From NCBI GenBank assembly GCA_033060915.1, contig CM065397.1, positions 35,057,501 through 35,121,500 on the forward strand: DNA of 64,000 bases, in the 5' to 3' direction. Under the pieces are notes generated by a model. That model did not search any database, had not been told where the DNA came from, and saw nothing but the letters and a program-made list of their open reading frames with translations. Both the position numbers and the translations under genes were made by a program. The stretch's first letter is position 1. The number at the start of each line of letters is the position of its first letter. Below are positions 1-64,000 of this stretch, in pieces. Source of the stretch: Euryodendron excelsum (Eukaryota; Streptophyta; Magnoliopsida; Ericales; Pentaphylacaceae).

Positions 1-2
1 CA

Positions 3-205
3 AATGAAGCCACACTACAGGAGAAAGATAAGCAAGACATTCTCTTATGCCAACAAGATGTGAATGAAGGATTGCTAAAAGAATGGAAGTTTGTTCACAA
101 CCATACAACAGAACAAATACTTGGTGATCCATTACAAGGGGTAAGGATAAGATCATCTCTTAGAAATGTTTGTAATCATCTTGTTTTTCTATCTTAAATT
201 GAAAT
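3..205 (+). pseudogene. copia-type pol fragment (integrase-RT linker)
   Basis: Reading from base 3, an open frame runs to a stop at about 195-197 and contains KEWKFVHNHT, then ILGDPLQGVRIRSSLRN and CNHLVFLS. This matches the linker between integrase and reverse transcriptase in plant Ty1/copia polyproteins, where an (I/L)GDP...GVxTRSSLR motif precedes RT. In the family the text continues ...FLSQIEP; here the Q codon reads TAA and the frame resumes with I-E before homology stops near 205. RT and RNase H are absent: at about 206 the sequence jumps into an Ogre-like LTR. With the envelope-like remnant at 4231-5773 this is read as one plus-strand SIRE/Maximus-type element whose left part lies outside the window. 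The copia assignment is firm; the SIRE clade rests on the downstream envelope-like region. Confidence 0.75.
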
Positions 206-1500
206 ATTTCAGTTTAGGAAATGTTTGAATTAAGAAAGTTTCAACTTAAGAAAGTCTTAAATTAAGAAAGTTTTGAGTTTAGAAAAATTTTAGATTTGAG
301 AAGATTTTGAAGTTTTGGAAAGTTTAGAATTTAGAAAGTTTTTAGGTTTAGAAAGATTTAACTTAAGAAAGTTTCAAATTTAGAAAGTTTTGAATTTGGA
401 AATATTTAAAATTTAGAAAGTTTTAGGGTTTTAGGAAATCTTGAGATTAGGAAAGGTTTGAGTTTTAGGAAAAGATTTGAAAGCTTGGATTTGAAAAATA
501 TTTTGGAAAGGGGTAGAATTAGGAAAGGGTTGAACTAGGAAAGATTTGAAAATTGAGTTTTAAAAATTAGGAAAGATTTTTATGTTCAAGTTTTGGAAAC
601 TTAAGATTTAGGAAAGTGGAAGTTTAGGAAGGATTTGAATTAGGAAAGATTTGGATTGTGAAATTTAAGGGAAGATTTAAGGTTTGGGTTTAGGAAACTT
701 ATGGTTTAGGAAGGAATTGAATTAAGAAAGGTTCGGATTAAGAAGGGGTTGGATTTGGTTTCTAAAAGAAAAGGTTTGATTTTGTTTGCAAAAACGGAGG
801 ACAGGATCTAGTTTTCTAAATGGGGAATTGGCTTTGATTTCCTAAAGGGAAGATAGGATTTGGTAAGGATTTGGAAAGGAGATTCTAAAACCCTAGATTT
901 GGAAAATCATAGTGTTGACGTGGAAAAAAGGTTTTGAAAACATGTATAGTTTGGATGTGAAAACTAGAGGTTTTGGAAACCTAGATTTGGGGCAAAGTTT
1001 GAAAATCATGTTTTTGGAAAGAAAATTAGGGTTTCCTAATTGGGGGCTCTAAGGCTTGACTTGGGCTCTAAGGAAAGAGTTTTTGGAAACGAAGGTTTTC
1101 TAGAAGGGAATTCCTAGGGAGGAGTTTTTGGAAAGTGAATTTGGAGAGGGAGTTTTTGGAAAGATTTTTCGAAAGAAGGAATTTTCGGAAAGATTTTTGG
1201 AAAGAAGGAGTTTTTGGAAAGTGTGTTTTTAGAAACGTAGATTTTAGAAGGAAAATCCTATAGGGGAATTTCTAGAAGGGAGATTTTGGAAAAGAGAGTT
1301 TTTGGAAAGATTTTTAGGGAGCGTTTTTAGAAAGTAGATTTTGGGGAGAAGATTTTGGAAAGGAGTCGAAAAAGGGAGTTTTGAAAAATAGATTTTGGAA
1401 ATAAGTTTTTGAAAACAATTTTTAGATAAGAGAGTTTTAGGAAAGTATGTTAAAAAAGAGATTTTTAGGAGGAAGGGATTTTTGAAGAGAGAGTTTTTGG
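206..1500 (-). repeat. degenerate GGAAAGTTTTGAATTA-type repeat domain of L1
   Basis: About 1.3 kb of loosely periodic purine-rich sequence (GGAAAGTTTT, GAATTAGGAAAG and variants every 15-25 bp), lying downstream of the TATA box in LTR sense. On the LTR sense strand it is pyrimidine-rich (CTTTCCTAAA). Short open frames here are composition artefacts. Confidence 0.8.
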
Positions 1501-2389
1501 AAAGTATAAAAACATCTCACTTTCCTAAAGCGATTCTAGCCATAAGAGGGCTAGAACCACTTTAAGAAAGTGGCTTTGAAAACAAGGTTTGAAAATATAG
1601 ACCAAAAGGTCACTTTTAATATAACACTTTCCTAAAGCAACCCTAGCCATGGAAAGGCTAGAATCACCCTAGAATTGTGGTTTTGAAAACAAGTTTTTGA
1701 AAAAGAGATTTTGATGCAATTTTGAAAAACAAGTTTGAAAACGGTTTTGAAAACGAGTTTGAAAATGAATTTTCGAAGATGCAAGACTATGATATGCACA
1801 ATGCAATTGGGGGTCGTGAACATACAAGGCTAAGGCTTCACCACATAATCATGGGGGCTGGACCCACGTGGTCTCTGGTTAGACTAAAAGAAAGCCCCCG
1901 ACACGGTGACTCTCCAACAGTCTAATCCTACACATGGACCGAAAGTCCCCTTGTTTCAAGCATGCAAAGAAAGGGGGGAAAAGAGATGGGGGATTAAAAT
2001 AGAGAAAACCCAAGTGGGTTGGAAGAGAGAAGAGAGAGGGGGGAAGTACAAAAAATTAAAGAGAAAACCTACCGTATGTCTTCTTTATTTTGCGCGCCGT
2101 GCTGTCTTCAATCTTCGGTCTTCATCTTGATCTTCTTCTTCAGTCTTCAAGAGTTGTCTTCAAGCTTTGGATGGTAGCTCTTCAAATCTTCAAAGGATGG
2201 TTGAAGGCTAGTGTATGAGTGTATGGGGGAGTGTATGAGTGTATAGGAGGCTAGGGTTTGTGTATGGTGGCTAGGGTTTGGGAGAATCTAGGGTGGCTAG
2301 GGTTTTTGGAGGTGCTCGAGCTTTGTATATCGAAATATAGGATTTTTAGGTTAAGTTTGCAGACCCTTTTCACGTTGAATGAGGCTATG

Positions 2390-2397
2390 TATTTATA
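2390..2397 (-). promoter_or_regulatory. TATA box of LTR L1
   Basis: The plus-strand text TATTTATA reads TATAAATA on the minus strand, in the context CTATAAATAC shared by most Ogre-like LTRs here. It sits just downstream, in LTR sense, of the GGCGCC palindrome cluster. It fixes transcription as leftward. Confidence 0.7.
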
Positions 2398-2411
2398 GAA
2401 GTTGGACAAAC

Positions 2412-2512
2412 CTGGCGCCTGTTGCAGTGGCATCAGGGCAAACTTTACACTAGCGCCACTAGGAGTGGCGCCAGGCCATTTTTTGGCTTGGCGCCACTAA
2501 TAGTGGCGCCAG
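2412..2512 (-). promoter_or_regulatory. GGCGCC palindrome cluster upstream of L1 TATA box
   Basis: At least four copies of (T/A)GGCGCC(A/T), some arranged as near-perfect dyads of the form TGGCGCCACTA...TAGTGGCGCCA. The same cluster precedes the TATA box in the sister LTRs. A regulatory role is inferred from position and conservation only. Confidence 0.5.
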
Positions 2513-2828
2513 CCAATTAGAAAAGATTTAAGGTCGGCAAGCAACGTATCTTTGACTAGATTTGGGCGCCTGTACTAGTGACTGCCATGTAATTTTTAGC
2601 CTGGCTTCACTAAGAGTGTCTCTGGAAAGTCCGGGAATGATTTGGAGGAGCCGGGAATGACTCGGAAGTCCGGGAATGATTTGGGTCAGAAAGGTTGACC
2701 GGGCCTTTAGGGGCAAAAGGGTCAATCGAACCGGAAAACTGCCGGGACAGACTTGGACTGTCCCGGAAGAAGACTTGGGATCTGGAAACATTATTTAGAA
2801 TGTTCCCAAAGGTTGCCGGTTTGATTTC

Positions 2829-3143
2829 CAAAGCCGGCGTGGTCGAAAAAGGAGACCGGCCCACCAGGGGTAAAACGGTCATTTTGCACCGGGTTGGCCG
2901 AAACTGACTCGGAATGATCCGGAAAGATAAAGGAAGGCTGAGAATACTATAAAAATTATTCTTGGGACATTACCGGTTTGATACCCAGAGCCGGTGTGGT
3001 CGAAGAAGGAGACCAGCCCTCCAGGGGCAAAACGGTCATTTTGTACCGAGTTGGCCGGAACTGACTTGGAATGATCCGAAAAGGTAAAAGGAGGTTGAGA
3101 ACACTATAAAAAGTATTCTTGGGACATTACCGGTTTGATACCC
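2829..3143 (-). repeat. 157-bp tandem units in the upstream region of L1
   Basis: The motif C(A/C)(G/A)AGCCGG recurs at 2829, 2986 and 3143, exactly 157 bp apart, giving two full units. Each unit carries GGGGCAAAACGGTCATTTTG and a small dyad built on AATACT...AGTATT. The same spacing occurs in the LTRs at 31305-36259 and 54309-59707. Confidence 0.8.
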
Positions 3144-3361
3144 AGAGCCGGTGTGGTTCCCGGAGCATTCAGATGTTTAGGGGCAAAATGGTCATCTTGA
3201 CCAAAAAGTCTCAGAAAAGGTCCAAAGGACAGTTTGGTCATTTTCCACCGAAGCGGGCTAACAGACACTGGTGCTGACCTGGGTTTTGAGTGTTTCCGCC
3301 ACTCTAAAGACGGTCGTCGTGACACAGGGATTTGTTGCCAATTCCCTATATCGACCTATTT

Positions 3362-3862
3362 GTGAGTATTTCCGCTACGCTAACGGTTTTGTGAGTATTT
3401 CCGCTACTCTAACAGTTTTGTGAGTATTTCCGCTACTCTAATGGCTTTGTAAGTATTTCCGCTACTTTTTGTGAGTATTTCCGCTACTCTAACTGTTTTG
3501 TGAGTATTTCCGCTACTCTAACGATTTTGTGAGTAGTTTCGCTACTCGGACCGTCTCGAGGGTGGAATAAACTGTCTCGAGAGAGGGATTGGAAAGGGGT
3601 CTTACCGTCTCCGAGGAGACGTGCCTGGGTTGGAACCGTCTCGAGGAATAAACTGTCTCGAGAGTGGGATTGGAAAGGGGTCTTACCGTCTCCGAAGAGG
3701 CGTGCCTGGATTGTGAGTGTTTCCGCCACTCTAACGGTTTTGTGAGTACTTCCGCTACTCTAACGGCTTTGTGAGTAGTTTTGCTACTCGAACGATTTTG
3801 TGAGTAGCTTTGCTACTCGAACCGTCTCGAGGAATAAACTGTCTCGAGAGAGGGATTGGAAT
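3362..3862 (-). repeat. composite minisatellite (29-bp and 81-bp units) of L1
   Basis: GTGAGTATTTCCGCTACTC units start at 3362, 3391, 3420 and 3449 (29-bp period), continue less regularly to about 3548, and reappear at about 3712-3818. Between and after them are two 81-bp units of the ACCGTCTCGAGGAATAAACT type. The array lies near the true 5' end of the LTR. Confidence 0.8.
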
Positions 3863-4059
3863 TGGAATAAGAAAGGACAATGCCCCTAAGGGCATTTTGG
3901 TCATTTTGCCTCTATTTGGGCCTGACAGGCCCGCGAAGCGATGGAAAGACAGAATTTGAACCTAGAGGATTGGTTTCGATTGGAATATGCCCAAAATGAC
4001 TTGAGAACAAGTCTGGACGGAGTGTAGACTGCCGAGTGGTCAAAAATGGGGTGCTTACA

Positions 4060-4230
4060 AATACCTCCTACTTTGCACCAAATCAGAAAAATGCTCTCTC
4101 TTTCTCTCTCTCGATCAACCATCACCCCAACTACTATCCACCAAAAATCTCTCATCCAACCTCTATAAAACCTAGATTCAAACCACATTGATCATTCGCC
4201 AATTGCTCTCAACCCCCATTGTAACCTCCA
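4060..4230 (+). other. copia interior between pol and envelope-like region
   Basis: Non-coding sequence following the end of L1, with a CT-rich stretch (about 4093-4115) and a CTATAAAAC string near 4161. It precedes the ATG of the envelope-like remnant. No protein match recognised. Confidence 0.4.
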
Positions 4231-5773
4231 ATGGCTCCAACAACCGCAATGCTAAAAAAAAAAAAAACCCCCCCAGTAAAGTCAACTCCCAAATCTAAGG
4301 GAGAAAAGAAGAGGAAAGAAAAGGGGAGTCTTCTAAGGCATCAAAGAAGAGGAAAGGAAAACAAATTGTGAAGGAAGAAGAAGATTTTCTCAAGGACAAC
4401 ATCTACTTCAAAAAATAATCCAATTGAGATAAATATGGTCAAGATTTCTCTTTTAAAGTTATTTTGAATGGTAGATAGATTGATTATACTTTCTTTGCCA
4501 AAGAGAAGTTTACTTTTGAATCTAAACTAGAAAAACTTGAATGAAAATCTATGACATTGTTAAAAGAGGATATGTATCATGAGTTGGTAGGATAAATTTA
4601 TGCTCATGTTGAAAATGAAATTGGGAAAGTGAACATACTGAGATATGTTAAAAGGATATCCATTACACTCACTAAGGGAGTAATTTGTAAAATTTTGGGT
4701 ATTAGTGCTGATGGAGAAATAGGACAAAAGAATATTAATAAATGTGCAGCCCTATCTCTTCTCATGGGGATGGACATCGCTGATGATAGTTTCCAACCCA
4801 TTACCAATGAACTCCCTTTAGAATTAAGGCTTGTCCACCATTTTGTGTGCCACATTCTTATTCTTAAGGGTGAAAAGTTTGAGTATATTTCTGACAAAGA
4901 GTTATTCTTCATGTGGACCTATTTGACTGAGACCAAGGTTGATTTGGCTGTCTCTATTTTGAACCATATGCTTAAGGCAACCAGGACAAAAGTGAGTTTG
5001 CCTTACGGGATGTTTTTGACAAGGATATTCCAACACTTCAAGGTTAACTTGTCTAAAAAAGGACTCTTGATCTCAACTCAGATGAGTATAATCAGAAGAC
5101 CTTATCTAGAATGACATATTTCTTTGATAACCAAACCAAGAAGTGGACCCTAAAGAAGGAAAGATGTGGTGGTGGTAGTACAACACCAAGGGCAAGAACA
5201 TTTGAAAGATGTGAATCTTCTAGAACTCCAAGGGAATTGTTTCCCATGGACTTTGTGTCTAGCAGCAGCTTTGTGCAAATGGAAATCTTGATGAAAATGA
5301 TGAAAGAAACGAAAAACGTACCAAGAGAAGACAAGAAAGTGGATAACGGTGCAACAAGGCTACTTTTTATTGAGAAAAATATGAGCGAACTTAGCAAAGC
5401 CTTTGTAACTGAGGGGAACAAGCTAAAAGAGGATATCTCCAATAACATTGCTATCTCAACTAAGCACATTAAAAAATGCATCAAGAAAATAGTTTGAGAT
5501 AAATACAAACCCCTCTACCTTGAAACAATAAAGTTTGTAGAAGAGGACTCTAGCACTGATGAGATGGATGAATCTACTGAAAGTGCTAACACCTCTCCTT
5601 ATCTATCTCAGCCATCACCTGCAGAATCATCTAATCCTTCTGGCCAAATCACTCCAAAGCCATCGCCAAACACTCACAAGTATGGTTTGAGGCAAAGAAA
5701 CCCAACCAAGTTTACCAACACTGCTTATGACCCTACTGATCTCTCCCAGACCCCGTCTCCCAAAACCAAATGA
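4231..5773 (+). pseudogene. envelope-like / 'plant transposon protein' ORF of a SIRE-type copia element, disrupted
   Basis: The remnant begins with ATGGCTCCAACAACC (MAPTT) and a lysine-rich N-terminus. The frame is broken by a stop near 4377, and a run of 14 A then 7 C at 4254-4274 is a slippage-prone site. The best conserved part, 4629-5114, includes ELRLVHHFVCHILI, DKELFFMWTYL, SLPYGMFLTRIFQHFKVNL. This pattern is known from plant envelope-like/putative transposon proteins carried between pol and the 3' LTR of SIRE/Maximus copia elements. The frame shifts near 5110 into 5111-5497 (DNQTKKWTLKKE...), and after one stop continues at 5564-5773 with a Ser/Pro-rich tail ending KYGLRQRNPTKF. Several stops and frame changes make it inactive. 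The protein's function is unsettled even in intact relatives; recognition is from memory of the family. Confidence 0.7.
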
Positions 5774-6300
5774 GCACTGCTATATTTGTATTTACATTTG
5801 CATTTGCTTTTTCTGAAAAATATTTTTTAATAGGATGGTGTGTCATCCTTTAGGATAAATATGTTTGTAATATTCTGTGGATGTTTTTTACTTTTTAACC
5901 TCTATGGATGCCTATTATATATAAATAGTTTATTTTCAATTACTTTGCCTCATCTTTGCAAAATTGATGAGAAGATTGATTATTGTATTTACATAAATAA
6001 TTATCTTATTGGGATGCTTGATTGGCATCAATTATGTTTCAGTAAAATTTATAGCAGTGCCATATTGCATAAGAATGGGGGAGCAAAAGTATTTATGCTC
6101 CGAACCTCTGAATAACAACTAATTTTGTTGATTGTTTCACTCTGAACCTGGAAAATGCTTTGAAGCATAAAACACAAAATGAAGGGGGAGAAAATTTCTA
6201 GTATGAAGCTTTGATTTATTGATTTTCTCTGTTATTGCACAATGTTTAATCCATTAGACTTTGAGCATATTGTCCATATTAATTGAGGTTTTTTCATCAT
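5774..6300 (+). other. copia 3' non-coding region upstream of PPT
   Basis: AT-rich sequence between the envelope-like remnant and the 3' LTR. It holds two extra purine runs resembling polypurine tracts (about 6073-6083 and 6179-6193). A 91-residue open frame at 5840-6115 is hydrophobic, low-complexity and matches nothing I recognise. Confidence 0.5.
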
Positions 6301-6315
6301 AAAAAAGGGGGGAGA
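6301..6315 (+). other. polypurine tract of the copia element
   Basis: AAAAAAGGGGGGAGA, followed by T and then TGTTGACTCC, the start of the 3' LTR. A G-rich purine tract joined to TGTTG is the usual copia PPT/3' LTR junction and gives plus-strand orientation. Confidence 0.8.
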
Positions 6316-6316
6316 T

Positions 6317-6883
6317 TGTTGACTCCATGCATTAATTTTGACGATTACAAAACATGGTTCAGTGATCTAATAACTCTACTTAGTGTACAGATTATATTAT
6401 GCCTTAATTTCAATTAAACTATGACTTGAAGCTTGACACATTGAATATATTGAAGAACTTCTGTGTTTAGAAGCTTGACAAGGACATGTGAAGACCTAGA
6501 CTTGAAAAAGAGATCGACATCACTAAAAAAGATATCAACAATAAAGAGAAGAAGGTCGGCAGCTATTTTGGAGGAATTGACACCTTCTACAATATGACAT
6601 AACAAGATTAGAAAAAGGATATCAGCAACAATTAAAAGGTGATCGGCAACAATGAGAAAAAGGTCAGCAATCAGTATTGACACCTAACTCAAAGATGCTG
6701 ATAATTTAAAGAATGGAAGATCAGTTGAAGAAATGATCACAAGACTTGGAAGCTCTCTTGAAGATTTTGGTAAAGTCTTGGGTCAATGAAAGAAGTGATA
6801 TTAATTGAAGAACCCTACAAGTAATCAAAGTGGATTGATTTTATCTCAAAGTGATTGAAGGTGTTCTTGGAGGTCAACACACC
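6317..6883 (+). mobile_element. copia (SIRE-type) 3' LTR, left part
   Basis: It starts TGTTGACTCCATGC directly after the PPT and is interrupted at 6884 by an Ogre-like solo LTR. The last five bases before the insertion are ACACC. The LTR resumes at 14116. Its matching 5' LTR lies left of the window. Confidence 0.7.
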
Positions 6884-7899
6884 TGTCGCGCCTCGATTTT
6901 TCGCACCCAAAAAGATAAGTGAGAAAAACACAGTGCTCTCTCGTTAGAACTCATCCTTCTAGAAGGACGAATGAGATTAGGTTTGACTTTGAAATTGATT
7001 TTGAACAAGGGCTTTTGGAAAATAATTTGAAGTTGCCACCTAATTTGATTAAGGTGAGTTAGGTCACTTAAAAACTAAGCACAATCTGAAGATTACACTT
7101 AGGATTTTTGAAAACAATTTTGAAAATTTCCTTAAGAGAGGGTTTTTAAGAAAAGAGGTTGTTTGGCAACCTTCAAAAAAATTTAAGCCCTTTCTTGAAA
7201 ATAACTCCATTCGGTATTTGAAAACAGTGATCTAGGCTCGAAGGTTGGTTACGTATAGGGAAGATGCACTAAGCCATCACCCTATCCCACCCTTGCGATA
7301 CCTACGTGTCTATTCACCCAAGATTCACTCATTAGAGTCTTTGATTAATAAATATCTAAAACTATCCACTTTGAAAAGAATTTTGAAAAGATCTTTAACA
7401 TGATGCATGATATGCAAGTGCAAGAATAAAACTTGATTTTGAAAACAGATATGAAAAGAACTTGATTTGAATTTAAATGAATTTAAAAAGATAAATTTGA
7501 TTTTGAAAGAAAGTTTTAGAAATTGAAAATAGAGATTTGAAAATGGATTTTTGGAATTGGAAGTTTGAAAATAGTTATAGAATTGGAAACTTGAAAAAAG
7601 GTTGTGGAATTGGAGATTTAAAAAAAGTTATGACCGCACCCGTGAGGGTTGCCTACGTATTCCTTTTTGGGAATCAGGTCAGTCGTAGTTTGGATAAGAG
7701 TCCGATAGAAAATTTGATTCGAAAAGAGTTTGATTTGAAACTTAGATTTGAAGATTGAAAATTGAACTTTGATTTGAAATTGACTTGGAAGATTTGAAAA
7801 TATTGAACTTTCATTTAAAATAGAACTTGAGGATTTGAAATAGACCTTAGAATTAACTTTGAACTTGGTTTGGAAACATAGAGTTTTGAAAACATATTG

Positions 7900-9110
7900 A
7901 CTTGAATTGACATTTGAAAAACCATCTTGGTTTAAAAAAGAACTTTTGGAGAAGAGTTGGAAGCTTCCTAACTTTAGGGTTAGGGTTGAACTAGCGTTTA
8001 GATATCCTAGGACTTAGGGTAACCTAGGGTTGAAACATGTAATTGAATTGAATTGAACTTGAGAAGTTTTGTTTTAGAAAAGTTTGGTTTTGGAAAACCT
8101 AGACTTGGGAAAGATAGGACCTAGGAAAAACTTGAGATTAAAAAAGATTTGATTGGAAAATTTGACTTAGAAAACATGGAGAGTTGGAGTCTATGAAAGA
8201 TTGAATTTAGAAAATCTTGAAATTAGAAAAGTTTCAAAATAGGAAAGTTTCGTTTTAGGAAAGTTTCATTTTAGGAAAGTTTTGAATAGGAAAGGTTTTG
8301 AAATTGGAAAGTTTTGAATTTAGAAAGTTTCAACTTAAGAAAGTTTTGAATTTGGAAAGTTTCCGTTTCAGGAAATATTTGATTAGGTTTCAGAAAGATT
8401 TGAAATTTAAAAAGTTTTAGAATTAGGAAAAGTTTGGGTTTAGAAAGATTAAGAAGCTTAAATTTTAAGGAAAGATTTGAAAGTTTAAGTTTTGAAAACA
8501 TAAGATTTAGGAAGGTATGAGATTAGGAAGGATTGGAATTAATAAAGATTTGGATTAGGAAGGATTTGATTTCTATTAAAAGATTGGATTTTATTTTCAA
8601 AAAGACAAGATTTGATTTTGTTTTAAAAAATAGAGGATTTGATTTAGTTTAAAAAATAAAAGATTTGATTTAGTTTCCAAAAACGACAGATTTGATTTGA
8701 CATAGAATTGGAAAGGTGGAGTTGTGGAAATCTTAGATTTGGAAGGATATTGATATGATATGAAAAATAGGATTTGAAAATCCGTAGATTTTGGTATGAA
8801 AAATAGGTTTTGGAAATCTAAGATTTGACGTAGAAAATAGAGATTTTGGAAATCTATGTTTTGAGGCAAGATTGAAAATCACGTTTTAGGAGAGAAAATT
8901 AGGGTTTTCTTACCATGGCTCTAGGATTCGACTTGAACTCCAAGAAAAAAGGATTTTGGAAAATAGATCCTTTCGCAAAGAAAAATTTTTAGGAAAGAGA
9001 TTTTTGAAAAGGATTTTTAGGAAAGTAAGTTTGAAAATAGATTTTTGAGAAGATTTAAAAAGAGGTTTTGGAAAGTAAGTTTGAAAGGAAATTTGGAAAA
9101 GGATTTAAAT
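7900..9110 (-). repeat. degenerate GGAAAGTTT-type repeat domain of L2
   Basis: About 1.2 kb of GGAAAGTTTTGAA / TTAGGAAAG variants, purine-biased on the plus strand. No coding content beyond short composition-driven frames. Confidence 0.75.
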
Positions 9111-9650
9111 GTGTACTTTTACAAGCCTCTAAAAACATCTCACTTTCCTAAAACTATTCTAGCCATAAGCAAATTAGAACCATTCTAGGATTGTGATTTT
9201 GAAAATAACAACGATTTGAAAATATGGACCATGATAATTATTTTGAATGTAACACTTTCCTAAAGCAATCCTAACCATGGAAATGCTAGAATCACCTTAG
9301 AATTGTGATCTTGAAAATAAGTTTGGAAAAAGAAGATTTAATGCAAGTTTTGAAAAAGATTTTTGATGCAAGTTTTGGAGAGATGCACGATCATGATATG
9401 CATAATGCAAGTTGAAGTCGTGAACATACAAGGTTAAAGGATTCACCACATAATCAAGGGGGCCAAACCCACGTGATCTCCGGTTAGACTAAGAGAAAGC
9501 CCCCGACACGGTGACTTTCAATAGCTTAATCCTACACATGAACTGGGGAGTCCCTTGTTTCAAGCATGCAAGAAACGGGGGGTAGAAGATGGGGATTAAA
9601 ATAGAAGAAAACCCAAGTGGGTTAGGAGAGAGAGAATAGAGAAGGAGGGT

Positions 9651-9674
9651 GGGGGGGGGGGGGGGGGGGGGGGG
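9651..9674 (+). repeat. 24-base poly-G tract
   Basis: An uninterrupted run of 24 G preceded by GGAGGGT, where sister LTRs have only short G runs in a GAGAGGGGGGAA context. This suggests slippage expansion in this copy. It is poly-C in LTR sense. Confidence 0.85.
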
Positions 9675-9996
9675 AGAATTGCATAAACGTAAATAGGAAG
9701 CCTACCTTGTGTCTTCTTTGTTTCACTTGCTTGTTTTACTTGTTTTGTTTGCTTTGCTTGTTTTGCCTTAGTCTTCGAGAGCTTCCAAGTTGCAACACTT
9801 TAAGTCTTCAATGGAGGCTTTGGAGGCTTGAATATTATGTATAAGAGTGTATATAGTCTACGGTTTAGTATATAGGGGCTAGGATTTCAAGAACCTAAAG
9901 AGAGCTAGGGTTTGTAGAGGCTTCGAGCTCTATATATCAAAGAGCAGAGTTTTTAAACTGTGTTTGTGGACCCTTTTCACGCTGGAAAAGGCTCTG

Positions 9997-10004
9997 TATT
10001 TATA
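9997..10004 (-). promoter_or_regulatory. TATA box of LTR L2
   Basis: TATTTATA on the plus strand (TATAAATA in LTR sense), in the conserved context GGCTCTGTATTTATAGA. GGCGCC-type sites nearby have partly decayed to TGGCACC forms. Confidence 0.65.
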
Positions 10005-11528
10005 GATAAAAGACTAAACTAGCGCCTGATGTAGTGACACCAAGCAAAACTTTACACTGGCACCACTAGGAGTGGCGCCAGCCACTTAGGAAACTTTTAA
10101 GGTCGACAAGCAACGTATCTTTCAAAGATTTGGGCGCCTGTACTAGTGACTGCAATACAATTTTTAGCTTAGCTTCATTAGGAGAGACTCTAGAGAGTTT
10201 GGGAATGGTTTAAGGGGCCGATAATGGCCCGGAGGGCTGAAAAGGGACAGGAACCCTCAGAATAGTGTCTTGGGGGTAGTAGACTTAAAAAATAATGTCA
10301 TGATGTGTTGGAAGAGTTGACCGGGCCATTAAGGGCAAAACGGTCAATCGGGTCAAAAATCTGCCATGATGGACTTGGAATATCCCGGAAGAAAACTCAA
10401 GGATTGGGAACATTACCTAGAATGTTCTAGGAGGTTACTGGTTTGATACCCAGAGCTAGTGTGGTTAGAAAAGGCGACCTGCCTACCAGGGGCAAAACGG
10501 TCATTTTGTATCAAGCTTGCCGGAACTGACTCAAAATGAATCAGAAATGCATCGAACCATCGGGAATACTATTAAAAGCATCCCCAAAGGGTTACTGGTT
10601 TAATACCCAGAGTCGGTGTGGTTCCCGGGGCACTCAGATGCCTAGGGGCAAAATGATCATTTTGATCGGATGGTCTCAGAATTGGCCCGAAACCGACTAG
10701 AAGGCACCTAATCATGCCGGATTGTCTTTAGGACAATCTTGGAAGGGTGTACTTACCATTATGAGGACTTAAGTACTTTTTCAAGAAACGTGTCATAAAT
10801 GGCCCTAAGGCAATTTGGTCATTTTTCACCGAAGTGGGCCAGCAGGCACTAGTGTTGACCTAGGTTTTGAGTGTTTCCATCACTCTGACGATGGTCCCGT
10901 GACACAGGGGTTTGTTGGCAATTCCCAATGCCGACTTATTTACGAGTATTTTCGCCACTTTGATGGTTGCGATGTTTACGAGTGTTTCCGCCACTCTGAC
11001 AGATCACGATCATTCCAGAGACTGCCTGATCTCGGGAAACTGCTAGGTGGACTTATCGCCTGAGAACTTAACTTTCTTGAAAGGCATGCCAAAATAGACA
11101 TTCTTCATTGGCGGGCTAGTAGGCGCCAAAGGTGGACCATTCTACCATCACGGGGACTTAGGATCTCGTCCCAGTCGACAGGTTTGAAGGGACTTACTGT
11201 TTCAAAGATTTTTCTCGAAAAACTTGCTAAATTAGATTGACTTACTGCCTTGAGGGATCAACTTTCTCAAAAGACGTGCCGGACGTGATTTGAACTAGAA
11301 TTGGACTGGAATTAGGACTTACCGTCTTCGAGAAGGTGTACCCACTGGAATTGGAACAGATAATGCCCCAAGGGCATTTTGGTCATTTTGTCTCTACTTG
11401 GGCCCAATGGGCCCGAGAAGCAATCGATTGACTAGATTATGTTTGAAAAACTAATTTGAACTACAATATGTCTATATTGACTTGAATACAAGTCTGGATG
11501 TACTGGAGACTACCAAGCAAGCAAAAAT

Positions 11529-14098
11529 TGTGATATCCCAAACCTCTATTTAATTATATTAATGAGAATTTCTAGTTTATGTAATATTTACTGTTAATTA
11601 TTTTTTCTTTTGGGTCAAAAATGACCAATGAGAACTTGTGTTGTATCTTGTGTTGGAGGTGTGAGACACATGGGATTATTTTCCATGTGTGTTTTCTTAT
11701 AACACAAAACACACACCCACATATACATATACACACACCAAAATCGGTGGAGAAAGGGAGAAAGAGAGAAAGGGAAGAAAGAAGGGGAGATTGAGGGAAG
11801 AAGGGCTTGAAGGAAAAGATTGAAGAGATTGAAGAAATTGAAGACTTCACCAAGCTTGAAGAAGGTAAGGTTTCACTTTTCTCTCTACAATTATATATAT
11901 ATATATATATTGATCTTGTGTGATTTTGTTGGGTCTTTGAATATATGCATCTAGGAGTGTTGTCATTAAGTTTGGGGGACCCTTTGGGTCCCATTTACAT
12001 GATTTTGGAGAGCTTGAAGCTTATTGGTGAAGATTGGGAGTGATGGTTTGAAAAATCCCTAAATATGTGAAATGTTAGGGTTTTTGATTTCTTCTTTACA
12101 TCCCTTTGTTTTGATTGTTATTTCTCTCCCATTTTGAGTTATTATCATCCTTATGGGCTAATATTTGAGCCCTAAGAGTATTGGGAAGGTTTGATTATGT
12201 TTTGGTTGAACTTCGGGTGTTGCCCAGAATAGGACGTTCGAACTCCCGATATGGAGTTCGAAAGGGGGGAAATAAGCCTGGGTGTTCAAACTCCCCTGGG
12301 GGGGAGTTCGAACCGTCAAAGAAGAGGTTTTTCTAATTTTCTTCTTGGAGTTCAAACTCCCGGTTCATTTTACCTAGGCATTTGAACTCCCCAGTTAGGC
12401 ATTCGAACGGTTTATCAGCTCGGACACTATTTAGTAAAATAAGCATAACGTTCTCTAGAAAACTCGGATTGATGCACCATTTGAAGAATTAAAAAGTAGA
12501 CTTATTGACCTTTGTACTCATATAAAGTTTGTTCTCTAATTCCTTATAGATTGAGAGAAATGGGGGTTTGAATTTGACCCAAAATCCATGCCAACAACAT
12601 TGTTTTCCAAAATTTTAGTCCACCTTCCGTGAGGCATAACTTCTTCACCCGAAATGTGTCTTTGGCCTATGACCTATCAAATTAAAGGCCTTTAAGCCTA
12701 TTTTCAAATGGAACTAGCCTTGGGTGTGAAGTCATCGTTGAGAGGTGGTTGGGACTCGATGAAAGAGTCGACATTCTGATTTTCATGTTCAAACCTCAAC
12801 TTCATGTTCTTATTTTACATCGGGGCTTTGTCCTATAGTTGAGCCTCATTCTCCCATTGTGAGAATGAGGTATTGTTGAGTCGGGATTGAGGAACTTATG
12901 TGTTTAGTCTCGGTTTACGTGTTATTGCTTTGCCTTAGAGTCTTCTATTGATGTTTCTATACTCCTATGTGCATTTTGTGTAGTAACACCTTGTTTAGCA
13001 CCCGTTCTATCAGAGAGAGGTGAGTAACGATATGCTATGAGTAAATTCTACTACTTTTCAATTGTTTTAAATTCAAATCATATCATACAATGTTTTACAT
13101 ATGTTCTCAATACATCAATGTTATATTCAATTATAGATGTCATACGTTTAAAGGCATGCAATTTATATTATGTTATGAATTGAAACCCATGGACTAAAAT
13201 ACTTACAAGAAAGAGATGCAAGACTTTTTCTAATGTATGGTACCAACTCGAGGTCTTTCGTGGCAAGACCTTAAACTAGCAATGATGGTCCTACGATAGG
13301 GGATGTGAAATAAACTATCGCCATGTTCGGGACACATCCCACGACCTAAAGAGCCATATTTGTGACCGTTAAGGTTACTGATGTGGAGCATAGCTCTGAT
13401 GTTAGGTTGTAGCACCCTTATGTTTTAGAACGAGGACGATGATATGTTCAAATGTTTATGACAAGTTATGGTAAGCTTTATCACTAGTAAAGATACATCG
13501 CATCTGTCTTTTTTGATACCACGTTTTGGAATGATAGAATGCTTCAATATGATGTTTATGCTATCTATGATTTCAAACCTATGATTACGCGTTTCAAGTT
13601 CATGCTTTATATGCATAAATGTTTTATCTATTGTTTTATACATTAGACATAATTGCCAATCCATGGTATTTTCATGCTCATGCATCATTGTTATTCACTA
13701 ACCATTAGCTTACGTTTTCTCAAATAATTTTCAGGATGCCAATCCGAGAGGCCCTAGAGCGAGGCCATATATGAATTTTGAGCTATAGCCCACGGGCCTA
13801 TGTTTTGTATAATGTTTGAGGGCTGGACCCATTGTTTTGTAATGATATAATGCTATAATTTTGGTGGACCTTGATTTGGTCCTTATGTATATTATGTTTT
13901 AGGTTAGGCACAGCTCTACCATGTATGACACGGATTATATCTTCACGTTATCAAAAGTTCTATTTTCCACAATTATGCATCATTCTAAATGTTTATGCAC
14001 AGGTGATCAACCAGTTTATGCAATGCGGCCTTGGGTAGCTTTGCTACTAGCCGGTCATGTACCCTAAATCCTTATAAGCCGAGTTTTGGGGCGTGACA
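11529..14098. mobile_element. gypsy-type solo LTR nested in L2 (Tekay/Del-like termini)
   Basis: A 2,570-bp unit beginning TGTGATATCCCAAACC and ending TTTTGGGGCGTGACA. It is flanked by perfect AAAAT duplications (11524-11528 and 14099-14103) inside the terminal AAAAATGGGG of L2. Ends related to TGTCACGCCCC and a length of 2-3 kb are typical of chromovirus LTRs such as Tekay/Del. No PBS, PPT or coding sequence is present, so it is a solo LTR. It contains several GTTCGAACTCC-like inverted motifs (12226-12410), an (AT)n tract at about 11891-11910 and a TATAAA at about 12519. The termini do not settle strand. Confidence 0.88.
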
Positions 14099-14115
14099 AA
14101 AATGGGGTGCTTACA

Positions 14116-14146
14116 ACATCTTGAAGAAGTCATTTCAAGCCTTAGA
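14116..14146 (+). mobile_element. copia 3' LTR, right fragment
   Basis: After the second copy of the L2 target site the sequence continues ATCTTGAAGAAGTCATTTCAAG, then merges near 14140-14150 into Ogre-like LTR sequence. No CA terminus is obvious, so the copia/E1 junction is uncertain by about 20 bp and may itself be a deletion. Confidence 0.45.
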
Positions 14147-15894
14147 ACTATTTTTGGAAACAAATCAACCTTTAGAAGCAAAATCCAATCCTCTCTTTGT
14201 GGAAATAAAATCAAACTTTCCTAAATCTAAACTTTCCTTTTTTCAAAACTTTCCTACATCAAAACTTTTCTAAATAGAAACTTTCCATTTTCAAAACTTT
14301 CCTAAATCAAAATTTCCAAAACCAAAACTTTCCTAAAACAAAACTTTCCTTTTTCAAAAATACAACTTTCCTTTTTCAACTAAAAATCATATCTTTCCAT
14401 ATTGTATCAAACAAATCCTTTTTACTTCAAGGCATCCTTCCAAACCCTATGTGGTCCAAACCCTAGGTCAACCTAACCCTAGGTTGCCTGAACCCTAAGT
14501 TTACCCGACCTAGGTTAGGAGGCTTTAAGATTGTAACTCTGGAACTCTTTTTCAAACACCAATTTGAACCCAAAAATGTTTTAAAAAGCTTTTTCAAATT
14601 TGTCTCCATTGAAAATGGCTAGACAATTATCATTTTTCAAAAACTGTTTTCTAAAATGATTTCTAAAACTCATAACCCTAAGGTGATCCTAACCCTTTTA
14701 TGGTTAGGGTTGCCTGAGAAAAATGATACATCAAGTGAGACCTACATGGTTCACTTTAGGGTTCCTAAACCCTCAACATTCTTTGAAAACATTTTTCAAA
14801 AATTATTTTCAAACAGCACACTCTTGACGCGATCATGAACCTTCCTCTGGTTAGGGTTGCTTAAGGTAGAGTGAGATATTCAAACCCTAAGAGAAGTTTC
14901 TAACCCCTTTTTCTAAATTGTTTTCCTAAACTCATGGTCTTAAAGGAGTATACTTCCTGCATAACTAACCTCTCAAAGGCAATGAAACATCAACATACCT
15001 TTCATGAGGTACATAAGACGCAATTTTCAAAAATCTCTTCGAGACAAGGTTACAAGAGCTTTTACATGTCAAAACCCAACCTTCACAAACTTTAAAGTTC
15101 TATTTCTAAAAGCACTCCAACATCCAATTTCAAATCAAAACTCTCTTGAGTTAAAATTTTAAAACATTCCAAGACTCCCACGAGTCTCCTTTCAAGCGGA
15201 CCCTAGTCTGAATTATGATTGACCTGATTCTCGCCAAACGAGATGCGTAGCCAATCTTTATAGGTGCGGTCATAACCCTTTTTTAAAATCAAATACCCCC
15301 TTTCAAAATCCAACCCTAAGTTTCTTTCAAACTTTCTTCAAATTGCATCATGCATTCATACATCCAAAAAGTGATGACAACACCATTTTCAAAACCTTTT
15401 CAATTGGACATAGTGGACTAATTAGGAACCGGAGATTCAAGTGAGTGAATATAGGGTGATTAGACATGTAGGTACCACAAAGGTCGGGGTAGGGTGATAG
15501 TATTTGGTCGTCTTCTCTACACGTAACCAACCCAGACTGTAGATCTCTATTTTAAAGGCGAAAACTAGTTATTTTTCAAAAGGCTTTAAAACATTTTCAA
15601 AGGTTGCCAAACAACCATGTTTTCCAAAACACCTGTTAAGAGGACATTTTCAAAGTATTTTCAAAAACCTAAGTTTGATCTTCAAATTACACTTAGTTTT
15701 AGGTGACCTAACACACCTTTAACCATGTTAGGTGTTGATTACAAATCTCTTTCAAATAGCCCTTAATCAAATCCATTTTCAAGTTCAAACCCTGTCACAC
15801 TTGTCCTTCTAGGAGGGCAAGTTCCAATAACAAGCATCAGGTTTCTATTTCGAGTCAAGACCCAGACTCAGGGATCAAAAACAAGGGCACAACA
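14147..15894 (+). mobile_element. 5' LTR of Ogre-like element E1, 5'-truncated (L3)
   Basis: This is the 3' portion of an Ogre-like LTR in plus orientation, ending GGGCACAACA at 15894, two bases before a PBS. It contains the TTTCCTAAA-like segment (to about 14400), a run of AACCCTAGGTCAACC motifs (14450-14520), the block GACCTGATTCTCGCCAAACGAGATGCGTAGCC (about 15220-15250) and the AGGAGGGCAAGTTC segment near the end. It pairs with the LTR at 40828-43910: both share the AACCCTAGG motifs, and over the last 55 comparable bases (ending at about 15424 and 43910) I count six differences. The upstream part was lost or displaced by the copia insertion. Confidence 0.82.
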
Positions 15895-16629
15895 GCTAGA
15901 GACTCCACTTGGGACACTTAGAGGGTTTGGCCATTGTCATGTCTCTTCACCCTTTACTCACCTAGAGTATCCAATTTTGTCCACCTTTCCAAATTTTTTA
16001 AAAATGTTTTAAAAAAATGTCATCACCTGCATATATGCATATCATCTTATGCTCTTACATCTATTATTCATTTCTATCTTGCATTAGGTTTTTCATAAAG
16101 ATACTATGTGCATTTGTTTTATAAGTACTCACCTTTTACTTTTTTTGTCTTATATTTACTGTCATGCATGAAATGAATGAACATGATAAATGGGAGTTGT
16201 TGGGCCCTTTTCTCCATTTTCAAAAATTTTGCACACACACAATCACTTGCATTATTACCTGGTTACTACCTTTCTAGTTAGAAGCGGGGACGGTACTTTG
16301 GTTGTGGGTAGGATGCTGTGTTAGTTTCCTAGTCTACGACCTCATGATGGTCCCCTCGCTGAGATCACCAACCGATAATGGCATCACCCTGAGGAGTGAG
16401 TCTAGGTTTGAAGATTTGGGAATCGTGCTTTTTAGGAAGTATTAGTAATCCCCAACCTCATGCTGATGTAGCACCCTATACATAGCTGAACCTCTGCCAA
16501 ATTTAAGTCACATGTGTCAATTTTAAAATCAAGGAGGAAAGGGCGACCGCTTTACCTTCCCTTACTTTTTGTCTATTTTAACTACTTGATTCATGTTGTT
16601 ATACTGCTATACAAACATTCTATGCTTGT
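15895..16629 (+). mobile_element. E1 interior, 5' leader, first part
   Basis: Leader downstream of the PBS. It matches the leaders of E3 (63234 onward) and, inverted, of E2 (23401-24691). Shared landmarks are TTAGAGGGTTTGGCCATTGTC, GGGAGTTGTTGGGCCCTTTTC and ATAGCTGAACCTCTGCCAAAT. No coding frame is shared by all three. It is interrupted at 16630 by a solo LTR. Confidence 0.75.
15897..15914 (+). other. primer-binding site of E1
   Basis: TAGAGACTCCACTTGGGA begins two bases after the LTR end and differs at three positions from TGGCGACTCCACTGGGGA seen at E2. This is the tRNA-Arg type of PBS known for Ogre-like elements, here decayed. Confidence 0.7.
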
Positions 16630-17329
16630 TGTCCTGCCCAGATTTTTCGCACACGAGGAATACACACACAATCAGAAAACATTTAGCATTTTTGAAAACG
16701 ATTTTGAAAATACCTCCACAAGAGAGGGTTTTTTTAAGAAAGTAGGTTGTTTGGCAATCTTTAGAAAATATTTAAGCCCTTTTTTTGAAAATAACTCCAT
16801 TTTGGTCTCTTAAAAACAGTGATCTAGGTTTAGAGGTTGGTTACGTGTAGGGAAGATGCACTAAGCCATCACCCTATCCCACCCTTGCGGTACCTACATG
16901 TCTATTCACCCTAAATTCACCAATTAGAGTCTTCAATTAATATATGTCCAAAACTATCCACTTTAGAAAATAATTTTTAAAAGAATGATACATGATATGT
17001 AAGTGCAAGAAAAGAGTTTAACTTTAAAAATAGACTTGGAAAATAAATTTATGATTTGAAAAGACTTGATTTGAAAAGAAGAATTGAGTTTTAGAAATTG
17101 AAAATAGGAATTTGAAAATAGATTTTTAGAATTAGAAATTTGAAATAGACTATGGAATTGGAAACTTGAAGAAGATTGTGGAATTGGAGATTTGAAGAAA
17201 GTTATGACCGCACCCATGAGGGTTGCATACGTATCCCTTTTGAGGAATCAAGTCGATCGTAGCTCGGACATGAGTCTGATTGAAAATAGAAGATTTTTTA
17301 TTGGAAAAAAAATTTAGTTGGAATTCGAA

Positions 17330-18640
17330 TTGGAAGATTAGGAAATTTAAACTTTGATTGGAAGATTTGAAGAGATTGGTTTTAGGAAACCTAGACCTAA
17401 GAAAGATGGAACTTAGGAAAGATTTTGAGGTTCAAGAAAGATTGGACTTGTCTTGGAAAGGTTTTAGAAACGATTTGACTAGAATGTTGGAATTGGAAGA
17501 TTAGGGAAAGATTGGATTTAGGAAAGGTTTAGATTAGGAAAGTTTCATTTTAGGAAAATGTCATTTTAAGAAAGTGTCATTTTAGGAAAGTTTCGATTTA
17601 AGAAAGTTTTGAATTAGTAAATTTTTTAATTAGGAAAGAATTAAAATTGGAAAGTTTTCAAATTGGAATATTTTCAAATTAGAAAGTTTTGAAATTGGAA
17701 AGTTTTCTTTTTAAGAAAGAGTTGATTTTTGGAAAGATTTGCATTAGGAAAAGTTTGGGTTTAGAAAGATTAAGAAGCTTAAAGTTTAATGAAAGATTTG
17801 AAAGTTTAAGTATTGGAAACTTAAGGTTTAGGAAGGTATGAGATTAGGAATGATTGGATTAGGAAAGAATTGGATTAGAAATGACTGGAATTAAGAAAGA
17901 ATTGGATTTTGTTTCTAAGAAAGAGATGATTTAATTTTGTTGCAAAAAACGGAGGATTGGATCTAGTTTCCTAAATAAGGAGATTGGATTTGGTTTCCTA
18001 AAGGGAATATTGGATTTGACATGGAATTGGAAAGATGAAGTTTTGAATATCCTAGATTTTGGATATAAAATAGGATTTGACAACCTAAAATTTGAGGCCA
18101 AAATAGAAAATTATAAATTATGTTTTTGGAAACAAACTTAGAGTTTCCTAATCATGGCTCTAGAGTTTAACTTGGACTCAAAGAAAAGAGATTTTGGAAA
18201 GGAAGATTTTTGGAAGGAGGTCTAAAAAAAAGGGAGTTTTTAGAAAGTACGCTTGAAAAAAGAGTTTTTGGAAAGGGATTTTTGGAAAGAGTTTTCAGGA
18301 AGGAGATTTTTGGAAAGAGTTGTTAGGAAGGAAACTTAGGGAGTATTTTTAGAAAGTGAATTTGAAAAGAGAGTTTTTGAAAAGGGATTTTTGGAAAGAG
18401 TGTTTTAAGAAAGTGAATTTTGAAGAAAGCTTTTTGGAAAAGAGTTTTTAGGAAGTTAAGTTTTTAAAAGGAATCTTTAGAAAACAATTTTGGAAAGGCG
18501 ATCGGAGATAGTTTTTTTCGAAAATATATTGGAGAAGAGATTTTAGAAAGTAGATGTAAAAAGAGATTTTGGAGGGGATTTTAAAAAGAGGTTTTTGGAA
18601 AGTAAGTTTAAAAAGAGATTTGGAAAGGGATTTGAAAAGG
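17330..18640 (-). repeat. degenerate GGAAAGTTT-type repeat domain of L4
   Basis: About 1.3 kb of imperfect 15-25-bp repeats (TTAGGAAAGTTTC, TTTTTGGAAAGAG), purine-rich on the plus strand. Confidence 0.75.
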
Positions 18641-19521
18641 ATTTGAATGTGGACTTTTGCAAGCCTCTAAAAATATCACACTTTCCTAAAATGATTCTAA
18701 CCATAAGAAGATTAGAACTATTCTAGGATTGTGGTTTTGAAAACAATGAGGATTTGAAAATATAGACCATATTAGTCACTTTAAATGTAACACTTTCATA
18801 AAGCAACCCTAACCATGAAAATGTTAGAATCACCTTAGGATTGTGATTTTGAAAAATAAGTTTTGATGCAAGTTTTGAAAAAAAGTTTAAAAACAAATTT
18901 TAGAGAGATGCATGATCATGATATGCATAATGCAAGTTGGGATCGTGAATATACAAGGTTAAAGGATTCACCATATAATCAAGGGAGCCGAACCCACGTG
19001 GTCTTCAGTTAGACTAAAAGAAAGCCCTCGACACGGTGACTTTCACTAGCCTAATCCTACATATGAACCGAAGAGTCCCTTGTTTCAAGAATGCAAGAAA
19101 GGGGGGAGAAGATGGGGGATTAAAATAAAAGAAGACGCAAGTGGGCTAGGAGAGAGAAGGGAGAGGGGGATTTGCGTAAACATAAATAGGAAGCCTACCT
19201 TGTGTCTTCTTTTATTTGCTTTGTTTTGCTCTCTTTCTTTACTTTGATCTTCGCTCTGCTTTACGTTGGTTTTTGAAACCTTGCTTGGATCTCAAAAAAC
19301 TTCAGAGTTCACTTCAAGTCTTCAATAGATGCTTTGGAAGCTAGTGTAGGAGTGTATAGGAGTGTATGGGAGTGTATGTATATTAGGGTTTAGTGTATGG
19401 GGGCTAGGGTTTGGAAAACCTAAAGAAGGCTAGGGTTTGGGGAAGCTACAAGATCTGTGTATCGAAGAAGAGAGTTTTTAGACTAAGTTTGCGGACCCTT
19501 TTCACGCTAGAGTAGGCTCAG

Positions 19522-19529
19522 TATTTATA
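19522..19529 (-). promoter_or_regulatory. TATA box of LTR L4
   Basis: TATTTATA on the plus strand, equal to TATAAATA in LTR sense, in a GGCTCAGTATTTATAGA context. Confidence 0.65.
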
Positions 19530-21094
19530 GACAGAGGATTGACCTGATGCTTGTTGTAGTGGTGCCAGGCAAAATTCCCTTCTAGCGCCAGGCCAAATTT
19601 TAGCTTGTAGTGGCACCAACCACTTAGGAAAGTTTTAAGGTCGGAAAGCAACATATCTTCAGAAGATATGGGCGCTTGTACTAGTAACTACCATGTAATT
19701 TTTAGCCTAGCTTCACTAGAAGTGGCTCCGGAAGATCCGAGAATGATTTGAAAGGCCGGCAATGGCCTGGAGCCTGGAAAGGGACAAAAATCCCTAAAAT
19801 AAAGTCTCAAGAGTAATAGACTTGAACAATGATGTCAAGATGTGACGGAGGGGTTGACCGGGCCATTTGAGGCAAAACGGTCAATCAGGCCGAAAAGCTA
19901 CCGGGATGGACTCAGAATATCTCAGAAGAAGACTGGAATCTTGGAAACATTAGCTAGAATGTTCCAGGAGGCTACTAGTTTGATACCTAGAGCCAGTGTG
20001 GTTAGAAAAGGAAAACGGCCCGCTAGGGGCAAAACGGTCATTTTGCACCGGGGTTACCGGAACTAACTAGGAATGACCTAGAAATATATTGAAAGGCTAG
20101 GGATACTATCAAAAACATCTCTGGGAGGTTACCGCTTTGATACCCAGAGCCGGTGTGGTTCTCAAGACGCTCAGATGCCTAGGGGCAAAATGGTCATCTT
20201 GATCAGAATGTTTCGAAATTGGCCCGAAACTAACTGGAAGGCACCTAATCATGCCGGATTGTCTTTAAGACAATCTTCGAAGGGTGGACTTACCATTTTG
20301 AGGACTTAGGTACCTTTTTAAGAAACGTGTCGAAAATGACCCTAGGGGCAATTTGGTTATTTTTTATCGAAGTGGGCTAGCAGGCACTGGTGTTGACTTG
20401 AGTTTTGAGCGTTTTCGTCACTCTGACGGTGGTCCCGTGACATAGGGGTTTGTTGGCAATTCCCTATATTGACCTATTTGCCAGTGTTTCTGCCACTCTG
20501 ACGGTTACGATGTTTACGAGTATTTCCGTTGCACTAACGAGTTGCGATCATTCCAGAGATTGCTTGATCTCAAGAAGCTGCTAGGTGGACTTAGTGCCTG
20601 GGGAATCAAATTTCTCGAAAGACATGCTGAAATGGACATTTCTTTATTGGCAGGCTAGTAGGTGCCAAAGGTGGACCGTTCTACCATCTAGGGGACTTGG
20701 GGTCTCATTCGGGTTGACATGTTTGAAGGGACTTACTGTTCCGAAGAGTTCTCTCAGAAACGTGCCGGACAAGATGGACTTACCACCTTGAGGAATCAAC
20801 TATCTCGAAAGGTGTGCCAAATTTAATTGGAATTAGAATTGGACTTCGAATTGGAAAAATGGGGACTTACTATCTTCGAAAAGACATACCCACTGGAATT
20901 GGACCGAACAATGCTCCCAAGAGCATTTTGGTCATTTTGTCTTTACTTGGCCCCAATGGGCCCTCGAAGCGATTGATTGACAAGATTAGACTTGGAATGG
21001 TGTTTTAAATCGGGATATGTCTATATTAACTTGAACTCAACTCTGGACAAACTGGAGATTGCCAAGCAGGCAAAAATGGGGTGCTTACACTCGT

Positions 21095-21762
21095 GCATTC
21101 CATACTATTATACTATTCATGCATCCATTGTCCATTTCAAAACAAGAGTTCCTAAGTAACTCAAGTCACTGCATTCCATGTATATGATCAACCCTTAGAG
21201 AGTGGTCTCAAAGCCTGTGTCACTCATTCAAAGCTTGCCTAAATTCCTAAGGGTACTAAGTGACCCAAAGGACTCATGGCATGCATCGAAGTCATCCCAT
21301 AAAGAGGGGCTCCAATCCCTCTCCACTCATGGAGATAAGGATGCCAAGAAGACTAGGGACAATCTGGAAGCAAGCTCTCTCACCGACCTCCATCAAAGAA
21401 GGCGAATTCAAAGACTCAAGAGTAGTTTAGGATTTCAAATGTAAAAGCATATAGGAGGAAGCCTCAAGGAAAGTGTTTTTCCCTCCCCTTTTAATGTACT
21501 TTTGAAATTTCATGTACAAGAGGAACTCACTTTAATAGAATTGTCATTTATACTTTTCATGGATGAATGAATGTATGTATGAATAAATGACTAATAGTAT
21601 GGTATGGTATTACATAACCCTTATCTTCACATGTGAGCCCAACCATCATGCTTAGACCTCTCTCAAGGCAGAGGCACTCTTAAGACATGCATTGCATAGA
21701 AATCTCCAAGTTCAACATCGCTAAACTCTAGTCTTTTATTTTTATTTTTATTTTTTAGAAAA
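21095..21762 (+). mobile_element. E1 interior, 5' leader, second part
   Basis: The leader resumes after L4. The stretch CTCCAATCCCTCTCCACTCATGG...GATGCCAAGAAGAC (about 21309-21355) matches E3 at about 63915-63955 and E2 inverted at about 23695-23745. It ends with a T-rich run and TTTTAG at about 21738-21757 before the gag frame. The open frame at 21202-21444 lies in this shared leader and shows no known domain. Confidence 0.65.
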
Positions 21763-23128
21763 GTTAAGAAAGACATCATTGCTCTCAAAAAGGCTCAAGC
21801 ACTGCTTAGAGTACCCATCATCACCCAACAAAGGGCCTCTCAAATGGAAACCCATTCTAACGAAGCTGCACCTAGTAGTGTGGTGTCCCGAAAAGAGATC
21901 AATGAGATGAGAGCTTAGATGAGCAAGATGGTCAAAATGATACAGTTAGTGGCCTCCAAAGAACCTACCTCAACTCATTCCTGATCTACACCACCTCCTA
22001 AAGAACTATAGGTTGCTCCACCTAGAGTCGTGCTTCGCTCTGATAACACTGGCAAGAATAAGGATGACCCTAAGGTGGAGAACATCGAAGAAGAAGAGGA
22101 GGAGACTATCCTACTGTCACCCACTAAGAAGAAGACTTCCCCAGACCCACTCAGCTTGAAAATATAAGATTTGGAGGAGTCTCTACGTAGCTTCCATGGG
22201 CATAATACCTTTGATTTGACTTCCTATGACGAGCTCTACTTCATTCCAAACCACCCGCGACTTGCCAAGTTCAAAATGTCCGACTTCCAAAAATAAAATG
22301 GCATCGGTGATCTCATAACCCATCTGTGTCTCTACGCTAGGGCACTTAGCAATTATGGGAATGACCCAAAACTCCTCATGTAATTGTTTCAACCTAGGCT
22401 AATGGGGTCTGCTCTCCAATGGTTCGCACAACTTGATCTAGAGAAGATTACAACCAGGGGGGAATTGGTCTTAGCATTCAAAACCCAGTACCGACATAAC
22501 ATTGATCTGACTGTTGATCGTTGCGCACTCATGCCAATGACCAAAGGAGAAAATCAGAGCTTCAAGACAAATGCCCTGAGATGGGGGGAGTATGTAGCAC
22601 AAGTCAATCCCCCACTAGAAGAGAAAGAGTATGTGCAGCTGTTTGTGCAAACCTTTCAGGGATTATATTAAGAAAACCTTTGTAGGAGCATCGAGAAGAG
22701 CTTTTTAGAGTTGATCATACAAGGGAGATGATAGAGAATGGCCTAAAAACTAGGACAATTGCTGACCCTTATACCAAACTAAAGAAATTTCTGCAAGCAT
22801 AGCAAAGAAGGTGCCCACAGTACGGAAAATAGGCCGAAAGAAGGGAGCAGTGTCCACCATCTGGCCTGTTTAGCCACCGCAATATCAGTCGCAATAGCAG
22901 TTCTGGCCACCCTCGGCTATTCAAGCACTTGCTCCTTAGCCAATTGCAGTCTTACCATACTTCAATCCAAATAGGCAAAATCAACGACCCAGCATCTTCA
23001 CTAATCTAACTTGCACTCAAACAGAAGCCTATTATGATCTCCTAAAAGCTGGACACCAGAATCCCATACTTGCTCGAACCTTGCCAAGTCCACTCCCCCT
23101 CACCTTCAACCTGGCTCTCACTTGTGAG
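21763..23128 (+). pseudogene. Ogre/Tat-type gag, 5' part, decayed
   Basis: One frame from about 21763 to 22671 reads as a Ty3-gypsy Gag with internal stops at 21916, 21982, 22009, 22165, 22294 and 22381. Recognisable blocks are LAKFKMSDFQK, NGIGDLITHLCLYARAL, LMGSALQWFAQLD, ELVLAFKTQYRHNIDLT, LRWGEYVAQVNPPL, following the order of the retrotransposon gag domain (PKFxxYDGTxDPxxHL ... GxAxxWYxxL ... FxxxFxxQY). Four of the six stops can be restored by a single T-to-C change, the pattern expected from deamination of methylated cytosine. After 22671 homology continues in shifted frames (IEKSFLELIIQG) to 23128, where E2 interrupts it. The sequence resumes at 30348 inside a CxYH knuckle-like motif. 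Confidence 0.85.
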
Positions 23129-23400
23129 TGTCGCGCCTAGATTTTTCGCACTCGAGGAATACCCACACAAGCGGGAAAAATGTTGTACTTTCTCGTTAGA
23201 ACTCACCCTCGTAGAAGAATGAGTGCGACTAAGTTTGAATTGAAAACAGGTTTGAATAAAGGGCTTTTAAAAAAGATTCGGAGTCGCCACCTAACTTGAT
23301 TAAGGTGAGTTAGGTCACCTCAAAACTAAGAATAATCCGAAGACTACACTTAGGGTTTTTGGAAAACGATTTTGAAAATATTTCCTCAAGAGAGGGTTTT
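23129..23400 (-). mobile_element. E2 3' LTR remnant (272 bp)
   Basis: Only the terminal 3' end of the LTR survives: TGTCGCGCCTAGATTTTTCG through AAGAGAGGGTTTT. It closely matches 24692-24950. Homology to the LTR stops at 23400. Confidence 0.85.
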
Positions 23401-24691
23401 GGCTCACTTTTGGAGATAGGGGATTTGCCCCTGTATGCAGATACCTTACCGTCAGGTAGGAACCTTCAATCATCCATGCATTCATCCATAAAAATAAAGT
23501 ACATTAAATTTTGTGTTTGAGATACAAAAGAATTGGAATACATTTTAATAGGGGGAGGGGGAACATTTTCCTTTAGACTTCCACCTATCTACTTTTACAA
23601 AGGGAAACCCTAAACTACTCTTGAGTCTTCGGATTCGCCTTCCTTGGGTTTGATGTCGAGGAGGTCACTGAGAGACCTTGTTGACTGATTGCCCCTTGTC
23701 TTCTTGGCAACCTTATCTCCGTGAGCATAGAAGGATTGGGGCCCCTCTTAGGGTTACGAGGGAACCCTTAGGGTTTGGGTAGGTTTAATGCAAGGGAGAG
23801 TAGCGTTGGTGTCACTCTCAATGGGTTGATCATATGCATAAGAATGCAGTGACTTGAGTTACTTGGAACTCTTGTCTTGGCATGGGATATTGAATGCATG
23901 AACATGAATATGCAAAGAGTATAAGGAGAGAAGATACAATTGAAGTAAACAAGCATGCATGAACAGTTAGACAGGCATTATAACAGTATAAATACAATCA
24001 TTATAACAGCAGGTATAAATGAAAGTAAGAGCAGTTGCTCTTTCCTCCGTGATTTTGAAAACGGTGCTCGTGTCCTAAATCCGGCAGAGGTTCGGCTATG
24101 CATGGTGTTTATATGAGTATGAGGTTGAGGGTTGACTAATGCGTCCTAAAAAGGATCGGTCCCCGGATCTTCAAACCTAGGCCCACTCCCCGAGGTGGTG
24201 CCATGATCGGTTGGTGATCCGAGCGGGGGAACCATCAAGAGGCCGCAGGCGAAGAAACTGACACAGCATCTTGCCCACAACCAATATACCGTTCCCCCTT
24301 TCTAACTAGAAAGGACATATCAGGGTATGCAAGTATACAGAATGCAAGTGCACATGCAGTGTGTGTGTGATTTTTAAAAGTGGAGGAAAGAGTCCAACAA
24401 CTCCCATTCATCCTGTACATCACATTCACGCAAAGCAGTTAATAAAATTTAAACAAAATGTGTACCTACAAAACAAAGATGCAAGTGTTAGTATGTGGAT
24501 GATAAGCATAATACAAGATAATATGAATGAATGCATGTTTTTTTTTTTTTTAAACAATTTTGAAAATTTAGTTTTGAAAATTTTAAAGTGAATAGGATTG
24601 AACCAAGTTAATTGAAGACTCTACATAGGTGAAGGGTAAAGAGACACGACTATGGCCTAACCCTCTAAGACTCCCCAGTGGAGTCGCCAGT
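23401..24691 (-). mobile_element. E2 interior: 5' leader only
   Basis: Read on the minus strand this is the same leader as in E1 and E3. It includes TTAGAGGGTTAGGCCATAGTC after the PBS, the AGGAGTTGTTGGACTC region, the GATCGGTTGGTGATC segment and the CAATCCTTCTATGCTCACGG segment. The first 60 bases after 23401 match nothing else I see here and lie at the deletion junction. A 13-base T run occurs at about 24540. Confidence 0.75.
24670..24689 (-). other. primer-binding site of E2
   Basis: On the minus strand this reads TGGCGACTCCACTGGGGAGT, beginning two bases after the LTR end. A PBS of this sequence, complementary to the 3' end of a plant tRNA-Arg, is characteristic of Ogre-like Tat elements. 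It is the best preserved of the three PBS in the window and fixes the direction of the whole LTR family. Confidence 0.85.
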
Positions 24692-25199
24692 TGTCGCGCC
24701 CAGATTTTTCGCACTCACACAAGCGGGGAAAATGTTGTACTCTCTCGTTAGAACTCACCCTCCTAGAAGAATGAGTGCGACTAAGTTTGAAATGAAAACA
24801 GGTTTGAATAAAGGGCTTTTAAAAAAGATTCGGAGTCGCCACCTAACTTGATTAAGGTGAGTTAGGTCACCTCAAAACTAAGAATAATCTGAAGACTACA
24901 CTAAGGGTTTTTGGAAAACGATTTTGAAAATATCTCCTCAAGAGAGGGTTTTTAAGAAAACAGGTTGTTTGGCAACCTTTGGAAAACATTTAGCCCTTTT
25001 TGAAAAATAACTCTGTTTGGTCTTTGAAAACAGTGATTCTAGGTTCGGAGGTTGGTTACGTGTAGGGAAGACGCACTAAGCTATCACCCTACCCCACCCT
25101 TTCGGTACGTACATGTCAATCTACCCTAGATTCACCTACGAGAGTCTTCACCTAACGATTGGCCAATCCTATCCACTTTGAAAAACAATGTTTATAAAT

Positions 25200-27070
25200 T
25201 ATCATGATACATGATACATGATATGTAAGTGCAAGTTAAGAAAATTGAAAAATAGATTTGAAAAGAAATTGATTTGATTTGAAAGAGATTTGAAATTGGA
25301 TATATTTGAAATTGAGAAATTTTGGAAATTAAAAGTAGAAATTTGAAAATAGAAATTTGAAATGGGAAATTTGAAAATAGATTGGAGATTTGGAAAGATT
25401 TTGGAATTTGAAATTTGAAGAAAGTTGTGACCGCACCTATGAAGGTGGAATTGAAAGTTTGAAGAGTGTTGTGACCGCACCTATGAAGGTTGCCTACGTA
25501 TCCCTTTGGGGGAATCAGGTCAGTTGTAGTTCGGACCGGAGTCCGATTGAAAATAGAAGAGTGGATTTGAAGAAGGAGATTGAACTGGAAATTGAATTGG
25601 AAGATTGAAAGATTGAACTTTGAATGGAGGATTGAAAATTGGAATTTGGAATTTTGGAATTGAGAAGATTGAATTTTGATTTGAAAAGATAGAACTTGAA
25701 AGAAAAATTTAGACTTGTTTTGGAAAGATGGAGGTTTAGGAAAGACTTGGTTTTAGGAAACCTAGACTTAGGAAAGAGAAGAGACTTAGAAAAGATTTGA
25801 CTTGACTTGGAAGGTTTAGGAAATTAGGGAAGATTGGATTTAGGAAATGTTTGAATTAGGAAAAGTCTGGTTTAGGGAGGTTTCGAATTAGGAAAGTTTT
25901 CGAATTAAGAAAGTTTTCACTTAGGAAAGTTCTGGAATTAGGAAAGTTTCAACTAAGGAAAGTTTTGAATTAGGAAAGTTTTGAAAATTGAAAAGTTTTG
26001 AAAATTGGAAAGGTTTGAAAAAGGAAAGGTTTGAAAAAGGAAAGTTTTGAAAATTGGAAAGGTTTGAAAAAGGAAAGTTTTGAAAATTGGAAAGGAAGTT
26101 TTGAAAATAAGAAAGCTTTGAATTTAGAATGTTTTAAAATTTGGAAAGTTTAGGATTTAGAAAGTTTTAGAGTTTTAGAAGATCTTGAAATTAGGAAAGG
26201 TTTGAGTTTAGGAAAAGTTTGAAAACCTAGGTTTGAAAAGTTAAGATTTGAAAAGAAGGTAGAATTAGGAAGGATTTGAAAGTTGAGTTTTAAAATTTAG
26301 GAAAGATTTAAGGTTTAGGTTTAAGAAACTTATGGTTTAGGAAGGAATTGAATTAAGAAAGGTTTGGATTAGGAAGGGACTGGATTTGGTTTCTAAAAGA
26401 AAAGATTTGATTTTATTTCCAAAAATGGAGGACGGGGTCTAGTTTCCTAAACGGGGAGATTTGATTCGGTTTCCTAAAGGGAAGATAGGATTTGGCAAGG
26501 ATTTCGAAAAGGAGATTTTAGAAACCCTAATTTTGAAAAATTATAGTTTTGACGTAAAAAATAGGTTTTGGAAACATGTATAGTTTGGATGTGAAAACAA
26601 GAGGTTTTGGAAACCTAGGTTTGGGGGCAAAGTTTGAAAATCATGTTTTTGGGAAGAAAATTAGGATTTCCTAATTGTGGGTTCTAGGGTTTGATTTGGG
26701 CTCCAAGGAAGGGGTTTTTGGAAAATGCGTTTTTGAAAACGAAGGTTTTCTAGAAGGGAATCCTAGGGAGGAATTTCTAGAGGAAAGATTTTGAAAAGAG
26801 AATTTTTGGAAAGATTTTTGGAAAGAGTTTTTCGAGGAAGGTTTTTGGTTGAAGATTGTTGAAGAGAGTCTTTGGAAAGATTTTTGTGGAACATTTTTAG
26901 AAAGTGGATTTTGGGGAGAGGATTTTGGAAAGGAGTTGAAAAAGGGAGTTTTGAAAAATAGATTTTAGGAGAAGTTTTTTAAAACAGTTTTAGAAGGGAA
27001 AGTTTTACAAAAGTATGTCGAAAAAGAGATTTTTAGGAAGAGGGATTTGGAAAAAGATTTTTTAGAAGGT
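25200..27070 (-). repeat. degenerate GGAAAGTTTTGAAAATT repeat domain of L6
   Basis: About 1.9 kb of short imperfect repeats. Around 25975-26110 they become nearly regular (GGAAAGTTTTGAAAATT and GGAAAGGTTTGAAAAA alternating). Strong purine bias on the plus strand. Confidence 0.8.
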
Positions 27071-27968
27071 ATAAAAATATTCTCACTTCCCTAAAGCGAT
27101 TCTAGCCATAAGAAGGCTAGAACCACTTTAAGAAAGTGGTTTTGGAAAACAATAAGATTTGAAAATATAGACCAAAAAAAGGTCACTTTTAATGTAATAC
27201 TTTCCTAAAGCAACCCTAGCCAAGGAAAGGCTAGAATCACCCTAGGAGTGTGGTTTTGAAAACAAGTTTTTGAAAAAGAGATTTTGATGCAATTTTGAAA
27301 ACAAGTTTGAAAACGATTTTGAAAACAACTTTGAAAACGGATTTTGGAAGATGCAAGACTATGATATGCACGAGTTGAAAAAGGTCGTGAACATACAAGG
27401 CTAAGGCTTCACCACATAATCAAGGGGGTCGGACCCACATGGTCTCTGGTTAGACTAGAAGAAAGCCCCCGACACGGTGACTCTCCAATAGCCCAATCCT
27501 ACACATGGACCGGGAATCCCCTTGTTTCAAGCAGGCAAAGAAAGGGGGGAAAAGAGATGGGGGATTAAAATAGAGAAAACCCAAGTGGGTTAGGAGAGAG
27601 AAGAGAGAGGGGGGAAGTGCGGAAATTTAAATAAGGAGCCTACCGTATGTCTCGTTTATTTTGCGCGCCGTGCTGTCTTCGGTCTTCGGTCTTTGTCTTG
27701 ATCTTCGTCTTCAGTCTTCAAGAGTTGTCTTCAAGCTTTGGATTGCAGCTCTTCAAGTTTTCAAAGGAGGGTTGAAGGTTAGTTTATGAGTGTATGGGGG
27801 TGTATAGGAGTGTATAGAAGTGTATAGGAGGCTAGGGTTTGTGTGTAGTGGCTAGGGTTTGGAAAACCTAGGGAGGCTAGGGTTTTTTAGGTGCTCGAGC
27901 TCTGTATATCGAAATATATGATTTTTAGGTTGAATTTGCAGATCCCTTTCACATTGAATGAGGCTTTG

Positions 27969-27976
27969 TATTTATA
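27969..27976 (-). promoter_or_regulatory. TATA box of E2 5' LTR
   Basis: TATTTATA on the plus strand. Transcription would run leftward through the E2 leader and then antisense through E1 gag. Confidence 0.7.
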
Positions 27977-27989
27977 GAGGTTGGACAAC

Positions 27990-28092
27990 ACTGGCGCCTG
28001 TTGTAGTGGCGCCAAGCCAAATTTTACGCTGGCGCCACTAGGAGTGGCGCCAGGCCATTTTTTGGCTTGGCGCCACTATTAGTGGTGCCAGC
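27990..28092 (-). promoter_or_regulatory. GGCGCC palindrome cluster of L6
   Basis: CTGGCGCC, GTGGCGCC, CTGGCGCCACTAGGAGTGGCG and TTGGCGCCACTA motifs in about 100 bp just upstream of the TATA box in LTR sense. One half-site has decayed to GGTGCC. Confidence 0.5.
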
Positions 28093-28889
28093 CAATTAGG
28101 AAAGGTTTCAGGTCGACAAGCAACATATCTTTGACTAGATTTGAGCACCTGTACTAGTGACTACCATGTAATTTTTAGCCTGGCTTCACTAGGAGTGACT
28201 CCGGAAAGTTCGGGAATGATTTGAAGGAGCCGAGAATGATCCGGAAGGCCGGAAAGGAGCAGGAACACTTAAAATAGTGTCCTGGAGATATTTGACTTGA
28301 AAAGTGAGGATAAGATGTGTCGGAAAGGTTGACCGGGCCTTTAGGGGCAAAATGGTCAATCAGACCGGGAAACTGCCGGGACAGACTCGGATTGTCCCGA
28401 AAGAAGACTTGGATCTGGAAACATTATTCAGAATGTTCCCAGAGGTTGCCGGTTTGATTCCCAGAGCTGGCGTGGTTGGAAAAGGAAACCGGCCTACCAG
28501 GGGCAAAACGGTCATTTTTTGTACCGGGTTTGCCGGAACTGACTCGGAATGATCCGAAAAGGTAAAGGAAGGTTGAGAATACTATAAAAAGTATTCTCAG
28601 GAAATTACCGGTTTGATACCCAGAGCTGGTGTGGTTCTCAGGGCGTTTGGATGCCTAGGGGCAAAATGGTCATCTTGACCGGAAAGTCTCGGAAAAGGTC
28701 CAAAGGACAGTTTGGTCATTTTTCACCAAAGTGGGCTAACAGACACTGGCGTTGACCTGGGTTTTGAGTGTTTCCGCCACTCTAACGGCGGTCGTCGTGA
28801 CACAAGGGTTTGTTGCCATTTCCCTATATCGACCTATTTGTGAGTATTTCCACTACTTTAACGGTTTTATAAGTAGTTTCGCTACTTGG

Positions 28890-30145
28890 ACCATCTCGAG
28901 GAATAAACTGTCTCGAGAGAGGAATTGGAAAGGGGAGTTATCGTCTCCGAAAAGACGCACCTGGATTGGAACCGTCTCGAGGAATAAACTGTCTCGAGAG
29001 AGGGATTGGAAAAGGGACTTATCGTCTCCGAGGAGACGTGCCTGGAGTGGAACCGTCTCGAGGAATAAACTATCTCGAGAGTGGGATTGGAAAGGGGACT
29101 TATCCTCTCTGAAGAGACGTGCCTGGATTGGAACCATTTCGAGGAATAAACTGTCTCGAGAGTGGGATTGGAAAGGGGTCTTACTGTCTCCGAAGAGACG
29201 TGCTTGGAGTGGAACCGTCTTGAGGAATAAACTGTCTCGAGAGAGGGATTGGAAAGGGGTCTTAGCGTCTCCGAGGAGACGCGCCTGGATTGGAACCGTC
29301 TCGAGGAATAAACTGTCTCGAGAGAGGGATTGGAAAAGGGTCTTACCGTCTCCGAGGAGACGCGCCTGGATTGGAACCGTCTCGAGGAATAAACTGTCTC
29401 GAGAGTGGGATTGGAAAGGGGTCTTACCGTCTCCGAAGAGACGTGCCTAGATTGGAACCGTCTCGAGGAATAAACTGTCTCGAGAGAGGGATTGGAAAAG
29501 GGACTTATCGTCTCCGAGGAGACGTGCCTGGAGTGGAACCATCTCGAGGAATAAACTGTCTCGAGAGTGGGATTGGAAAGGGGACTTATCGTCTCCGAAG
29601 AGACGTGCCTGGATTGGAACCGTCTCGAGGAATAAACTGTCTCGAGAGTGGGATTGGAAAGGGGTCTTACCGTCTCCGAAGAGACGTGCCTGGAGTGGAA
29701 CCGTCTCGAGGAATAAACTGTCTCGAGAGAGAGATTGGAAAGGGGTCTTACCGTCTCCGAGGTGACGCGCCTGGAGTGGAACCGTCTCGAGGAATAAACT
29801 GTCTCGAGAGTGGGATTGGAAAGGGGACTTATCATCTTCGAGGAGACGTGCCTGGAGTGGAACCGTCTCGAGGAATAAACTGTCTCGAGAGTGGGATTGG
29901 AAAGGGGTCTTACCGTCTCCGAAGAGACGTGCCTGGATTGGAACCGTCTTGAGAAATAAACTATCTCGAGAGTGGGATTGGAAAGGGGTCTTACCGTCTC
30001 CGAAGAGACGTGCCTGGATTGGAACCGTCTCGAGGAATAAACTATCTCGAGAGTGAGATTGGAAAGGGGACTTACTATCTCTGAAAAGACGTGCCTGAAT
30101 TGGAACCGTCTCGAGGAATAAACTGTCTCGAGAGTGGGATTGGAA
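28890..30145 (-). repeat. 81-bp minisatellite array, 15 full units
   Basis: The string ACC(G/A)TCTCGAGGAATAAAC or a close variant starts at 28890 and then every 81 bp (28971, 29052, 29133 ... 30024, 30105), with no length change in 15 intervals. Each unit has two GTCTCGAG boxes separated by GAATAAACT and a hairpin of the form CGTCTCC-GA-GGAGACG. Neighbouring units differ by single bases (GAGAG/GAGTG, GGTCTTACC/GGACTTATC, GAGGAG/GAAGAG). Because 81 is a multiple of 3, long frames stay open on both strands; these are not genes. Sister LTRs carry about two such units. Confidence 0.95.
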
Positions 30146-30347
30146 TTGGAAAGGAAAGGACAATGCCCCCAAGGGCATTTTGGTCATTTTGCCTCTATTT
30201 GGGCCTGGTAGGCCCGCGAAGCGATGGAAAGACGGAATTTGGACCTAGAGAATTGGTTTTGATAGGAATATGCCCACAATGACTTGACAACAAGTCTGGA
30301 CGGAGTGTAGACTGCCGAGTGGTCAAAAATGGGGTACTTACAGTGAG

Positions 30348-30560
30348 TACCACTCCGGAATGCCAGGGCATGATATAAAAAGTTATTTCTCTCTCAAACA
30401 CAAATATAAGACTTGATCAACTCCAAGGTCATTGGTGCCCAAGAGGTGAACCCCACTCCTGCTCCAAAACCTGTCGGAAGAATTTTTCCAAAGTACAATG
30501 AAAAGGGATGTTTCCTAGATTCGTCCATTTTCTTCTTATCATTTATTATTCTACATCCTG
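30348..30560 (+). pseudogene. Ogre/Tat-type gag, 3' part, decayed
   Basis: Across the E2 insertion the frame reads ...LTCE then YHSGMPGHDIKSY, resembling the C-x-YH-x-G-x-x-GH-x-x-x-C knuckle of Tat-lineage Gag, with the last C replaced by Y. A frameshift near 30400 moves homology to DLINSKVIGAQEVNPTPAP, which corresponds to the conserved segment following the knuckle in these proteins. Homology fades after about 30500. Protease and pol sequences expected next are not recognisable. Confidence 0.75.
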
Positions 30561-31304
30561 TCTTGTTTTGCATGTCATCTTTGCTCTGAATCAAAAGCTT
30601 TCAAGTCATAAAGCTAAATGGAAATAGTAGTGATTTTTGGGTTATCCCCTTTGTTTCATACTCTTGTGAAATGATAAGTACTTTTAAGGACCTTCCCCCG
30701 ATTTGTGATGCCCTCAACTCAAATAAAATGATAGCACAAGCACCAGATTTAGCAGAAACAATTTATGACTCTGAAAAGAAGGGAGAGACAAAACAGAGAA
30801 GTGCAGAGAGAGGGGAAATATAGAGGGGTGAGAGATCAAGATCAATCACGTAGCTCGTTGAAATACATGAGGCGACCCCCAAAGGATGTCCTAGGAAAGC
30901 AGCAAGAAGCTACACCCTCAAAAGGAAGATTAGTGCACATTGACAAGCTTGGGATGATTGAATCTTTGAGGAAGAAAAAAAAAAACATGTTTATCTTACA
31001 CGTGAACAATCATTGGGGTAAATATTCAATTATGAATAGATTAATGTGCATGCTTGTTTAAGATTGAATCTTCTGTGGATGATCACTTACATAAATATGA
31101 GTTAATGATTTTGACGATATTTACCATATTGGTGATTCATATTCAATGTAATACACACTTCTCGAGACTTTTTAGAATCTAGAATTCACCTTTATGATCT
31201 ATTTTAGCTAGTTCCACCATTATTAAATATATATAGATTGTCTCACACCCAGATTAACCTTTTATCGATTCTATCTCCCATCACTTATGGAAAAGGCTAC
31301 CAAT
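30561..31304 (+). other. unassigned E1 interior between gag remnant and solo LTR L7
   Basis: About 740 bp without recognised domains. A 98-residue open frame (30765-31061) starts in a Glu/Arg/Lys-rich segment and contains SSLKYMRRPPKDVLG; I know no family match. It could be degenerate post-gag sequence or part of another insertion. Confidence 0.3.
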
Positions 31305-31928
31305 TGTAAGCACCCCATTTTTGACCGCTCGGCAATCTACACTCCGTCCAGACTTGTGTTCAAGTCATTGTGGGCGTATTCTAACCGAAACCAACTTTCT
31401 AAAGTTCAAATCCTATCTGTCCATCGCTTCGCGGGCCCACCAGGCCCAAATAGAGGCAAAATGACCAAAATGCCCTTAGAGGCTTTTTTCTTTCCAATTC
31501 CAACTCCAACCCCACTCTCGAGACAGTTTATTCCTCGAGACGGTTCTAAATCAGGCACGTCTTTTCGAAGACAGTAAGTCTCCTTTCCAATCCCTATCTC
31601 GAGACAGTTTATTCCTCAAGACGGTTCCAAATCAGGCATGTCTTTTCAAAGACTATAAGTCCCCTTTCCAATTCCTCTCTCGAGGCAGTTTATTCCTCGA
31701 GACGGTCTGAGTAGCGAAAATACTCGCAAACATCACAACCGTTAGAGTAGCGGAAATACTCACAAATAGGTCGATATAGGGAATTGCCAACAAACCCCTG
31801 TGTCATGACGATCATCGTCAGAGTGGCGGAAACACTTAAAACCCAAGTCAACGCTAGTGCCTGCTAGCCCACTTCGGTGCAAAATGATTGTTTTGCCCCT
31901 GGTGGGCCGGTCTCCTTTTCCGACCACA

Positions 31929-32243
31929 CCGGCTCTGGGTATCAAACTGGTAACCTCCTGAGAATGCTTCTTATAGTACTCTCAACCTTTCCTTATCATT
32001 CTGGATCATTCTGAGTCAGTTCCGGCCAACCCGATACAAAATGACCGTTTGGCCCCTAGTGGGCCGATCTCCTTTTTCGACCACACCGGCTCTGGGTATC
32101 AAACTGGTAATCCTCTGAGACTACTTTTTATAGTGTTCTCAACCTCCTTTTACCTTTCTGGATCATTCCGAGTCAGGTCCGGCCAACCCGGTGCAAAATG
32201 ACTATTTTGCCCCTGGTGGGTCGGTCGCCTCTTCTGACTACAC
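31929..32243 (+). repeat. 157-bp tandem units of L7
   Basis: CCGGCTCTG recurs at 31929, 32086 and 32243, exactly 157 bp apart, mirroring the spacing in L1 and L12. Confidence 0.8.
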
Positions 32244-32627
32244 CGGCTCTGGGTATCAAATCGGAAACCTTTGGGAACATTCTAAATAATGTTTCCAAAT
32301 CCCAAGTCTTCTTTCGGGATAGTCCAAGTCTGTTCTGGTAGCTTCCCGATCCGATTGACCGTTTTACCCCTAAAGGCCTATTCAACCCTTCCGACACATC
32401 CTATCCTCACTTTTCAAGTCAAATACCACTGGGACACTATTTTAAGTGTTTTTGCTCTTTTCCGGCCTTCTGGGTCATTTCTGGCTTCTTCAAATCATTT
32501 CTGGACTTTTCGGAGTCACTCCTAGTAAAGCTAGGCTAAAAATTGCATGGTAGTCACTAGTACAAGCGCCCAAATCTAGTCAAAGATACGTTGCTTGCCG
32601 ACCTTAAACATTTCCTAAATGGTTGGC

Positions 32628-32725
32628 ACCACTAGTAGTGGCGCCAAGCCAAAAAATGGCCTGGCGCCACTCCTAGTGGCGCTAGTGTAAAATTTGGCCT
32701 GGCGCCACTGCAACAGGCGCTAGTG
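32628..32725 (+). promoter_or_regulatory. GGCGCC palindrome cluster upstream of L7 TATA box
   Basis: Motifs GTGGCGCCA, CTGGCGCCACTCCTAGTGGC, CTGGCGCCACTG and AGGCGCTAG in about 100 bp ending 13 bp before the TATA box. Their position and repeated dyads suggest transcription-factor sites or a structured element; function is inferred. Confidence 0.5.
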
Positions 32726-32737
32726 TATTCCTCCCTC

Positions 32738-32745
32738 TATAAATA
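32738..32745 (+). promoter_or_regulatory. TATA box of L7
   Basis: TATAAATA in CTCTATAAATACAGAGCC, on the same strand as the TGTAAGC...CGACA orientation. It independently supports the direction deduced from the PBS. Confidence 0.75.
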
Positions 32746-33579
32746 CAGAGCCTCCTCCAACGTGAAAAGGATCCGCAAACTCAAACCAAAAATCATATAA
32801 TTCGATATACAGAGCTCAAACACTCTCTAAACCCTAGCTTCCCTAGGTTTTCCAAACCCTAGTCACCATACATAAACTCTAGCCTCATATACACTCCTAT
32901 ACACCCCCATACACTCATACACTAACCTTCAACCCTCCTTTGAAGACTTGAAGAGCTGCAATCTAAAGCTTGAAGATAACTCTTGAAGATTGAAGACGAA
33001 GATCAAGACGAAGACCGAAGACCGAAGACAAGCAAGGCGCGCAAAATAGACAAGACATACGGTAGGCTTTCTCCTTAAATTTCCGCACTTCCCCCTCTCT
33101 CTTCTTTCTCCTAACCCACTTGGGTTTTCTCTATTTTAATCCCCCATCTCTTTCCCCCCCTTTCTTTGCATGCTCGAAACAAGGGGATTCCCGGTCTATG
33201 TGTAGGATTGGGCTATTGGAGAGTCACCGTGTCGGGGGCTTTCTTCTAGTCTAACCAGAGACCACGTAGGTTCGGCCCCCTTAATTATGTGGTGAAGCCT
33301 TAACCTTGTATGTTCACGACCCCAAAATTGTATTGTGCATATCATGATCTTGCATCTTCCAAAAGTTATTTTCAAAGTCATTTTTGAAATCGTCTTTAAA
33401 CTTGTTTTCAAAGTTGCATCAAAATCTCTTTTTCAAAACATGTTTTCAAAATCACAATCCTAGGGTGATTCTAGCTTTTCCATTGCTAGGGTTTCTTGAG
33501 GAAAGTGTTACATTCAAAGTGACCCACATGGTTCATATTTTCAACTCCTTGTTATTTTCAAAAACCACTTTCCTAAAGT

Positions 33580-35440
33580 GGTTCTAGCCTTCCTATGGCT
33601 AGAATTGCTTTAGGAAAGTGAGACATTTTTTATACTTTTTGAAAAGCTCTCTTTTCAAAAATCTCTTCTTAAAAATCTCTTTTTCAACATACTTTCCTAA
33701 AACTCTCCTCTCCAAAGTTGTTTTCAAAAACTCCCTCCAAAATCTATTTTTGAAAGCTTTCTTTTTCAACTCCTTTCCAAAAACTCTTTCTCCTCAAAAT
33801 TCACTTTCTAAAAACACTCCCTAAATTCACTTTCCTAAAAACTCTCTCCAACAATCTCCTTCCAAAAATCTTTCTAAAAAACTCTCTTTCCAAAATCTTC
33901 CTTCTAGAAACTCTCCTCTAGGATTTTCCTTCTAAAATCTTCGTTTCTAAAAACACACTTTCCAAAAACTCCTTCTCTTTAAAATCTCTTTCCAAAAACT
34001 CTCTCTTCAAATTTACTTTCCAAAAACTCTTCCCTCTAGAAACTCCTCTTTAGGATTTCCTTCCAAAATCTTTGTTTCCAAAAATGCACTTTCCAAAAAC
34101 TCTTTCCTTAGAAGCCCAAGTCAAGCCCTAGAACCCACAATTAGGAAACCCTAATTTTCTTTCCAAAAACGTGGTTTTCAAACTTGCCTTAAAACCTAGG
34201 TTTCCAAAACCTCTTGTTTTCTATACCAAAACTATAGACATTTCCAAAACCTTTTTTCTACGTCAAAATTCTACACTTCCAAACCTAGGGTTTTTAGAAA
34301 TTTCCTTTTCCAAATCCTTGTCAAATCAAATTTTCCCTTTAGGACACCAAATCCAATCTTTCCATTTAGGAAACTAGATCCCGTCCTCCGTTTTTGGAAA
34401 CAAAATCAAACCTTTGCTTTTAGAAACTAAATCCAATCTCTTCCTAATCCAAACCTTTCTTAATTCAACTCCTTCCTAATTTCCTACCTTCTTAAACCAT
34501 AAGTTTCTTAAACCTAAACTTTAAATCTTTCCTTAAATTTCAAAATCCAAATCTTTCCTAAATCGAATCCTTCTTACTCTTCTCATTTCCTAAATCTTAA
34601 GTTTCCAAAACTTGAATATAAAAATCTTTCCTAAATTTTAAAACTCAACTTTCAAATCTTTCCTAATTCAACCCTTTCCTAATCCTACCCATTTTTCAAA
34701 TCTTAACTTTCCAAATCTAATTTTTCAAACCTTTTCTAAGTTCAAACCTTTCCTAATCTCAAGATTTTCTAAAAACTTTAAAACTTTCTAAATTTCAAAT
34801 CATTCCAAATTCAAAACTTCCCTATTTCAAAACATTCCAAATTCTAAACTTTCCAACTTTCAAAACTTCCTCATTTCAAAACCTTCCTTAAAACCAAACT
34901 TTCCAATTTCAAAACTTTCCTAAACCTAAAACTTTCCTAAGTTGAAACTTTCTTAAATTCAAAACTTTCCTAAGTTGAAACTTTCTTAAATTCAAAACTT
35001 TTCTATTTTAAAACTTTCCAAAAATGAAACTTTCCTAATTCGAAACTTTCCTAAGTCGGACCTTTCCTAATTCGAACATTTCCTAAAATCCAATATTTCC
35101 AAATCTTCTAAGATCTTTCCAAATCCAACATGCAAGCCTAATCTTCCTTAAACCTCAAGTCTTTCCTAAATCCTATGTTTCCTAAGTCTAGGTTTCCTAA
35201 ACCTTCATCTTTCCAAAATAAGTCTAAATCTTTCTTCCAAGTTCTATCTTTTCAAATCAAAATTCAACCTTCTCAATTTCAAGATTCTAAATTCCAATCT
35301 TCAAGATTCCATTCTAAGTTCAATCTCTCAATCTTCCAATCCAAATTCCAATTCAATACCTTTTTCAAATCAAATATTCTATTTTCAATCGGATTCTTGT
35401 CCGAACTACGACTGACTTGATTCCTCTAAAAGGATACGTA
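33580..35440 (+). repeat. degenerate CTTTCCTAAA repeat domain of L7
   Basis: About 1.9 kb of pyrimidine-rich imperfect repeats (AAAACTTTCCTAAA, TTCAAAACTTTCC). Several open frames here, rich in Phe, Ser, Lys and Asn, are composition artefacts. Confidence 0.8.
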
Positions 35441-36264
35441 GGCAATCCTCATGGGTGCGGTCACAACTTCTTTCAAATTTCAAATTCCTCCATATTTTCC
35501 AAATTTCAAATTCCAAAATCTTTCCAAATCTCCAATCTATTTTCAAATTTCCAATTTCAAATTTGTATTTTCAAATCTCTACTTTCGATTTCCAAAACTT
35601 TTCAATTTCAAATCTATCCAATTTCAAATCTCTTTCAAATCAAATCAAATCAAATCAATTTCTTTTCAAATTTATTTCCAAATCTATTCTCCAACTCTCT
35701 CTTATTTTGCACTTGCATCTCATGCGTCATTTTTTTTTTTCAAAAATTGTTTTTCTAAAGTGAATAGGGTGGAACATATGTTAATAAAAGACTCTCATAG
35801 GTGAATCTAGGGTAGATTGGCATGTAGGTACCGAAAGGGCGGGGTAGGGTGATGGTTTAGTGCGTCTTCCCTATACGTAACCAACCTCCGAACCTAGATC
35901 ACTGATTTCAAAGACCAAAAGGAGTTGTTTTTCAAAAGAAGGGCTAAATGTTTTCCAAAGGTTGCTAAACAACCCGTTTTCTTAAAAACCCTCTCTTGAT
36001 GTGGTCTTTTCAAAAACCTTTTCCTAAAAAACCCTAAGTGTAGTTTTCGGATTATGCTTAGTTTTTAGGTGACCTAACTCACTTTAATCAAGTTAGGTGG
36101 TGACTTCAAATCTTTCTAAAAGCTCTTTATTCAAACCCAATTTTCAATTTAAACCTAGTCGCACTCATTCTTCTAGGAGGGTGAGTTCTAACAAGAGAGT
36201 ACAACATTTTTCCCGCTTGTGTGAGTATTCCTTGAGTGCAAAAAATCTGGGCGAGACACCAATG

Positions 36265-36908
36265 AATGTGAATGCAGCTACCATTGTTACGTGACAAGAG
36301 GAGAAGGCTACCTACTCATATGTGTGAAAGCTACCATATCTTTACATTTCAATATTTTCATCATTGGAGAGGTAGGGTTGGATTTTCAAAAAAAAAACAA
36401 GATCATGGGATGAGACAGGTTTGACTTCTAAGTGTGTCAATCTGCAAGCTATTAGACATGATACACCATCCTAGATCACGCTTACACCATCCTAGATCAC
36501 GCTCAAGGTCTATATTCTCATTAGTCTCTGTGAAGTTCACACTTACACCACTACATGGTCACTAATATGGTCTTGATCATCTCACGACCAATTCTGCTCA
36601 TTTTGTGTGGTTTCGTGTATATTTGATGTTGTTCTTTACAAGCTGAGCTGCATCTTGATATTATAAATCTATATTTTCCCTACATTGATTGATCATCTTT
36701 CTATAGGGCTCCTATAATTTAAAAAGTTCAATGGTTCTGTAAAAGAAATTTTTTAGCTTTCAAGGTTTTCTTGAACTGATGGAGAAAGCTACCCATTATT
36801 TTGCCAAAGGGTGATACCAATTATCACTCAAGAGAGTCCGCCAACCCCAAAGGAAAGTCCTAGAAAAAGCTAAGAGGTCCACTAAAAAGAGTTTTTCCTT
36901 CCAACAAG
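36265..36908 (+). other. unassigned E1 interior between L7 and a copia solo LTR
   Basis: Non-coding by inspection. A 21-bp direct repeat, TACACCATCCTAGATCACGCT, occurs twice back to back at 36462-36503. No domain recognised. Confidence 0.35.
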
Positions 36909-38211
36909 TGTTGGGAATTTATACTAAAAGACATGCTTTGTGTAATAACTTTAGTATTTATTAATAAATTAGTTATTCCATTTTAATGAGAATCTGTGTG
37001 AGAAATGTTTGCAATGCGTTATTTATTTAATGATTATGCATGTGTGTCTCTTATTCTATATAGTAGATGATTTGGTGTGTAGAGTACGACTTACACACGG
37101 AAGATCAGATCATCGATTCTTATGGAATATAAGTTTATCGTTCACAGTCTTAGATGGAAATGGACACACCATCGGTAGGACTATAGTACAAGGTTTTAAT
37201 AGGTCTGTCTTGACTATGAGGAACGGTATAATTCTAACTCCTTGCACTAGTACACTTTGTGTGTATTGAACATGACTGTGTTGAGGTAATTGTTTTTATA
37301 CTGACTATATAAAACAATTAATACCTCATGATTATTATAAGTGCTTATGCTCTTAATCCTAATATAATAAATAGACACGTGCATGTAGTATTTATTGTTT
37401 TCATTCACAGAAGAGTGAGATTTTTTGTGCGTCAATAAACTGAGTGAGTTGGACAATAACATTACGTGTATGGTGAATATTTATTATTGATGGAATCCAC
37501 GTCCCCGTATAGGGATTGATGATACCCCCTTAAGGAAGCTTATAAGTTTTGATTATGTCAAACCTTGCAGGTGGATTATGAATCCGACATATCAAAAAGT
37601 TGAGTGGAAGGTCTCAAGAAATTAAATAAGTCTATTAAATTTAATTGTCAGTAATTTAATTTAATAGACGGGTATCTGTAATCTTAACGTGGGAAGATAA
37701 ATAAGCATTTAATAATATAGAGCTCGAAATATAATTTCTAGTATAACAGGGAGTGCAATTATAATTCGTTAGTGGTATAAATTATAATTTACATAAATAA
37801 GGATTAATCCTGGTTGGATTAGGAGTCCTTATTTGCATAGAAAGCCCTAGTTATACTAATCCTATGGTCCATATTGTAGCCTCTATATATACGCGCTGTA
37901 AGAGCTACTAGGGTTACACTCTGCACATAATTGAGAGATACACGTTTTTGTGAGGAAGAGAAACCCTAACAGTGGCGAGCCCACTCTCTGTAGAGCAAGG
38001 CATGTATAAGAAATACAGTAGAAGTCTGAAAGTAGAGTTCGAGCGGTTGCTTCGTGTTTAGTGCTGATTCTTGTTATTTGGGATCAAACCAGAGAGATCT
38101 AAAAGGTATGATTCTAATCACATAGATTAGGCTATGCTAATCAGATCAGAATTTTTGGTAGTATGCGTATACACTATAGCTAAGTCGTGGGAAATTCCGC
38201 AGTCCCCAACA
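36909..38211 (+). mobile_element. copia-type solo LTR, 1.3 kb
   Basis: It starts TGTTGGGAATTTATAC and ends CAGTCCCCAACA, with TGTTGGG/CCCAACA inverted ends. Perfect ACAAG duplications lie at 36904-36908 and 38212-38216. A TATATATA box at 37884 suits plus orientation. Termini and length match copia elements such as the Angela/Tork group. No PBS or PPT adjoins it. It is unrelated to the SIRE-type LTR at 6317. Confidence 0.88.
37884..37891 (+). promoter_or_regulatory. TATA box of the copia solo LTR
   Basis: TATATATA in CCTCTATATATACGCG, about 325 bp before the LTR end, a plausible U3/R position. Confidence 0.5.
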
Positions 38212-38216
38212 ACAAG

Positions 38217-39339
38217 AGAGTGGAGAAAATAATCCAATAGGTTAAGTCTCTGAATGATGCAAGCACTATCACATCCCAACAAGAAAAGGACAGAACCAGA
38301 AAGGGAAACCGCAAGAAAAGAACAGAAATTCAAAAGACTGTCTGATTCTGGAGTGAACGTGAACCTTGGGGCAACCCTCGGGGTATGCATACATTTTCAT
38401 TCACATATAAAAATTGTGCATTTTATCAAAATAGAATTGGCATAGATAAACTGTCATTGTATAAAACTTTCTCTACGTCTCTATCTTAAACAGGAATCAA
38501 GGAATGGGGCAAAGCACAAAAAGGAGCTAAAGTCACCTCGTAACCAACTAAGCAAGCTCAAACAATCTTCGATACCGAAACATGCCTTAGAAAGCTTGGG
38601 TTTCCATCACAGCCGACAAGAAATAGAGAAGGGGCCAGCAAGCCACCCTTGACCTCCCAATCAACCCAAATCAACCTTTTTCAAACAATAAAAACTGGGG
38701 CAATACCACACCCTACTCCTCTTATTCAATTCAAACTATTCGATCCATTCAAGAAGAACTAACCAAAGATGTTTGACCTTCCAAATACCTTAAACTTTGC
38801 AAAAGAGACCTCACCCCCTTCGTAAAACCAGTTCAAGACACTCAACTTCCGAGAAGCAAAATCCCTCTAGAAACAAGTTAGCAAGAATCCTATCATGCCC
38901 GCTATAGTCAGAACTCAACAGTTAAGCCAACACCATGCTTTCCCACCTCAAGAGATACCAACCAAAGATAGACCAATGTCCTCTCCTTCAAACTTCAAGA
39001 ATCTCCAACATGAAATAGTCTCCCATGGTGCCCCATGCTCAAGGTGAAGGTACATTTCTTATCAAACCAAATCAGTATTTTCCAAAAATAAAAGCCCTTG
39101 CTTTCTCTCAAGGTCAAAAAATTTTCAAAAAAGTTCCAATTTCAAAAGCGATTTCTGTCAATTTCAAAAATCAATTATCAAAATTCCAAAATTACTTTCA
39201 AAACTATCTCGACAAAGTAAAAAGGTTTCAACTTCAAGAAGATAAAAGCTCTTGCTTTCTTTTTTAAATTCAAAATCCATTTTCAAAAGTCAAACCAGTT
39301 TTTCAAAAATTTTCTTCAAAAAGCTTCAAATTTTCAATC
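38217..39339 (+). other. E1 3' interior, non-repetitive part
   Basis: No pol domain found. A possible small intron (GT at 38385, T-rich tract and CAG at 38491-38493) is visible but unsupported otherwise. The 63-residue open frame at 38254-38445 is Lys/Arg/Glu-rich and unrecognised. The sequence grades into the tandem arrays that follow. Confidence 0.35.
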
Positions 39340-40100
39340 TTGAGTCAAAATGAATTTTCTACACATTTTGTCCAAGTTTCAAGGCAAAAGAATTTCATTT
39401 TGCTTCTAAATATTTTCAGTCTTGAGTCAAAATGAATTTTATACACAGCTTGTCCAAGTTTCACGGCAAAAAGAATTTCCTACACATTTTGCTTCTAGAA
39501 ATTTTCAGTCTTGAGTTAAAATAAATTTTCTACACACTTTGTCCAACTTTCAAGGCAAAACAAATTTCCAATACGTTTTGCTTCCAGAAATTTTTTATTT
39601 TGAGTCAAAATGAATTTTCTACACATTTTTTTCAAGTTTCAATTCAAAACAAATTTTCTATACGTTTTGCTATGCAAAATGAATTTCCTACACATTTTAT
39701 CTAAATTTCAAGTCAAAACGAATTTTCTACATGTTTTGCCTGACAAAATAAATTTCCTACACACTTTGTCCAAGTTCAAGTTAAAACCAATTTTCTACAT
39801 GTTTTACCTAACAAAATGAATTTTCTACACATTTTGTTCAAGTTCAAGTGAAAACAAAATTTCTACACGTTTTGGCTGACAAAATGAATTTGCAACATAT
39901 TTTATCCAAATTTCAAGTCAAAACAAATTTTCTACACGTTTTGCTTGACAAAATAAATTTCCTACACATTTTTTTCAAGTTTCAAGTCTGAATGAATTTT
40001 CTACACGTTTTGTCCAATTTTCAAGTCAGAACGAACTTCCTACATATTTTGTCTGTCAAAATGAAATTTTCACACATTTTGTCCAAGTTTCAAAACAAAA
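39340..40100 (+). repeat. E1 3' tandem array A (TGAATTTTCTACACATTTTG)
   Basis: Repeated AATGAATTTTCTACACATTTTG plus a TCCAAGTTTCAAGTC-type segment. Early units are spaced about 83-91 bp (for example about 39349, 39432, 39523, 39610). Later units are shorter, alternating ACATTTTGTCC and ACGTTTTGCCTGACA halves with a period near 70 bp. Such arrays between coding region and PPT are known in the hypervariable 3' region of Tat/Ogre elements. Confidence 0.8.
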
Positions 40101-40520
40101 TGGTTTCTAAACTTTTTTCTTCAAAAATTTTATTTCAAATCAATCGGTTTTCTAAACTTTTTCTTTCAAAAAGTTTCAATCCAAATCAAATTCAAGGTTT
40201 TCTACAACTCTTTCCTTCAAAACGTTTCAATTCAAATCAAATTCAAGGTTTTCTTCAACTTTTTCCTTCAAATAGTTTTAATCCAATTCAAATTCAATGT
40301 TTTCTATAACTTTTTCCATCAAAAAGTTTCAATTCAAATTAAATTCAAGATTTTCTAAATTTTCCCTTCAAAAAGTTTCAATTCGAGATTTTCTAAGCTT
40401 TTTTCTTTCAAAAAGTTTTAATTCTAGGTTTTCTAAACTTTTTCCTTCAAAAAGTTTGTTTCAAATCAATCTCGATTTTCTAAAATTTTTTCCTTAAAAA
40501 AGTTCAAGTCCAATTCAAAC
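40100..40520 (+). repeat. E1 3' tandem array B (about 57-bp units)
   Basis: Units of TTTTCCTTCAAAAAGTTTCAATTCAAATCAAATTCAAGGTTTTCT type, repeated about six times with decay. They follow directly on array A and precede the PPT by about 300 bp. Confidence 0.75.
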
Positions 40521-40810
40521 CTCCGATTTCCTAAGCTTTCCTCGTCAAAAGCCCCATTTCAAATCAAGTTTTTAGGTTTTCCTAACTTTTTCAATTGAAG
40601 TCAAGTTTCTAGATTTTTCAAACCTTTACCTTTAAAAAGTTCCAATTCCAATCAATTTTAAAACCTTGAATCCCCCCCTCCCCCTGAAGGAATGTCATGC
40701 CAGTTCAAGTAACTAGATTCCAAATTCCAACTATTTCATTCCCCTCCGACCGCTTTACGGTCAACAAGGAACTCTTACTTTATCGTTTTCTGTCTTTGAC
40801 AAGCAAAGAT

Positions 40811-40823
40811 AGAAAAAGAGGGG
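40811..40823 (+). other. polypurine tract of E1
   Basis: AGAAAAAGAGGGG followed by CATC and the LTR start TGTAAGTACC at 40828. It marks the 3' LTR of a plus-strand element and pairs with the 5' LTR at 15894. Confidence 0.85.
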
Positions 40824-40827
40824 CATC

Positions 40828-43800
40828 TGTAAGTACCCCATTTTTTCTCGCTCAATAATCTCGGGCTCGACCAAACCCACTTTCAAATGCTATAACACAT
40901 TCAAACTTAAACCGACCATCTAAACTTTAGTCCTGTTAACCAACTGCTTCCTGAGCTCGTCGGGCCTACTTGAAGCCAAATAACCAAAATACCCCAGAGG
41001 CATCATTCCAGTCCAATTCAATCTGGCACACTCTTTAAGAGGATACCTAAGTCCTCAGAAAGGTAAGTCCACCCCTTCCAAGATAGTCCTAGATAATCCG
41101 GCATGCTCAAAATGCCATTCCAATAGATTTTGAGCCCGTTCCGAGGTCTCTTGGTACAAATGACCGTTTTGTCCCTGGTAGGCCGGTCATCTTTTTCAAC
41201 CACTCTAGCTTTGGGTATCAAATCGGTAACCCCCAGAGACATTCTCCGAAGTGTCCCCAACCTCCAAACCCCCTTCTAGTCATTTTTAGACTCGTTCTAG
41301 TATTTTTCGATCCAAAATACCATTTTTCCCCTAGTGGGCCAATTAACCCTTTCAACCACACCAATTCTAGATGTCAAACTCGGTAATCCTCCAGAACACT
41401 CTTAATAGCGTTTCCAACCTTTGAATGCTATAAATAAATTTTTGGTACCTTTTCGATCTTAGAACACTCTTAGTGGCTGGGAGCCACTAAGAGTGACGCC
41501 TAAATCTTTGCCTTACAGCCCAAGGTTGAATCAAATCTCAAAGATCACTACAATATAGCGATGAGTGGTGCCAACCCAAAAAGTGGCTAGGTGCCAAACC
41601 AAAAATTGGCTAGAAGTGGTGCCACCTCCTAACTTTTGCCTATAAATACAGACCACCCCTGAGGGCATTCTAGGTCCAAAAAATCACAAAGAAACACGGC
41701 CTCTCTCAAGATAGCCTCCGAAATCCTCCCAAAACCCTAGTTCTCCCCAAGGTTCAAGCCCATTCTAAACCCTAGCCCCCAACCACCATTGGAGGCCATC
41801 TTCAGCCCTTTCGAAGCTCTCAAAGCTCTCTCAAGTCCAAGGCAAAGTCTCCGTAAAAGCTTCAAGGACGTTCAAAGATAAGTTAGGATTTCTCTTTAAA
41901 TTTTGTAAACCCCCCTCTCTTTTATTCCTCCTAGTCCACTTGAACTATTCTCTATTTTACTCCCCATCATCTACCCCCTTCTTTTGCATGCTTGAAACAA
42001 GAGGACCTTAGGTCCATGCCTAGGGGAAGCTTTGGGGAGATCATCATGTTGAAGGTCTTCCTTTAGCCTAACCAATCATGGTATGGTCTTGAGGCCCCTT
42101 GCAATGTGGTGAAGCCTTCAACCTTGTATGTTCATATCCCTATTGCATTATAATTGTCATGTTCATACATTATTCTTATTTTCAAACTCACAACCCTAGG
42201 GTGATTCTAACCTCATCATGGTTAGGATTTCCCTAGGAAAGTGACATATTCAAAGGGACCATCAATGTCTACATTAAGCCTCAGTTTGTTTTCAAAATCA
42301 CAACCCTAAAGTGGTTCTAGCCTTTTTGTAGCCAGGATCGCTTTAGGAAAGTGGCATATTCAAGGAGGCCTCCAAAGGCAACATTAGGGTTTTAAGCCCT
42401 AAAACACCTCTCTGAAAACCTTTTATTTTATTTTTTTAAAACCCCTTTAATATTCAAGCGCTTTTTCCAAAATTGGTCCAAGTGTTGTTTTCTTGAAGTC
42501 CTAGGAATCCATGTCTAGGAAAGTCCTTTCTTGTCCCATAACTTCATTCTTGCATCATTGCATCAAAATGGATTTTCAAATCATAGTTACATCATGTTTT
42601 CTAAAAAATTACACAGTTCTCTTCAGTTATTTCCAAGCCATTGTCACATAAAATCATAGTTTTTCAAACCAAAAGATTTCACATAAAATTATACCTTTTC
42701 TAAGTCAAACCCTTCCTATTTCAAATCAAATCAAATCTTTTCATTTTGAAAACCAAACAAAATCTTCAAAACTTTCCTAAAATAAAACTTTTTTTTTTCA
42801 AAACTTTCCAAAAATATAACTTTCCTTTTTCAACTAAAAATCGTATCTTTCCATATTGCATCAAATCAAATCCTTTTTACTTCAAGGCATCCATCCAAAC
42901 CCTAGATGGTCCAAACCCTAGGTCAACCTAACTCTAGTTAGTCCAACCCTAGGTTAACCTAACCTTAGGTTGCCTGAGCCCTAAGTTTACCTAACCTATC
43001 ATAGGAGGCTTCAAGATTGCAACTTTAGAACTCTTTTTCAAACTCCAATTTAAACCCAAAAATATTTTAAAAAGCTCTTTCAAACTTGTCTCCATCTAAA
43101 ATGGGTAGATACTTGTCATTTTTCAAAACTGTTTTCAAAAATGATTTCGAAAACTCACAACCCTAAGGTTATCCTAACTCTTTTATGGTTAGGGTTGCCT
43201 AAGGAAAGTGATACATCAAGTGAGACCTATATGGTTCACTTTAGGGTTCCTAAACCCTCAACATTCTTCAAAAACATTTTCCAAAAACTATTTTCAAATA
43301 GTACACTCTTGACTCAATCCTGAACCTTCCTCTGGTTAGGGTTGCTCAAAGTAAAGTGAGATATTCAAACCCTAAGGGAAGTTTCTAACCCCTTTTTCTA
43401 AATTGTTTTCCTAAACCCATGGTCTTAAGGGAGTATAGTTCCAATATAACTAACCTCTCAAAGGCAATGAAACATCAACATACCTTTCATACGGTACATA
43501 AGATGCAATTTTCAAAAACCTATTCGAGACAAGTTCATAAGAGCTTTTACAAGTCAAAATCCAACCTTCAAAAACTTTAAATTTATGTTTCTAAAAACAT
43601 TCCAACATCCAATTTCAAATCAAAATTCTCTTGAGTTCAAATTTCATAACATTCCAAGACTCCCACGAGTCTCCTTTCAGTTGAACCCTAGTCTGAACTA
43701 CGACTGACCTATTTCTCACCAAACGAGATACGTAGACAACCTTCATGGGTGCAGTCATAATCCCTTGTCAAAATCAAATACCCCCTTTTAAAATCTAACC

Positions 43801-43910
43801 CCAAGTTTCTTTCAAGTTTTCTACAAATTGCATCATGCATTCATACATCCAAAAAGTGATGACAACACAGTTTTGAAAACCTTTTTAAATGGACATAATG
43901 GACTAATTAG
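40828..43910 (+). mobile_element. 3' LTR of Ogre-like element E1, left part (L8)
   Basis: It starts TGTAAGTACCCCATTTTTTC directly after the PPT. It has a TATA box at 41641, the conserved block near 41985-42140, the AACCCTAGG-motif run (42897-42990) shared with L3, and a GACCTATTTCTCACCAAACGAGATACGTAGAC block (about 43705-43740). At 43910 it is cut by E3; the remainder should lie right of the window. This subfamily lacks the 81-bp units and carries more AACCCTAGG-type motifs. Confidence 0.87.
41641..41648 (+). promoter_or_regulatory. TATA box of E1 3' LTR
   Basis: TATAAATA in GCCTATAAATACAGACC, same relative position as in the other LTRs. Confidence 0.7.
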
Positions 43911-45399
43911 TGTAAGCACCCCATTTTTGCCCGCTTGGCAGCCTCTAGTCCATCCAGACTTGAGTTCAAGTCAATATGGATACATTCCAGTTCAAACTAG
44001 TTTTATAGACTGTCGCACCCCAGTTTTTGGGTGTCAAAGGTCCTTTCGGCTTGGAGACCAAAAGCATAGAACTCTGTCACTAGAACTTATCCTTTTAGAA
44101 GGACAAGTGCGACTAGGTTTGAAAATTGGTTTGACTAAGGACTCTTCAGAAAAATAGGAGTCGCCACCTAACTTGATTAAGGTAAGTTAGGTCATCTAAA
44201 ATTAAGTGTTAATCCGAAAATTAAACTTAGGGTTTCTGGAAAAGATTTTGGAAACTCCCTCAAGGGAGGGTTTTTTAAGAAAATAGGTTGTTTGGCAACC
44301 TTTGGAAAGATTTAAACCCTTTTTTGAAAATAACTCCATTTTGGTCTTTTGAAAGCAGAAATCTATGGTTTGGGGGTTGGTTATGTGCAAGGAAGATATC
44401 CTAAAATCATCACCCTACCCTGCCTTTTCGGTACCTACATGTCTAATCACCTTTTTGTTCACTCACTAGAATAACCGGTTTCCATTGTCTACTTAATATC
44501 CACTTTAGAACTTTGAAAATGGGGTTTAGTCATCACTTTTCGAATTGCAAATTTTGGAAGGAGTTTGAAAACATGGGAGTTTTGAATCAATTTGAGATAG
44601 AAACTTTGAATTGGTAGAAACTTTTGAAAAGGGGATTGTAGTTGAAATAGAAGTTATGACCGCACCATTTTAGGTTGCCTACGTATCTCATTTGGTGAGA
44701 ATCAGGTCAATCATAGTTCGAGCAAGAGCCCAATGGAAAATAGGCACGTTAGGGTCTTTAGAAAGTTTGAAGACACTTTGAGGTCCTTGGGAAAGTTGGA
44801 AGACACTTTGAGGTCTTTGGAAAAGTTTGAAGACACTTTGAGGTCTATGGAAAGAGAGAACTTGAGAGCTTTGATTTGAGATCGGGTAGTAGAGTGTTTT
44901 GAAATAGAACTTTGAAAATCTTGAAAGGGGGTTTTGAAATGTTTTGAAATGTATTTGGAACGACTCGTGGGAGTTTTGAAAGTCCTTTCGAAATAACTTA
45001 AAGGAGTTTTGAAAATGTTTTGAGGTTTTATTTTGAAGGTCTCGAATATAAAGTTTGGAAGGGTTGAAAAGCTTCTTGAAAGAGGTCTTTGAAAATACCT
45101 AGGAGCTTTGGAACCCTTATATGGACAACCTTGGAGGTTATTCTTGATATATCACTTTCCTTTGGAATCCTTAACCATAAAAGGGGTAGGGTCACTTTAG
45201 GTTGGTGAGTCTTTGAGAAACACGTATGGAAATACTTTGAAGATGGGATGTGGGAACATTTAAAGAGGTTATTGAGTTGGCTTTTTGAAATCTCACGAGA
45301 GTAGGAGGTTTTGGAAAAGCGGGTTGTGAAAATAGTTTTAAATAGAAAGGTCATTTGAAAAGGGGGTCCATGAGTTGGAACCTTGAAGCATACTAACCT

Positions 45400-45640
45400 A
45401 GATTGAGTTGGCCTAAGGGGAAGGGTGACCTAAGGTTGGGTTAACCTAAGGTTAAGGTGACCTAGGGTTAACTAACTAAGGTTGGGCTAACCAAAGGTTA
45501 AGGTAACCTAGGGCTAACTAACTCGAGTTAGGTTAATCTAGGGTTGGTCAATTAGGGTCAAGTTAACCTAAGGTTGGATAACTAGGGTCAAGTTAACCTA
45601 GGGTTGGACTACTAGGGTCAAGTTAACCTAGAGTTGAGTT
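45400..45640 (-). repeat. AACCTAGGGTTAA-type motif run of L10
   Basis: Irregular repeats of GGTTAACCTAAGGTTGGG, TAACCTAGGGTTG and AGGGTCAAGTTAACCTAG over about 240 bp. Related runs occur in L3 (14450-14520) and L8 (42897-42990). The motif resembles but is not the plant telomere repeat. Confidence 0.7.
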
Positions 45641-46888
45641 GGAAGATGGTTTTGAAATGTGGTTTAATGCATTTTTGAAGGAGTTTTGAAAAAACAAATC
45701 ATGCTATGCTAAGGACTTTGGTTGACAACCCTTTTGAAGATCATTTCCATGAAAATTTTGACTCTAGCTAAGAGTATGGTTTGTAAGGTTAGTGTTTGGA
45801 GACCACTCTAAAGAAGGTTTCCTCATGACCATTATAACCATTGTCTTGACAAGAGTATAGGGTCTAAAAATCAACATGATGATGATAACATTTTGAAGCA
45901 CAATTTTTAAAGAAAAAATGGAGAGAATGAATTTTTGGAAAAACATTTTTTGGAAAAGGATTTTGAAAACCATTTTTAAAGGAAACCATTCCAACAAGAG
46001 AGGGTTCCTATGGCCAAATAAAAGGGAGACCACTCAAGAGAGGGCTTCATGGGGCCATTCCAACCACTAAACTTAAGAGAATGGAAGCCTTGGAATTTAG
46101 AAAGTTAGAAAACAATTCTTATGCAAGTTGAAATGCAATGGTGCAAAAGTGTGAGTTAGAGGTTAGTAAGGGGATTTTCTAAGGCATGATTCCTAAGGTA
46201 TCATTCTAAACTTCAAGGAGCCAACTCTTGGAACTATTGTGAGAGGGGCATTGAACTTGAAATTGACATGGAAATAAGAAATAATGCAAACTTCGTAGAA
46301 CATGATTATAAATAGGAAAATGAGGCCAAGCACACAAAACATGATTCAAAATAGCAAAATGCAAGGGGTCCTGGATACATTTAAGGCTTTAAGCTATACC
46401 ACATAAACAAGGGGCTCCTAGGCCATACCATCTTAAAGTAGGCTAGTGAGAGATCCCCTTACACGGTGGCTCCAACTAGCTTTCCTCTATACATGAACTA
46501 AGAGCCCTCTTGGCTCAAGCATGCAAGAAAGGGGGATTGAAGATGGGAATTAAAATAGAGAATAGCCTAAGTAGGCTAGGAGGGAGAGGAGAAGAATCGG
46601 AGAAGACAAAAATGTAAAAGAGATACCACATTTTACCTTCAACACACTTGTAGTCTTCTATAGAGGCCTTGAATTGAACTTGAATGACTTCAATAAGGCT
46701 TGAAGGGCTGGAAGGGAGTGTTTAATGGTGTATAAGGCTATGTAGGTGATGTGTATAGGCTAAAGGGAGGTGGAATCTAGCCTAAGTGTTGGAGGAGTGG
46801 AATATATGTAGAGATTTGAGGTTCTGGAGTAGTTTTAGCACAGCTTTGCATCAATTTCGGAGTTGGAATATGCAAGGGGGAGTGCTAG

Positions 46889-46896
46889 TATTTATA
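46889..46896 (-). promoter_or_regulatory. TATA box of L10
   Basis: TATTTATA on the plus strand, in TAGTATTTATAGAC. No GGCGCC cluster is recognisable upstream in this subfamily copy. Confidence 0.6.
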
Positions 46897-47259
46897 GACA
46901 ATCTAGAACAGCACATGCACCTGGCCAAAATTTGCCCTGACGCATGTAGCACATATGCCAGTACTGTTCCATTACCAGAATGCCACGTGACACCCATTGT
47001 ACTAGTTAAACCCTGACGATTGATCAAACTTTAGTCAATTTAATAAAAATCTAGGTGCATGTAGCATACACTTCGTCACTGGGAATGTTCGTTTAAACTT
47101 TGTTTCGATAATTGAGCCAACCAGGAAGGTTTCGGGGGAATTGGCTGCACCCACAATGTTCTCCTAGGGTTTCTCATGAACTTTCATATTTTTGAAAAGT
47201 TTGAATTGCGTTCGGGAGCGCGGGATATCATTTGGGAAGCGTGTATAAAAGGACATCTT

Positions 47260-47700
47260 TGCAGAGCGTCTGTGATACGCTCCGTAGGGGTTCGAAAGTA
47301 GCTATTTTTGTATCGCATGATCAAGGCCTTCGGGAAATAATCTCCTCGATCGGACTATACCGATGGAAAGTACTATAGAAGTACTTTTAGGAATTCCCTA
47401 ATTTACGCATTTCTCAAGTCGTTTGACGGTGCGTTTCAACCAGGAAATTGGAGAAAAAGTTAACCTTAGCGAAGCGTTTGCGAGACGCTCTAGGGGTTAC
47501 TAGAAGTTATAGTTTTTGCACCGTACGATGAAGGGCTTTAGGAAGTGATCTATCCGATCGAGCCGTATCGATGGAAAGACCTATGGATGAGGTTTTGGGA
47601 ATTCTATGGTTTACGCATTTCTCGAGTCATTTGACGGTGCGTCATAACCAGGAAATCGGGAGAAAAGGCAATTTTGGCGGAGCGTCTGTGAGATGCTCCA
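47260..47700 (-). repeat. 208-bp tandem repeat in the upstream region of L10
   Basis: TTTGACGGTGCGT occurs at 47422 and 47630 (208 bp apart), with matching flanks (ACGCATTTCTC before, CCAGGAAAT after). An inverted motif AGCGTCTGTGA...ACGCTC recurs three times, at about 47265, 47475 and 47680. About two units are present. Confidence 0.75.
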
Positions 47701-48190
47701 GGGAATGTTTATTGAGTTGTGAGTGTTTAGTGTCGTAGGGTCCTTCTCAAGTTAAACAAGGGTGTATGGCGAGACCCTTTGTTCGGAATCCTAGGATCGA
47801 TGTTGTTTCGGGGTGCGTTGGGATCGTTAGGGGCGAAATGATCATTTTGACCGAGTTTGGTTAAAAACAGTCAGAAAGGATCAGAGTGTCATGTTAAGTG
47901 TGTTGGGTTGTTCCAGGATGGTTTCAAAAGAGTCTTTTACCGTTCGGTGGGGTTTGTGCAACGCTAGGGCGCCTAGGGGCAAAATGGTTATTTTGACAAG
48001 AGTTAGCCGGAACAAGACCAAAATGGGACCGGATGGCGTGTGGAATATGCTTAACAATTTGGTAACGTTTTGGAAGGATGGACTTATCGTTTTGAGGGAT
48101 TTTAAACTTTCTTAAAACGTGCCTAAAGGCCCAAAAGGGCAGGTTTGGTCATTTTTCACCTAGTCGGGCTAGCAGGTGCCGGTGTTGACC

Positions 48191-48421
48191 TAGATGTTGG
48201 TTTCCGAGACCACCTGGTCTCGGAAAATTACCTGTGTGGTGTTGGTCCCTGAGAACGCATGGTCTTAGAGAGCTACCTGTAGGGTGGTGTTGGTCTCTGA
48301 GAACGCCTGGTCTTAGAGAGCTACTTGTAAGGTGGTGTTGGTTCTTGAGAACGCCTGGTCCCAAAAAGCTACCTGTGAGGGTGGTGTTGGTCCTTGAGAA
48401 CGCCTAGTCTCAGAGAACTAC
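48191..48421 (-). repeat. 48-bp minisatellite of L10
   Basis: Units of TGTTGGTCTCTGAGAACGCC plus TGGTCTTAGAGAGCTACCTG repeat about five times at 47-49-bp spacing. They lie about 320 bp from the LTR start, where other LTRs carry the 29/81-bp repeats. Confidence 0.8.
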
Positions 48422-50029
48422 CAAATGACGGACATTCTACATTGACGGCCTAACAAGCCCCTAGAAGTGAACCGACTGGAACTTGATGAGGTCTTGGTCC
48501 CCAAGATTGTCTGATCTTGGGAAGCTACCTAGATGGTATTGGTTTTCGAGAGTGCCTGGTCTGGAAAGCTGCCTGGAAGGATGGTGCTTATGGCTCCAAC
48601 AGGCCCTTGTGGACCCGAGAAGTGACCCGTTGACTAGGTTGGAGATTGAAAGGCTTATCTTGAGCTTGCATGTTGCAATGTTTGAAAACTGAACCTGGTC
48701 GGGCTGGACATCGCCGAGCAGGTAAAAATGGGGTGCTTACATAGATATAATCTAGTCAGTCAATAGCTTCGTAGGCTCGTCCGGCCCAAGTAGAGGCGAG
48801 TTCACCAAAATGCCCTTGAGGCATTATCCAGTCCAATTCCAGTGGGCACGTCTTCTCAAAGATGATAAGTCCCTATTTCCAATCTCAATTCCAAGATTAA
48901 AATCCAATTCTAGTCTGGTTCCAGCTCAAATCCAATTCCAGTCCAATTTCAGTTCAAATCAAATCTGGCACGTCTTTCGAGAAAGTTAGTCCCTCAGACG
49001 GTAAGACAATCCAATTCAGCACATTTTCTAAGAAAAATCTTCATAACGGTAAGTTCTTTCAAACCCCGTTGACCAAGACGAGACCCCAAGTCTCCGAGAT
49101 GGAAGAACAGTCCACCTTTGGCACCTGCTAGCCCGCCAATGAAGAATGTCTGTTTTGGCACGTCTTTCGAGAAAGTTGATTCCTCTGGCGATTAGTCTAC
49201 CTAGCAGCTTCCCGAGATCAGGCAGTCTTTGGAATGATCGTTGTCGCGCTCAGATTTTTCGCACTCGAGGAATACACACACAAGCGGAAAAAACACTATA
49301 CTCTCTTGCTAGAACTCATCCCCCTAGAAGAATGAGTGCGACTAAGTTTGAATTGAAAATAGACTTCAATAAAGGGCTTTTGAAAATACTTCCTCAAGAG
49401 AGGGTTTTTAGGAAAGCAGGTTGTTTGGCAACTTTTAGAAAATAATTAAGCCCTTTTTGAAAATAAACTCTATTTTGGTCTTTGAAAATAGTGATCCTCC
49501 ATTCGGAGGTTGGTTACGTGTAGGGAAGACGTACTAAACCATCACCCTACCCCACCCTTGTGGTACCTACATATCTATTTACCCTAGATTCACCTATTAG
49601 AGTCTTCAACTAACAAATTTTCAATCCTATTTACTTTGGAAAAGAAATATTTAAAAAGAAACTAACATGATGCATGATGTGCAAGTGTAAGAAAAGAGAG
49701 GTGGAAAATAGATTTGGAAATAGATTAATTTGAAAGAAATTTGAAAAGATAAATTTGAAATTGGAAATAGAGATCTGAAAATAGAAATTTGGAATTGGAA
49801 GTTTGAAATAGATTATGGAGTTGGAAACTTGAAGAAGATTGTAGAATTGGAGATTTGAAAAATGTTGTGGAAATAGAAGTTTGAAAAAGGTTGTGACCAC
49901 ACCCATGAGGGTTGCCTATGTATCTTTTTTGAGGAATCAGGTCAGTCGTAGTTCGGACAAGAGTTCGATAGAAAACAGAAGGTTTTATTTGAAAAATGAT
50001 TTGAAATGGAATTTAGATTTGATTTGAAT

Positions 50030-51560
50030 TTAGAATAGAAGATTGGAACTTGGATTTGGACTTGTTTTGGAAATATTGAGATTTGAGAATCCTAGACTTA
50101 GGAAAGAAAGGATTTAGAAAGTTTTGTTTTAGGAAAGCTCCATTTTAGGAAAGTTTTGAATTAGGAAAAGATCGAATTAGGAAAATGTCATTTTAGGAAA
50201 GTGTCATTTTTGGAAAGTTTCATTTTCGGAAAGTTTCAATTTAGGAAAGATTCAAATTAGGAAAGTTTTGATTTATGAAAATTTTTCAAATTAGGAAAGT
50301 TTTGAAATTGGAAAGTTTTGAATTTGAAACGTTTTGAAACAGAGAAGTTTTGAAAGTAAGAAAAGTTTGAGTTTAGAAAGTTTTAGATTTGGAAAGATTT
50401 GAAGTTTTGAATGTGGAAAGTTGAAACTTGGAAAGGGATGAAATTAGGAAACAGTTGAATTAGGAAAGATCTGGAAGCTGAATGTTTAAGGAAAGATTTG
50501 AAGGTTTTGGGAAACTTGTGGTTTAGGAAGGTATGAGATTAGGGAAGAGTGAATTAGGAAAAGGTTTAGAGTAGGAGGGATTGAGATTCCTATTTCCTAA
50601 AACAATGGATTGGATTTTGGTTCTAAAAAGAGATGTTTTGATTTTGTTTCCAAAAACGGAGGATAGGATCTAGCTTCCTAAATGGGAGATTGGGTTTGGT
50701 TTCCTAAAGGGAAGATTGGATGAATTTGGAAAAATGGAGTTTTGGAAATTCTAGATTTGGAAGACTATAGTTTTGATGTAGAAAATAAGTTTTGGAAGCC
50801 TATGATTTTGATGTAAAAAGGGAGATTTTGAAAACCTAGGTTTTAAGGCAAGTTCGAAAATCATGTTTTTGGAAAAAAAAATTAGGGTTTCTTAATTGCT
50901 AGCTCAAAGGCTTGACTTGGACTCTAAGGAAAGAGTTTTTGGAAAGTGGGTTTTTTGGAAAGACAAATTTTCGGAAGGAAATCCTAGAGAGGAGTTTCTA
51001 GAAAGTGAATTTTGAAAAGAGAGAGTTTTTGGAAAGAAATCTTAGTGAGGAGTTTTTAAAAAGAGAATTTTGGAAAGATTTGTTTATGAAGGAAACGTAA
51101 GGAGCGTCTTTGGAGAGTGAACTTTGAGAAAAGTGTTTTTGGAAAAGAGCTTTTGGAAAAGATGTTTTTGGAAAGAGCTTGTTGGAAAGGAGTTTTTGAA
51201 AAACAAATTTGGAAAGGAGATTGAAGAGAGTTTTCTAAGAAGGAAACCTAGGGAGTATTTTTAGGAAAGGAATTTTGAAGAGGGTGTTTTGGAAAGGAGT
51301 TGAAAAGGAAGCTTTGAAAATAGATTTTTGGAGGGAGTTTTTGAAAAACAATTTTGGAAAGGGATTTGAAGAAGGAGATTGGAGAGTGTTTTTAGAAAGT
51401 ATGTTGAAAGAGAGGTTTTTAGAATGAGAGATTTGAAAAGAGAGTTTTTAGAAAATATACAAAATATCTCACTTTCCTAAAGCGATTCTTAGAGTGAGAG
51501 ATTTGAAAAAAGAGTGTTTGGAAAGTATACAAAATATCTCACTTTCCTAAAGCGATTCTA
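50030..51560 (-). repeat. degenerate GGAAAGTTT-type repeat domain of L11
   Basis: About 1.5 kb of the family's short imperfect repeats. The right part (50930-51440) is dominated by TTTTTGGAAAGAG units. Confidence 0.75.
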
Positions 51561-52424
51561 ACCATAAGAAGGTTAGAACCACTTTAAGATAGTAGTTTTG
51601 AAAATAACAATGTTTTAAAAATATGGACCATATTAGTCACTTTAAATGTAACACTTTCCTAAAGCAACCTTAGCCATGAAAAGGCTAGAATCACCCTAGG
51701 ATTGTGATTTTGAAAACAAGTTTTGAAAAAGAAGATTTTGATGTAATTTTGAAAACGATGTTAACGCAAGCTTTGAAAATGAGTTTGAAAACAAATTTTG
51801 GAGGAATGCCAGATCATGATATGCACAATGCAAATTGGGGTCATGAACATAGAAGGTTAAAGGCTTCACCACATAATCAAGGGGGCCGAACCTACATGGT
51901 CTCCAGTTAGACTAAAAGAAAGCCTCCGATACGGTGACTCTCCAATAGCCTAATCCTACACATGGACCGAGAATTCCCTTATTTCAAGCATGCAAGAAGG
52001 GGGGGAAGAAGATGGGGGATTAAAATACAAGAAAACCCAAGTGGGTTAGGAGAGAGAAGAGAGGGGGGAAGATGCGTAAACGTAAAGAAGAAACCTACCT
52101 TGTGTCTTCTTTATTTTGCTTAGCTTTGCGCACTTTGCTTTACTTATCTTGCTTTGGTCTTCACTTCAATCTTCAATAGTTTTTCTTTAATATTCAAAGC
52201 TTCATATTGTAGCACTTCAAGTCTTCAAAGGAGGCTTTGGAGGCTAGTGTATGAATGTATAAAAGTGTATATGAGTGTATAGGAGACTAGGGTTTGTGTA
52301 TGGAGGCTAGGGTTTTGGAAAACCTAAGCAGACTAGGGTTTAGAGAGGCTACGAGCTCTGTATATAAAAAAGTAGGGTTTTTAGACTGAGTTTGCCGACC
52401 TCTTTCATGCTAGAGGAGGCTTTG

Positions 52425-52432
52425 TATTTATA
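52425..52432 (-). promoter_or_regulatory. TATA box of L11
   Basis: TATTTATA on the plus strand; GGCGCC-type palindromes follow at 52448-52552 in partly decayed form. Confidence 0.65.
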
Positions 52433-53607
52433 GAGAACAGAATCACCTGGCGCCTGTTGCAGTGGCACCAGGTCAAATTTCCTCTTGGTGCCACTACGAG
52501 TGACGCCAGGCCATTTTTTTGCTTAGCGCCACTAGTAGTGGCGCCAGCAACTTAGAAAACTTCATTAAGTTGGCAAGCAACGTATCTTTGGAAGATTTGG
52601 GCGCCTGTACTAGTGACTACCATGCAATTTTTAGCCTGGCATCACTAGGAGTGACTCCGGAAAGCCCAGGAATGACTTAAGGGACGGGGAAGGGTCCGGA
52701 AGGCCAGAAAAGAGCAGGAACCCTTAGAATAGAGTCCCGGAGGTAATGGACTTAAAAAAGGATGACAAGATTTGTTGGAAGGGTTGACCGGGCCATTACA
52801 GGCAAAACGGTCAACTGGATAAGAAAGTTGCTAGGACGGACTCAGAATGTCCTAAAAGAAAACTCGAGTCGGTGTGGTCGGAATAGGCAACCGGCCCACC
52901 AGGGGCAAAACGGTCATCTTGCACCGGGTTTATCGGAACTGATTTGGAATGATCCAGAAAGATAATAGAAGGTTGAGAACACTATAAGAAGTATTCTTGG
53001 GAGGTTATCGGTTTGATACCCAGAGTCGGTGTGGTCCCCGGGGCGTTCAGATGCCTAGTGGCAAAATGGTCATCTTGACCGAAAAGTCTCGAAACTGGCC
53101 TGAAAGTGACTAAAAAGCACCTAATCATGTCGGATTGCTTTTAAGACAATCTTGGAAGGGTGGACTTACCATTCTGACGACTTAGGTGTGTTCTCGAGAA
53201 ACGTGCCAAAAAATAGCCCTAGGGGCAGTTTGATCATTTTTCACTAAAGTGGACTAGCAGGCATTGGTGTTGACTTGGGTTTTGAGTGTTTCCGCCACTC
53301 TGACAGCGGTCTCGTGATACAGGGGTTTGTTGGCAATTCCCTATATCGACCTGCTTGTGAGTATTTTCGCTACTCTAACGGTTGCGATGTTTGCGAATAT
53401 TTTCGCTACTCTTACGGTTCGCGATCATTCCCGAGACTGCCTGATCTTGGGAAGCTGCTAAAGGGACTTAGCGCCTGAGAAGTTAACTTTCTTGAAAGGC
53501 ATGCCAAAATAGACATTTATGCATTGGCAGGCTAGTAGGCGTCAAAGGTGGACCATTCTACCATTTAGGGGACTTGGGGTCTCGTTCCGGTTGACAGGTT
53601 TAAAGGG

Positions 53608-53830
53608 GACTTACCATCTTTGGAAAGATGGGCCTATTGGAATTGGAAAGAGGTCTTATTGTCTTTGGAAAGATGCACCTGGTTAGGAATATGGAAAGGG
53701 GACTTACCGTCTTCGTAAAGACACACCTATTGGAATTAGAAAGGGGACTTACCGTCTTCAGAAAGACGCGCCTGATTTGGAATTGGAAAGGGAACTTACC
53801 ATCTTCAGAAAGATGTGCCTGATTTTGGAA
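53608..53830 (-). repeat. 45-48-bp minisatellite of L11, short form of the 81-bp unit
   Basis: G(A/T)(C/A)TTACC-type starts at 53608, 53653, 53701, 53746 and 53792. Each unit contains a CGTCTTC...GAAAGACG hairpin and a GGAATTGGAAAGG end, matching one part of the 81-bp unit, but lacks the GTCTCGAGGAATAAACTGTCTCGAG segment of about 36 bp. Confidence 0.75.
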
Positions 53831-54829
53831 TGGACCGAACAATGCCCCTAAGGGCATTTTGGTCATTTTGTCTCTATTTGGGCTTGGGAGGCCCGCGAAG
53901 CGATGGATAGACGGGATTAGACTTAGAGAGTTGATTTTGATTAAATACGTCCATATTGACTTGAGTACAAGTCTGGACGGACCGTAGAGGTGCTTACAAT
54001 CTTAAATCGTCAAGTTAGCGAAAACACTCGTAAACATCACAACCATTAGAGTGGCGGAACACTTGTAAACAAGTCGGCATTGGGAATTGTCAACAAACCG
54101 TTGTGTCACAGGACCACTATCAGAGTGACGAAAACACTCAAAACCCGGTCAACACCAGTGCCTGCTAGCCCACTTCGGTAAAAAAATAACTAAACTGCCC
54201 CTAGGGCTATTTTCGGCATGTTCCTCGAGAAAGTATCTAAGTCTTTAGAACGCGAAGTCCACCCTTCCAAGATTGTTCTAAAGACAATCCGGCATGATTA
54301 GGTGCCTTTGTCGCGCCCAGATTTTTCGCACCCGAGGAATACTCACCCAAGCGGGAAAAATGCTGTACTCTCTCATTAGAACTCACCCTCCTAGAAGAAT
54401 GAGTGCGATTAGGTTTGAATTGAAAACAAGTTTGAATAAAGGGCTTTTGAAAAAGGTTCGGAGTCGCCACCTAACTTGATTAAGGTGAGTTAGTTCACCT
54501 AACAACTAAGAATAATCCGAAGACTACACTTAGGGTTTTGGAAAACGATTTTGAAAAACATCTCCTCAAGAGAGGGTTTTAAGGAAAACAGGTTGTTTGG
54601 CAACCTTTTGAAAACATTTAGCCCTTTTTGAAAAATAACTCCGTTTGGTCTTTGAAAACAGTGATCCTAGGTTCGGAGGTTGATTACGTGTAGGGAAGAT
54701 GCACTAAGCTATCACCCTACCCCGCCCTTTCAGTACCTACATGTCAATCTACCCTAGATTCACCTATGAGAGTCTTGAATTAACAAATGGTCGATCCTAC
54801 TCACTTTAGAAAAACAATGTTTGAAAAAT

Positions 54830-56950
54830 ATGATGCATGATATGCAAGTGCAAGATGAGAGAATTGGAACATAGAAATTGATTTGAAAAGAAATTGATTT
54901 GATTTGAAAATAGATTTGAAGAAATAGAATTGAAATTGAAAAGTTTGAAAATTGAAAGCAGAAGTTTGAAAATAGAAATTTTGGAATTTTGAAAATAGAT
55001 TGGAATTTGAGATTTGAAAAGATTTTAGAAACCGCACCCATGAGGGTGGAATTGAAAGTTTGAAAAGTATTGTAACCGCACCTATGGAGGTTGCCTACGT
55101 ATCCCTTTGGGAGAATCAGGTCAGTCGTAGTTCGGACCGGAGTCCGATTGAAAATAGAAGAGTGAATTTGAAGAAGGAGATTGAATTGGAAATTGAATTT
55201 GATTTGAAATTGGAAGAGGAGATTAGAAATTGAAATTGAGAAGATTGGACTTTGATTTGAAAAGATAGATTTGGACTTGTTTTGGAAAAGAAAAGGTTTA
55301 AGAAACCTGAACTTAAGAAAGATGAGATTTAGGAAAGACTTGACTCGATTTGGAAGATTTAGGAGATTAGGAAAGATTGGATTTAGGAAATGTTCAAATT
55401 AGGAGAGTTCCAAATTAAGAAAGTGTCATTTTAGGAAAGTTTCGAATTAGGAAAGTTTCAACTTAGGAAAGCTTTGAATTTGGAATGTTTCAACTTTAGG
55501 AAAGTTTTGAATTAAGAAAGTTTTGAATTTAGGAAAGTTTTGAAAATTTGGAAAGTTTTGAAAATTGGAAAGTTTTGAATTTAGAAATGTTTTGAAAAAG
55601 GGAAGTTTTGAATTTGGAAAGTTCTGAAAATTGGAATGTTTTGAAAATAAGAAAGTTTTGTTTTAGGAAAGATTTGAAAAAGAAAAGTCTTCGGTTTAGG
55701 AAATGTTTGAATTAAGAAAGTTTCAACTTAAGAAAGTCTTAAATTAAGAAAGTTTTGAGTTTCGAAAAGTCTTAGATTTGAAAAGAGTTGAAGTTTAATA
55801 AAGTTTAGAGTTTAGAAAGTTTTTAGGTTTCGAAAGATTTAACTTAAGAAGGTTTCAAATTTAGAAAGTTTAGAATTTGGAAAGATTTGAAATTTAGAAA
55901 GTTTAGGATTTAGAAAGTTTTAGAGTTTGAATTTTAGAAAGTCTTGAAATTAGGAAAGGCTTGAGTTTAGGAAAGGTTTAAAAGCTTGAATTTAGAAAGT
56001 TAAGATTTGGAAAAGGGGTTGAATTAGGAAAGATTTGAAAGTTGAGTTTTAAAATTTAGGAAAGATTTTTATGTTCAAGGTTAGGAAACTTAAGGTTTAG
56101 GAAAGTGAAAAATTAGGAAGGATTTGAATTAGGAAAGAGTTGGGTTTTGAAAGGGATTGGATTTTGTTTTGAAAAGAGAAAGTTTGATTTTATTTCCAAA
56201 AACGAAGGATAGGATCTAGTTTCCTAAACGGGGAGATTTGATTTGGTTTCCTAAAGGGAAGATAGGATTTGGAAAAGGAGATTATAGAAACCCTAGATTT
56301 GAAAAATTGTAGTTTTGACGTAGAAAATAGGTTTTCGAAACATGTATAGTTTTGATGTGAAAACAAGAGGTTTTGGAAACCTAGGTTTGGGGCAAAGTTT
56401 GAAAATCATGTTTTTGGAAAGAAAATTAGGGTTTCCTAATTGTGGGCTCTAAGGCTTGCCTTGAGCTCTAAAGAAAGAGTTTTTGAAAAGTGCGTTTTTA
56501 GAAATGAAGGTTTTCTAGAAGGGAATCCTAGGAAGGAGTTTTTGGAAAGTGAATTTGGAAAGAGAGTTTTTGGAAAGATTTTTGGAAAGAAGGAGTTTTT
56601 AGAAAGTGTGTTTTTGGAAACATAGATTTTAGGAGGAAAAATCCTAGAGGGGAGTTTCTAGAAGGAAGATTTTTAGAAAGAGAGTTTTTTAGAAAGATTT
56701 TTGGAAGGAGATTGTTGGAGAGAGTTTTTTAGGAAAGTAAATTTAGGAAGTGTTTTTAGAAAGCGAATTTTGGGGAGAAAGAGTTTTTGGAAAGGAGTAG
56801 AAAAAGAAAGTTTTGAAAAATAGATTTTGGAAGGGAGTTTTTAGAAAACAATTTTGAAGAGGAGAGTTTTAGGAAAGTATGTTAAAAAAAGAGATTTTTA
56901 GGAAGGGATTTTTGAAGAGAGAGTTTTTTGGAAAGTATGAAAACGTCTCA
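54830..56950 (-). repeat. degenerate GGAAAGTTTTGAATT repeat domain of L12
   Basis: About 2.1 kb of imperfect short repeats, purine-biased on the plus strand. The stretch 55690-56100 closely matches the left edge of L1 (206-620). Confidence 0.8.
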
Positions 56951-57836
56951 CTTTCCTAAAGCGATTCTAGCCATAAGAGGGCTAGAACCACTTTAAGAAA
57001 GTGGTTTTGGAAAACAATAAGATTTGAAGATATAGACCAAAAAGGTCACTTTTAATGTAACACTTTCCTAAAGCAACCCTAGCCATGGAAAGGCTAGAAT
57101 CACCCTAGAATTGTGGTTTTGAAAACAAGTTTTTGAAAAAGAGATTTTGATGCAATTTTGAAAACAAGTTTGAAAACGTTTTCAAAAACAACTTTGAAAA
57201 CGGTTTTTGGAAGATGCAAGACTATGATATGCACAATGCAATTTGGGGGTCGTGAACATACAAGGCTAAGGCTTCACCACATAATCAAGGGGGCCGGACC
57301 CACGTGGTCTTTGGTTAGACTAGAAGAAAGCCCCCGACACGGTGACTCTCCAATAGTCCAATCCTACACATGGACCGGGAATCCCCTTGTTTCAAGCATG
57401 TAAAGAAAGGGGGGGAAAGAGATGGGGGATTAAAATAGAGAAAACCCAAGTGGGTTGGAGAGAGAAGAGAGGGGGGAAGTACGGAAAATTAAAGAGGGAG
57501 CCTACCTTGTATCTTGTTTATTTTGCGCGCCGTGCAGTCTTCGGTCTTCGGTCTTGATCTTCGTCGTTCGTCTTCAAGAGTTATCTTCAAGCTTCGGGTT
57601 GCAGCTCCTCCAGTCTTCAAAAGATGGTTGAAGGCTAGTGTATGAGTATATGGGGGAGTGTGTAAGTGTATAGGAGGCTAGGGTTTGTGTATGATGGCTA
57701 GGGTTTAGTGTAGGGTGGCTAGGGTTTGGAGAACCTAAGGAAACTAGGGTTTTTGGAGGTGCTCGAGCTCTGTATATCGAATTGTGTGATTTCTAGGTAA
57801 AGTTTGCAGACCCTTTTTACATTGAACGAGGCTCTG

Positions 57837-57844
57837 TATTTATA
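57837..57844 (-). promoter_or_regulatory. TATA box of L12
   Basis: TATTTATA on the plus strand, in GGCTCTGTATTTATAGAGG. Confidence 0.7.
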
Positions 57845-57858
57845 GAGGGAAGACAAAC

Positions 57859-57961
57859 CTGGCGCCTGTTGCAGTGGCGCCAGGCCAAATTATACACTGG
57901 CGCCACTAGGAGTGGCGCCAGGCCATTTTTTGGCTTAACGCCACTACTAGTGGCGCCAGCC
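57859..57961 (-). promoter_or_regulatory. GGCGCC palindrome cluster of L12
   Basis: Five GGCGCC sites in about 100 bp, including CTGGCGCCACTAGGAGTGGC and an ACGCCACTACTAGTGGCGCC dyad. It is the least decayed cluster here, consistent with a younger insertion. Confidence 0.5.
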
Positions 57962-58330
57962 ATTTAGGAAACAATTAAGGTCGGCAAGCAACGTATCTTT
58001 GACTAGATTTGGGCGCCTGTACTAGTGACTACCATGTAAATTTTAGCCTGGCTTCACTAGGAGTGACTTCGGAAAGTCCGGAAATGATTTGAAGGAGTCG
58101 GGGATGACCCGGAAGGCCGGAAGGGAGCAGGAACACTTAAAATAGTGTCTTGGAGGTATTTGACTTGAAAAGTGAGGATAAGATGTGTCGAAAAGGTTGA
58201 CCGAGCCTATAGGGGCAAAACGGTCAATCGGACTAAGAAACTACCGGGGCAAACTCGGATTGTCCCGGAAAAAGACTTGGGATCTGGAAACATTATTTAG
58301 AATGTTCCTAGAGGTTGCTGGTTTGATTTC

Positions 58331-58645
58331 CAGAGCCGGCGTGGTCAGAAAAGGAGACCGGCCCACTAGGGGCAAAACGGTCATTTTGTGCCGGGTTTGC
58401 CGGAACTGACTCTGAATGGTCTAGAAAGGTAAAGGAAGGTTGAGAATACTATAAAAAGTATTCTTGGGACATTACCAATTTGATACCCAGAGCCGGTGTG
58501 GTCGAAGAAGGAGACTAGCCCTCTAGGGGCAAAACAGTCATTTTGTACCGGGTTTGCCGAAACTGACTCGGAATGGTCCGGAAAGGTAAAGGAAGGTTGA
58601 GAATACTATAAAAAGTATTCTCAGGAGGTTACCGATTTGATACCC
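58331..58645 (-). repeat. 157-bp tandem units of L12
   Basis: CAGAGCCGG at 58331, 58488 and 58645, exactly 157 bp apart; two units. Confidence 0.85.
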
Positions 58646-58813
58646 AGAGCCGGTGTGGTTCCCGGGGCATTCAGATGCTTAGGGGCAAAATGGTCATCTT
58701 AACCGAAAAGTCTCGAAAAAGGTACTAAGGGTAGTCTGGTCATTTTTCACCGAAGTGAGCTAACAGACACCGGTGTTGACCTGGGTTTTAAGTGTTTCCG
58801 CCACTCTCACGGT

Positions 58814-59500
58814 GTGAGTATTTCCGCTACTCGGACGAGGTTGATGATTTGTGAGTATTTCCGCTACTCGGATGGGGTTGATGATTTGTTAGTATTTCCG
58901 CTACTCGGACAGGGTTGAGTATTTCCGCTACTCGGACGGGGTTGATGATTTGGGAGTATTTCCGCTACTCGGACGAGTTTGAGTATTTTCGCTACTTTAA
59001 CGGGTTTGTGAGTATTTTCGCTACTCTAACGGTTCTGTGAGTACTTCCGCTACTCTAACGGTTCTGTGAGTATTTCCGCTACTCTAACGGTTTTGTGAGT
59101 AGTTTTGCTACTCTGATGGTTCTATGAGTATTTTCGCTACTCTAACGGTCCTGTGAGTATTTCCGCTACTCTAACGGTTCTGTGAATATTTCCGCTACTC
59201 TAACGGTTTTGTGAGTAATTTTGCTACTCGGACCGTCTCGTGGAATAAACTGTCTCGAGAGTGGGACTGGAAGGGGTCTTACCATCTCCGAAGAGACGTG
59301 CCTGGATTGGAGCTGTTTCAAGGAATAAACTGTCCCGAGAGTGGGATTGGAAAGGGGTCTTACCGTCTCCGAAGAGACGTGCCTGGATTGTGAGTGTTTC
59401 CGCCACTCTAACGGTTTTGTGAGTGTTTCCGCCACTCTAACGGTTTTGTGAGTAGTTTTGCTACTCGGACCGTCTCGAGGAATAAACTGTCTCGAGAGAG
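58814..59500 (-). repeat. 29/37-bp and 81-bp composite minisatellite of L12
   Basis: GTGAGTATTTCCGCTACTC units occur with an inserted GGACGGGGTTGATGATTT segment (37-bp spacing at 58814, 58851, 58888) and then without it (about 29-bp spacing) to about 59225. Two 81-bp units follow, then more 29-bp units and a final partial 81-bp unit. Confidence 0.8.
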
Positions 59501-60057
59501 GTATTGGAATTGGGATAAGAAAGGACAATGCCCCTAAGGGCATATTGGTCATTTTGCCTCTATTTGGGCCTAACAGGCCCGTGAAGTAATGGAAAGACGG
59601 AATTTGGACCTAGAGGGTTAGTTTCGATTGGAATATGTCCACAATGGCTTGAAAACAAGTCTGGACGGAGTGTAGATTGCCGAGCGGTCAAAAATGGGGT
59701 GCTTACAGCCTTCTAGTCAGTTTCGGGCCAATTTTGAGACCATCCAGTCAAAATGACCATTTTGCCCTTAGGCATTTGAGTGCCTCGGGAACCACATCGG
59801 CTCTCGGTATTAAACCGGTAACCCTTTGGTGATGCTTTTACTAGTATTCCCTATCGTTTGATGCATTTTTTAATTATTCTGAGTCAATTCCGGCAAGCCT
59901 GATACAAAATTATCGTTTTGGCCCTAGTGGGCCGATTGCTTTTTCTAACCACACCAGTTATGTGTATCAATCCGGTAACCTCTTGGAACATTCTATGTAA
60001 TGTTTCCAAGCCTTGAGTCTTCTTCTGAGATATTCCAAGCCAATTTAGTTTTCTATC

Positions 60058-60065
60058 TATAAATA
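60058..60065 (+). promoter_or_regulatory. TATA box of E3 5' LTR
   Basis: TATAAATA in CTATCTATAAATACAGAGCC. It lies in the uninterrupted right part of the LTR and would drive rightward transcription into the E3 interior. The upstream promoter region is split by three insertions, and no GGCGCC cluster precedes it directly. Confidence 0.7.
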
Positions 60066-60879
60066 CAGAGCCTCCTCCAGCGTGAAGAGTGTCTGCAAAC
60101 ACAGTCTAAAAACTCTGCTCTTCGATATAGAGCTCGAAGCCTCTCCAAACCCTAGCTCTCTTTAGGTTCTCCAAACCTTAGCCCTTATACGCTTAACCCT
60201 AGCTCACATACACTCTTATACACTCATATACAAGCCTCCATTGAAGACTTGAAGTGCTGCAACTTGGAAGCTCTCAAAGACCGAGGCAAAGCAAACAAAG
60301 CAAGCAAGCAAAACAAAGAAGACAGAAGGTAGGCTTCCTATTTACGTTTAAGCAATTTCCCCCCTCTCTTCTCTTTCCTAACCCACTTGGGTTATCTTCT
60401 ATTTTAATCCCCATCTTCTACCCCCCTTTCTTGCATGTTTGAAACAAGGGACTCTCAGGTTCATGTGTAGGATTAGGCTATTGAAATTCATCGTGTTGGG
60501 GGCTTTCTCTTAGTCTAACCGAAGACCACGTGGGTTCGGCCGCCTTGATTATATGGTGAAGCCTTTAACCTTGTATGTTCACGACCCTAACTTGCATTGT
60601 TCATATCATGATCATGCATCTCTCTAAAACTTGCTTTCAAACTCGTTTTCAAAACTTGCATTGAAAATCGTTTTCAAAACTTGCATTAAATCTTCTTTTT
60701 CCAAACTTATTTTAAAAATCAAAATGCTAGGGTGATTCTAACCTTTCCATGGTTAGGGTTGCTTTAAGAAAGTGTTGCATTTAAAGTGACTTTTATGGTC
60801 CATATTTTCAAATCTTTATTGTTTTCAAAACCATAACCCTAGAATAATTCTAATCCCTTCATGGTTAGAATCATTTTAG

Positions 60880-62400
60880 GAAAGTGGGATATTTTTAAAG
60901 ACTTGTAAAAGTGCACATTCAATTCTCTTTCCGAATTACTTTTCAAACTTACCTTCCAAAACTTCCTTTTTAAATCCTCTCCAAAATCTCTTCTCCAATA
61001 TACTTTCTAAAAACTCTCTCCAATCTCTTTTCCAAAATTGCTTTCTAAAAATTGATTTCTAAAAATTCCCTTCAAAAAACTTACTTTCCTAAAAATTCTT
61101 TTCAAATTCCTTCCCACAAGCTCTTTTGAAAAATTCACTTTCTAAAAACTCTCTTCAAGTTTCCTTCCTAGAAACTCACTTCAAAATATCTACTTTCCAA
61201 AATCTGTTTTTCTTGAAGCCCAAGTCAAACCCTAGGGCCAATGTTTAGAAAACCCTAATTTCCACTTTCCTTTTCCGGTTCAAATCATAGATTTCAAAAA
61301 TTCTATTTCTTACATCAAACTCTTAGGTTCCTAAAACTATTTTTCAATGTCAAATAATATTTTCTAAATCCAAGTTTTCCAAATCTCATCATTTCCAATT
61401 CCATGTCAAATCTAGCCCTCCAACTTAGAAAACTAAATCAAATCTTCCGTTTTTTAAACTAAATCAAATCCTCCATTTTTGGAAACAAAATCAAATCATC
61501 GCTTTTTAGAAATAAAATTTAATATTTTATTTTAAGAAATAGAAATCAAATCTTTCCTAATCCAAATCTTTCTTAATTCCAATCCTTCCTAATCTCATAC
61601 CTTCCTAAATCTTAAGTTTCTAAAACTTAAGCTTTCAAATCTTTCCTTAAACTTTAAACTTCTTAATCTTTCTAAACCAAAACTTTTCCTAATTCTAAAA
61701 CTTTCCAAATTCGAAACGTTTCTCAAACCTAACCAAATCTTTCCTAACAAGGAAACTTTCCAAATTTGAAACTTTCTTAAGTTGAAACTTTCTAAATTCA
61801 AAACTTTCCAATTTCAAAACCTTTCCTATTCGAAACTTTCCTAAAATGAAACTTTCCTAATTCGAAACTTTCCTATTTTGAAACTTTTCTGATTTTAAGA
61901 TTTTTTAAATTTAATATTTCATAGACTCCAACTCTCCATGTTTTCTAAGTCAAATTTTCCAATCAAATCTTTCTTAATCTCAAGTCTTTCCTAAGTCCTA
62001 TCTTTTCTAAGTCTAGATTTTCCAAAACCAAACTTTTCTAAAACCAAACTTCTCAAGTTCAAGTCAATTCAATTACATGTTTCAACCCTAGGTTACCCTA
62101 AGTCCTAGGATGTCTAAACCCTAGTTCAACCCTAACCCTAAAGTTAGGAAGCTTTCAACTCTTCTCCAAAAGTTCTTTTCTAAACCAAGATAGTTTTTCA
62201 AATGTCAATTCAAGTTAAGATGTTTTCAAAACTCCATGTTTCCAAATCAAGTTCAAATTCAATTCTAAGGTCTATTTCAAATCCTCAAGTTCTATTTTAA
62301 ATCAAAGTTCAATCTTTTCAAATCTTCCAAGTCAATTTCAAATCAAAGTTCAATTTTCAATCTTCAAATCTAAGTTCCAAATCAAACTCTTTTCAAATCA
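60880..62400 (+). repeat. degenerate CTTTCCTAAA repeat domain of E3 LTR
   Basis: About 1.5 kb of pyrimidine-biased imperfect repeats with AAACTTTCCTAAA cores. It is followed by the GAACTACGATTGACCTGATT and GGATGCATAGGCAACCC blocks (about 62423-62470). Confidence 0.75.
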
Positions 62401-63233
62401 AATTTTCTATCAGACTCTTGTCTGAACTACGATTGACCTGATTTCCAAAAAGGGATGCATAGGCAACCCTCACGGGTGCAGTCATAACTTTTTTTTAAAT
62501 CTCGAATTCCACAACTTTTTTTCAAGTTTCCAATTCCATAACTATTTTAAATTTCCAATTCCAAAAATCTATTTTCAAATCTCTATTTTCAATTTCTAAA
62601 ACTTTTTTTCAAAATTAAATCTATCTTTTCAAATCCATTTCAAATCAAATCAAGTTCTTTTCAAATCTGTTGTCAAAATCATGTCTTATTCTTGCACTTG
62701 CATATCATGCATCATGTCAAAGATCTTTTCAAAATTCTATTCAAAAGTGGATAGTTTTGGACATTTATTAATCAAAGACTCTAATGAGTGAATCATGGGT
62801 GAACAGACACGTAGGTAACGCAACGGCGGGGTAGGGTGATGGCTTAGTACGTCTTCCCTACGCATAACCAACCTCCAGACCTAGATCACTATTTTCAAAA
62901 ACCAAATGGAGTTATTTTCAAGAAAGGGCTTAAATTTTTCAAAAGGTTTTCAAACAACCTCTTTTCTTAAAAACCCTCTCTTGAGGAAATTTTCAAAATT
63001 GTTTTCAAAAACCCTAAGTGTAATTTTCGGATTGTGCTTAGTTTTTAGGTGACCTAACTCACCTTAATCAAGTTAGGTGGCAACTCCAAATTGCTTTTCA
63101 AAAGCCCTTGTTCAAAATTAATTTCAAAATCAAACCTAGTCGCACTCACCCTTCTAGGAGGATGAGTTCTAATGAGAGAGCACTATGTTTTTCTCACTTG
63201 TCTTTTTCGAGTGCGAAAAATTGGGGCACGACA

Positions 63234-64000
63234 GTTGGCGACTCTACTGGGAACAGTTAGAGGGTTAGGCCATTGTCATGTCTTTTCACCCTTCACCCAT
63301 GTAGAGTCTTTAATTAATTTGTTCAATCCTATCCACTCCAGAATTTTCAAAATCAAATTTTCAAAGTTGTTTTCAAAAACATACATCTAATTTATTTCCA
63401 TTCATATTATCTTGTATTAAGTTTGTTATCTGCATAATAACTGTTGCATATTTATTTTGTAGGTGGATTTTTATACACGTTTTGTTTAATTTCATGCTAA
63501 CTGCTCTACATATTATGAATGTATGGAATGGACAGGAAGGATAGGAGTTGTTGGGCATTTTTCTCCAATTTTCAAAAATCACACACGCACTGCACGTGCA
63601 CTTGCATTCTACATATTTGCATTCTCTACCCTGATTTGTCCCTTCCAGTTAGAAGGGGGAACGACATATTGGTTATGGGCAAGATGTTGTGTCAGTTTCT
63701 TCGCATACGGCCTCTTGATGGTCCCTCGCTCGGATCACCAACCAATCATGGCACCACCTCAGGGAGTGGGCCTAGGTTTGAAGATCTGGGAACCGAGCCT
63801 TCTTAGGACGCATTAGTAAACCCTCAATCTCATGCTCATATAGACACCGTGCATAGCTGAACCTCTGCTAAATTTAAGACACGCGCACTGATTTCAAAAC
63901 CATGGAGTGGCCCCAATCCCTCCATGCTCACAAAGATAGGATTGCCAAGAAGACAAGGGCAATCAATCAACAAGGTCTCTTAGCGACCTCCTCAACGTCA
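63234..64000 (+). mobile_element. E3 interior: 5' leader, continuing beyond window
   Basis: It matches the leaders of E1 and E2: TTAGAGGGTTAGGCCATTGTC, GGAGTTGTTGGGC, CGCTCGGATCACCAACCAATC, ATAGCTGAACCTCTGC and ATTGCCAAGAAGACAAGGGC. The overlapping open frames at 63519-63816 lie in this leader; the E1 and E2 copies do not keep them open, so I do not call a gene. Any gag-pol would start right of the window. Confidence 0.75.
63236..63253 (+). other. primer-binding site of E3
   Basis: TGGCGACTCTACTGGGAA starts two bases after the LTR end CGACA. It is the tRNA-Arg type, with small differences from the E2 site. Confidence 0.82.

What the first reader, a model, noticed from the sequence alone, without database searches (positions are those of the whole stretch)
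1..64000. Whole window is a retrotransposon nest up to four layers deep, dominated by one giant-LTR family
LTR ends and target duplications resolve at least ten LTR copies of a single Ogre-like family plus three other LTR elements, with copia-in-Ogre, Ogre-in-copia and gypsy-in-Ogre order. The deepest path is E1 > copia > L2 > gypsy-type solo LTR. The layers give a relative order of insertions without a molecular clock.
Basis: partly seen in the sequence, partly recalled or inferred. Interest (0 to 1): 0.75.

Follow-up and report, generated by a model that had tools for sequence, protein, structure and literature searches.

The report
Nested plant retrotransposons with giant LTRs
This stretch of a plant chromosome is almost entirely old jumping genes that landed inside one another, which is ordinary for plants; less ordinary is that its main family seems to carry only the gene for the particle shell, while relatives that share its ends carry the copying enzymes without the shell gene.

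Summary
The nest is real. Nine insertions lie wholly in the window; all have TG...CA ends and 5-bp target duplications (5 exact, 4 with one mismatch; random TG/CA pairs reach that in 2% of cases). Where a sister copy exists, joined flanks restore host sequence. Twelve LTR copies or parts of one Ogre-like lineage and three other LTR elements are present.

Corrections: (1) the LTR reads TGTAAGCACC...GGCGCGACA, then the PBS. (2) 'E1 > copia' is not supported: the copia's 3' LTR is cut short against E1's 5' LTR without a TSD, and its intact 5' LTR, outside the window, sits in another LTR (H0). Four layers exist, but as H0 > copia > L2 > solo LTR. (3) It is one lineage, not one family (LTR identities 68-93%).

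Beyond the claim: E1/E3/E5 elements are gag-only. Seven pieces of a neighbouring 25-kb element (E4: RT-RH-aRH-INT) match none of the eight gag-bearing copies examined; E4 and two similar copies lack the capsid part of gag. E1, E4 and E5 share LTR ends, a PBS position and a PPT. Complementary non-autonomous partners are likely; whether complete elements exist elsewhere could not be tested.

The parts
1..14148 (+). copiaA, SIRE-like Ty1/copia, 3' half; its 5' LTR starts at -13055 outside the window; 3' LTR 6317-6883 plus 14121-14148, cut short at 14148
   Evidence: 5' LTR 84.5% identical; joined 3' LTR 506/594 to the 5' LTR; integrase-side domains just left of the window; PF20167-like ORF 4596-5114, below the cut-off
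190..4059 (-). c1, Ogre-lineage LTR inserted in copiaA; 5' end intact at 4059, 3' part missing (left edge approximate)
   Evidence: LTR start motif without mismatch at 4042-4059; copia sequence on both sides
6884..14115 (-). L2 (c2), solo Ogre-lineage LTR in the copia's 3' LTR, TSD ACACC/ACATC
11529..14098 (+).
14149..15894 (+). c3, 3' part of E1's 5' LTR, 5' part deleted at the junction with copiaA; degenerate PBS follows
   Evidence: 83-88% to c8; sequence 14149-14212 matches Ogre-lineage LTRs. Scripts used 15889 as its end; the CA is at 15894 by the sequence
16630..21089 (-). c4, solo LTR in E1, TSD CTTGT/CTCGT
21090..23128 (+). E1 internal region with gag remnant (continues at 30343)
   Evidence: Retrotrans_gag E 1.6e-4, below the cut-off; about 70% DNA identity to E3 and E5 gag
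23129..30342 (-). E2, shortened element in E1's gag: 5' LTR c6 24692-30342, PBS and leader, last 272 bases of the 3' LTR (c5), TSD GTGAG
31305..36258 (+). c7, solo LTR in E1, TSD CCAAT
36909..38211 (+). 1,303-bp copia-like solo LTR in E1 (TGTTGG...CCAACA), TSD ACAAG; superfamily and strand not tested
38212..40827 (+). E1 3' region with tandem repeats, then PPT just before 40828
   Evidence: similar to E5's array and 3' end; sequence
40828..43910 (+). c8, E1's 3' LTR up to the E3 insertion
43911..64000 (+). E3: 5' LTR c11 (43911-63233 with three inserts), PBS, start of internal region; gag lies just right of the window
   Evidence: gag
44011..48741 (-). c9b, solo LTR in c11, TSD TAGAC/TAGAT
49242..53998 (-). 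c9, solo LTR in c11, TSD ATCGT/ATCTT
54309..59707 (-). c10, solo LTR in c11, TSD GCCTT

Best explanation
Two nests of plant LTR retrotransposons that meet at a deletion junction at 14148/14149. Left: an Ogre-like LTR (H0, outside the window) holds a SIRE-like copia, whose 3' LTR holds solo LTR L2, which holds a 2.6-kb solo LTR. Right: E1, a gag-only giant-LTR element of the Tat/Ogre lineage, holds c4, E2, c7, a small solo LTR and E3; E3's 5' LTR holds three more solo LTRs. Shown: insertion with TG...CA ends and 5-bp TSDs, and restored flanks where a sister exists. Inferred: solo LTRs arose by recombination between the two LTRs of each element; the deletion at 14148/14149; and that E1/E3/E5-type elements moved with enzymes of E4-type relatives that share LTR ends, PBS and PPT.
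For: TSDs 9 of 9 within one mismatch; joined flanks; the copia's 5' LTR and its host H0 outside the window; no near-identical second copy of E1's LTR start among 40 scored of 4,885 candidates, next best 80%; LTR-pair K2P agrees with nesting for E2 (0.031) in E1 (0.126) and E4 (0.043) in E5 (0.130); gag in E1, E3, E5 and no match to seven E4 pieces there; five further gag-type copies without pol; shared PBS, LTR ends and PPT.
Against: c7 and the 1,303-bp solo have TSDs only; the c4 joint is gappy. E5 (0.130) lies in E3 and so in E1 (0.126), so the clock does not resolve that step. H0 is compared over only 162 columns. E1's middle part does not align with E5, so its lack of pol could be a separate loss. 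E1's gag match is under the Pfam cut-off.
Confidence: 0.85

Rival explanations
1. One reading: E1's 5' LTR hosts the copia and the whole window is one four-layer nest in E1.
For: The copia's 3' LTR directly abuts E1's 5' LTR; E1's LTR family lacks part of the LTR in which H0 could be compared, so only 162 columns are informative.
Against: The flank of the copia's intact 5' end matches E1's 3' LTR start in 90/162 columns against 88.5% for E1's own pair; the copia's right end is truncated and has no TSD.
Confidence: 0.08
2. E1, E3 and E5 are not a gag-only family; each lost pol by separate deletions.
For: E1's middle part does not align with E5; deletions are common here (E2, c1, the 14148 junction).
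Against: E3 and E5 share about 4 kb at 81% including sequence after gag; L044, L048 and L050 run from E5's gag region across its later part without pol pieces.
Confidence: 0.1
3. Parts of the layering are assembly artefacts.
For: Highly repetitive sequence; a 1,500-base N run lies at 132501-134000 right of the window.
Against: No N in the window; exact or nearly exact TSDs and gap-free joints.
Confidence: 0.03

Closest known systems
Ogre clade of the Tat lineage, Ty3/gypsy (Neumann 2019, PMC6317226; passages and section 13 seen)
   Same: Giant LTRs (up to about 5 kb there), large non-coding parts with tandem repeats, 5-bp TSDs, aRH between RH and INT in E4.
   Different: The window's elements carry gag but no pol; E4 is 25.35 kb with an 8.9-kb 3' LTR, beyond the about 24 kb and 5 kb stated there.
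Cereba/Quinta of einkorn wheat (PMC11302176; passages seen) and Sabrina/WHAM/Wilma of wheat (PMC9744471; passages seen)
   Same: A gag-bearing partner without RT and INT that shares LTR ends, PBS and PPT-side motifs with a pol-bearing partner.
   Different: There the pol-bearing partner encodes gag as well; here E4, L045 and L063 lack the capsid and zinc-knuckle part.
BARE2 of barley (named in a passage of PMC9744471) and TR-GAG elements (search listing only)
   Same: BARE2: gag disrupted, other genes present. TR-GAG: terminal repeats with gag only.
   Different: Not known to form a reciprocal pair in one lineage as suggested here; sizes of TR-GAG were not read.
Nested plant LTR retrotransposons (Jedlicka 2019, PMC6911290; abstract and section 7 seen)
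   Same: Nesting into older members of the same lineage.
   Different: That survey finds LTRs least often hit; here many hits lie in LTRs, but LTRs make up 75% of the window, so no targeting is implied.

Membership tests
Ogre clade (Tat) | aRH domain between RH and INT (shared by Ogre and Retand) | tested here: met
   Met by E4, outside the window: RVT_1, RT_RNaseH, RVT_3, Integrase_H2C2, rve in that order. The window's elements have no pol, so they join only through LTRs, PBS and PPT.
Ogre clade (Tat) | RT phylogeny separating Ogre from Retand | not tested
   No tree was made. LTRs of 4.5-5.7 kb argue against Retand (315-1,194 bp in PMC11963269, passage seen).
Ogre clade (Tat) | PBS complementary to its tRNA | not testable with these tools
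   PBS TGGCGACTCCACTGGGG seen; its tRNA is recalled, not compared.
Ogre clade (Tat) | Plant mobile domain in an extra ORF (57% of Ogre in PMC6317226) | tested here: inconclusive
   Weak antisense match in E5, 22.9 bits against a cut-off of 34.9.
One LTR family (80% identity rule, recalled) | LTR copies at least 80% identical over most of their length | tested here: not met
   Aligned parts 68-93% identical; c9b and the E1 pair align to the long copies over a small part only.
SIRE clade, Ty1/copia (copiaA) | Extra ORF in sense between pol and the 3' LTR (74% of SIRE in PMC6317226) | tested here: inconclusive
   An ORF related to PF20167 (38.9 bits, cut-off 45) lies before the PPT-like run and 3' LTR; copia integrase-side domains upstream; RT not seen.
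Gag-only partner (Quinta-like) | gag present, RT and INT absent | tested here: met
   8 of 8 gag-bearing copies lack matches to seven E4 pieces in the stretch read (E1, E3 to its interruption, E5, L044, L046, L048, L050, L064).
Gag-only partner (Quinta-like) | LTR ends, PBS and PPT shared with a pol-bearing partner | tested here: met
   Same ends, PBS and PPT in E4 and E5; 76% over the first 1.4 kb and 75% over the last 1.2 kb of the inside. E1's own PBS is degenerate.
Gag-only partner (Quinta-like) | Partner is autonomous, with its own gag | tested here: not met
   3 of 3 pol-type copies examined (E4, L045, L063) match P0014 only from residue 197-234 onward; complete copies elsewhere not excluded.

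The most novel reading that the evidence does not exclude
The giant-LTR lineage of this genome is a split retrotransposon: many gag-only copies (capsid and zinc knuckle) and a younger, more uniform set of pol-only copies (protease-RT-RH-aRH-INT without capsid) that share LTR ends, PBS and PPT, so that neither kind could move without the other and no complete element is left.
Probability: 0.3. Interest if true: 0.7.

Novelty: new variant of a known kind. Interest (0 to 1): 0.42.

Why it matters
The nest itself is textbook plant genome structure; it shows that base-exact layering can be read from sequence and then confirmed, and where it goes wrong (a truncated end mistaken for an insertion). 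The gag-only giant-LTR family and the capsid-less pol family matter more: if no complete element exists, a plant retrotransposon lineage would persist as two mutually dependent halves, a step beyond the known helper and parasite pairs, and its nested, datable copies could show when the split happened.

Tried and rejected
Doubt raised and withdrawn: after I took 6879 for the end of the copia's 3' LTR and L2 for lying beside it.

Insertion-orientation bias: in E3's 5' LTR all three inserts are antisense, but my own tally over the 184 kb, read by eye, is 8 antisense and 6 sense among 14 insertions of the lineage into itself. Rejected.

Local excess of solo LTRs: LTR 3' ends followed by a PBS are 5 of 19 here (ends with more than five mismatches are not listed) and 13 of 37 usable of 38 places elsewhere (L038 had no readable end; L006 and L007 were misplaced and re-read); Fisher p 0.56. 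Rejected. The 38 places are the best matches to one LTR, not a random sample.

LTR targeting: LTRs make up 75% of the window, so many hits in LTRs need no targeting.

E4's gag piece against E5's gag: no match, but these turned out to be different parts of gag; replaced by mapping on P0014.

No result: Rfam and tRNA scans of the window; E5 gag protein look-up. The copia ORF gave four ENA fragments; the E4 piece gave 252 proteins, 120 listed, many from named plants. Paper searches of little use. Of 13 internal regions fetched elsewhere, four could not be typed (L041, L047, L049, L065; L047 has one 402-column E5-like piece) and two only in part (L042, L043). The host species was not identified.

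Never answered: the search for H0's LTR start, the E4 leader-to-protease junction search, the P0014 search, and single tries.
Full report
What was checked. The window (38.2% GC, no N) was compared with itself, LTR ends were read, and each claimed insertion was tested by its ends, its target duplication and the continuity of its joined flanks. Coordinates are window coordinates; negative numbers and numbers above 64000 lie outside it.

Orientation. The giant LTR begins TGTAAGCACCCCATTTTT and ends GGGCGCGACA. After it come two bases and TGGCGACTCCACTGGGG, the PBS; before the 3' LTR comes a PPT such as AAGACAGAAAAAGAGGGGCAGC. That this PBS is the type used by Ogre-like elements is recalled; no tRNA was compared.

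Insertions. Nine lie wholly in the window, all with TG...CA ends; five have exact 5-bp TSDs and four have one mismatch, where random TG/CA pairs give 0.0018 (exact) and 0.023 (at most one mismatch). c9b, c9 and c10 cut out of c11 leave flanks that align to sister LTR c2 with no gap within 15 bases of the joint (187/233, 254/300 and 257/300 identical columns). The 2,570-bp solo LTR cut out of L2 does the same against c4 (130/162), though only 12 bases lie on one side. More distant sisters did not always span the joint (c10 for c9, c6 for c10, c9 for the solo in L2). L2 cut out of the copia leaves flanks that match the copia's own 5' LTR in 506 of 594 columns. E2 sits in E1's gag: the last 68 bases before it and the first 126 after it match E5 at 2822-2889 and 2886-3012. 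c4 in E1 is weaker: E2's inside spans the joint with gaps, E3's does not span it. c7 and the 1,303-bp solo have only their exact TSDs.

The copia and E1. The copia's 5' LTR starts at -13055 and is 84.5% identical to 6317-6879. Its left flank is an Ogre-like LTR, H0 (-18273 to -13056), itself holding a 4,875-bp solo LTR with TSD GGCAT. H0 matches E1's 3' LTR start in 90 of 162 columns, no better than it matches c7 (92/164) or c2 (89/163), whereas E1's own LTR pair c3/c8 is 88.5% identical. A genome search with the first 473 bases of E1's 3' LTR gave itself at 100% and then 80% and less (4,885 first-look candidates, 40 scored). The copia's 3' LTR stops at 14148, where its 5' partner runs on, and from 14149 the sequence matches Ogre-like LTRs. 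So a deletion seems to have fused the copia nest to E1; the copia is in H0 and not shown to be in E1. The chain H0 > copia > L2 > solo LTR has four layers; counted inside the window alone the depth is at most three.

Clock. K2P between LTR pairs: E1 0.126 (0.104-0.155), copiaA 0.129 (0.096-0.162), E5 0.130 (0.114-0.149), E4 0.043 (0.036-0.051), E2 0.031 (0.018-0.044, 261 sites). Nesting and divergence agree for E2 in E1 and for E4 in E5; E5, which lies in E3 and so in E1, ties with E1. E2's two LTR parts are closer to each other than to c10 over the same stretch (0.031 against 0.098 and 0.103). That the LTR at 120834 is E5's 3' LTR is inferred from its being nearer to E5's 5' LTR than to c11.

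One lineage, several families. Aligned parts of the LTRs are 68-93% identical; groups are c1/c5/c6/c7/c10, c2/c11, c4, c9, and two outliers, c9b and the E1 pair, which align to the long copies over a small part only. By my layer coordinates 89% of the window is of this lineage and 75% is LTR. First-look candidates for a 501-base LTR piece number 13,365 in the genome, 40 of them scored.

Gag without pol. E1 gives a Retrotrans_gag match just under the cut-off (E 1.6e-4); E3 (5.5e-6) and E5 (7.8e-7) pass it. Seven stop-free pieces of E4, which together cover protease-side sequence, RT, RH, aRH and INT, find nothing in the window, E3 or E5 at E 1e-3; besides E4 itself they find one other element at 100301-102642. 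E5 is read from PBS to PPT, 9,236 bases without a 5,211-bp solo LTR that has TSD AGTAT. E3 is read for 4.6 kb, to where E5 interrupts it; the two share about 4 kb at 81%. E1's middle part does not align with E5. Elsewhere, 13 PBS-bearing internal regions were fetched, 5.5 kb each from about 1.5 kb after the LTR: five carry E5-type gag without pol (L044, L046, L048, L050, L064), two show E5-type sequence in part (L042, L043), two carry pol (L045, L063), four could not be typed (L041, L047, L049, L065). Six further gag places, read for 1.5 kb on each side, show no E4 piece (L067, L068, L070-L073).

Pol without capsid. On P0014, a 642-residue gag-protease protein of Nicotiana sylvestris, gag-type copies match from residues 4-7 up to at most 257, and E4, L045 and L063 match from 197-234 onward; the zinc-knuckle part of P0028 is matched by gag-type copies only. 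In L045 and L063 the distance from the LTR to this point equals E4's to within about 80 bases, which leaves no room for a capsid part. First-look candidates: 3,436 for the gag query, the 39 best others 86-91% identical; 1,611 for the RT query, the 39 best others 95-97%. Only 40 were scored each time and candidates are not confirmed copies, but the pol-type looks younger. Whether complete elements exist was not tested: the search was sent eight times and never answered.

Known relatives. Neumann 2019 (PMC6317226; passages and section 13 seen) places aRH between RH and INT in Ogre and Retand. Retand LTRs are 315-1,194 bp in PMC11963269 (passages seen), so the giant LTRs favour Ogre. Gag-bearing partners without RT and INT are described for Quinta with Cereba (PMC11302176, passages) and for Sabrina and WHAM with Wilma (PMC9744471, passages); in both, by those passages, the partner encodes gag too. 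In the listings of my searches I saw no description of a lineage in which the pol-type lacks the capsid while the gag-type lacks pol; that is a small search. PMC9258317 (passages) cites Jedlicka for about a quarter of nested pairs in which the host looks younger than its insert, a warning for any clock used here.

Verdict. A real, well-resolved, ordinary kind of nest, with one unsupported link and one over-broad family claim; its more interesting content is the division of gag and pol between two kinds of giant-LTR element.

Noticed in passing
window coordinates 71421-96771 (L014-L017, right of the window): Full-length element E4, 25,351 bp, TSD GCACA; its 3' LTR (8,906 bp) holds 52.5 copies of an 81-bp repeat and its 5' LTR (5,422 bp) 9.5 copies, although the rest of the LTRs differs by K2P 0.043, so the array changed length after insertion.
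   Followed up: partly
28886-30145: The same 81-bp repeat in LTR c6 has 15.6 copies at 92% match; c7 has 2.5.
   Followed up: partly
27991-28095 and 32617-32709: About 38-bp repeats with inverted GGCGCCACT/AGTGGCGCC motifs in two LTRs.
   Followed up: no
window coordinates 99303-102642 (right of the window): Another element with RT, RH and integrase-like sequence, 30-39% identical to E4 pieces.
   Followed up: no
L019:4246-4674, minus strand: Weak antisense match to the plant mobile domain (PF10536), below the cut-off, in E5 between gag and the PPT.
   Followed up: no
48236-48422: 48-bp tandem repeat, 3.9 copies, inside solo LTR c9b.
   Followed up: no
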